36,697 nucleotides of DNA from Planctomyces sp. (GTDB taxonomy: Bacteria > Planctomycetota > Planctomycetia > Planctomycetales > Planctomycetaceae). Positions 1 through 36,697 of the stretch are shown here, piece after piece. A program made the position numbers and the translations under genes. The stretch spans positions 1-36,697 of the forward strand of contig SYJG01000143.1 of NCBI GenBank assembly GCA_005798445.1, written 5' to 3'. Under the pieces are notes generated by a model. It did not search any database and was not told where the DNA came from. It saw only the letters and a list, made by a program, of their open reading frames with translations. Every line of letters starts with the position of its first letter. Positions within the stretch are counted from its first letter, which is position 1.

Positions 1-870
1 ATGTTCGGCTTCCAGCGCGTCGGCGACCAAATTTGGCTCGCCGGTGACTCACGCACGAAGGGCTTCCTCGTTGGCGGAACTTCGGGACGCACGACGCTCA
101 ACGGCGAGGGCTTGCAACACGAGGACGGACACAGCCAGCTCTTCGCGACCAGCGTTCCGAACCTCGTCGCCTACGACCCGGCCTACGGCTACGAACTGGC
201 CGTCATCATCCAAGACGGCATGAGGCGGATGTACGTCGAGCACGAAGAAATCTTCTACTACTTAAGCGTCTACAACGAAGACTACGCGATGCCGACGATG
301 CCCGAAGGTGTCACCGACGGCATCGTTCGCGGCATGTATCGCTTCAAGAGCACGGAAAGCTCGAAGGGTCAGAAGGAACGCCCGCAGCTCTTCGGCAGCG
401 GCCCGATCCTGAACGAAGTGCTGCGTGCTCAGCAAATCCTGAGTGACAAATACGGCATCGGCTCTGACGTTTGGAGCGTGACGAGCTACTCCGAACTCTG
501 CCGCGACGCATCAATGGCGCTCCGTTGGAACCGTCTGCATCCGACCGACAAGCCAAAGAAAAGTTATCTCGAAACCGTTCTCGATAAAGTCACGGGGCCG
601 TTCATCGCATCCAGCGACAACGTCCGGCTGGTCCCCGATCAAATCCGCAGTTGGATTCCTGGCCCGTACCACGTCCTCGGTACCGACGGCTTCGGACGCA
701 GCGAGACGCGCGAAGAACTCCGCCGCCACTTCGAGATCGACGCCGAGTGCGTCGCGTACACAACGCTCGTCGCACTCACGCAACAAGGCCAGTTCGACAA
801 AAAGAAACTGCCCAAGGCACTCAAAGATTTTGGCATCGACTCGGAGAAGGTCGAGCCGCTCAAGGCGTAA
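1..870 (+). CDS. aceE: Pyruvate dehydrogenase E1 component, homodimeric type (C-terminal part)
   Basis: Only the last 289 residues are present; the reading frame is open at the window edge, so the gene starts upstream. The thiamine-diphosphate enzyme decarboxylates pyruvate and reductively acetylates the lipoyl group of E2. The fragment aligns by eye with the C-terminal third of enterobacterial AceE: GEGLQHEDGHS, then NLVAYDPAYGYELAVIIQDG, then MPEGVTDGI, LFGSGPIL, and near the end VLGTDGFGRSETRE followed by RRHFEIDAECV. This is the single-chain E1 (alpha2) type rather than the alpha/beta type. It ends in TAA at 868-870 and is followed after 138 bases by the E2 gene, so E1-E2-E3 form one gene cluster on this strand. 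The first ATG in the window is internal and is not the real start. Identification is firm. Confidence 0.95.
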   Translation: MFGFQRVGDQIWLAGDSRTKGFLVGGTSGRTTLNGEGLQHEDGHSQLFATSVPNLVAYDPAYGYELAVIIQDGMRRMYVEHEEIFYYLSVYNEDYAMPTMPEGVTDGIVRGMYRFKSTESSKGQKERPQLFGSGPILNEVLRAQQILSDKYGIGSDVWSVTSYSELCRDASMALRWNRLHPTDKPKKSYLETVLDKVTGPFIASSDNVRLVPDQIRSWIPGPYHVLGTDGFGRSETREELRRHFEIDAECVAYTTLVALTQQGQFDKKKLPKALKDFGIDSEKVEPLKA

Positions 871-897
871 TCCAACTCAAGCAAGAACGAGACAAAA

Positions 898-970
898 GGG
901 AACACTAATCCGCGCTAATCTCCGCTAATTCTGGCTGGATTCGTGTTAATTAGCGTCGATTAGTGTTCCC
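898..970. repeat. Inverted repeat between E1 and E2 genes
   Basis: Arms at 898-919 and 949-970 match at 20 of 22 positions (outer ends GGGAACACTAATC / GATTAGTGTTCCC), around a 29-base AT-rich centre that repeats the word CTAAT. The arms do not form obvious hairpins of their own, unlike most other palindromes here. It ends 38 bases before the E2 start codon, so in mRNA it would fold just upstream of aceF and could alter E1:E2 stoichiometry; that effect is inference. Confidence 0.75.
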
Positions 971-1008
971 AAGTTTTTCAAACCCAAAATTCACGAGCTG
1001 ACGCCGAC

Positions 1009-2319
1009 ATGGCCATCGAATTCAAACTGCCTGAAGTTTCCGACGGCGTGAAGACCGTTGATATCGCCGAGATCAAAGTCAAAGCGGGCGATGTTGTCGC
1101 GAAAGGCCAAGTGGTCATGGACCTCGAGACCGAAAAAGCGGTCGTCGAGCTGGAATGCCCGCACGCGGGGACCGTGGTGAAGGTGCTTGTTTCCGCTGGC
1201 CAGTCGGTGGCGATTGGGGCTCCGCTGATGAGCATTGAAGCGACTGCTGGAGTACCGCCTTTAGGCGGTGCCGCTGCGCCAACAACCCCAGTCACTCCGG
1301 CGAAGCAAACCGTACAGACCGACAAACCGATTGCCATTTCAATCGACTCAATCGCGAAATCTGACAGTCCACCGCCTAAAGGCGGGACTCCAACCGACAC
1401 CCGTCCGCCCGCGCCCGCCGGCCCCGCGACTCGGCGACTCGCACGCGATCTCGGCGTCGATCTGCATCAAGTCACAGGCACTGGTCCTGGCGGACGGATC
1501 ACGCAGGAGGACGTGCAGAACTACGTCAAAAACATCCTCGAAGGCCGAGCGTCCGTTGGAGTTCCGCCTTCAGGCGGTCTCCTTGCGACTCCCGCATTAC
1601 CCGACTTCAGCCAGTTCGGTTCCATCGACCGTCAGCCGCAGAACAAGCTCGGCAAGGTCGCAGCGGCGAACCTCACCGTTTCATGGCAAACCATCCCGCA
1701 CGTCACGCAGCACGATCTGATCGACATCACCGATCTCGAAGAAGCTCGCAAACGTTTCGGCGAGTCGCTCGGCAAGAACGGCCCGAAGGTGACGATGACT
1801 GCCATCGTGATGAAGGCACTGATCCCGGCGCTCAAAGCGTTCCCACACGTCAACGCCAGCCTCGATGCCTCCAAGGGCGAGCTAGTCCTGAAACAGTACT
1901 ACAACATCGGCTGTGCGGTCGATACGCCCAACGGCTTGCTGGTCCCGGTCGTCAAAAACGTGGACCAGAAGAGCATCGTCCAAATCGCCGCCGACCTCGC
2001 CGACCTCGCCGCGCGTGCGAGAGAGAAGAAGCTCAAGCCGGACGAAATGTCCGGCGCGACATTCACGGTCACGAACCTCGGCGGCATTGGCGGCACGGCC
2101 TTCACGCCAATCGTCAACTGGCCCGAAGTCGCGATCCTCGGCCTGAGCCGCAGCCGCACCGAACTGAAACTCCACGGCGGAGCAGTCATCGAACGCCTGA
2201 TGCTCCCGCTCTCCCTCAGCTACGACCACCGAGTCATCAACGGAGCCGACGGAGCCAGATTCGTGGCCAAACTCGGCAGCCTGTTGAATGATTTCTTCTC
2301 GCTGTTGGCTGAGGCTTAA
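1009..2319 (+). CDS. aceF: Dihydrolipoamide acetyltransferase, E2 of pyruvate dehydrogenase
   Basis: This 436-aa protein is the core of the pyruvate dehydrogenase complex and transfers acetyl groups from lipoyl-lysine to CoA. Residues 1-78 form one lipoyl domain with the lipoylated lysine in DLETEKAVVEL (Lys43). Residues about 140-178 are the peripheral-subunit-binding domain (ATRRLARDLGVD, then GTGPGGRITQEDV). Residues about 205-436 are the catalytic domain, ending with the active-site motif SYDHRVINGADG. A single lipoyl domain is the short architecture. The interdomain linkers are not the usual Ala/Pro-rich swinging arms: three hairpin repeats are translated within them (residues about 80-128 and 182-191, giving GVPPLGG, PPPKGG and GVPPSGG). 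No strong Shine-Dalgarno sequence precedes the ATG. E1 lies upstream; E3 follows after a three-gene insert. Confidence 0.95.
   Translation: MAIEFKLPEVSDGVKTVDIAEIKVKAGDVVAKGQVVMDLETEKAVVELECPHAGTVVKVLVSAGQSVAIGAPLMSIEATAGVPPLGGAAAPTTPVTPAKQTVQTDKPIAISIDSIAKSDSPPPKGGTPTDTRPPAPAGPATRRLARDLGVDLHQVTGTGPGGRITQEDVQNYVKNILEGRASVGVPPSGGLLATPALPDFSQFGSIDRQPQNKLGKVAAANLTVSWQTIPHVTQHDLIDITDLEEARKRFGESLGKNGPKVTMTAIVMKALIPALKAFPHVNASLDASKGELVLKQYYNIGCAVDTPNGLLVPVVKNVDQKSIVQIAADLADLAARAREKKLKPDEMSGATFTVTNLGGIGGTAFTPIVNWPEVAILGLSRSRTELKLHGGAVIERLMLPLSLSYDHRVINGADGARFVAKLGSLLNDFFSLLAEA
1248..1392. repeat. REP-like doublet inside aceF linker
   Basis: Two inverted units, 1248-1270 and 1370-1392, match at 22 of 23 positions. 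Each carries the head GGAGT followed by a hairpin (CCGCC, loop TTTA, GGCGG). The 99-base spacer encodes Ala/Pro/Thr/Ser-rich linker sequence. Both units are in frame and encode GVPPLGG and PPPKGG, between the lipoyl and subunit-binding domains. Confidence 0.85.
1556..1580. repeat. Single REP-like hairpin inside aceF linker
   Basis: A third unit of the same family as 1248-1392: head TTGGAGT, stem CCGCC/GGCGG, loop TTCA instead of TTTA. It lies in frame and encodes GVPPSGG in the linker between the subunit-binding and catalytic domains. No inverted partner was seen nearby. Confidence 0.8.
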
Positions 2320-2320
2320 C

Positions 2321-2350
2321 TTTGGAGTGCGGTGTGTCAGCGCCGCTTTG
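2321..2350. repeat. Left hairpin unit flanking the DUF4268/toxin-antitoxin insert
   Basis: It begins right after the aceF stop. The unit carries a GGAGT head and a hairpin GCGGTG / CGCCGC around the loop TGTCAG. It matches the reverse complement of 3953-3982 at 27 of 30 positions. One difference is a full compensatory pair change (G-C here, A-T there) and another is a wobble in the stem. Together the two units bracket three genes. Confidence 0.75.
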
Positions 2351-2368
2351 GATTCTTGAGACCGCATC

Positions 2369-3307
2369 ATGCCCATCGGAAAACTCGAAAGCGTTGAACT
2401 TCGCAAGTTGTGGCAGCACGAGGAGTATGACTTTTCCAAGTGGCTTTCCGAGAACCTAGACTCGTTGGCCGAAGCCGTCGGCATCACGCTCGCCGAGCCG
2501 GAACGGGAAGTCCGCGTTGGTTCATTTGAAGTTGATCTCGTGGCAGAGGATGGGAATTCCAATCGAGTCATCATCGAGAATCAGCTTGAGGCATCCAACC
2601 ATGATCATTTAGGAAAAGTCATTACCTACCTGACCAATCTCGATGCGAAGACGGCAATCTGGATCACGAAGTCGCCTCGACCAGAACACGTCAAAGCGAT
2701 CGCTTGGCTTAACGAAACAACACCCAGCGATGTCGCGTTCTTTCTGGTCAAGCTTGAAGCCTATCGCATCGGGAATTCCGACCCGGCTCCATTTTTCACC
2801 GTCATCGTTGGTCCGAGCGCGGAAGCCAAAGACATCGGCGAGAAGAACCGAGAGATGGCGGAACGACATGTCTTGCGCCTGAAGTTTTGGGAGTCGCTAC
2901 TGGCTCGTGCGAAGTCCAAAGGAGTTCTCTGGCACGCCTCGCGATCGCCAGGCCGAGACATGTGGCTCTCGGTCGGGGCTGGCCGTACGGGGTTCAACTT
3001 TAACTATCTCATGTGGATGACTGACGAGAGCGCAGTCGAGCTTTACTTGGACACTGGCGAGGCTGAACCAAACAAGGCGACCTTTGACATACTGTTCGCA
3101 AAGCGAACCATCATCGAAAAAGCTTTCGGCGGCGAACTTCAATGGGAGCGAAAAGATGAGAAGCGAGCTTGCCGAATTCGTCATACAATCTCACTCGGCG
3201 GTTTGACGTGCGGTGAGGACAAATGGCCGACTATTCAAGATACGATGATTGACGCAATGGACCGATTGGTGAAAGCCCTTAAGCCGCACATTGCAGAGTT
3301 GCCATAA
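2369..3307 (+). CDS. DUF4268 domain protein, PD-(D/E)XK nuclease-like
   Basis: This 312-aa cytosolic protein has an N-terminal module of about 150 residues resembling the restriction-endonuclease-like fold: RVGSFEVDLVAED, then VIIENQLEASNHDHLGKVI, which gives the spaced Asp ... Glu-x-Gln of degenerate PD-(D/E)XK enzymes, followed by TAIWITKSPRPEHVKAI. The C-terminal part (about 165-305) fits the DUF4268 domain seen in many standalone proteins of this type. The biochemical activity is not established; nuclease or DNA-binding function is inferred from the fold. It starts at the first in-frame ATG after the left hairpin unit. It is followed within 13 bases by an antitoxin-toxin pair, and all three genes interrupt the E2-E3 gene order, which suggests a transferred cargo. 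Confidence 0.75.
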   Translation: MPIGKLESVELRKLWQHEEYDFSKWLSENLDSLAEAVGITLAEPEREVRVGSFEVDLVAEDGNSNRVIIENQLEASNHDHLGKVITYLTNLDAKTAIWITKSPRPEHVKAIAWLNETTPSDVAFFLVKLEAYRIGNSDPAPFFTVIVGPSAEAKDIGEKNREMAERHVLRLKFWESLLARAKSKGVLWHASRSPGRDMWLSVGAGRTGFNFNYLMWMTDESAVELYLDTGEAEPNKATFDILFAKRTIIEKAFGGELQWERKDEKRACRIRHTISLGGLTCGEDKWPTIQDTMIDAMDRLVKALKPHIAELP

Positions 3308-3320
3308 TCAAAGGTGAAAC

Positions 3321-3584
3321 ATGACCACGCTTACTGTTGAGCAGCGCGAAGCCGTCGCAACGGCCCGCGATCCGTATTTGCGAGTCGTGGACCCGGAGTC
3401 ACAGACGGAATATGTCCTCATGCGAGCCGACGTTTTTGACCGGATGAATAACCGGTTGTTTGACGCCGAGCCAATGTCGGCCGATGAAAAGGAGCGTCTC
3501 TTCGTTGACGCGGCCAAGCGAGCGCATTGGGACGACCCCGAATTCGACGTGTACAACGACCTCGATCCTCGGAGTCGTCCATGA
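3321..3584 (+). CDS. Antitoxin-like small protein paired with MazF/PemK toxin
   Basis: This is an 87-aa acidic protein (core YLRVVDPESQTEYVLMRADVFDRM, written here as two overlapping pieces: YLRVVDPESQTEYVLM and RADVFDRM). The Shine-Dalgarno AAAGGTG precedes the ATG by four bases. Its TGA stop overlaps the ATG of the next gene in an ATGA arrangement, the usual order of antitoxin then toxin with translational coupling. By family logic it would bind and neutralise the MazF-like partner and repress its own promoter. No clear DNA-binding motif was recognised by eye. The assignment rests mainly on size, position and overlap with a recognisable toxin gene. Confidence 0.7.
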   Translation: MTTLTVEQREAVATARDPYLRVVDPESQTEYVLMRADVFDRMNNRLFDAEPMSADEKERLFVDAAKRAHWDDPEFDVYNDLDPRSRP

Positions 3585-3940
3585 AGTTGCAACGAGGCGA
3601 TGTCGTAGCGCTCGATTTCCCATTCAGCGATGGCACAGGCGGGAAGATTCGGCCAGCGATTGTCGTTCAAGCGGACGAGTGGAATGCCAAACTCGACGAC
3701 ACAATCTTGGCGATGGTCACGAGCAGCCGTCACCGCCGAGTCAATTCGCCCACTCAGTTGTTTGTCACAGCCAATTCCAGTGATGGCCAGCAAGCAGGCT
3801 TCCGAATGGATTCGGTCATTCAATGCGAAAATCTGGTGACACGAGATCAATCGCTCGTCCTACGGGTCATGGGGCATCTGCCCGATGAGGTTCTCAAACG
3901 GTTGGACGACTGCTTGCGTGCGAGCCTCGGACTGGCATAA
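3581..3940 (+). CDS. PemK/MazF-family toxin (mRNA interferase)
   Basis: This is a 119-aa protein with the family hallmarks: N-terminal RGDVVALDFPFSDG, then GKIRPAIVVQAD (the conserved RPA/RPVV segment lining the RNA site), a central segment ending VTSSR, and C-terminal CENLVTRDQSLVLRVMGHLP. MazF proteins are sequence-specific endoribonucleases of about 110-120 residues that stop translation when the antitoxin is lost. An in-frame start 54 bases upstream is possible, but the ATG at 3581 is preferred because it overlaps the antitoxin stop and begins the conserved beta-strand. The gene ends 12 bases before the right hairpin unit. Confidence 0.88.
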   Translation: MKLQRGDVVALDFPFSDGTGGKIRPAIVVQADEWNAKLDDTILAMVTSSRHRRVNSPTQLFVTANSSDGQQAGFRMDSVIQCENLVTRDQSLVLRVMGHLPDEVLKRLDDCLRASLGLA

Positions 3941-3952
3941 GAACGAAACAAT

Positions 3953-3982
3953 CAAAGCGACGCTGACACGTCGCACTCCAAA
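3953..3982. repeat. Right hairpin unit flanking the DUF4268/toxin-antitoxin insert
   Basis: This is the inverted partner of 2321-2350. Read on the minus strand it has the GGAGT head and a perfect 6-bp stem GCGACG/CGTCGC around the loop TGTCAG. It ends 9 bases before the lpdA start codon, so it also sits where the lpdA ribosome-binding region would lie. Confidence 0.75.
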
Positions 3983-3991
3983 GAGGATGAA

Positions 3992-5446
3992 ATGTCACAC
4001 GCGGAAATTGTGGTGATTGGTGCTGGTCCGGGCGGGTATCCGGCGGCGTTTACGGCTGCGGATCATGGGAAGAAGGTGGTGCTCGTCAATGAGGAGCAGA
4101 ACCCTGGCGGCGTCTGTTTGCAGCGCGGGTGCATTCCGTCGAAGGCATTGTTGCACGTCGCGAAGGTGATTCATGAGGCTCGCGAGGCGGCTGAGCATGG
4201 TGTGTCGTTTGGTCCGCCGAAGATTGATCTCGCGAAGTTGCGGAACTTCAAGAATGGCGTCATCGGGCAACTGACCGGCGGCATTCAGAGCTTGTGCAAG
4301 GCTCGTGGAGTGACGCTGGTGCAGGCTCGCGCGACGTTCGCGAACTCGAACACGTTGAACCTCGCCAAGCCGGACGGTTCGACCGAGCAACTGACATTCG
4401 ACAAAGCGGTGATCGCGACCGGCTCGCAGCCGGCGATGCCGCCGATCTTCGCGATTGGCGATCCGCGCGTGATGGACTCGACGGGAGCACTCGCGCTGGA
4501 GGACATCCCGAAGAAGCTGCTGGTCATCGGCGGCGGCTACATCGGGCTGGAGATGGGCTGTGTGTACGCCGCGCTCGGCAGCGAAGTCACGGTTGTCGAA
4601 GCGTTGCCGACGATCCTCGCCGCCGCTGACCGAGACCTTGTGCGGCCGTTGCAGAAGCGGCTCGAAGGTCAGTTCAAGGCGATTCACGTCAACACGAAAG
4701 TGCTCAGCCTGACCGCCAGCAAAGCCGGCATCGTCGCCGAACTCAGTGGGATAGGCTTCCAGCCTGTCGGTGCTGAGACAAAAGACGACAGGCTGGAAGC
4801 CTATCCCACGAAACAAACCTTCGACCGAGTCCTCGTCTCCGTCGGCCGCAAGCCAAACAGCAAGAACCTCGGCCTCGAAAATACGAAGGTCCAAATCGAC
4901 GAGAAGGGCTTCCTCAAGATCGACCGCTGCTGCCGCACGGCCGATCCGAACATCCTCGCCATCGGCGACGTCGCGGGCGAACCGATGCTGGCTCACAAAG
5001 CCACGCGCGAGGCGAAAGTCGCCATCGAAGCGCTCGTCGGCGAACCAGCTGAGTTCGACAACATCGCGATCCCCGCCGTCGTCTTCACCGACCCGGAACT
5101 CGCGTGGTGCGGCCTGACCGAAACCGAAGCGAAGGCTCAAGAGCGTGACGTGAAAGTCATCCGCTTCGCCTGGGCCGCCAGCGGCCGAGCCCAATCGCTG
5201 GCTCGTACCGAGGGCCTCACGAAACTGATCATCGAAAACAAAACCGAACGCATCCTCGGCGTTGGCATCGTCGGAGCCGGCGCAGGCGAGCTGATCTCCG
5301 AAGGCGTGATCGCCGTCGAAACCGCCGCCGTCGCCCGAGACCTCGCCGACAGCATCCACCCGCATCCGACGCTGTCCGAAACTTTGATGGAGGCGGCGGA
5401 AGCATTCATCGGCCAAGCGACGCACATGTACCGGCCGCCGCGGTAA
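3992..5446 (+). CDS. lpdA: Dihydrolipoyl dehydrogenase (E3)
   Basis: This 484-aa flavoenzyme reoxidises dihydrolipoyl-E2 with NAD+. Its features are the FAD-binding [10 protein letters not shown] near the start, the redox disulfide in [13 protein letters not shown] (Cys-x4-Cys), the NAD-binding [10 protein letters not shown], the second FAD motif [17 protein letters not shown], and the catalytic His-Glu pair in HPHPTLSE near the C-terminus. Length is close to the family norm of about 465-475, the excess being a 21-codon palindrome translated within the NAD domain (residues about 251-273, after GIVAEL and before TFDRVLV). It probably forms a surface loop, since the flanking strands are intact. 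The gene belongs with E1 and E2 upstream, although a three-gene insert intervenes. Confidence 0.95.
4746..4809. repeat. Palindromic element inside lpdA
   Basis: Two perfect 24-base arms (4746-4769 and 4786-4809) surround a 16-base centre. Each arm contains a small hairpin AGGCT-TCC-AGCCT. The element is read in frame as part of the E3 NAD-binding domain and encodes IGFQPVG ... RLEAYPT. The identical arms suggest recent insertion or ongoing correction. Confidence 0.9.
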
Positions 5447-5458
5447 GTGATCCTTAAA

Positions 5459-5523
5459 GTAGTCACGTTCACCAGAACGTGGGTTTCCTCGCGAATGGCC
5501 CACGCTCTGGAGAGCGTGGCTAC
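5459..5523. repeat. REP-like doublet downstream of lpdA
   Basis: Arms 5459-5483 and 5499-5523 match at 21 of 25. Both begin with GTAG when read outside-in, the classical REP head, then form their own hairpins (CACGTTC-ACCA-GAACGTG on the left, CACGCTCTGGAGAGCGTG on the right). One stem pair has changed T-A to C-G, keeping each hairpin. It could end lpdA transcripts, but no T-run follows. Confidence 0.85.
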
Positions 5524-5546
5524 CACCACGGAAAGGTGATTCCATT

Positions 5547-5804
5547 ATGAAGAGCGCCACACTGGATGCTTCCAAAGTGACGTTGTCCGAACTCTTGGGC
5601 ACGGCCGAACAGAATGACGTCGTGTTTGTCCAAACCGAGGGCCACACACGATTCGCCGTCATTCCCGCTGATGAATCTGACGAAGAGATTCTCGCTCTCC
5701 GCTCCAGCGGCGAGTTCATGACCTATCTCGTCGACGCCGAAAGGCGAGCCGTCACCGGCCCACGAAAAGCGTTGCAGCAGATTCGCGAACCGTTTGGTCT
5801 GTAA
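5547..5804 (+). CDS. Small antitoxin-like protein, orphan
   Basis: This is an 85-aa protein starting at an ATG preceded by GGAAAGGTG. The N-terminal half (ASKVTLSELLGTAEQNDVVF then HTRFAVIPADESDEE) resembles the compact beta/alpha N-terminus of Phd/YefM-like antitoxins, in which a short helix follows a strand that reads xxFAVIP. The C-terminal half is charged and probably disordered until it binds a partner. No toxin gene follows: the next 310 bases hold no convincing ORF. It may be a solitary antitoxin left after loss of its toxin, or an unrelated small regulator. The family call is by resemblance only. Confidence 0.5.
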   Translation: MKSATLDASKVTLSELLGTAEQNDVVFVQTEGHTRFAVIPADESDEEILALRSSGEFMTYLVDAERRAVTGPRKALQQIREPFGL

Positions 5805-6114
5805 CGGCGGCAGCATTCCCGAACATTCCGAGACGACTGGCAATCGCAACCGCCGCCATCGCTCGCCAATTCACTGACAGCTCCTACATGCACAACCTCA
5901 TAGAGCCAGACATAGGACATATTTTCGGATGGCAATTCCTCGGCTTTTCCGACTGGCGAGTGGGGTTCTTTGTCAGCCTGTTAGAACAAAATATATGAAG
6001 GCCGCTGACGCCTTAATCGGCCGAGCCAGTAGTGGCCGAGTCGGCACGAAATCAAGCAAGCTATGGCAGCTACACTTCAGAACGAGATCATCGAGTCGCT
6101 GGTACGCGTTACCT
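5805..6114. other. Gene-free stretch at the edge of an AT-richer island
   Basis: No convincing gene was seen. A 23-codon ORF at 6063-6134 (MAATLQNEIIESLVRV ...) starts well but stops after overlapping the 3' end of the ATPase gene; it could be the truncated start of a gene cut by the island. The word GGCCGCTGACGCC near 6003 resembles half of a dispersed hairpin. The stretch separates convergent genes and is a plausible junction. Confidence 0.4.
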
Positions 6115-8220
6115 CTACGTCCCGCCAGCTTTAATCTTTGCACAAAAATCACGCCACCACTCGCTCACGCGTTCGTTTAATTGTTCAATTGGCTCATACG
6201 TCGACTCACTTGAACTCAACTCGACCCTAAAGAAACGCTCCCAGCTGTTCCTCACGCCCCTGATTAGCACCTGAGTGATCGTCTCATCGGAATACAATCT
6301 AACAAACTCTTCGAGCGAATTTGGGTCTTTGATCGATTCACTTAATTGCTCTCTTTCAACAACGAACGATTGCAGGCACATTAAAAAACACTGATTCAAT
6401 TGCATCTGGAAATTTAAATCATACGTCGGCCTCATAATCCACGCGACTGGTCTTGCGCTGGTACGCTCGTTTAGATCCGATCTCAGGCAACAGTCATCTC
6501 TAAAGCACTGCAAAAGAACACTTTCGGTCTCCAGATGTTGCCACAATCGGCATGCCCGAGGCGTTGCACGGACTCGGCAGTTATTACCTGTACTGCTCGG
6601 TCGCCTTTCTGCGTCCATATTCTCGACCAAGCCTTCTAAATGCAATTCATCAACAATCCCAATTGCTTCGGACCTCGTCCTTCCAAACCATCTTTGAAGC
6701 TCCTCAAGAAGCAACCGATAGGTTGTGGCATCTATCTCACTAGTACCACCGCTGAAAAGTCTCCTGATAAGCCGCTGGATAATTCGAGGCTTTGCTATGC
6801 TTTGGCTGAAAAGCGAATGTGGTTTCGATTCCAATAAATTAGAAATTGGAGTGCCACGTCCTGGATAAACCGGCTTACTAGAGTCGCCTTGGTTTCCATA
6901 AGCGAGAGATCTGACTACTGTGGTGCGATTAATCGCATTTCGCCCGCTTTGCTTGTACGCGTCGAGTGATGGGGGCACAGTCCCGCTCGAACGTCCGAAA
7001 TAGTCGGCAATGACTTTCGTTACGTCCACAAAGTGCCTATTTCGCAGCACTTCCCCAACAAATGACACAGCATCGGCAATACTCCTATTGGCAAGTTCTA
7101 CAAACTCCTCACCTTGGCCCGATTCTTCAAGCGAATTGCACAAAGCCACAAAAAAATCAGTGCGACTCGGAAATTCCCATACGCCAAGCCCTGCCGTGAC
7201 TCCCACAGGTACATCCTTGTAAACATTGCTAAGAACGCGAAATCGCTTCGACAAAATCTGCGTTAGAGAAGCGGCGTGAGTCATTGACACTTCTTTTGTC
7301 TGGTACCACTTATGTCCTGGGTGATTGTTGTTGCCCTTTAGGATAATAGCAGTCGCTGGACGACATGCGACTATTACAGAATACGCAATTCTAGAATCGA
7401 AGCCGACATCATTTTTAGACAATCGTATATTTGACATAAACTTCACAGCATGTGCCGTATTCTCTATCAGAGATTCAATCACTGCGGAGTTCTTGTCGTC
7501 CAGATTATCAAAGACAATCTTCACATGATCGTATCCTGCGCGATAGACGTAGTAGCAAAAGAGAACCTTCGCAAATAGCATTCCACCTTCGCGACTCATT
7601 AACTCGCGCGCAGCCTCATTGTAATCGGGTGCCGGAAGCAAGTACGCGTCGGGCACTGCAATATCGCTCTCTTCATCAAGGGCGGAGATGAACTCGAACA
7701 ACTCCTGCCAATCGGATTGCGACAATCGCGAACTCTCTTGGACCGTCTTATTGGTCGATGTCGCCCGTAATTCAAATGCATGCTTCTTTAAGTGGTCTCG
7801 TAACAACTCATTTGCGATCGTAGACGCTGCGTTCTCCCTTGAATCGGTGTCTTGATAGACCTCTCGTGGCAAGTCGAGAACATGTTTACTGCAATCTTTG
7901 TAAAGCACTTTGCATTGTTTAACGCTGGGCGATCCAGTTGCAAGGTGTTGCGTATTCCATACATTCGACTCAAGATATCTTATTAGTGTCGTTTTTCCGA
8001 TACCTGGAGGTCCGACAAAAAGGCAGATGTCCTTGGTTCTAGCCTTTGTAAACCCAATAAGTTCTTTTTCTGAATCGCGATTTGGAACATACTCCTGGTC
8101 GAACTGCTCAATTCGGCGCCTGCCTTCAAAGAGTTCTGCAAAGAATTGGGCACCGAAGCCGTCGTATACGGCGTTGAATGGTGCGGAATTGTCTCTTGGT
8201 TCGATGGTCCGGACACGCAT
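6115..8220 (-). CDS. P-loop NTPase, AAA/STAND-like, with predicted winged helix
   Basis: This 701-aa protein has no specific family that I recognise. It has a Walker A motif VGPPGIGKTTLIRYLE at residues about 66-82, a Walker B-like VKIVFDNLDDKN near 230-242, and a strand IAYSVIVACRP resembling the sensor-1 position of STAND/AAA ATPases. Residues about 470-530 (TYRLLLEELQRWFGRTRSEA then VDELHLEGLVEN) look like a winged helix of the kind that follows Orc/STAND ATPase cores. The C-terminus has no obvious domain and there is no membrane segment. A strong Shine-Dalgarno (AAAGGA, seven bases before ATG) supports the start. The gene is visibly richer in AT than its neighbours, uses different codons and stands alone, suggesting horizontal transfer. 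A defence role is possible but unproven. Confidence 0.7.
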   Translation of the reverse strand: MRVRTIEPRDNSAPFNAVYDGFGAQFFAELFEGRRRIEQFDQEYVPNRDSEKELIGFTKARTKDICLFVGPPGIGKTTLIRYLESNVWNTQHLATGSPSVKQCKVLYKDCSKHVLDLPREVYQDTDSRENAASTIANELLRDHLKKHAFELRATSTNKTVQESSRLSQSDWQELFEFISALDEESDIAVPDAYLLPAPDYNEAARELMSREGGMLFAKVLFCYYVYRAGYDHVKIVFDNLDDKNSAVIESLIENTAHAVKFMSNIRLSKNDVGFDSRIAYSVIVACRPATAIILKGNNNHPGHKWYQTKEVSMTHAASLTQILSKRFRVLSNVYKDVPVGVTAGLGVWEFPSRTDFFVALCNSLEESGQGEEFVELANRSIADAVSFVGEVLRNRHFVDVTKVIADYFGRSSGTVPPSLDAYKQSGRNAINRTTVVRSLAYGNQGDSSKPVYPGRGTPISNLLESKPHSLFSQSIAKPRIIQRLIRRLFSGGTSEIDATTYRLLLEELQRWFGRTRSEAIGIVDELHLEGLVENMDAERRPSSTGNNCRVRATPRACRLWQHLETESVLLQCFRDDCCLRSDLNERTSARPVAWIMRPTYDLNFQMQLNQCFLMCLQSFVVEREQLSESIKDPNSLEEFVRLYSDETITQVLIRGVRNSWERFFRVELSSSESTYEPIEQLNERVSEWWRDFCAKIKAGGT

Positions 8221-8465
8221 TTCGAAATCCTTTCGAATGGGCAGTGATAATTTGCCAGTGAGTATGAATGTACTCGTTCAGAAACTGGACTTCAATCGTG
8301 TCAGGCACTTCAAGATTGCCGCAACACAAGTGGCTCGCACGGGCCAACGGATTGGAGATCGCGCCGGTTATTGCCACACACAACACCTCCACTCAGGAGG
8401 GCGACGTGATCGCGATTTGAAATCCCTTGATTCGCGAATCGAAGTTGACACCGACAACAAGTGGG

Positions 8466-9878
8466 TCACACCAACTCGCGAATCGGTTCGCCATACGGGA
8501 GGACCGGGATGGGGCGGCCGGAGAAGTCGGGGAACTCGTGGCGGTGGTTGATGCCGAGGTGGTGGTAGATCGTGGCGAGCAGGTCTTGCGGGTGGAGCGG
8601 GCGTTCGGCGGGGTATTCGGCTTTCGAGTTGGTGGCTCCGACGACTTGGCCCATGCGGAGTCCTCCGCCGGCGATCAGGGCGGATTGAGCTTGCGGCCAG
8701 TGGTCTCGGCCGAGGTTGCCGGCGTTCATCGTGACGCGCGGAGTGCGGCCGAACTCGCCGACGGCGACGACGAGGATTTTCTCGTCGAGGCCGCGCTGGT
8801 GGATGTCTTCGATCAATGCCGAGAGCGCAGGGTCCATGTACTCGGCCCGCAACGTCATGCCCTTGGCCATGTCCCAACCGGGTTGTGCGTTGGCGTGGTC
8901 GTCCCAACTGAAATAGAGCGGCATGCCCAGCTTCGGAGCCAGCGCGTCGATGGTGACGACGCCCGCACCCGCCTCGGCCAAGCGTCGCGCAAGCAAACAG
9001 CTTTGGCCCCACAGATGCCGGCCGTAGCGGTCGCGGAGCTTCGGGTCTTCGCGCGTGAGATCGAATGCGTTCGCGACGGACGTGCTGGTCAGCAGTTGCA
9101 AGGCTTGTTGGTGGAAGGCTTCGAGACCTTCGTTGGGGACGCCATCAACTGCGGGAATGCGAGTCGCGGGAGTGACTCGCCTACGGTGCTGATCGAACTG
9201 CCGTGCGAGTCCGATGCGATCATCGAGCCGCGATGCGTTCAAGCCACCGTGAATCGTCAGATTGGCTGGCCGGAAGTTCTCAGCGGATGGATCGCCGGTG
9301 ACGAACGCGGAGTGACTGACTCCCAGGTACTGCGGCCGAGTCATGAACGGCTGCGTCGGAATTCCGATGTACTGCGGCAGGCCATCGGAGCGTGAGCCTC
9401 GAAGGCGACTGGCGATCATGCCGAGATCGGGATGCTCCGACTTCGCCGTCGAAGTCGGATCGGCGATGCTCGGCGTTTTACCGGTGAGCACTTCAATCGA
9501 ACCGTCGTTGTGCGACGCCATCTCGTGATGCAGCGATCGGATCAGCGAGTAGCGATCCGCGATCTTTGCAAGCTGCGGGAACAACTCACAAATCTCAATC
9601 CCCGGCACCGAGGTCGCGATCGGCCGAAACGGCCCGCGATATTCCGAGGGCGCGTTCGGCTTCGGATCAAACGTCTCAATCTGGCTCGGCCCACCCCACA
9701 TCCAAAACAGAATGACCGACGTCGGTAGTTCGCCGGTCGAGTTCATTCCAGCCGCAGCACGAGCGGCCAAGAGGTCCGCCAAACTCAAGCCTCCCAAGGC
9801 CGAAACCCCGACACGCAGAAAATCACGGCGAGTCCGTAGTGCGTGGCAGGACTTTTTCGTCCTCGAGGCAGAGTTCAT
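8466..9878 (-). CDS. DUF1501 domain protein, Tat-exported
   Basis: This 470-aa protein is of a type very abundant in planctomycetes. It begins with a twin-arginine signal (TRRDFLRVGVSALGGLSLAD), indicating export in the folded state. The body has the alkaline-phosphatase/sulfatase-like fold of DUF1501: SVILFWMWGGPSQIETFDPK, RSLHHEMASHNDGS, then GVVTIDALAPK ... FSWDDHAN and VAVGEFGRTPRV, GRDHWPQAQSALIAGGGLRM. Such genes usually sit beside DUF1549/DUF1553 cytochrome-like genes, but none is adjacent here. The substrate is unknown. The ATG is preceded by GGAG seven bases upstream. No neighbour suggests an operon; the ATPase gene begins 245 bases downstream on the same strand. Confidence 0.9.
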   Translation of the reverse strand: MNSASRTKKSCHALRTRRDFLRVGVSALGGLSLADLLAARAAAGMNSTGELPTSVILFWMWGGPSQIETFDPKPNAPSEYRGPFRPIATSVPGIEICELFPQLAKIADRYSLIRSLHHEMASHNDGSIEVLTGKTPSIADPTSTAKSEHPDLGMIASRLRGSRSDGLPQYIGIPTQPFMTRPQYLGVSHSAFVTGDPSAENFRPANLTIHGGLNASRLDDRIGLARQFDQHRRRVTPATRIPAVDGVPNEGLEAFHQQALQLLTSTSVANAFDLTREDPKLRDRYGRHLWGQSCLLARRLAEAGAGVVTIDALAPKLGMPLYFSWDDHANAQPGWDMAKGMTLRAEYMDPALSALIEDIHQRGLDEKILVVAVGEFGRTPRVTMNAGNLGRDHWPQAQSALIAGGGLRMGQVVGATNSKAEYPAERPLHPQDLLATIYHHLGINHRHEFPDFSGRPIPVLPYGEPIRELV

Positions 9879-9993
9879 TTGGATTCTCCGTCGTAGCGTT
9901 CAAGGCCGCATCACAGTAATCGCTCGATCTCATGGTGGGGAAGACTGTCACTGAATTTGCGTGAATCTCAGCCTTGCGGTGGTTCAACGCCAA

Positions 9994-10025
9994 AAGCCAG
10001 CTCTCGGAACAGCGAGAGCTGGCTT
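9994..10025. repeat. 13-bp perfect stem-loop
   Basis: The stem AAGCCAGCTCTCG pairs perfectly with 10013-10025 around the loop GAACAG. It lies between the end of the secretin-like gene and the start of the DUF1501 gene, both on the minus strand. It may stop or slow transcription leaving the secretin-like gene, but no T-run follows on that strand, so a Rho-independent terminator is not supported. Confidence 0.6.
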
Positions 10026-10070
10026 CTGGGACTCCTGTCGTCAGTGATTCATCCACCTATGCTCTGCCGA

Positions 10071-13000
10071 TCATTTTGCCTTCCGGGACGCTGCCGGAGC
10101 GACGGGGCGGGGAGCGGTCTTTTGGTAGCTCATCCGCTGAATCACTTCGGGGGCGATCGGAGCGGGTTCGGTGAACTCCACCGCAGGATTCTCCGGAAGC
10201 AATCTGGGGGCTCGCGGTGCTGATTGCTGCTGGGCACTGGCCGGTGTGGCCGCAGCGCGAGCCGGAGAACGAACCGAAGCAGGAGCCGGAGGAACTCCAA
10301 CCGGCTTTGGTGGGCAGTCCTGAGCAGGTTTCGGGCACTCTCCACGAATCATCGCGTCGATTTGATCATCGAGCCTGACGTTGAGTGTCCTCAACAGAGC
10401 GTTCTCTTTCTGGAATTCCCCGTATCCGTCCGCAGCAATCTGTTGATGGTCGAGATACGCCTGACTGGCCGGGCGCAGGCCCAGGAGATCTTGAATCGTC
10501 GGGTAGATCGTGGCTTGCCCGATAATGATGTTCTTCTGAATGGACTTCTTGGCCTGCGGCAGTGGGCGGAACAAGACTCCCGCGACAGGCACGTCTTCCA
10601 GCAATGGCACACCGCGTGAGTTGCGGGCCGCCTTTAGCGCGACTTCGTAACGGCTGATCTCACGCCATTCGAGGTTGCCCAGTTGCACTTCCGTGTTGAC
10701 GAAGTGACGCTTGACTCGGCCCAAGCCGCGTTCGTCCGGTCGCGTCGGTTCCAGTAGATCGGTCGTGTAGAGGTAGTTGAAATCGAATGCGACCGATTGT
10801 CCGTCGGGCTGGATCACGGGACGGACTTCGTAGCCCGTCCCGGTCTCGAATTTGTAGATCGCCGGATTTGGGATCAGTTTCTCCAATTCGGTGCCGAACT
10901 TCGGCGGCACGGCCGCGTCGGCATACAAGAGTTGCTGTTGATCGGCGGAATTCAAGCCATTCAGCACGCTCTTCACGGTGCCATCCGCGACTCCTCCGCC
11001 GATTGACTGGCCGGCGAACATCTTGGCCAGCGTCCCGAATTCCGGATCGGCCAACAGCGGGCCAAGATCTTTGTGCAACGCATACGCGGCCTTGAGTGCC
11101 TCGGCGATGGCGATGTCACGCTTGGGGAGATCGAATTCAAAACTGGCCTGCGGCGAGACCTTCGCAAAAGCGCGGTTGTTGGTGAGGATCGTCGTCCGCT
11201 CGATCTGCGACATTTCGACGTCCCATTCCTGAGCCGCTTTGCGGACTCGCTCCAACGCAGGGTCGTAGAACTGCGCGTAAACATCGTCTTCCATCGCCAC
11301 CACGATCTGCTTGATGATCTTGTCGATGGCTGCTTTTTGCCCGCGAAGCGCATCTTGCGAATCGAGGTGCTGTTCTTCCAAAGTCGCGATTTGCTCATCG
11401 AGATAGGCTCGCTGCACTTCCGACAGCGTTGGCCGGCCGCCGTCTTTCATTCGACTGACAAGAGCTCGTTTCTGGACCAAAGCATCACGCCGATAGTGCA
11501 GTCCCAGATCCAGTGACATGCCTTGCACGAGCTTCACGACCGAGCGTTGAAAGGCATTGAGCCGATCACTGTCATTGCCATCCATCGAGCAGACGGTTCG
11601 CTCAAAGATCCCTTTGACCGCTTGGAATTTGTACTTCCTGTTACCGTCCTCGAAGACTTTGATTCGGCCTTTGTTGGCATCGCCCCACCAGCGTGGATCG
11701 TAGCTCTTGTGTGCTCCGGTGGTCACGATCCACTGGCCCTCTCGCTGCGGCAACTCGCACTGAATGTACTGGTCAAACCGTTCCAGGATCGCGTTCCGGT
11801 GCGTTCCCTTCGCCAGCCCCGTCAGCAGGAACGCTTCGGCCAACGTCAGCGAATCGTTCGAGTTCATAGACAGCAGCTTGTTGAGCGGATCGAGGAGCGA
11901 CAGTGTTTCGTCCACATCACGGAGTTCCTCCACGAAGTCCGCCCCAAAGAAGGCGTGCAGATACCGTTGCCAGCGGAGCCGTTTCAAATGGGGATTCGAC
12001 AGCGCGGGGTCGTGGCTATTCAGCCTGTTCTCAGTCTCTGCCGCGAAGCTTCTGGTAGGATCTGCGGAAGGATCCTTCGAAGAGTGGTTCGCAGCGGCTT
12101 CATGAGCGACTTCCTGCACCGCACGAAGGAAGAATTGCCCGGCTGCGGCGGTCAGGAAGCGTCCCCGGCTGATGTTGCCCTCCACTCGCTTGAGCGTGTT
12201 TTCCATCCGTGAGCCGTTCTCGCCGTTGACCTGCACCGTCATCACGCCGATTTTCACTTGTCCCACCGGATGATCGATCTGGTTGATCATCTCCCGGACT
12301 TTGACCATTCCCTTGCGTGGTCCGCGCAGATGCAGCACCCCTTCGCCGATCACACTGATGGAGACCTGCGAAACGGGATCGACATTGTTCCGGTCGCCAG
12401 GGACGTAGGTATCCGGGTCGGTCTTTGCCGCCGTGACTTCGCGCCGGAATTGATCCTTCGCCGCGAGCTGTTCCTCATCTTCCGCCTTGCGGGCGTCATT
12501 CTGCTTGGCGGCAACCAATGTTGTCTGAGTTTGAACGTCTGCAACTTGAGTCGTGATCGACTGCTTGAGGAGTTCCACGGCCGAGGTCGCAGTGGCTTGC
12601 ATGTTTTCAGCGCCGGTCGCAGCTTTGACCTGCGTATAGAGCGCGTCCCGTTCTTTCTCCTTCTCAATCTTTTTGTCCTGCAAATCCTTCTTTTTGTTTG
12701 CGTCAGTTTCTTTCGCTGCCTGTTCCCCCAATGCAATGGCCTCCTTGTTGAGCAGGTCTCCCTGTTGTTTAGCATTGAGCACATTTCGTAACACGTTGAC
12801 CGACGCCGCGAGCTTGGTTTCTTTGACTCGCAGTTCGCTGGCCGCTTGCTCGGCTTCGAACTCCTTCTGTCGTCGGTCGAGGCGTTCCTCTTCGAACTTC
12901 GTCCGCGACTTCTCGGCCGCTTGTTCGGCGACGGTCACCGCCGGGCCGTTGTACGACTTCACGCGGCGATTGATGATCTGAGCCACGCGATGTGCGTCGC

Positions 13001-13889
13001 GGAAGTAATACAACTCGACGCGAGCCGCGATGACCTCATTCGAACGATCAGGCTGCTGACCGGATTGCAAATCTTTGGGATTGGGACCGACATCCAAGAA
13101 CTGAGGGAAATCGACCGGCGGCCCTTTGGAGCCATCGCCGACTCCCCGCACAATCGACGCCGCAACCACTGGTGCGGGAGCTGGAGTGGACGTGGCGACG
13201 GGGAAATCGATGGTGCGAACGATGTTGTCACTCCCCTTCACGAGCAACTTGACTCGCTTGTCTTGCTCCAGACGCGTGTAGAAGAGGTAGTTGAAGTGGT
13301 CATCTTTCTCAAATGGAATGTCATTGATCTTGAGGATCTCATCGTTGACTCGAATGTTCGCTTCAGAGACTCGGCTCGTGACGCTTTTGACCGTTCGGGT
13401 CGTGTCTCCAGCTTTCATTGAATCAAGACCAAGCCCCTGATCAACGAGGTACTGTTTGGCATAATTGATATCGACCACCACGACGAACGTACCGGGCATT
13501 TTGTCGACAACGAGCTTCGCACTCTTTCCCTCGACAACACTCTTCAGAGCGACAAGCAAGCCCGTTTTGTCGCTCCAAGTATGTTCGTTGATTTGTTTGA
13601 TGAACCAATCCTTCTCTAAGCCAGCCACCTCTGCGGCAACCTTCGGAGGTGCCGCAATTTTGACCATATTCTTAGTGCCGGAGGTGGCGGCGTCGTCGTA
13701 CGTTAACGACTCGATCCCGTAGGACTTCAGCCGGTTTTCCGTTGGCTTGAGCGCCTCCTCAGCGGCGCTCGCCGACATGGAGCAACTCGCCAAAGCCGCC
13801 GTGACCAACAGTGTTGTGGCGGGCGTCCAGGTCAAGCAAAACGATGTGGCCGTCAGCACGAATCGTTTGAGGGGGACATCGATTTTCAT
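10071..13889 (-). CDS. Large exported secretin-like protein with coiled coils
   Basis: This is a 1272-aa protein starting at the ATG at 13889 (AAGGA eight bases upstream); a longer open frame exists but would overlap the upstream gene. Residues 1-43 are a signal peptide ending SASAAEE. Residues about 165-200 look PDZ-like (RVNDEILKINDIPFEK). Residues about 315-485 are a long charged coiled coil. Residues about 505-550 resemble a small secretin N-type domain (SVIGEGVLHLRGPRKGMVKV, QIDHPVGQVKIGVMTVQV). A second helical stretch is near 810-855. Residues about 1010-1140 carry a secretin-like end: TEVQLGNLEWREISRYEVAL, GVPLLEDVPVAGVLFRPL, KNIIIGQATIYPT. The tail is Pro/Ala-rich. It is probably an outer-membrane or periplasmic assembly protein related to type II/IV secretins. 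No other secretion gene is adjacent. The secretin relation is by motif and is moderately sure. Confidence 0.68.
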   Translation of the reverse strand: MKIDVPLKRFVLTATSFCLTWTPATTLLVTAALASCSMSASAAEEALKPTENRLKSYGIESLTYDDAATSGTKNMVKIAAPPKVAAEVAGLEKDWFIKQINEHTWSDKTGLLVALKSVVEGKSAKLVVDKMPGTFVVVVDINYAKQYLVDQGLGLDSMKAGDTTRTVKSVTSRVSEANIRVNDEILKINDIPFEKDDHFNYLFYTRLEQDKRVKLLVKGSDNIVRTIDFPVATSTPAPAPVVAASIVRGVGDGSKGPPVDFPQFLDVGPNPKDLQSGQQPDRSNEVIAARVELYYFRDAHRVAQIINRRVKSYNGPAVTVAEQAAEKSRTKFEEERLDRRQKEFEAEQAASELRVKETKLAASVNVLRNVLNAKQQGDLLNKEAIALGEQAAKETDANKKKDLQDKKIEKEKERDALYTQVKAATGAENMQATATSAVELLKQSITTQVADVQTQTTLVAAKQNDARKAEDEEQLAAKDQFRREVTAAKTDPDTYVPGDRNNVDPVSQVSISVIGEGVLHLRGPRKGMVKVREMINQIDHPVGQVKIGVMTVQVNGENGSRMENTLKRVEGNISRGRFLTAAAGQFFLRAVQEVAHEAAANHSSKDPSADPTRSFAAETENRLNSHDPALSNPHLKRLRWQRYLHAFFGADFVEELRDVDETLSLLDPLNKLLSMNSNDSLTLAEAFLLTGLAKGTHRNAILERFDQYIQCELPQREGQWIVTTGAHKSYDPRWWGDANKGRIKVFEDGNRKYKFQAVKGIFERTVCSMDGNDSDRLNAFQRSVVKLVQGMSLDLGLHYRRDALVQKRALVSRMKDGGRPTLSEVQRAYLDEQIATLEEQHLDSQDALRGQKAAIDKIIKQIVVAMEDDVYAQFYDPALERVRKAAQEWDVEMSQIERTTILTNNRAFAKVSPQASFEFDLPKRDIAIAEALKAAYALHKDLGPLLADPEFGTLAKMFAGQSIGGGVADGTVKSVLNGLNSADQQQLLYADAAVPPKFGTELEKLIPNPAIYKFETGTGYEVRPVIQPDGQSVAFDFNYLYTTDLLEPTRPDERGLGRVKRHFVNTEVQLGNLEWREISRYEVALKAARNSRGVPLLEDVPVAGVLFRPLPQAKKSIQKNIIIGQATIYPTIQDLLGLRPASQAYLDHQQIAADGYGEFQKENALLRTLNVRLDDQIDAMIRGECPKPAQDCPPKPVGVPPAPASVRSPARAAATPASAQQQSAPRAPRLLPENPAVEFTEPAPIAPEVIQRMSYQKTAPRPVAPAASRKAK

Positions 13890-14020
13890 TGGAACCATCC
13901 TTGGGAATGAGTGGTCGCAAAACCCGGTTCCGATAGTGGAACGCAGGAAATGAACAAGGTCCGATCGTCGTCCTGACAATCGGTGTCGTCGCATGAACGG
14001 TCGCGCGGTTTCGTCAGTCG

Positions 14021-15316
14021 TTAGCGTCGGAGGTCTTTGGGGAGACTGGTGCTCAACTTCGAGGATTGTCGCAGCGTGTTGGGAATCCGCGACTCTTTGC
14101 TTTGCAGCAAGTCGGAAGTTCCCGGTAAACGGGACGCCAGCGAAAGCGGGCCGCCGGCTCCGATGTTGAGCAGACTGCCGATCGCGTTGCTGGTTCCGCC
14201 GGGGCCGGACTTCTCTGGCTTGCGAAGTTCCTTGGCCTCGATCCGGTGTCGCAGCTTTTCGTAGGGATTGCAGTGATGGTGGTAGTCCACCTCGCAACAT
14301 CCTGAATTGCAGAACCGCAACTCCACATGGACATCCGGAAAATAGTACCGAATGGAGTCGTCTTCGTATTCGATGAGTGGCGCGCCGGTCGGCATGTTGA
14401 TTCGGGCGGAGACCTGGCATCCCGATTTCGGATGCGTCACTTGGACGATCGTGGGGCCGCCTTTGAATTTCGGACCTTGGAAGACGCGATCACCGTTGTA
14501 GTAGTAAGTATGCAGGATGACGGTCGGCTCGCGCAACGGACCGCCTCCTTCGCGGACGATGTCCAGTTCCTGATATCCCTTGGGGGGCAGGCCGTTTTCC
14601 AACACCGTGGTGACGACTTCATCGGCGGTCGGCGAGTATTTGGGGGTCGGGCCAGCGGCCGTGGTCAGGGCTTGTTCGACCAGCCCGATCTCGCGAAACA
14701 CCGCGACGATTTCGGTTTCATCCTGCAACTTCAGCGCAATCTGCTGAGCTTCATGCAGCGTCCACCACGCTTGCTGATTTTGGCCCGACGCCAATTCGGC
14801 TTTCGCCAGGAGGACCAGGGTCCGAGCCTGTTCGGCCGCGGCGGCAGGGTCAATCGTGAGCGCCGCTTTCCGGGCGCTGGTGGTGGTTGCACTGTCACTC
14901 GCGAAGATTCGGGCCAACCGTTTCAACAGAGACGTTTTCGCCTCGCCGGGCGGGAGCGCACCAGCGTCGCGAATCAACTGCTGAGCCTGCTCTTCTTGGC
15001 GAAGCTGATCTTGCTCCTTGAGCACCGCTTCCGCGCTGGCGGCAATCCTTTTGGCATCAGCAATCGGATCTGGCGCCGGCTCCGGTTCCGGCTTTGGCGT
15101 CAGTTTCGGCAGAATTGACTTGACCGTTTTGGCCTCCGGCACGGCAACCGCTGGTTGCGGCGCTTGGGCGTTCGCCAATTCGGGAAACTGTGACGAAGCC
15201 AAAAGCGCGAAGGTCAGGCTGCCGGATTGAAGCTGTTCACGAAGACGCTGCCGACTCCTGGAAGAATCTCGTCGTTTTCGTGGGGGCTGCGATAAATCGT
15301 CAAGAAGGTGTCGCAT
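14021..15316 (-). CDS. Exported protein of unknown function preceding the secretin-like gene
   Basis: This is a 431-aa protein. The start at 15316 is chosen because GGAGG lies five bases upstream; the open frame continues further but without such a site. The N-terminus is arginine-rich, then has a hydrophobic stretch (SLTFALLASS) and ANAQAPQ, consistent with a signal peptide. A Pro/Glu-rich segment (about 70-85) precedes an alanine-rich helical region with TPR-like spacing (LVLLAKAELASGQNQQAWWT). The C-terminal half is beta-rich (GYQELDIVREGG, VILHTYYYNGDRVFQGPKFK) and has a cluster SGCCEVDYHHHCNP near 340-352 that could bind metal. It ends 131 bases before the secretin-like gene on the same strand, so the two may be co-transcribed partners at the envelope. 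I do not recognise the family. Confidence 0.65.
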   Translation of the reverse strand: MRHLLDDLSQPPRKRRDSSRSRQRLREQLQSGSLTFALLASSQFPELANAQAPQPAVAVPEAKTVKSILPKLTPKPEPEPAPDPIADAKRIAASAEAVLKEQDQLRQEEQAQQLIRDAGALPPGEAKTSLLKRLARIFASDSATTTSARKAALTIDPAAAAEQARTLVLLAKAELASGQNQQAWWTLHEAQQIALKLQDETEIVAVFREIGLVEQALTTAAGPTPKYSPTADEVVTTVLENGLPPKGYQELDIVREGGGPLREPTVILHTYYYNGDRVFQGPKFKGGPTIVQVTHPKSGCQVSARINMPTGAPLIEYEDDSIRYYFPDVHVELRFCNSGCCEVDYHHHCNPYEKLRHRIEAKELRKPEKSGPGGTSNAIGSLLNIGAGGPLSLASRLPGTSDLLQSKESRIPNTLRQSSKLSTSLPKDLRR

Positions 15317-15553
15317 AAAGACCTCCGTGGTGCGATCCAGTGAGAGAGTCCACTCAGAAAGTTCCTCCGGAACCCCCTGATGCGCCCTATTCATCGACTG
15401 TACATAACTTGCGAATGACGATGTTTTCGGGGAAGTTCTTAGGCGGCTGGCTCCGCGCCAGGCTGAAGCCCTACAGATTGCCGACATGAACTGCTTGGAT
15501 GCTCCCGTCTTGACCAGAATTCCACTCAGCAATGGGATCGCGGAGCCGATCGC

Positions 15554-16339
15554 TTACGTTGATCTTTTGCCATCCGGCCTCAGACAATTGATCGCGTTGC
15601 GGAGCGCGGCTTGGTAGATCCAAAGATCTCCGCCATAGGCGATGAGCTTGAAGCCGCGTGCGAGTTGGGCTTCCCCTTCGGCGATGCTGGTGACGAGGAC
15701 GGCCGGTGACTTGTTATGAGCTTGGCACGCGGCGAACACGCGATCGGTGGCGGCAAGCACGTTCGGGTGATTCATCTGCCCGGCAACACCCAGCGAGAGG
15801 GTGAGGTCGTAAAGTCCGATCCAGAGGGCGTCGATGCCGGGGACGGCGGCGATCTCTTCGACGTGTTCCAGGCCGCGAGCGGTTTCGATTTGCGCGATGA
15901 GCAGCGTTTCGTCGTTGGCGGATTGGACCGTCTCCGGAATCGAGCTGCCGCGGTAGTCGTCGTGAGCGATCGCAAAGGCGGCACCTCGGCGGCCGTCGGG
16001 CGGGTACTTCGCCGAGCTGACCAGCAGGCGAGCTTGGTCCGCGCTCTCGCACATTGGGATCATGACTCCCATTGCTCCCATGTCGAGGACGTTGGCGACG
16101 AAGTGGTACTCGGTCGCGGGGATGCGGACGATCGGGACCAGTTCGGACTTCGGAGTCGTCGCAATCAGCATGCGGATGGTTTCGATGCTCCAGCCGGAGT
16201 GTTCCATGTCGAAGAGGGCGAACTCGGCACCGGCGTTGGCGGCGATGCGGGCAATGCCGGTCGTGTTGAACTCGAACAGCATTGTGCCGATGGAAACGCC
16301 TCCCTCGCGAAGTTTTTGTTTGACAGTGTTGCGAATCAT
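15554..16339 (-). CDS. HpcH/HpaI-family aldolase
   Basis: This is a 261-aa class II (metal-dependent) pyruvate aldolase of the HpcH/HpaI family, which cleaves 2-keto-3-deoxy or 4-hydroxy-2-oxo acids into pyruvate and an aldehyde. Diagnostic segments are GAEFALFDMEHSG, VPIVRIPATE, MGAMGVMIPMCESA (metal/phosphate region), KYPPDGRRGAA and LIAQIETARGLEHVEEIAAV with the metal-ligand Glu. The IGLYDLTLSLGVAG segment matches the conserved D-L of the family. Full-length by family standard (about 250-265 aa). Substrate specificity (rhamnonate, hydroxyheptanedioate or other) cannot be read from the sequence. It is downstream of the esterase-like gene on the same strand, with a palindromic element between them. 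Confidence 0.9.
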   Translation of the reverse strand: MIRNTVKQKLREGGVSIGTMLFEFNTTGIARIAANAGAEFALFDMEHSGWSIETIRMLIATTPKSELVPIVRIPATEYHFVANVLDMGAMGVMIPMCESADQARLLVSSAKYPPDGRRGAAFAIAHDDYRGSSIPETVQSANDETLLIAQIETARGLEHVEEIAAVPGIDALWIGLYDLTLSLGVAGQMNHPNVLAATDRVFAACQAHNKSPAVLVTSIAEGEAQLARGFKLIAYGGDLWIYQAALRNAINCLRPDGKRST

Positions 16340-16358
16340 GGAGTTTCCAATTTTCGGA

Positions 16359-16441
16359 GGATGGCCGCCCTCGGCCGTCGCCTCGTGATTTCAGATTTCA
16401 GATTTCAGATTTCAAAACCCAGACGGCCGAGGGCGGCCATC
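16359..16441. repeat. Palindromic element with GATTTCA microrepeats
   Basis: Perfect 20-base arms (GATGGCCGCCCTCGGCCGTC and its complement, 16360-16379 and 16422-16441) surround a centre containing four tandem copies of GATTTCA. The right arm ends one base before the stop codon of the esterase-like gene. The same element, with related 7-base microrepeats, lies in frame inside the gene at 23105-26029. Confidence 0.9.
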
Positions 16442-18820
16442 TTACGGATTGATCAGCCACTTCGCCGGACCGTCTCGCGTTGGCGTGCCGGGTGTCAGTC
16501 GATTCCAGCCATCGACGGTTTGTTCCTGAATCACACGACGGTCAGAGCGATCGGGTTCGATAAAGTCGGGAATATCGCCGATCGTTAGTGCTCCGGGAAT
16601 CAGACTGGCATGGGATGTCAGAACCAACGAGTCCGCCAGCAGCGATCGCCAGCTCGACAAACCGCCGACGGTGTAGATCGCGGTGACGTCCTCTTCAATG
16701 AGTCCGGCCAGCAGCGCGAGCAGTGGAGCTTGCGGCTCCGACGGCGCGGGGAGCGCCGAATCGTCATCGCGAGGCTGACGAAACCGGGAGTTCGGCGAAT
16801 TTGGCGGCGTGAGCGATTCGCCCCACAGCATCAAGGCTCGGCCTTTGAATTGTGTTCGCAGCCAGGCCAGGGCGACTCGGACGTCTTGCAGTTGTTGGCC
16901 GAGCAGCGGTCGGCCAAGCATCTGCGCCGTCGAGGAGGTCGAGGTTGCTGAACTTCGCCGGCCGTGATTGTCGCCGAGGGTCGATTCGCCAATGCCGATC
17001 GGATCGACCAGACAGACGGCCGCACCGCGTTCGAGCAGCGCGGCGATGTCGTCCGCCCGTTCCTTCAACAGCCGAGTTTTCCCCTGCGAGCAGATCGCGA
17101 CGACAACGTGGGGCACGTTTTTAACGTGCCCGTCTGGTTCGGGCACGTTGGAAACGTGCCCCACGAGCAACTGCACCGCCACTCGATCACGCGGCGAGCG
17201 TGACAACACGACGGATGTCACCGCGATCGAACCAACTCGTTCGACACGAACGTTCTGATGCACAAGCTGCGGCCCAGCAGCGTCGATGCCGAGCAACCTC
17301 GCCCAGCGGCGACAAAGCTCGCGCCGATGCTCGGCGTACGACGGCTGATTCGTTTGAGCGGTCATGTTGTCCGCCGCCAACCGATCGGCCAACTCGGTCG
17401 TCATCTGCGAGAGCGACTTCGGTTTCAGCTCGGCTTTGAGTTCCGGAGTCCAGCAGCGCAGCCGATCGGCGGGCAGACGCGCGCTGAATTCGGTCTCCGG
17501 CGTGACCTCGATGCCGAACCACGAGCGGAACGCTTCGTGAATGCGGACGCGATGTGTCTTGCCGATGTGCGTGCAGTGCGTGTCGGTCGGCGACGAGCCG
17601 GTGACGGCTCCTTGGCCGTGCGTGAACGCGAGGAAGTCGGCGTGGTCGTAGAAGCCGAAGACCGTTTGCAGCCGCTTCCAGACGGGATCGCGGTCTTGGT
17701 CCCACTTGAACTCGTGAGCGTAGGCCAGCCGGCGCGGCGCGATGCCTGCAACGATCGCCCACGGCAGGAAGCCGCCTGCGGCCGAGTCGCGCAGGTTGCG
17801 AGTCGATTCCCAACTGCCGCTGCCGGCGTAGTTGAACGACCTCTCGGCATCGTCCGGGAGCGGGTGCCGAGTTTCCGGCTGCGGCCCGCCGAAGTTGAAC
17901 GGTACGACCGCCGCGAATCGTTCGTCGAGTGCGCCGGTCACAGCCGCTGGATCGCCGCCGCCAGCAACCGCTCCGAGCAGAACCAATCGCTTCGGATCGA
18001 CTCCCGGCTGAGCCAGCAGCACGTCCGCTCCACGCATCATGTCCCAGGCCATCCAGCCGACGAGGCTCTCGCCGACCAAACTGAGCTGCATCGCGCTGTC
18101 GTAACGAAAGTAATAGTCGGCATGTCCGACTCGGTACGGCTTGTCGAAGTCGGCGGCGGTCGCGAACGGATGCTGCCGCCGCTCGCCGTGACCGACTTGA
18201 TCCATGACCAGTACGACACAACCGGCTCGTGCCCAGGTCATCCCCATGTCTTGCAGTTCGCCGTGTTCCTTCGGAGTGTGATGCGCGTGACAGATCAAGA
18301 TTCCGGGCAACTTTGGAATGCTGGCGAGCGGGGCAGCGTCAGCTCCCCGGTCGTTGAATTCGCCACACCGGGGGGCTGACGCCGCCCCGCTCGCCGACCT
18401 CGTCGAGGGGCGATACCGATTCGCCGAGACCCACCAGCCGGGGCGGCTCTCGAAGAGGATGTTCTCGATGACGAAGCCGTCGCCATCGAACGTCGCGGCG
18501 ACTCGCACCGGGACCGACTGCGGCGGCTCCGGCCACGCACCGAGCGAGGCTCTCAGTGCGTCGAGTTTTTTCTTGCGGAAGCGTTCCCAGTCCTCACGCG
18601 TCTTGATCTGCCGCCACTCGTCCGTGCTACGATCGTTGGCGTTCCTGAGCCGCTGCTGTTGCTGATCCCGAACCTGACTGGCAAAGGCTTCTCGTTCCGC
18701 AGCGGGGACAACGTTCGTGTCGAGCGTTCGCAGCGTTTTGATGAGCGGCTCGTCAGCATTGGCCGCTCCGAGACCCAGGCTCAACAGCACGCAAGCTGGG
18801 GTCAGGTCTTCAAATTTCAT
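16442..18820 (-). CDS. Exported tandem alpha/beta-hydrolase (acetyl-xylan-esterase-like), first domain probably inactive
   Basis: This 792-aa protein has a hydrophobic N-terminus (ACVLLSLGLGAANADE) that looks like a signal peptide, though its N-region is acidic because the first codons lie in a repeat (18798-18924). Domain 1 (about 90-460) resembles the acetyl-xylan-esterase/Abhydrolase_7 group: GILICHAHHTPKEHGE, VVLVMDQVGHGERR, then an elbow LVLLGAVAGGGDPA where the usual nucleophile serine position is alanine, and HGQG further on. Domain 2 (about 540-790) is a second alpha/beta-hydrolase-like fold (LLERGAAVCLVDPIGIGES, LMLWGESLTP) that retains a serine in a GES elbow. Two palindromes are translated in frame (residues about 142-166 and 552-571). 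Polysaccharide deacetylation is a plausible role, inferred only. Confidence 0.75.
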   Translation of the reverse strand: MKFEDLTPACVLLSLGLGAANADEPLIKTLRTLDTNVVPAAEREAFASQVRDQQQQRLRNANDRSTDEWRQIKTREDWERFRKKKLDALRASLGAWPEPPQSVPVRVAATFDGDGFVIENILFESRPGWWVSANRYRPSTRSASGAASAPRCGEFNDRGADAAPLASIPKLPGILICHAHHTPKEHGELQDMGMTWARAGCVVLVMDQVGHGERRQHPFATAADFDKPYRVGHADYYFRYDSAMQLSLVGESLVGWMAWDMMRGADVLLAQPGVDPKRLVLLGAVAGGGDPAAVTGALDERFAAVVPFNFGGPQPETRHPLPDDAERSFNYAGSGSWESTRNLRDSAAGGFLPWAIVAGIAPRRLAYAHEFKWDQDRDPVWKRLQTVFGFYDHADFLAFTHGQGAVTGSSPTDTHCTHIGKTHRVRIHEAFRSWFGIEVTPETEFSARLPADRLRCWTPELKAELKPKSLSQMTTELADRLAADNMTAQTNQPSYAEHRRELCRRWARLLGIDAAGPQLVHQNVRVERVGSIAVTSVVLSRSPRDRVAVQLLVGHVSNVPEPDGHVKNVPHVVVAICSQGKTRLLKERADDIAALLERGAAVCLVDPIGIGESTLGDNHGRRSSATSTSSTAQMLGRPLLGQQLQDVRVALAWLRTQFKGRALMLWGESLTPPNSPNSRFRQPRDDDSALPAPSEPQAPLLALLAGLIEEDVTAIYTVGGLSSWRSLLADSLVLTSHASLIPGALTIGDIPDFIEPDRSDRRVIQEQTVDGWNRLTPGTPTRDGPAKWLINP
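17108..17164. repeat. Palindromic element inside the hydrolase gene
   Basis: Arms 17108-17131 and 17141-17164 match at 22 of 24. Each arm is itself a hairpin GGGCACGTT/AACGTGCCC, and both mismatches fall in its three-base loop (TTT versus TCC). It is read in frame as VGHVSNVPEPDGHVKNVPHV, between the two hydrolase domains or at the start of the second. Confidence 0.9.
18323..18395. repeat. REP-like doublet inside the hydrolase gene
   Basis: Arms 18323-18352 and 18366-18395 match at 27 of 30. They share the outer word GGCGAGCGG and a GTCA loop with the elements at 19485, 35761 and 36670. Two of the three differences (A-T versus G-C) are a compensatory pair in the arm's own stem. It is read in frame as part of the first hydrolase domain. 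Confidence 0.85.
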
Positions 18821-18924
18821 TTTTGGCTCCGCGATTCATCACTGACTCTGTTCTCACACCGCCATCCCAAACCAAATCGATCTCCATTCGCAGTGCCAAA
18901 AATGAAATTTGAAGACCTGACCCC
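18798..18924. repeat. Perfect 30-base inverted repeat supplying the hydrolase start codon
   Basis: Arms 18798-18827 and 18895-18924 are identical over 30 bases, with a 67-base centre. Each arm carries an outward-facing ATG and encodes MKFEDLTP. The left arm provides the start codon and first eight residues of the hydrolase; the right arm gives the same start to a short plus-strand ORF that has no other support. Confidence 0.92.
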
Positions 18925-19034
18925 TGATCTCAAACGGAGTGGGTTCATTTCCGAACTCGCGGTGAGGTCAGTATTCTGCGTCTTTGACTGCGGACATCAG
19001 ACACAACCACTCATCCAACGACAAGGTGCCGACC

Positions 19035-19481
19035 ATGAGCAGCCCGGAAGCCAAGGCCAAAGAACTCGGACTCACGTTCACGGAAGTGAAGCCCGGATAC
19101 CTCAATTTGTGTGCGAAGACGGGGAACCTGCTGTTCTCCTCGGGGCACACCAGCGACATGAAAGGGAAGCTCGGCCGCGACCTGACCGTCGAGCAGGGCT
19201 ACGCGGCGGCTCGCGAGTGCATGGTCAAGATCCTGAACTCGGTGCATCACACGCACGGGACACTGGACGGCCTGCGGTGCGTAAAGTTGCTCGGCTGTGT
19301 GAATTCGACGCAGGACTTCACCGATCAGCACCTCGTCGTCAACGGAGCGTCGGACCTGATCCATCAGCTCTACGGCAAAGAAGGTGACGGCTGGCATGCT
19401 CGCAGCGCGCTGGGCTTCGCGTCGCTGCCGACGGGGCCGGCGGTCGAGGTCGAGGCAATTTTCGAGATCAACGCGACATAA
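19035..19481 (+). CDS. RidA/YjgF family protein
   Basis: This is a 148-aa protein of the RidA (YjgF/YER057c/UK114) superfamily, whose best-known members hydrolyse reactive enamine/imine intermediates to ketoacids. Segments seen are KELGLTFTEVKPGYLNLCAK then GNLLFSSGHTSD (the conserved strand after the N-terminal turn), GYAAARECMVKIL, and the C-terminal SLPTGPAVEVEAIFEIN, which matches the family's V-E-(I/V)-E-A end. Residues around Arg 125-130 (HARSALGFASLP) match the region carrying the catalytic arginine. The length of about 150 fits the longer subgroup rather than the 128-aa RidA type, so activity is uncertain. The ATG at 19035 is preferred over one 51 bases upstream because AAGGTG precedes it. 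Confidence 0.88.
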   Translation: MSSPEAKAKELGLTFTEVKPGYLNLCAKTGNLLFSSGHTSDMKGKLGRDLTVEQGYAAARECMVKILNSVHHTHGTLDGLRCVKLLGCVNSTQDFTDQHLVVNGASDLIHQLYGKEGDGWHARSALGFASLPTGPAVEVEAIFEINAT

Positions 19482-19484
19482 GTC

Positions 19485-19587
19485 GGCGAGCGGCTGGGCG
19501 TCAGCCCACCGAGTCCGTCGTAATTCTGTAATACTCACGGGCGGTCAAATTCCATTGACTCGGAGGGCTGACGCCCTACCGCTCGCC
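19485..19587. repeat. REP-like doublet between RidA and PQQ-propeller genes
   Basis: Arms 19485-19515 and 19557-19587 match at 28 of 31, with outer word GGCGAGCGG and hairpin GGGC-GTCA-GCCC. Two of the three differences swap T-A for A-T at paired stem positions, keeping each hairpin. It occupies nearly the whole intergenic space and ends 29 bases before the next start codon. Confidence 0.88.
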
Positions 19588-19616
19588 TTCGTGGCGAGGG
19601 AGGCACGGAGATTTTC

Positions 19617-20852
19617 ATGAGCGTGAACCGACGTTTGCTGCTGGCGAGTTTGATGTGTGCGTCGCTTTGTCAGTGCGCGGTCGATGCTGAGGGCGACTGG
19701 CCGCAGTGGCGTGGGCCGTCGAGCGATGGGAATTCGACCGAGAGCAACATTCCGGTGACTTGGGACGACAAGTCCGTTGTTTGGAAAACTGAATTGCCAG
19801 GGAACGGTCAGTCGTCGCCGGTGATTCTTGGCGATCGTATTTTCCTGACGTCTTCGCTCGAAGCCGGAAAGCAGCGAGTCGTTTTTGGCCTCGATCGCAA
19901 AACGGGCAAGCTGCTCTGGCAGGAGACCGTTTGGACCGGAACTCCCGAAGCGACGCACAAGATGAACGGCTGGGCGACAGCGACCTGTGCGACCGACGGC
20001 AAACATGTCGTGGCGTTCTTCGGCAAGGGAGGCATCCACGGCTTCGATCTGGATGGCAAGAAGCTCTGGTCGAAAGACCTCGGCAAGTTCGACGGGCCTT
20101 GGGGAGCCGCCGCGTCGCCGCTGATCGTGGATGGTTTGGTCATTCAAAATTGTGACGCGGTTGGTGAAGCGTCGTTGCTGGCTCTCGAAGTGGCATCAGG
20201 CAAAGTGGTCTGGCAAACGCCGCGAGACGTTCCGCCGCGCGGTGGCTGGAGCTCTCCGGTGCTCGTGAATGCTGGCTCGCGGCGCGAAGTAGTGCTCAAC
20301 GGCGAAGAGGTCGTCACGGGCTACGACCCGCTCTCCGGTAAAAAGCTCTGGACCTGCAAAGCCTTCAACGGTCGTGGTGAGCCGACAGTGACTCCAGGTC
20401 ACGGCCTGTTGTACGTCGTCAACGGCAAGCCAGGTGACTTCTACGCTCTGCGACCCGGCGGCGAGGGCGACGTCACGCAGTCGCACTTGGCTTGGCACAC
20501 GCCACGCAAGAGCGGTCGCGATCAGCCTTCGCCGATCGTCGTGGGAGACTACGTTCTTGTCGTCAGCATGGACGGCTTTGGATTCTGCTACCACGCGCTC
20601 AGCGGCAAAGAACTCTGGAAGGAACGATTGGGAGGCACTCACACATCGTCACCGATCGCCGCCGGAGGATTGGCGTACTTTCAAGACGAGTCCGGCAAAA
20701 CGACCGTCATCAAGCCGGGGCCAAAGCTGGAGATCGTGGCCGAAAACACGGTCCCCGCGACAGCAATGGAAGTTTTTCGAGCGTCCCTGACTCCGTCGCT
20801 CGGCCAAGTGTTTTCGAGGTCTGACACAACGCTGTACTGTTTCGGCAAGTAG
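19617..20852 (+). CDS. PQQ-binding-like beta-propeller protein, exported
   Basis: This is a 411-aa protein with an N-terminal signal peptide (RRLLLASLMCASLCQC, then DAEGDWPQWRGPSSDGNSTE). A lipobox reading around LCQC is possible. The body is built of repeated blades with G-K-(L/V)-x-W motifs typical of PQQ-like propellers: RKTGKLLWQETVW, DGKKLWSKDLG, SGKVVWQTPRD, SGKKLWTCKAF, SGKELWKERLG. Proteins of this type are very common in planctomycetes; many do not bind PQQ and are annotated only as outer-membrane or periplasmic propellers, so enzymatic activity should not be assumed. The WPQWRGP motif just after the signal is the usual lead-in. GGAG stands seven bases before the ATG. It is followed by a long hairpin element and an alcohol dehydrogenase gene. 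Confidence 0.92.
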   Translation: MSVNRRLLLASLMCASLCQCAVDAEGDWPQWRGPSSDGNSTESNIPVTWDDKSVVWKTELPGNGQSSPVILGDRIFLTSSLEAGKQRVVFGLDRKTGKLLWQETVWTGTPEATHKMNGWATATCATDGKHVVAFFGKGGIHGFDLDGKKLWSKDLGKFDGPWGAAASPLIVDGLVIQNCDAVGEASLLALEVASGKVVWQTPRDVPPRGGWSSPVLVNAGSRREVVLNGEEVVTGYDPLSGKKLWTCKAFNGRGEPTVTPGHGLLYVVNGKPGDFYALRPGGEGDVTQSHLAWHTPRKSGRDQPSPIVVGDYVLVVSMDGFGFCYHALSGKELWKERLGGTHTSSPIAAGGLAYFQDESGKTTVIKPGPKLEIVAENTVPATAMEVFRASLTPSLGQVFSRSDTTLYCFGK

Positions 20853-20870
20853 CCATCAAACCCCTTCCTC

Positions 20871-20972
20871 CCACCGGGCTTGCTCCGGTGGCTCGTTGGC
20901 CTTCGCACTACTCTGCCGATCAAACGATCGAGTAGTGCGGAAGCCAATGAACCACCGGGGCAAGCCCGGTGG
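20871..20972. repeat. Long imperfect palindrome between PQQ-propeller and dehydrogenase genes
   Basis: Arms 20871-20912 and 20930-20972 match over about 43 bases with five differences. The outer part of each arm is its own hairpin CCACCGG ... CCGGTGG, and one difference lies in its loop. It begins 19 bases after the stop at 20852 and ends 32 bases before the next start, so it could separate the two transcripts or act as a stable mRNA 3' end. Confidence 0.85.
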
Positions 20973-21004
20973 GGAAACTAAAAACAAAGACCAAAGGAAA
21001 CGAC

Positions 21005-21973
21005 ATGCTCGCAGGACAATTCACCGCACCGCATCGCATTGATCTCGTAGAAGCGCCGGAGCCGCAGCTCACGCCGGGGGGCAGCGGCGAGATGATCTTT
21101 GAGCCGGAGCTGACGTGCCTCTGCGGGTCGGACACGCCGTACTTCACTTGGAGCGGCGAGTGGCCGATCCGTTTGGGACATTCGCTGCACGAGATGATCG
21201 GGCGCGTCGTCGCGACCAACGGGACACGCTGGAAGATCGGCGACCGAGTCCTCTGCGTGCCGCCGGAACAGAACGGCTTGTGGGAGCGCTACATCGTCTC
21301 GGAAGATCGTGGCGTTGCGATCGACTCGCGTTGCACCGACGCGCAAGCCGTGCTCGCTCAGCCGTTGGGGACCGCACTGTTCGCGCTAAAGAAGCTGCCG
21401 ACGCTGGTTGATCTCGACGTGGCGATTGTCGGGCAAGGCCCGATGGGGCAGCTCTTCAACATGAGTGTGAAGGCACTCGGTGCTCGGCAAGTCATCGGCA
21501 TCGACAAGCTGGAATCGCGGCTGAAAACCAGTTGGAAATGCGGAGTGACTTCGACGATCTGCAATGCCGTCGATGATCCGGTCGCGAAGCTCAAAGAACT
21601 GACCGGCGGCAAGGGAGCCGACATCGTCATCGAGGCGGTCGGCCACGCCGAACAGCAATTCAACCTGTGCATCGATCTGCTCGGTTACGGCGGACGCATT
21701 CTGTATTTCGGAGTCGCGCCGGAGATCATCAACGGGCTGCGGTGGCGGGACTTGATCTTCAAGAACGGCACGGTCCACACCAGCATCATCCCAGACTTCA
21801 CACGGGACTTCCCGCTGGCGATGCAGTGGATTGCCGAGCGTCGCGTCAACGTCGATCCGCTGGTGACGCACACGTTCAAGCTGGCCGAAATCCAAACCGC
21901 GTTCGAGACGTTCCGAGATCGTCGCGACGGCGCGATCAAAGTCTTCGTCGAGTTCCCGGCCTACCGCCGCTAA
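21005..21973 (+). CDS. Zinc-type alcohol dehydrogenase-like protein (MDR superfamily)
   Basis: This is a 322-aa protein. The catalytic-zinc cysteine region ELTCLCGSDTPYF and the GHSLHEMIGRVV segment match the medium-chain dehydrogenase/reductase family, and the Rossmann site is VAIVGQGPMGQLFNM with IGIDKLESRL for the nucleotide ribose. The structural-zinc lobe with four closely spaced cysteines is absent: the chain goes directly from VLCVPPEQNG to LWERYIV. That makes it shorter than typical sorbitol or threonine dehydrogenases of about 345 aa. VIEAVGHAEQQFN and LYFGVAPE are conserved downstream. Substrate cannot be predicted. The start at 21005 is chosen for its AAAGGA site; an in-frame GTG at 20969 lies inside the palindrome. 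Confidence 0.88.
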   Translation: MLAGQFTAPHRIDLVEAPEPQLTPGGSGEMIFEPELTCLCGSDTPYFTWSGEWPIRLGHSLHEMIGRVVATNGTRWKIGDRVLCVPPEQNGLWERYIVSEDRGVAIDSRCTDAQAVLAQPLGTALFALKKLPTLVDLDVAIVGQGPMGQLFNMSVKALGARQVIGIDKLESRLKTSWKCGVTSTICNAVDDPVAKLKELTGGKGADIVIEAVGHAEQQFNLCIDLLGYGGRILYFGVAPEIINGLRWRDLIFKNGTVHTSIIPDFTRDFPLAMQWIAERRVNVDPLVTHTFKLAEIQTAFETFRDRRDGAIKVFVEFPAYRR

Positions 21974-22021
21974 GACGGATGGGGCGCGGTCAGCCACCGT
22001 TGCGGATCGGCTCCTGTCCTT

Positions 22022-22168
22022 GGGTGGTACCGTTTGCTTCAAGCGGTGTGCCGAAGGCATTGGAAACTGAAAGTTGGAGCGAGTCCTCAAGCAACGTCGA
22101 TTTTCCAAACGTCGGCAACCCTTAGTTTCCAATGCTGCGCACACAGTTTGAAACAAGCTGTGCCACCC
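22022..22168. repeat. REP-like doublet upstream of the CPBP protease gene
   Basis: Outer arms 22022-22051 and 22139-22168 match at 24 of 30 and inner words GCATTGGAAACT/AGTTTCCAATGC are perfect. Each outer arm forms its own hairpin around CTT/TTT; one stem pair changed C-G to A-T between arms and another position changed T to C opposite G. Most of the intergenic space is this element. Confidence 0.8.
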
Positions 22169-22214
22169 GTGCATCTTGTGGTGGGCCATGCCCACATGAC
22201 TGATTGAGTTCCTC

Positions 22215-23009
22215 ATGACCGACGCACAGTCCGCTCAGGTTTCGATCGTCGTGCTGATGCTTTCGATCAGCGCGGCGGTCTGGTGGTTGTGGGTGCGGCG
22301 TTGGAAGCGGTTTGGCGAACTTTGGCCGCGCGAGCCGGATGCCGAGAGAACTTGGAACCCCGGCATCGTGGTTCTGGCGCTGTCGCTGATCGGGTTCTTT
22401 TTGCTGGCGGGATTGCTGCCAAAGTCATCGCCTGAACCAAAGCCAATCACCGTCGAGCAAGTTCGCGAAGCATGTCTCGAACGCGGAGTCCTCGCGTTGA
22501 TCTTCATCGGCCTGTTGACCGGCTTTCGGTCGCCGACGGCGAGGGCCTTCGGCTTCACGCTGGCCAAATGGCGACAGCAAGTAGTTGTTGGTTTGGAGAC
22601 CGCTCACGCCAGCTTTCTGCCGGTGCTCGCGCTGATGACGGCGACGATTCCGTTCCGTGATGCGAGCGACAAAAACTTGCTGCTGATTCTGCTCAACCAG
22701 GACAAACGCTTTTCAACACTCGCCTGGGTCGTCTTGGCGGCGGTGATCCTCGCGCCGCTGCTGGAAGAGTTGCTGTTCCGAGTCATCCTGCTCGGCTGGC
22801 TGAAGTCGAAGCTGGCCTCCAATCACGCAGTGGGAATTTCCTCGCTGGTCTTCGCGTTCATCCACGGGCCGCTCGATGGAGCCGCGCTGCTGCCGCTGGC
22901 TCTGTTGCTCGGCACGCTGTACGACCGCCAGCAACGATTTCTGTCCGTCTTCGTGGCTCACGCGATGTTCAATCTGTGGATGATCACGCTCAACATCGCG
23001 GGGCGGTGA
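22215..23009 (+). CDS. CPBP family intramembrane metalloprotease
   Basis: This is a 264-aa multispanning membrane protein of the CPBP/Rce1-like (ABI) family. The three signature motifs are visible in order: EELLFRVILLG (EExxxR), SSLVFAFIHGPLDG (FxxxH) and VFVAHAMFNLWMI (HxxxN). Together they form the glutamyl/histidine catalytic centre inside the membrane. At least six hydrophobic stretches are present, including VSIVVLMLSISAAVWWLWV at the N-terminus and VLALSLIGFFLLAGLL. Family members process prenylated proteins in eukaryotes and bacteriocin or regulatory peptides in bacteria; the substrate here is unknown. No bacteriocin gene is adjacent. The gene is convergent with the operon ending at 23105. 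Confidence 0.92.
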   Translation: MTDAQSAQVSIVVLMLSISAAVWWLWVRRWKRFGELWPREPDAERTWNPGIVVLALSLIGFFLLAGLLPKSSPEPKPITVEQVREACLERGVLALIFIGLLTGFRSPTARAFGFTLAKWRQQVVVGLETAHASFLPVLALMTATIPFRDASDKNLLLILLNQDKRFSTLAWVVLAAVILAPLLEELLFRVILLGWLKSKLASNHAVGISSLVFAFIHGPLDGAALLPLALLLGTLYDRQQRFLSVFVAHAMFNLWMITLNIAGR

Positions 23010-23104
23010 GAGGCTGTCTCCCTGTCGCTCCGAGTCTGTGAAGAAACAGTCCCCTTGCCCGGTGGCGGAGAAAAAGTGCGTTGTCGTACCGAGAGCGTCC
23101 GGCA

Positions 23105-26029
23105 TCACGGACGCGGAACCTCGAAATGCCGCATCTGTCCGTCGGCGGTGAGCAGCACGAATTGGTCGAGGTGTGGAGTCGCCAGCACCGCCAGCGGTCG
23201 TGACCCTGTCCCAGGTGTCTGAGCGCGCAGCCGCAAGTTGTGCCCATCCACGTTGAAGACTTCGCAGGTCGTCCGATCCGCGACGACCAAATGTCCTCGG
23301 CGAGTGAACGTGGCTACCGGGTGCGAGTAATCGTCCGACAGCCGAGCGGAGTGAATCTCACTCCCGTCGTCCCACAGAATTTCGCCTCCCGACTCAAACG
23401 TCAGCACGAGACGAGTCACACGCTCGAACGTCATTCCGGCGAGCGACTGAATCGCTCCCCGATCCGACGTCCAGCCTCCGTCGAAGTGCGGCATCAGCAA
23501 TTTTTCCCCCTCGCCGACGTATTTGCGACCGGAAGAGTCCACGAAAAACGGATTCGGCCAGACGCTCGGTTCATCGCTTGCCGAGTGATTGATCTGCTGC
23601 GTGTGCAACAGCAGATCGGACGTCTCGCTGTATCCTTCGACGATAAAGCACTCCGGCTCATCACGCAGCACCCACACGATTCCCGGCGTTCGGCAGATGG
23701 CGACCGTATTCGGTTGTAGCCAAGTGGGCGGGCGATCGAAGTCGAGTCCCCGCGCGCTCGATTGCCAGCGACGCACGGTCTTCTGAATTTTGCATTGCTG
23801 CCGAACGACCAACGGACCGTCGTCCTCGGCGGCGACCGACAGCAGCAGCGGATCGCCCAGCGGTTCCCCGAAGTTCGGCAGCGCCAAATCCGAAGGCGGC
23901 AACGTCTGCGACCAATCGCCCCGGACCACGACCTGCGACGATCCGCGTGTCCCCAGAGCAAACCAATACTGCTGGCTGCTGGTGGCGGTCAGCCACTCGA
24001 CATCGCCGCGCAATTGCCATTGCCGCAACAACCGCAGAGGCGGCTTCGAGGGATGCGCTGATTTGTGAAACGGGAACAACTTCGGCGTGGGGGCAACTCG
24101 CTCCGCCAGGAAGCGTCGCGTGTCGCGAGCCAGCAAGCGGTCTTCGGGAGCCAGTGCGACGATCGACTTCAGCAACCGCTGATGTTCCGACGCGGGCCGA
24201 GTCTTCCAGTGCCGAGCGGTCAGCACGCGTGCCGAGTCACCCGCCAACTGTCGTACGCCGTCGTCCGGGTACGTCGTCGTGACCTCCGCGAGTTGCTGCA
24301 CCAGCAATGCCGGAGACAACAACACCGTGACGGACTCGTCAGCATCGCGCCAGTGTTCGATCCGCCGACTCGCTTCGGGATGATTGCCCATCCGCGCCAG
24401 CAGTCGAAACGATTCCGACAAACACGCCTCAGCCTGTATCGACCGCTGCCAACCGGCGTCGAGCAGGTCCAACGCTGCGTCCTGATTCGCCAGCTTCGTC
24501 TCCGTCAGCTTGGCCGCCGCGAGAAAGTTGTTCGATTGCATCAGTTGCACACTCGCCTGTGACCACCGCTGCCGCGCTTCGTCCGGTTGTTCGAGCTGAG
24601 CGAACAAGTCTCCCGCCTTCTCGAACATCTTTTGCTCGTCGTAGATTTCGATCGCTTCCGTCAGCAGTCCCCCTTGTTCCAAGCAGCGTGCCGCATCGAG
24701 CGGAAGGTGTAGCTTGTCGCGATAGAGCACTGCTGCGTCGCGCCAGTGTTTGCCGGCGGCGAGCGCGTTCGCGGCGGCGGCGAAATCGTGCAGCAGGTGT
24801 CCGAAGATGTACGCCGCTCGGCGATGCCGGCCGAGTTGCAGCTCCCGGTTCGCCAGCTCGCGATACCGAGCCATCAATTGCAGCGACTGGTCGTTCGGGA
24901 TCGACCAACGATCCGCCGGACCTCCGCCCCGCAGTTGATTCAAGTCGAAATTCACCGGCCGTTCGGCCAACTGATCCGACGGACTCGCCGTTCCACGATG
25001 CGGTTCATCACCGAACGGGATCGCGAACTTCAAGCCCTCGTCCGGGTTCTTCTCCAGCAGCTCCATCAGCCGCCGCACCGCCTTTTGCCGAGCCGGCTCC
25101 AACGCCTGCCGCATCCGCTCGACCATGTTCTGCATTGCCTTCTCGAGCGCGTGACTCCAGCCTGACTCCCCCGCTGCGCCGGAACCGCGACGTCCTGAGC
25201 CGCTCGCTGCCCCGCCGGTCAACGCTCGCAATCCGCGACCGATCGCTCCGGCCACCGAGCCGACCGCTCCCACCATCGCCGCCCCAGCCGCCGCCGCACC
25301 GAGCATCGCGCGCTGTCCAAGTTTCGATAACGCTCCGTCCGATGGTTCGTTGGTTCGACGCGGCAACTCCGACCAATCGTCGCCGCGCGAGCCGATGTCT
25401 TCACGCCCCTCATCGAGCAGCGATTCCAGCGACGGCACGACGACCGGCAACACCGCCGTCAGTCGCGAGTTGAACGAGACGCCCGGCCGAGCCTGATTCC
25501 AGTCCGCCGCGCGCCGCTGCGGAGCCTGCAACAAATCCGCGACGCGCAAACACTGCGATTCGTCAAACGTGACGAACCCCGCCGTCGGATGCCACACGCA
25601 AATCGACTTCTCGTGAGGCTCCTCGTCGGTCGGCAACAGGTCGCGCCAATCCCGTTCATCGAGCGGCGGCACAAACGTCGCCTCAACCGGCACGAACAAT
25701 CGGCCGGCGATGCAGCCGTAAGGAATCGCCACACCACTCGTAGGATGGCCGCCCTCGGCCGTCCGCTGTTTTAAGGTTTGAGATTTGAGATTTGAGATTT
25801 CATAAGGACGGCCGAGGGCGGCCATCCTACTTTCCGTCACCAACACTCCGCATGGTGTCCGATCCGCCGCACCGCACGGCACGATCCACAGACGCAGCGG
25901 AGCCAACGGCACGCCCCACCGAGTCAGTTCGTCCAACCATTCGCGCGAAGTTTCTCCCGGCACGAACCACGCGACGGCGTCGCGCTGTCGGCTCGGCGAA
26001 TACCGCATCTCGACCGGAACGCGGATCAT
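23105..26029 (-). CDS. bpX-type protein of a MoxR-vWA-beta-propeller ternary system (TPR-like helices plus propeller)
   Basis: This is a 974-aa protein. The start at 26029 is chosen because its ATG overlaps the TGA of the upstream vWA gene (ATGA); the open frame runs further but overlaps that gene. Residues 1-300 form an N-terminal module (MIRVPVEMRYSPSRQRDAVA, TSREWLDELTRWGVPLAPLR) interrupted in frame by a palindrome at about 67-96. A Gly/Ala-rich stretch near 235-290 (AAAAGAAMVGAVGSVAG) may contact membrane or be a flexible hinge. Residues about 350-560 are TPR-like helices (HRRAAYIFGHLLHDFAAAAN, EQGGLLTEAIEIYDEQ). The C-terminal third is a beta-propeller (VATFTRRGHLVVADRTTCEV). This layout resembles bpX6 proteins of ternary conflict systems, where it is proposed to act as sensor or scaffold. 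It is the last gene of the operon. Confidence 0.75.
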   Translation of the reverse strand: MIRVPVEMRYSPSRQRDAVAWFVPGETSREWLDELTRWGVPLAPLRLWIVPCGAADRTPCGVLVTESRMAALGRPYEISNLKSQTLKQRTAEGGHPTSGVAIPYGCIAGRLFVPVEATFVPPLDERDWRDLLPTDEEPHEKSICVWHPTAGFVTFDESQCLRVADLLQAPQRRAADWNQARPGVSFNSRLTAVLPVVVPSLESLLDEGREDIGSRGDDWSELPRRTNEPSDGALSKLGQRAMLGAAAAGAAMVGAVGSVAGAIGRGLRALTGGAASGSGRRGSGAAGESGWSHALEKAMQNMVERMRQALEPARQKAVRRLMELLEKNPDEGLKFAIPFGDEPHRGTASPSDQLAERPVNFDLNQLRGGGPADRWSIPNDQSLQLMARYRELANRELQLGRHRRAAYIFGHLLHDFAAAANALAAGKHWRDAAVLYRDKLHLPLDAARCLEQGGLLTEAIEIYDEQKMFEKAGDLFAQLEQPDEARQRWSQASVQLMQSNNFLAAAKLTETKLANQDAALDLLDAGWQRSIQAEACLSESFRLLARMGNHPEASRRIEHWRDADESVTVLLSPALLVQQLAEVTTTYPDDGVRQLAGDSARVLTARHWKTRPASEHQRLLKSIVALAPEDRLLARDTRRFLAERVAPTPKLFPFHKSAHPSKPPLRLLRQWQLRGDVEWLTATSSQQYWFALGTRGSSQVVVRGDWSQTLPPSDLALPNFGEPLGDPLLLSVAAEDDGPLVVRQQCKIQKTVRRWQSSARGLDFDRPPTWLQPNTVAICRTPGIVWVLRDEPECFIVEGYSETSDLLLHTQQINHSASDEPSVWPNPFFVDSSGRKYVGEGEKLLMPHFDGGWTSDRGAIQSLAGMTFERVTRLVLTFESGGEILWDDGSEIHSARLSDDYSHPVATFTRRGHLVVADRTTCEVFNVDGHNLRLRAQTPGTGSRPLAVLATPHLDQFVLLTADGQMRHFEVPRP
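25741..25829. repeat. Palindromic element with GAGATTT microrepeats inside the bpX-type gene
   Basis: Perfect 24-base arms (25741-25764, 25806-25829) surround a centre with tandem TTTGAGA copies. The outer arms are the same sequence as the element at 16359-16441. Here it is in frame and adds about 30 residues near the N-terminus of the 974-aa protein. Confidence 0.92.
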
Positions 26030-28872
26030 GTCAGCCTCCGCAGAAACGGTTGCAAAACTTGATCGAAAAACGGTCGTGGCGGATCGCCGGTTTCGGAGCC
26101 AAAAAAATACGAGTTGCCGAACTTGGTCCCATTCGCGCACCAACCGGCGGCCTGGCCCTCGATCAGCACCAATGTGAACTCCGGAATCGACGGATCCGAA
26201 CTCTGGCAATGCAGCAACCCGCGCGAATCGAGGATCACGCGACTCCCCTCCGCGAACACCGCTTCGGAGAGCAGAAAACGTTGATCGTGATCGAGACTCA
26301 GGCCGTGGAATCGAAGCCAGCCGGCTGAGACACTTCGATACGTTAGCGCAGGGATCGGCGGATCGAGCGTGCTGGTCACGAACACGTCCCCCGCAGTATC
26401 GCGCAAGCGGTTTCGTGTCTGTCTCCAAATCATTCCGCTCCCACCCTGCCATTCGAGCGAAAGGTTATTCCCCTTGGCATTCCGCAAGCACAGCACGCCA
26501 TCGACGACTCCGACGCCGTCAAACTGATTTCGCACGCACGCCGGTCGGATCGCACGAGACGCTTCTGGTTCCAGGCGTGCTCGCCAGTTCGGCTCAGGAC
26601 GCAACGACTCAATCTTCTTGTCCGGGAAGCTGACGAGAAGCCGCCATTCCGCTTCGTCGCGGGATCTCGGCCGAGCCGTGAGATGAAATCGCAGGCCATC
26701 GGCCGACGCCGCGACCAGTGTCCGCGTCAGGCTGAGCGAGTGTCCGTGGCCGAAAACCGTTTCCGTTCCGTCTTGAGTTCTCAGCGTCAGATCGTTGAAC
26801 AGCAACACCGGGCCGTTCAGACCGCTCGGTTCGATCACCGCCAGAATTGGCTTCTGACCTTCCCCGTCGTGACCTTCCCCTTCGCGGCAGAGCACCTGAG
26901 CCACGAACTGATGGCCGTCGTGCGACGTCGCTCGCCACTGACCGTCCGCCAAATAAAAACGTCCGCAGCGGCGTTGATCCTCCTTCGGCAAATCCTTTTT
27001 CGACAGCAGCCTGCCGTCGCGCGGGTCGACCAATTCGACGCTCGCCAATTCAAACAGGAACAACCGGTCGCGATGCCACGCGACGTCCGTGACCGGATGC
27101 CGGCGAGTCTCGCTGATTTGGCAGAGCGTCACGTTGTGATCGGCGTCAATCGTCAGCAGGTGCAGCGGGCCGGCCTGCGCTCCGATCACCGCACGGCTGA
27201 CTCCGTCGTGATTCGGCTCGCCGTACCACAGCAAGTCTCCCTTCGGAATTCGGTCGGACAGCAGTTGGCCCCCTTGCCCGCGCTTCGTCCAAAACAGCAA
27301 GCAGCCGTTGCCGCTGATCGAAAACGCTCCGCCGTTGGGGGCGGGCCAGAAGGCATTCGCCAGCGGGGGCAACGACAGCCGGAGCGGAAACGAACGCTGA
27401 CGCAAGATCGCCGGCAACTTCGGATCGACGTTCGGGTCAATCAGCGGCACGGCGGGCTGCGGAGAACTGAGCAACTCATCGAGCGACAGCCTCGCCTCGC
27501 GCAGCAACTTCGTGCCGCGCGGCGAATGAACTCGCAAGCGGAACTCGCCCGCGCGATTGACCGTCGCGAGGTACAGCGTCAGCCGAGGCAGCTTGTCGAG
27601 CGACCGTTGAAACTCCCGGTCGGCGAGCACATCGTCGGTCGTAATCAGCACCGCATCCAGCGGTGTCGCCGAGCGAGCTTCAGCAGACGCCGCGTCTTCC
27701 AGTTCCAGCAACAGTTCCGGGAGCGCGTTGCCCGGATGACGGCTCATCTCCAACGCGGCGAGCAACTCATTGAGACCATCACGCGTCGTCAGGTCCACCG
27801 GCTCGACGTCATCGTCGTCGAGCAAATGCCAGGTGCGGCTGAATGTCTGCTTGTCAGCGGTCGCGGCGAAGGCCAACGCGACCGCAGCCGCGAACACGCG
27901 CGGCACGCCCCACATCCGCAAGCCCGTATCGACCAGTACCGCCTGGCAACGCTGCGGCGGACGAGGTGGAATCTCGCGACGCAGAAACAGCGCCTCGTTG
28001 TTCGCCAGCCGAGCGGTCAGCGTCAGGTCATCGTGAGCCAATTCGCTGAGCAACAGCTTGTCCCAGTCCCCTCGGTTCGTGATGTCCGACACGCCGCCCA
28101 TCGGCAGTTCATCGGGATCGGCAACTCGCCGAGGCAGTTGCGTGACGACCATCAGATGCTGAGCCAACCGCGCGATGCCGCTGAGTTCCGGATCGTTTCG
28201 CAGCTTCGCCAGCAAGTCGCGCACGCTCTGCACCGGTTCGATGTTGATCGGAGCCGGCAAGACTTCTTGCTCGACGCCGGTGCGACGCCTCGCCTTCAGC
28301 GCCTCCGGCGTGATCCGCGATAACCCGCCACGCAACGCTTGCAACTCCGACAGCATCAGATGCAGCGTGCGGGCCGAGTCCTCGTGCGTCGCGACGATCG
28401 CCTGCGACAATCCCCGCGAAAGCGCCGCAACAATTTTCGTCGCCACCGCTGGCGTCCAGCTTGAACCGGAGTGCTCGAAGACCATCTCCGCCAACGTGGC
28501 CTTCGCTTCGACCGAGACACGCAACTCCACCGGCAATTGCCGAACGTTTTCCAACCCGACGAAGACAACGTTGTCCGACACGACCGACGAACTGAGCAAC
28601 TTCCGAAACATGTCGAACTGCGAGCCAAGTTCGCTGACCGCGCGCCGTCCCGCCTCCCCATCGCGACACGCACCGAGCAACCACAACACCGCACCGAATG
28701 GCGGCAATCCGCGCGGAGCCAATCGCCGCAGCACCGCTTCGATCTCCGCCCGAAACGCGATCGTCGGCCCGTCGTTCCAAGCGACCGTCTCGCCGTCGTC
28801 GCGCCAACTCCACGGCGACTCCAACGGCGGAGCCAGGTAGTTGCGAACAGCGGATTCATCGAAAGTCAGCAC
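26026..28872 (-). CDS. vWA plus beta-propeller protein of the ternary system
   Basis: This is a 948-aa protein, starting with GTG at 28870-28872. Residues 1-300 are an N-terminal helical module (LTFDESAVRNYLAPPL). A von Willebrand A-like domain begins near residue 308 with QAVLVDTGLRMWG; the MIDAS metal motif DxSxS is degenerate (DTGLRM). Further strands are TWHLLDDDDVEPVDL and SATPLDAVLITTDDVLAD. From about residue 500 to the end, repeated strand blocks (GAFSISGNGCLLFW, GPLHLLTIDADHNVTLCQIS, RDRLFLFELASVELVDPRDG) look like a WD40-like propeller. In MoxR-vWA-propeller systems the vWA protein is the partner remodelled by the MoxR ATPase. It overlaps the next gene by four bases and follows a palindrome after the upstream small gene. 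Confidence 0.8.
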   Translation of the reverse strand: MLTFDESAVRNYLAPPLESPWSWRDDGETVAWNDGPTIAFRAEIEAVLRRLAPRGLPPFGAVLWLLGACRDGEAGRRAVSELGSQFDMFRKLLSSSVVSDNVVFVGLENVRQLPVELRVSVEAKATLAEMVFEHSGSSWTPAVATKIVAALSRGLSQAIVATHEDSARTLHLMLSELQALRGGLSRITPEALKARRRTGVEQEVLPAPINIEPVQSVRDLLAKLRNDPELSGIARLAQHLMVVTQLPRRVADPDELPMGGVSDITNRGDWDKLLLSELAHDDLTLTARLANNEALFLRREIPPRPPQRCQAVLVDTGLRMWGVPRVFAAAVALAFAATADKQTFSRTWHLLDDDDVEPVDLTTRDGLNELLAALEMSRHPGNALPELLLELEDAASAEARSATPLDAVLITTDDVLADREFQRSLDKLPRLTLYLATVNRAGEFRLRVHSPRGTKLLREARLSLDELLSSPQPAVPLIDPNVDPKLPAILRQRSFPLRLSLPPLANAFWPAPNGGAFSISGNGCLLFWTKRGQGGQLLSDRIPKGDLLWYGEPNHDGVSRAVIGAQAGPLHLLTIDADHNVTLCQISETRRHPVTDVAWHRDRLFLFELASVELVDPRDGRLLSKKDLPKEDQRRCGRFYLADGQWRATSHDGHQFVAQVLCREGEGHDGEGQKPILAVIEPSGLNGPVLLFNDLTLRTQDGTETVFGHGHSLSLTRTLVAASADGLRFHLTARPRSRDEAEWRLLVSFPDKKIESLRPEPNWRARLEPEASRAIRPACVRNQFDGVGVVDGVLCLRNAKGNNLSLEWQGGSGMIWRQTRNRLRDTAGDVFVTSTLDPPIPALTYRSVSAGWLRFHGLSLDHDQRFLLSEAVFAEGSRVILDSRGLLHCQSSDPSIPEFTLVLIEGQAAGWCANGTKFGNSYFFGSETGDPPRPFFDQVLQPFLRRLT

Positions 28873-28902
28873 GCGAACCTCAATGGAACGTTGAAAAGTG
28901 AG

Positions 28903-28972
28903 ATAACGGCGATCGGCTTTCGGCTCACGGCGTTCGGCCGAATGCCGTGAGCCGAAAGCCGACAGCCGTTAT
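28903..28972. repeat. Palindrome overlapping the end of a ternary-system gene
   Basis: Arms 28903-28936 and 28939-28972 match at 31 of 34. The TAA stop of the gene at 28969-29694 lies inside the outer end of the right arm (TTA of CGTTAT), so this element sets that protein's C-terminus. It separates this gene from the vWA gene and could tune expression of the downstream pair. Confidence 0.85.
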
Positions 28973-29694
28973 CCCACTTCTTCCTCCGACGAACGCACAC
29001 TCGATCGACTCGCCGCGACGAACTGTTCGCTGCGAACGATCTCACACACCTCGCACGACCACAACAGGATGTCATCCGTCCCCAACCCAAACAGGTCACG
29101 CACCACCGCCGCATCCACCAGCGGTGACCAAGTCCAGCCGGCGGCGACAACGATTCCCGTTCGTTCGACGAAGCGTTCTCCCACAAGCGGCGGCAACGGC
29201 GTGCCGCGAATCACGGCTCGGCCGTCAGCAGCCAGCGCGAATCGCCAACGATCCAGCCGGACTTGCGGAGCCGTCACCGCGTACTCAGACCAGATCGTTC
29301 GGGGCGTCAGCAACACGTTCGGCTCCGACATCTCGTCCGACGGCACGAGCCGCAACTCAACTCGCGGCACCGGCTCCGCCAATTCCCCCGGCCAGATCGA
29401 CGCCGGCCGTTCCGGCTGCAGCCACTTCGCGAGCGGTTGCCAGTCACCGCGCGGCAATGTTGCCGACGGCACACGAGCATCCCGCTCACGCAGTTGTTTT
29501 TCGTCCGCGTCGATCCAGAAGAAAGTCCCGTTGGCGATCCCGCGCAATGTGACCTCGAATTTGTCGGAAAACGAATCGCCGCGGACCCACACGTCGCTCC
29601 CATCCGCGCACACGCTCAGGCCGGGGACATGCCACAAGCGGCTCAATGAGCTGACATGTTCGAGCGGCAATCGCAGTGTCCAGAGAGCGGTCAT
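28969..29694 (-). CDS. Small bpX-type accessory protein of the ternary system
   Basis: This 241-aa protein sits seven bases after MoxR, in the place of a bpX accessory gene. It is beta-rich with segments LWHVPGLSVCADGSDVWVRG, NGTFFWIDADEKQLRERDA, RGDWQPLAKWLQPERPAS and ILLWSCEVCEIVRSEQFVAA. No catalytic motif, signal peptide or membrane segment is visible. Which of the numbered bpX families it belongs to cannot be settled by eye. The stop codon lies in a palindrome and the last residues (RSSEEEVG) are charged and look unstructured, so the protein may have been trimmed or extended by that insertion. Membership of the system is inferred from gene order and spacing. Confidence 0.65.
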   Translation of the reverse strand: MTALWTLRLPLEHVSSLSRLWHVPGLSVCADGSDVWVRGDSFSDKFEVTLRGIANGTFFWIDADEKQLRERDARVPSATLPRGDWQPLAKWLQPERPASIWPGELAEPVPRVELRLVPSDEMSEPNVLLTPRTIWSEYAVTAPQVRLDRWRFALAADGRAVIRGTPLPPLVGERFVERTGIVVAAGWTWSPLVDAAVVRDLFGLGTDDILLWSCEVCEIVRSEQFVAASRSSVRSSEEEVG

Positions 29695-29701
29695 GGCGGC
29701 G

Positions 29702-30940
29702 TCAGCGTCCTCCGACTTGCGGCCACAGCGCCGACAGCTTGCGTTCCAGAAACGATCGAGCTTGCTGATCCGCCACCCACTGACAGCGACCCGCCAGCAA
29801 ACCGATTCGGTCTCGCAAGTACGATTTCTCGTGAGCGGACAATTCGGGATCGTCCAGTTGCTCCGCGATCCGCTCCAAATCGCGAGCGAGACTTTCGGGA
29901 TCGGGCCGCTCCCCCGACTTCGCGCGCGGATGATCGGCGGGAGAGGCCGGGCCAGACTTGCTCAGCCGGTCATTGACGATCGTGGCGAGCACCTCTTGTT
30001 GCTCTTCCGTGTCCCAGATGTAACGGAAGACCCACAAGTCCGAGACGATCGTCTGCATCCGTCCGCAGAGCAGCGCGCTCGCCGCGATTAGCCGCTGCAA
30101 CTTGACCGCTCGCCGATCCGAAACCGCAATCCCCGCATGACGCAGCCGCTGCACCAGCTCGACCGACGCCGCGCGCACGTCACTCAAGTCCACGCGACCG
30201 AGCAACGCCTGAATCCGACGAATATCCTCGACACCAACCCGAAGCGTCAGCGCGGGCGAGCGGGCATCCGCGTCGCCTGTTCTGTTTGCCGCGGCCCGAC
30301 GCTCGCCCTCGCTGACGCTTCGGGTTACGGGGTTGCGAGCGACCTCGAACCGCCAGCCGGCTGTCAACACGTCGGCGAGCTGTTCGCTCGATACGTTATC
30401 GCAGCGGACACGCAGCAGAAAACGGTCGAACAGCGCGCCGAGGGCATCGTCTTCCGGCAGCCGATTGCTCGCGCCGACCACCATCAGCGTCGGCAACGCA
30501 CGAGTCTCACGGCCGCGCCGAAAGACACGCTCGTTGAGCACCATCAACAGGCTGTTGAGAATCGCGCTGTTCGCGTTGAGCAACTCATCCAAGAAGACGA
30601 ACGACGCCTCCGGCAGCATCCCCTCGGTGTTCGTGACCAAGTCCCCGTCGCGCAGCTTGCGGATGTCGAACGGGCCGAAAAGTTCGTTCGGCTCGGTGAA
30701 CCGCGTCAGCAGGTAATCGAAGACGCGACCGTCGATGCGTCGCGACAGCTCCTGCACGATCGCGCTCTTCGCGGTTCCGGGCGGGCCGAGCAGAAACAAG
30801 TTCTCGCCGCCGACCAGCCCGACCCCCAGCAGGTCGATGATCTCATCCTTGCCGACAAACGCCGCTTTCAACGGCGCGAGCACATCCGTCGTCAATCGTT
30901 TCGCCAATTCGAGCGTGTCGTGTGTTTCGGTTTCGGTCAT
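29702..30940 (-). CDS. MoxR-family AAA+ ATPase of the ternary system
   Basis: This is a 412-aa cytosolic ATPase. Walker A is LLGPPGTAKSAIVQEL (near 54-70) and Walker B is SFVFLDELLNANSAILNSLL with the MoxR-type LN(A)NSAILN helix; the sensor 1 region is LMVVGASNRLPEDDALGALF and the arginine-finger segment is FDRFLLRVRCD. MoxR ATPases act as chaperones that remodel vWA-domain partners, and a vWA gene lies two genes downstream. A repeat (30236-30326) is read in frame as residues about 205-235 (VTRSVSEGERRAAA ...), just before the helical lid. That segment is not found in standard MoxR proteins and probably forms a loop. The ATG at 30940 is accepted; the upstream gene ends 43 bases before. Confidence 0.9.
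   Translation of the reverse strand: MTETETHDTLELAKRLTTDVLAPLKAAFVGKDEIIDLLGVGLVGGENLFLLGPPGTAKSAIVQELSRRIDGRVFDYLLTRFTEPNELFGPFDIRKLRDGDLVTNTEGMLPEASFVFLDELLNANSAILNSLLMVLNERVFRRGRETRALPTLMVVGASNRLPEDDALGALFDRFLLRVRCDNVSSEQLADVLTAGWRFEVARNPVTRSVSEGERRAAANRTGDADARSPALTLRVGVEDIRRIQALLGRVDLSDVRAASVELVQRLRHAGIAVSDRRAVKLQRLIAASALLCGRMQTIVSDLWVFRYIWDTEEQQEVLATIVNDRLSKSGPASPADHPRAKSGERPDPESLARDLERIAEQLDDPELSAHEKSYLRDRIGLLAGRCQWVADQQARSFLERKLSALWPQVGGR
30236..30326. repeat. Palindromic element inside the MoxR gene
   Basis: Arms 30236-30261 and 30301-30326 match at 25 of 26 (AACCCGAAGCGTCAGCG ... and complement) around 39 bases. Translation gives the peptide word TRSVSEG, which from memory recurs in unrelated planctomycete proteins, as expected for a dispersed element. 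It shares the GCGTCAGC core with the other REP-like families here. Confidence 0.88.
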
Positions 30941-30983
30941 GTCGTCCTCGAAGGGAGAGAGTGTCCGTGTCGTCAGCTTATTC

Positions 30984-31637
30984 CTAGGGCGTCAGCAACG
31001 CACCGATTTCTGGCGCGAGTTCGGGAAACGCGCCGAGCGCTTCCCGGACGGCGTCGCGAACTCGTTCGTCCGTCAACCGAGTCCGATCGCGGCGAGCGAT
31101 GATTCGATCGACGTACAGCGTTCGCAGGCAGGGATCCTCCACGAATCCAGAAACATCAACCTCGCCGAGGTTCGGCACTCCCACCGACGACAACGGCCAC
31201 TCGACGGCCCAACGCCACAGATGGTTGACCAACGGGTCGTCGCTCGCCAAGCCGCTGGCCAACTTCAGCAAGTCGGGCAAGAATCGCCACGTCAAATCGA
31301 CGCTGTAAGCCGCGCTCGCCGGTGCGGCGGCTTTCGGCCTCGCGAGCGTCAATTCGGCGGCGATCGCCTCGGCACTGCAATCTCGAAAGACGAGAAACTG
31401 ACAAGCTCGATAAAAACGCTCCGCGCCCCAGACAGCGGTCGTCTTACAAAATGGGGGCGCGTTTTCTGGCATGTCTGAACGACAAGCCTGATCCCATTCG
31501 GTCAACACCCGCGCGGCGTTCTGGCGTTCGTCCGCAGTGAACTCGGAGAGCGCGGCCACATGGACGCGGCTGCCACGAAATAGCTCGACGAGGAATTCCG
31601 GCAGTCCCCAGTCCTTCGCCTGCATTGACGATTCCAC
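30984..31637 (-). CDS. Helical accessory protein, first gene of the ternary-system operon
   Basis: This is a 217-aa, mostly helical cytosolic protein. Segments include WGLPEFLVELFRGSRVHVAA, ADERQNAARVLTEWDQACR, VWGAERFYRACQFLVFRDCS and LVNHLWRWAVEWPLSSVGVP. No catalytic motif is recognised. It lies 43 bases upstream of the MoxR gene on the same strand and is therefore the probable first gene of the operon; similar helical bpX accessory proteins sit in this position in MoxR-vWA-propeller loci. An internal start four codons later (MQAKDWG) is possible. Transcription would begin in the 63-base gap shared with the divergent glycosylase gene. Function is inferred from context only. Confidence 0.6.
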   Translation of the reverse strand: MESSMQAKDWGLPEFLVELFRGSRVHVAALSEFTADERQNAARVLTEWDQACRSDMPENAPPFCKTTAVWGAERFYRACQFLVFRDCSAEAIAAELTLARPKAAAPASAAYSVDLTWRFLPDLLKLASGLASDDPLVNHLWRWAVEWPLSSVGVPNLGEVDVSGFVEDPCLRTLYVDRIIARRDRTRLTDERVRDAVREALGAFPELAPEIGALLTP

Positions 31638-31700
31638 AGGCCGTTCCTCGAATGCTCCGGCTCGCCGATTCGATCCACGGCCGCACTATACGGAGCACGC

Positions 31701-32321
31701 ATGAGTTTTTCTCCCGAACATGTCTCGCGGGCGTTACGCCATCTGCGTCGCAGCGATCCCGTGCTGAAACAGGTCATTGACCGGGTCGGCCCGTTCCAAC
31801 TGGAGCCGCGTCGTGGCCGCTTTCAGTCGCTCGTCCGTTCGATCTTGGCCCAGCAGATTTCCACTGCCGTCGCACGCTCGATGCTCCGCAAGCTAGAGGC
31901 CCGGCTCGCACCGCGGAAACTCACGCCGGAATCGCTGGGTGGGTTGTCATTCGACGACTTGCGAGGACTCGGCTTGTCGCGGCAAAAATCGACGTACTTG
32001 CAAGACCTCACCGACAAGGTTGTCAGCAAGACGGTGAAACTTCATCGAGTCCATCGGCTGACCGACGAAGAGATCATCGAGGAACTGATCCAGGTGAAGG
32101 GGATCGGCCGCTGGACCGTGCAGATGTTCCTGATCTTCTGCCTTGGCCGGCCGGATGTTTTCGCACCCGATGATTTCGGTCTGCGATCCGCCATTCAAAA
32201 ACTGTACGGGCTGGCGGAATTGCCGAAGCGGGCTGAAGCGGAAGCGATTGCCGCTCCCTGGCGACCGCACGCGACGGTCGCGTCGTGGTATTTGTGGCGA
32301 AGTCTTGAATTGCCGTCTTGA
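31701..32321 (+). CDS. DNA-3-methyladenine glycosylase II (AlkA-type, HhH-GPD)
   Basis: This 206-aa enzyme excises alkylated bases from DNA as the first step of base excision repair. The helix-hairpin-helix with GPD signature is clear: VRSILAQQISTAVARSMLRK, then GLGLSRQKSTYLQDL, LIQVKGIGRWTVQMFLIFCL (hairpin), and the catalytic aspartate in DVFAPDDFGLRSAI. The N-terminal ligand domain of E. coli AlkA is missing, so it is of the short archaeal/bacterial type of about 200 residues. The TGA stop is part of the -35 box of the following GntR promoter (TTGACA at 32318-32323). It is divergent from the ternary-system operon, with only 63 bases between starts. Confidence 0.9.
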   Translation: MSFSPEHVSRALRHLRRSDPVLKQVIDRVGPFQLEPRRGRFQSLVRSILAQQISTAVARSMLRKLEARLAPRKLTPESLGGLSFDDLRGLGLSRQKSTYLQDLTDKVVSKTVKLHRVHRLTDEEIIEELIQVKGIGRWTVQMFLIFCLGRPDVFAPDDFGLRSAIQKLYGLAELPKRAEAEAIAAPWRPHATVASWYLWRSLELPS

Positions 32322-32346
32322 CACCCTGCGATCACTGTATTAGATT
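32318..32346 (+). promoter_or_regulatory. Sigma-70-type promoter of the GntR-ABC operon
   Basis: A perfect -35 box TTGACA (32318-32323) is followed after exactly 17 bases by TAGATT (32341-32346, four of six consensus). It lies 27 bases upstream of the GntR start codon and overlaps the stop codon of the glycosylase gene. The -10 box lies inside the operator palindrome described next. Confidence 0.75.
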
Positions 32347-32358
32347 ACCTAGTACAGT
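32334..32358. promoter_or_regulatory. Operator palindrome overlapping the -10 box
   Basis: ACTGTATTAG and CTAGTACAGT (nine of ten in inverted order) surround ATTAC. This dyad is typical in size for a GntR/YtrA operator. It covers the -10 box, so binding of the repressor encoded 15 bases downstream should block transcription of its own operon. Confidence 0.75.
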
Positions 32359-32372
32359 TCGCGAGGTGTGAC

Positions 32373-32759
32373 ATGCAGTTTCAGATCAATACCGCCAGCA
32401 AAGTTCCCATCTACCGGCAATTGGCCGAGCAGATTCGGTCGGCGGTCGCGCGCGGCGACTTGCAGCCGGACACGCAGTTGCCTTCCGTGCGGCAGTTGTC
32501 CAAGGACGTGGTCGTCAACCCGAACACGATTGCTCGCGTGTACCAGGAATTGGAACGCGAAGGAATGCTCGTCACTCGGCAGGGGCTGGGTGTGTTCGTC
32601 GGGGCTCCGAAGCGGGACTTGATGAAGCGTGCTCGCGACGAACGGCTGATCGAACTGCTCGACAAGCTGCTGACGGAGGCCGTGCATCTCGGCTATTCGG
32701 CGGCGGAGGTGAAAGAGATGTTGGCCAAGCAAGTCAAACAGTTTCAGTGGCCGGAGTGA
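32373..32759 (+). CDS. GntR-family repressor, YtrA subfamily
   Basis: This 128-aa regulator has an N-terminal winged helix-turn-helix: IYRQLAEQIRSAVARGDL, LPSVRQLSKDVVVNPNTIAR, VYQELEREGMLVTRQGLGV. The C-terminal part is only about 50 residues with two helices and no effector-binding domain, the definition of the YtrA subfamily, which usually controls a following ABC transporter. The start ATG at 32373 begins QFQINTASKVPIYRQL. The gene overlaps closely with the ATPase gene (three bases apart) and lies in one operon with it and two permeases. Autoregulation is supported by a perfect-size palindrome overlapping its own -10 box. In Gram-positive bacteria such modules respond to cell-envelope antibiotics; here the signal is unknown. 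Confidence 0.92.
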   Translation: MQFQINTASKVPIYRQLAEQIRSAVARGDLQPDTQLPSVRQLSKDVVVNPNTIARVYQELEREGMLVTRQGLGVFVGAPKRDLMKRARDERLIELLDKLLTEAVHLGYSAAEVKEMLAKQVKQFQWPE

Positions 32760-32762
32760 ATC

Positions 32763-33680
32763 ATGCCCGACGCGATCGTGACCGACGGATTGACCAAGTG
32801 GTACGGCTCGAAGTGTGTCGTCAACGAGCTGTCGTTGCGTGTGCCGGAGGGCTGCGTGTACGGCTTCCTCGGCCGCAACGGAGCGGGAAAATCGACAACT
32901 ATCAAGATGCTGACGGGGATGGTGCATGCGGATGACGGTTCGGCGTCATTGTTGGGACAGGATGTGGCCACGTTGGCTCCGGAGATGCGGCAGCGAATTG
33001 CCTATTTGGCGGAGGGGCATCCGCTGTATTCGTGGATGACGATCGACGGGCTGATGCGGTTCACTCGGCCGTTTTATCCGGCGTGGAATCAAGGGCTGTT
33101 CGATCAGATCATCGAGCACTTTCAGCTCGATCGCAAAAAGAAGGTCAAGCACTTGTCGAAGGGGCAGGTGGCTCAGGTGTCGCTGGCGCTGGGGATCGCT
33201 CCGGAACCGGAGTTGTTGATTCTCGATGATCCGACGCTGGGGCTGGACACGGTTGTGCGGCGGGATTTTCTGGAATCGCTGATTCAGATCATCCAGAAAA
33301 AGGGGCGCACGATTTTCCTGAGTTCACATGTGCTCGGAGACGTTGAGCGTGTGGCCGACCGAATTGGCGTGATGGTCGATGGTGTGCTGCGTGTCGATTG
33401 TCCAACGGATGAATTCAAGCAGTCGATCCGGCGAGTCGTTCTGTCCTTCGACGGCCCACCGCCGAAGTTCTCCGGTTGCGACGGCCTAGTGGCGATGCAC
33501 GTTGAGGAGCGTCGGTTGGAGTTGGTGGTCGTCGGACTTGGTGACTCGCATCACACGCTGTTCGCGGCTTTGACTCCGCAACCGCGGACGGTTGATGTCG
33601 TGGAATTGAATCTGGAAGACGCCTTCATCGAATACACGCGTGGCTCGCGCCGCGCGGTGCCGGTGTTTTCGGGAGATTGA
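32763..33680 (+). CDS. ABC transporter ATP-binding protein
   Basis: This 305-aa nucleotide-binding subunit has Walker A GRNGAGKSTTIKML, an LSKGQVAQVSLALG signature in place of the usual LSGGQ, Walker B LLILDDPTLGLD, and the H-loop TIFLSSHVLGDVERVAD. Residues about 225-305 form the C-terminal extension of DrrA/CcmA-like exporters. It would power export by the two permeases encoded next; its Q/K-containing signature motif is within what is seen in YtrB-like subunits. The ATG is three bases after the GntR stop, indicating translational coupling. The transported substrate cannot be predicted. Confidence 0.93.
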   Translation: MPDAIVTDGLTKWYGSKCVVNELSLRVPEGCVYGFLGRNGAGKSTTIKMLTGMVHADDGSASLLGQDVATLAPEMRQRIAYLAEGHPLYSWMTIDGLMRFTRPFYPAWNQGLFDQIIEHFQLDRKKKVKHLSKGQVAQVSLALGIAPEPELLILDDPTLGLDTVVRRDFLESLIQIIQKKGRTIFLSSHVLGDVERVADRIGVMVDGVLRVDCPTDEFKQSIRRVVLSFDGPPPKFSGCDGLVAMHVEERRLELVVVGLGDSHHTLFAALTPQPRTVDVVELNLEDAFIEYTRGSRRAVPVFSGD

Positions 33681-33686
33681 GCTGTC

Positions 33687-34379
33687 ATGTTCGCTGTCAT
33701 TCTGAAAGAGCTGCGATCGACCGCCTGGGTGGTTGCCTTGGGGGCAATCGCGTTTGGAGGGTTCTTGTCGGAAATCTGCGGCGTGACGACGCTGACTCGG
33801 CATCAGTTTCCAACACACGAAAACATTTTTCCGTTGGTGCAGCCCGGTTGGCTGCTGTGGTACGGCTTCATTGCGGCATCGTTTGCGGGGAGCTTGGGGC
33901 TGGTGATGTCGCTCAATGACGGAGCGCGTGGGATGTGGGCCTTCGTGTTGTTTCGACCGATCTCGCGGCGAGCGTACATCGGGGTCAAGTTGTTGACGGG
34001 TGGAGTGCTCACGCTGACCACGGTGGCTCTGCCGGCGATCGTGTATCTGGTCTGGGCGAAGACTCCGGGGAATGTGGCGATTCCGTTTGATTGGTCGTAC
34101 GCGCAGCCGGCGATCGAGTCGTGTGGCTGGGCGGTCGTCGTTTTTCTGGGAGGTTTCTTGACGGGCATCCGTCCGGCGTCGTGGTGGTGGTCGCGGCTGT
34201 GGCCGTTGGCAGCGACGGTCGTCCTCGGCCTGATGTTGTGGTTGTCGGGTTCAGTGGCCGGCGGATTCGAGCCCGACTTCATGCCGTCGCAGGCTCAGTA
34301 TTGGGGGCTGTGTCTCCTCGTCGGAGCGATCCTGGTGACTTCAATTTTGCATGTGGTTGATGAGCGAGACTTCGCATGA
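33687..34379 (+). CDS. ABC-2 type permease, short form
   Basis: This 230-aa membrane protein has about six hydrophobic segments (VVALGAIAFGGFL, LLWYGFIAASFAGSLGLVMS, LTLTTVALPAIVYLVWA, AVVVFLGGFLTGI, AATVVLGLMLWLS, CLLVGAILVTSIL). Its conserved internal motif FRPISRRAYIGVKLL, with a following ALPAIVYLVWAKTPGNVAIP, matches the C-terminal half of the next gene (RPVSRRAVLMSKLL, ALPIIVYAAWASRPGSVAAP), so the two permeases are paralogues likely to form a heterodimer with the ATPase. Its stop overlaps the start of the next gene (ATGA). Confidence 0.85.
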   Translation: MFAVILKELRSTAWVVALGAIAFGGFLSEICGVTTLTRHQFPTHENIFPLVQPGWLLWYGFIAASFAGSLGLVMSLNDGARGMWAFVLFRPISRRAYIGVKLLTGGVLTLTTVALPAIVYLVWAKTPGNVAIPFDWSYAQPAIESCGWAVVVFLGGFLTGIRPASWWWSRLWPLAATVVLGLMLWLSGSVAGGFEPDFMPSQAQYWGLCLLVGAILVTSILHVVDERDFA

Positions 34380-36637
34380 GCGGCATTTCGACGAAACAAC
34401 GATCGTGGCGACACACCCTCTGCCTCGCGGCCTTGCTGACGACGGCTGCGGTGACGCTGTGGATGGTGGGTTTTGCGATCATTGCGGGCATTGTCGAGGA
34501 GGTTTTCAGTGAACAAGAACCGCGATTCATCACGCAGCAGTTTCTGTTTCGAGACGACGGCTTGCCAATTTGGAAGACGACCGACCGCCGCAAGGGCTGG
34601 GAGTGGGCCGAGTACCACAATCTCGATGGAGAGCCGGTCGAGATGACGGTGAAAGACGAGCATCCGCAATTGGTGACGCTCGTCGATTCGCGGGTCTGGC
34701 GGCGTCCGAGGCGACAAAGTTGGAAATCACGCGTTGTGGCAGTTGACGAGCAAAGTGTCCCCAATCATCCGGGGACATCGACGTGGTTCTTTCGAGACAA
34801 TGGCCGGCGCGGCTTTTTGGTGGCGATGAACAATGTCACGAAGCGCGAGGTCGCGTACTTCGGAATCAAAGGCTTCACGACCACCATCCCCTCGGAAGAG
34901 GATTGGTTCACCACATTTGACGGTGGTGAGCACCTCGACATTGACGGCCCCGACCATTACCGCAGTTGGAACGTCGGCTTCCCCTATTCTCAACAACATG
35001 TTGACGCGAGCACGCATGAGTTGGCGTATGCGCCATTGTTTGTCGAGCCAACCGGTCGGCGCGTCTTCGCGATCGACTTTCTCCATCGAACGATTCGAGT
35101 TGTCCACGAGGGTGAGCCAGTTCTGTCGGCCAACCCGATTCGCATGCGGAAAAAGGGGACACCACAACAGGTCGTCTTGCGGCTGCGTGACTCGCTGCGG
35201 ATTGTCGAATTGACGAACGACGGTGTCGGAGCCACCGAAGTCATTCCCATTCCAGAAAACTTGCAGCGAGCCGCCGGATTGCAATGGGTCAAGGCCGCGA
35301 ACGGCCATGTGCTCGTGACGCTGCAATCGGGAGGCTGGCACCTGACGACGTTGGACGCGGATCACCGAGTCGTCGGGGAACGGCAGGTTGCCTATCAACA
35401 TGGCCAAACGCAGCCACCGGCTGCTAGCGAGATCACGTTATTCCTGCTCGTAACGCAATCACCCGTCTTGGTGGATTTCGTTGTTTGGATTTCGACACGC
35501 GAAGGGAGTCACACTCAAGCCATCGACACTAGCCGTGTCCGAGAGTTCGGACTCGAATGGCCAACGTCTCGCGACATGGAGTTTTCTGAAGCGACGGTTC
35601 CGTTGGCGATCCTGCAATTGTCGGCCGTGTTGTGGTCGGTGATGGCGGTGCGTCGATTGCGGAAATTCTCGGCGTCGCGGCAAGACCAGTGGTTCTGGGG
35701 AGCGTGGACGTTGTTGTTCGGTGCTCCGGGCTATCTCGCATTTCGAGTGCATCGCGAATGGCGAACGGTGGGCGTCAGCCCACTGGTCACGTCGATGAGG
35801 CCGTCGAAACTGGACGAGACCGCTGAAGCAACCAGGAGGCTGACGCCTCCCGTTCGCGCGAAGCGGCATCTGGTGACGGCACTCGCTTCGGTCTACGGAA
35901 AATGTCTTGATGCCGGTGAGGACTTGGGAGCGGGCGTCGCCGCACGAGTCGGTTTTCCTGCCAGCCACACGGCGTTGGTTCTAAAGGAGTGCCGACTGGC
36001 GGTGGGAGCCGCGCTCTTGGCCTGTCTGGCCTACACGGTGGTGGTGGCTCGGTTGGTGGGGCTGAAGGGCTTCGGCATGCTCAGCGACTTCGTCACGCAG
36101 ACGAGTGCCACGCCATTCATCCATGACGGATTCCTCGGACCGTTTGGCACGGTGGGATTCCTGTTGGCCGCCGGGTTGGCGATCTGGCAATCGGTGGCCG
36201 AGTCGCGTGGCGAGGCGTGGCTGTTCATGCTCTCTCGACCGGTCAGCCGCCGAGCGGTCTTGATGAGCAAACTGTTGATCGGCTTGCTGGTGGTGACTGT
36301 CTGCACGGCGCTGCCGATCATTGTCTACGCGGCCTGGGCCTCACGTCCCGGATCGGTCGCCGCACCGTTCGAGTGGGGCATGACCGAGATCGCGTGGCGG
36401 TATTGGGCGGCGCTGACGTCGATCTATCTGGCGACGTTACTGACGATGCTGCGACCAGTTCGGTGGCTGGGGACTCGATTGTTGCCGGTAATTGCCGCCA
36501 TCGGTTGGCTGCCGGTGCGCGAGGCCCTCGGAGTTTGGTGCTGGCCGGTCTGGTGGGAACTGCTCGCCGTGCTGGTGATCAACGTGTGCCTGGTGAGCAG
36601 CCTGTTGTTGACCGTCCGAGAAAGAGAGTACCCGTGA
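34376..36637 (+). CDS. ABC-2 type permease fused to a large propeller-like extracytoplasmic domain
   Basis: This 753-aa protein begins with a membrane segment (TLCLAALLTTAAVTLWMVG, about residues 16-36), then about 365 residues of beta-rich soluble sequence (for example RVFAIDFLHRTIRVVHEG, QVVLRLRDSLRIVEL, GHVLVTLQSGGWHLTTLD) that read like a propeller facing the periplasm. A second membrane region (about 405-460) is followed by a translated palindrome (about 462-494). The last 230 residues are a full ABC-2 permease with RPVSRRAVLMSKLL, homologous to the whole preceding gene. The large outer domain could bind substrate or sense it. The start overlaps the previous stop. The gene ends at TGA 36635-36637, followed by a partial repeat at the window edge. 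Confidence 0.8.
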   Translation: MSGISTKQRSWRHTLCLAALLTTAAVTLWMVGFAIIAGIVEEVFSEQEPRFITQQFLFRDDGLPIWKTTDRRKGWEWAEYHNLDGEPVEMTVKDEHPQLVTLVDSRVWRRPRRQSWKSRVVAVDEQSVPNHPGTSTWFFRDNGRRGFLVAMNNVTKREVAYFGIKGFTTTIPSEEDWFTTFDGGEHLDIDGPDHYRSWNVGFPYSQQHVDASTHELAYAPLFVEPTGRRVFAIDFLHRTIRVVHEGEPVLSANPIRMRKKGTPQQVVLRLRDSLRIVELTNDGVGATEVIPIPENLQRAAGLQWVKAANGHVLVTLQSGGWHLTTLDADHRVVGERQVAYQHGQTQPPAASEITLFLLVTQSPVLVDFVVWISTREGSHTQAIDTSRVREFGLEWPTSRDMEFSEATVPLAILQLSAVLWSVMAVRRLRKFSASRQDQWFWGAWTLLFGAPGYLAFRVHREWRTVGVSPLVTSMRPSKLDETAEATRRLTPPVRAKRHLVTALASVYGKCLDAGEDLGAGVAARVGFPASHTALVLKECRLAVGAALLACLAYTVVVARLVGLKGFGMLSDFVTQTSATPFIHDGFLGPFGTVGFLLAAGLAIWQSVAESRGEAWLFMLSRPVSRRAVLMSKLLIGLLVVTVCTALPIIVYAAWASRPGSVAAPFEWGMTEIAWRYWAALTSIYLATLLTMLRPVRWLGTRLLPVIAAIGWLPVREALGVWCWPVWWELLAVLVINVCLVSSLLLTVREREYP
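35761..35857. repeat. REP-like doublet inside the long permease gene
   Basis: Arms 35761-35787 and 35831-35857 match at 23 of 27. All four differences are two compensatory pairs within each arm's own hairpin (T-A and G-C on the left, G-C and A-T on the right) around the loop GTCA. The family is the same as 18323, 19485 and 36670. It is in frame, between two membrane regions. Confidence 0.9.
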
Positions 36638-36669
36638 ATACAATGACCGCATCTCGGTCGCAAAAAAAA

Positions 36670-36697
36670 GCGAGCCGGAGGGCGTCAGCCCCCGGAC
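36670..36697. repeat. Partial REP-like unit at the window end
   Basis: GCGAGCCGGAGGGCGTCAGC and the following CCCCGGAC repeat the unit of the 18323/19485/35761 family, with the hairpin GGGC-GTCA-GCCC. It starts 33 bases after the permease stop. The partner arm, if any, lies beyond the window. Confidence 0.75.

Follow-up and report, generated by a model that had tools for sequence, protein, structure and literature searches.

REPINs in a Planctomyces genome segment and a Y-x3-Q transposase clade associated with their commonest family

Introduction

The stretch of Planctomyces sp. DNA analysed here (36,697 nucleotides, contig SYJG01000143.1; hereafter the window) carries REPINs of about ten families. 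We propose that these elements are copied and kept by HUH/Y1 transposases, and that the commonest of them, family A, is served by a clade of class-3-like TnpA proteins with a Y-x3-Q tyrosine motif and not by a GTAG-type RAYT; we give this reading a probability of about 0.8. What is new is that the commonest family is tied to a class-3-like clade having its own active-site spacing and, probably, its own foot, and that one gene has been hit repeatedly. The data show dispersed copies, orientation, within-arm compensation, transposase association in relatives, and presence or absence at orthologous sites; that the enzymes bind, cut and move the elements is inferred.

REPs and REPINs of the GTAG type, with their RAYTs, have been reported from PVC bacteria such as R. 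baltica and O. terrae (PMC3733652). In-vitro work on REP recognition has dealt with GTAG-type enzymes (PMC8266576). Searches of open-licence papers brought up no report of the family A sequence or of the Y-x3-Q clade that we recognised.

Results

Hairpin pairs in the window and in its genome

The genome of the window comprises 7,963,935 bases in 553 contigs and is 90% complete. Comparisons were made in a sample of 1,247,816 of these bases (81 stretches, the own-genome sample), partly picked for family A matches, so that per-genome estimates drawn from it are biased for this family. Inverted-repeat pairs (arm ≥20, identity ≥80%, spacer ≤160) numbered 13 in the window, against 1 in total over 20 dinucleotide-model shuffles, and repeat finding at other settings gave 19 inverted pairs. 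The same criteria yielded 340 pairs in the own-genome sample. The elements are listed in Table 1. No Rfam family matched in the window.

Table 1. Repeat elements of the window, with arm matches in the own-genome sample
Positions	Strand	Element	Context	Matches in sample
898..970		inverted repeat CACTAATC.., not a clear REP		
1248..1392		GGAG-headed hairpin pair (GGAGTACCGCCTTTAGGCGG)	in frame, linker of 2-oxoacid dehydrogenase acyltransferase	
1556..1580		single arm, same family as 1248-1392	same acyltransferase gene	
2321..2350	+	GGAG hairpin, left border of 1.6 kb segment		none outside window
3952..3983	-	GGAG hairpin, right border of 1.6 kb segment		none outside window
4746..4809		REPIN, arms GTGGGATAGGCTTCCAGCCTGTCG	in frame, dihydrolipoamide-dehydrogenase-like gene 3992-5446	
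5459..5523		GTAG REPIN, GTAGTCACGTTCACCAGAACGTGG / GTAGCCACGCTCTCCAGAGCGTGG (basis: sequence)		3 and 7
16355..16446		REPIN, arms GATGGCCGCCCTCGGCCGTC	intergenic	12 (8 outside window)
17107..17165		REPIN, arms GTGGGGCACGTTT..AACGTGCCC	in frame, ORF 16442-18820 (-)	26-33
18323..18395		family A REPIN, subtype GGCGAGCGGGGC..; convergent arms 18323-18351 and 18367-18395	in frame, 792-aa ORF 16442-18820 (-)	
18798..18924		TIR pair GGGGTCAGGTCTTCAAATTTCATTTTTGGC, not a REP		
19485..19587		family A REPIN; arms 19485-19515 (GGCGAGCGGCTGGGCGTCAGCCCACCGAG) and 19557-19587	intergenic	
20870..20973		44-nt inverted repeat, outer part a hairpin (CCCACCGGGCTTGCTCCGGTGG)		6-8
22022..22168		REPIN-like, inner inverted repeat 22057-22135 (basis: sequence)		none outside window (22057)
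25740..25830		REPIN of the 16355 family, head GTAG	in frame, bpX3 ORF 23105-26452 (-)	13
28896..28979		42-nt palindrome without spacer, weak arm hairpin		none outside window
30236..30326		family K REPIN (AACCCGAAGCGTCAGCG..)	in frame, bpMoxR gene 29702-30940 (-)	
35761..35857		A-type REPIN, head GCGAAC; arms 35761-35787 and 35831-35857	in frame, 753-aa ORF 34376-36637	no other copy of 35761 arm

A sequence-only reading of the window had described at least a dozen of its palindromes as pairs of short hairpins in inverted orientation, and this is borne out by the excess over shuffled sequence. Exceptions are the TIR pair 18798-18924 and the longer or weaker inverted repeats 898-970, 20870-20973 and 28896-28979, which have no clear REP arms. 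The hairpins at 2321 and 3953, which had been taken together, stand in inverted orientation 1.6 kb apart and bound a gene segment; they do not form a REPIN. The coexistence of several families in one segment was correctly seen. Dispersed copies were found, although copy number is not high for all families (Table 1). The GTAG or GGAG head fails as a general rule: it is not the head of the commonest family. Where such heads occur they mostly face outwards; among the 222 hairpin pairs of the sample whose left arm folds alone, GTRG or GGAG was outer in 71 and inner in 5. Between two genes, at 9990-10029, the window also has a lone 17-bp hairpin resembling a terminator.

The single arm is the conserved unit

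An arm was considered to fold alone if it formed at least 6 bp at −6 kcal or below, with no G-U. Left arms did so in 10 of the 13 window pairs and in 222/340 sample pairs, compared with 115/340 after arm shuffling. With the left arm by itself defining the structure, the right arm differed in 162 of the 222 foldable pairs. In the 1.25 Mb of the sample, 40 paired positions were changed on both sides and still Watson-Crick, against 2.0 in permutations, while positions changed on both sides and broken numbered 2 (4.1 expected). One-sided breaking changes were reduced to 56 (152.2 expected) and changes to G-T to 24 (31.2 expected); differences at unpaired positions amounted to 206 (174.3 expected). 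The 40 compensated events were spread over 32 elements, and 39 were counted when the structure was taken from the other arm. Within the window only, 4 compensated pairs were found against 0.1 expected, along with three one-sided pair-breaking changes (at 1248, 20870 and 30236) and one further change to G-T.

Compensation thus takes place within the arm, and it is the hairpin of the single arm that is conserved, as had been proposed in place of the long palindrome. The matched changes underlying that proposal were recovered by computation at 35761 (two pairs), 19485 (T-A/A-T) and 18323 (one pair), and by reading the letters at 5459-5523 and 22022-22168; the arm difference of 17108-17164 does lie in the loop. 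The added claim that differences fall in loops or in matched pairs stands as an excess of compensated changes, but the 56 one-sided breaking changes show that they are not confined there.

Family A

Family A, to which the elements at 18323, 19485 and 35761 belong, has the head GGCGAG/GCGAAC and the loop GTCA. Its core is present in 313 copies in this genome, with a single match for the reversed control. A 27-mer form counted 169 copies here, 0-16 in 11 genus mates and 10 in genome G018. Copies of GCGTCAGCCCNCCGAG numbered 121 in G147, 53 in G142, 14 in G007, 13 in G136 and 10 in G018, and none was found in G181, G178 or G043. The repeats probably break the assembly, as contigs start near family A arms more often than expected: this was so, within 100 bp, for 12/67 sampled contigs (the arm density of the sample, which was partly picked for the family, predicts 0.6) and for 3/20 consecutively numbered contigs.

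Using the core and the head (at most 2 mismatches in the head), 105 arms were collected from the sample. The head was GGCGAGCGG in 80 and GGCGAGCCG in 10 of these, in a search that required the head and so left other heads unsampled. The GT[AG]G foot is absent from the family; CGAG or CGAA is located 5' of the hairpin. Nor are these CGTC-tagged REPs, as CGTC lies inside GCGTCAGC, at the top of the stem and in the loop, and is not terminal and unpaired. Among 69 arms in one register, the variable stem pair was A-T in 52, T-A in 13, C-G in 1 and unpaired in 3. It was thus Watson-Crick in 66/69 arms (96%), for a shuffled mean of 64% and a maximum of 80% in 1000 shuffles. The base left unpaired in the stem was C in 59 arms, T in 9 and A in 1. 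This base may be a recognition feature, because E. coli REPs need an unpaired place in the stem for their activity (PMC8266576).

All 29 neighbouring family A pairs within 150 bp were convergent. A long palindrome, acting as a cruciform or as the TIRs of a cut-and-paste MITE, could be the selected unit instead, as it is for 18798-18924, and the arms of a pair are usually similar. The 13/29 family A pairs with identical stems are uninformative on this point. However, where a difference breaks the pairing between arms, compensation within the arm is 20 times as frequent as chance predicts, and 47 of the 105 family A arms stand alone in the sample, which makes such a unit very improbable for the other elements. 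In one family A pair (L162:2956) the first arm carries A/A and its partner T/T, the pattern that inversion of the loop-to-loop segment between an A-T and a T-A pair would leave.

Transposase genes in the genome of the window and in its relatives

Eight Y1_Tnp matches were found in the own genome. Three of these genes (L004, L005 and L007) carry RAYT motifs and are flanked on each side by GTAG REPINs of their own, belonging to families that are not in the window. For a fourth, L006, a GTAG REPIN was seen downstream only, the upstream side not being properly delimited. None of the eight has family A on both sides. L004 was rejected as the family A cognate, the nearby A pair being about 750-800 bp off, beyond the gene's own GTAG pair. 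The IS200-like gene L070, whose CCAGGGGCGTCAGCCCCTGG repeats lack the head, was rejected as well. No Y1 motif was seen in the segment between the two family A pairs of the window. IS200-like Y1 genes (Y..Q..HH; L001, L002, L070, L096-L104) often have their own long compound palindromes as borders, for instance of GCCCAGGGC types.

The 12 genus genomes contain 91 Y1 matches, and all 91 loci were read for window motifs. A gene of G007 (L116) has class-3-like motifs and A-type arms at both ends; a gene of G006 (L122), also with class-3-like motifs, has family K arms. Y1 genes lying between matching units, which the sequence-only reading had suggested looking for, thus exist in the own genome for GTAG families absent from the window, and in relatives for the window families A and K. 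At E≤1e-6, a class-3-like profile built from six such proteins had matches in 107/170 genomes from a single planctomycete family, 79 of the 107 lying below 1e-30. Matches cover 42/58 genera; the weaker matches may be other Y1 classes. The profile found no class-3-like gene in this genome's assembly. A laxer one gave four weak matches, all at places that the RAYT profile matches as well.

A clade of class-3-like genes goes with family A

Seventy class-3-like loci were compared, 30 being the best-scoring and 40 hand-picked (20 of them for the long form), hence not a random set. Of the 68 with at least 150 bp on both sides, 57 share at least 16 nt between flanks, when 2.4 are expected from swapped flanks, a control that includes related loci. 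The tree splits the 70 genes into 23 and 47 with a support of 100/100. Strict A-type arms stand beside 16/23 loci of the smaller group (the A-clade) and 0/47 of the others, strict K-type arms beside 15/47 and 0/23. The tyrosine motif follows the same division: Y-x3-Q in 23/23 A-clade genes, Y-x4-Q in 47/47 other class-3-like genes. Loosening the A-type pattern raised the first count to 22/23; this is partly fitted, because the pattern was loosened after the loci had been seen, and the fair figures are the strict 16/23 and those from new loci.

For these, a scan of named genomes was made, in which the best 80 of 356 relatives were kept, 78/80 being planctomycete by name. It gave 55 new loci with enough flank. 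A-type arms were found at 31 with the loose pattern, fixed beforehand, and 20 were strict; 24 loci had neither. Controls gave 1/360 for shuffled flanks and 1/50 for far flanks.

The association extends to the elements of the window. The 19485 arm equals a flank of L223 over 30/30 nt, and the 19557 arm is 96.7% identical to a flank of L220. The first arm of the 35761 element equals flanks of L221 and L217 over 27/27 nt, and the second arm of the 18323 element is found, over 27 nt at 96%, beside the class-3-like gene L208. The family K element at 30236 is matched over 27 nt at 96% on both sides of the class 3 gene L184. Another class-3-associated repeat (AGCACGACGCGCCAGCGAGTGG type; L125, L139) has a near relative repeated in this genome outside the window.

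Since the association is positional only, family A might merely collect beside class-3-like genes, at shared safe sites, with no action of the enzyme on it. Safe sites would hardly account for the specificity, as no A-type arm was found within 500 bp of 40 RAYT loci, nor at 29 IS200-like loci, and none (strict) at the 47 other class-3-like loci. They would hardly account either for the sub-clades of the A-clade, which carry matching arm subtypes. We regard mere collection as quite unlikely, and retain service of family A by the Y-x3-Q clade.

The A-clade, an HUH/Y1 group whose genes have family A arms at their flanks in sister genera, is sister to 'class 3' TnpA. Its proteins show H-x-H by pattern in 22/23 and the tyrosine in 23/23. 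A predicted enzyme model (28 named rows) has a mean pLDDT of 87.4 and is weak at residues 22-35. In a fold search with this model, all 30 PDB chains at E≤0.001 were Y1 transposases, and 4er8, the E. coli TnpAREP with a REP hairpin, aligned over 161 columns at 3.1 A with 12% identity. In a sequence-only PDB search, designed proteins ranked above the best real relative, which at E 4e-4 was an IS200-type chain of which no stretch passed on its own.

Cognates of the other families

RAYT-profile Y1 loci also share repeats between flanks (at least 16 nt in 51 of the 62 with both flanks, 1.6 expected, again from swapped-flank controls that include related loci), and none of the 62 carries the other window families as its own. 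For the 16355/25740, 4746, 5459, 1248/1556, 17107, 2321/3953 and 20870 elements, no cognate was found in 161 Y1 loci, nor in 66 RAYT-profile loci, many of which are also among the 161. At least seven window families are without a located cognate. An element similar at 90% to 22022-22168 lies inside the RAYT locus L143, and the TIR pair at 18798 recurs, without a mismatch over 33 and 30 nt, in repeats that surround the Y1 gene L126 of a genus mate.

Elements inside genes

Eight of the listed elements fall within predicted reading frames; the 18798 pair overlaps with the opening codons of such a frame. Pfam domains were found in four of the element-bearing genes (acyltransferase, dehydrogenase, bpMoxR and bpX3); the 792-aa and 753-aa ORFs had none. 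Genes of the MoxR-vWA-beta-propeller ternary system (bpX0, bpX1, bpX2, bpX3 and bpMoxR; window 23105-30940) carry or adjoin three elements.

The 4746 element is absent in 10/11 genus orthologs, and the 11th (L247) holds a different REP, identical over 25 nt to the REP of the RAYT locus L141. Two unrelated REP families have thus hit the same coding spot in sister species. The 18323 and 17107 elements are absent in 7/7 genus orthologs. At 17107, the net gain is 27 of 59 nt, less than the element, so some host sequence was lost or replaced. The 1556 arm is absent in 11/11 genus orthologs, a GTAG-headed pair related to 1248-1392 is present in 4/11, and the bpMoxR element (30236) is absent in the one ortholog found. 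Intragenic REPs were already known (PMC3733652).

These insertions bear on whether the hairpins are kept for a role in RNA, as terminators or mRNA stabilisers, compensation then reflecting RNA folding and not a transposase. Stem compensation alone cannot separate DNA from RNA, and many elements are between genes. Yet several are inside coding frames, and an RNA role does not predict that family A follows one transposase clade. We consider it unlikely, and favour maintenance through the transposases.

A variable segment at 2320-3991

The segment between the hairpins at 2321 and 3952 is absent from that place in 11/11 genus mates. The acyltransferase-dehydrogenase gap is 82-142 bp long in 7/11 of them, and 426-750 bp, with other small ORFs, in 4/11; by eye, these ORFs look HicB/HicA-like in G007 and MazF-like in G002. 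In the window, the segment has a DUF4268 gene that matches the PADLOC candidate PDC-S11 (E 9e-123); another ORF there resembles a ChpB-type toxin weakly, below the cut-off (E 0.0045).

Discussion

A REPIN consists of two REP hairpins, convergent and with heads outside; in the mechanism we propose, HUH/Y1 transposases would recognise one strand of a single hairpin. Recognition by the Y-x3-Q enzyme would rest on the GGCGAG/GCGAAC foot combined with the stem irregularity and the GTCA loop, in the way that E. coli TnpAREP recognises GTAG and a stem bulge. Because recognition would act on each arm, the arms would drift apart by compensated changes. Family A would have spread through this lineage recently, with insertions between genes and also within them where the reading frame stays intact.

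Known systems resemble this one in part. As in GTAG REP/RAYT systems (PMC3733652), the hairpins are short and in many copies, with convergent dimers, alternative complementary stem residues, copies in genes and several families per genome; unlike them, family A has no GTAG head and stands beside none of the 40 RAYT loci. With E. coli TnpAREP (PMC8266576, PDB 4er8) the A-clade shares the fold, and family A the combination of a foot with an unpaired stem base, whereas foot, loop and active-site motif differ. The 18798-18924 pair starts with GGGGTCAG and in this recalls the TIRYTs with GGGGWSAS TIRs (PMC3733652), the pair, equal to the L126 repeats, not being a REP.

The closest description is that of class 3 TnpA with CnGA-foot hairpins (PMC6006769), found likewise in Planctomycetes, where genes with HUH and Y motifs have atypical hairpins of high copy number next to them. 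Family K is associated with class 3 proper: its arms contain CCGA, its genes have Y-x4-Q, as do all 47 non-A loci, and strict K arms stand beside 15 of these. The A-clade differs by Y-x3-Q, and the CGAG/CGAA foot of its repeats may be a second difference. Going by the published motif it falls outside class 3, although its anatomy suggests that it works in the same way. We lean towards a wider view, held with less confidence than the reading above: that the Y-x3-Q clade, together with family A, forms an undescribed lineage of REP-making transposases in its own right, spread across Planctomycetes, with a GGCGAG/GCGAAC foot and a stem irregularity, sub-clades tuned to their own arms, and repeats that also serve as in-frame protein inserts.

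Class 3 was earlier counted as 24 proteins, in under 0.3% of species (PMC6006769), against matches to a class-3-like profile in 107/170 genomes from a single planctomycete family (E≤1e-6) here. These natural pairs of enzyme and repeat have a foot other than that of the GTAG type, and gene flanks agree with dispersed copies letter for letter; the recognition rules of class-3-like enzymes are therefore directly testable.
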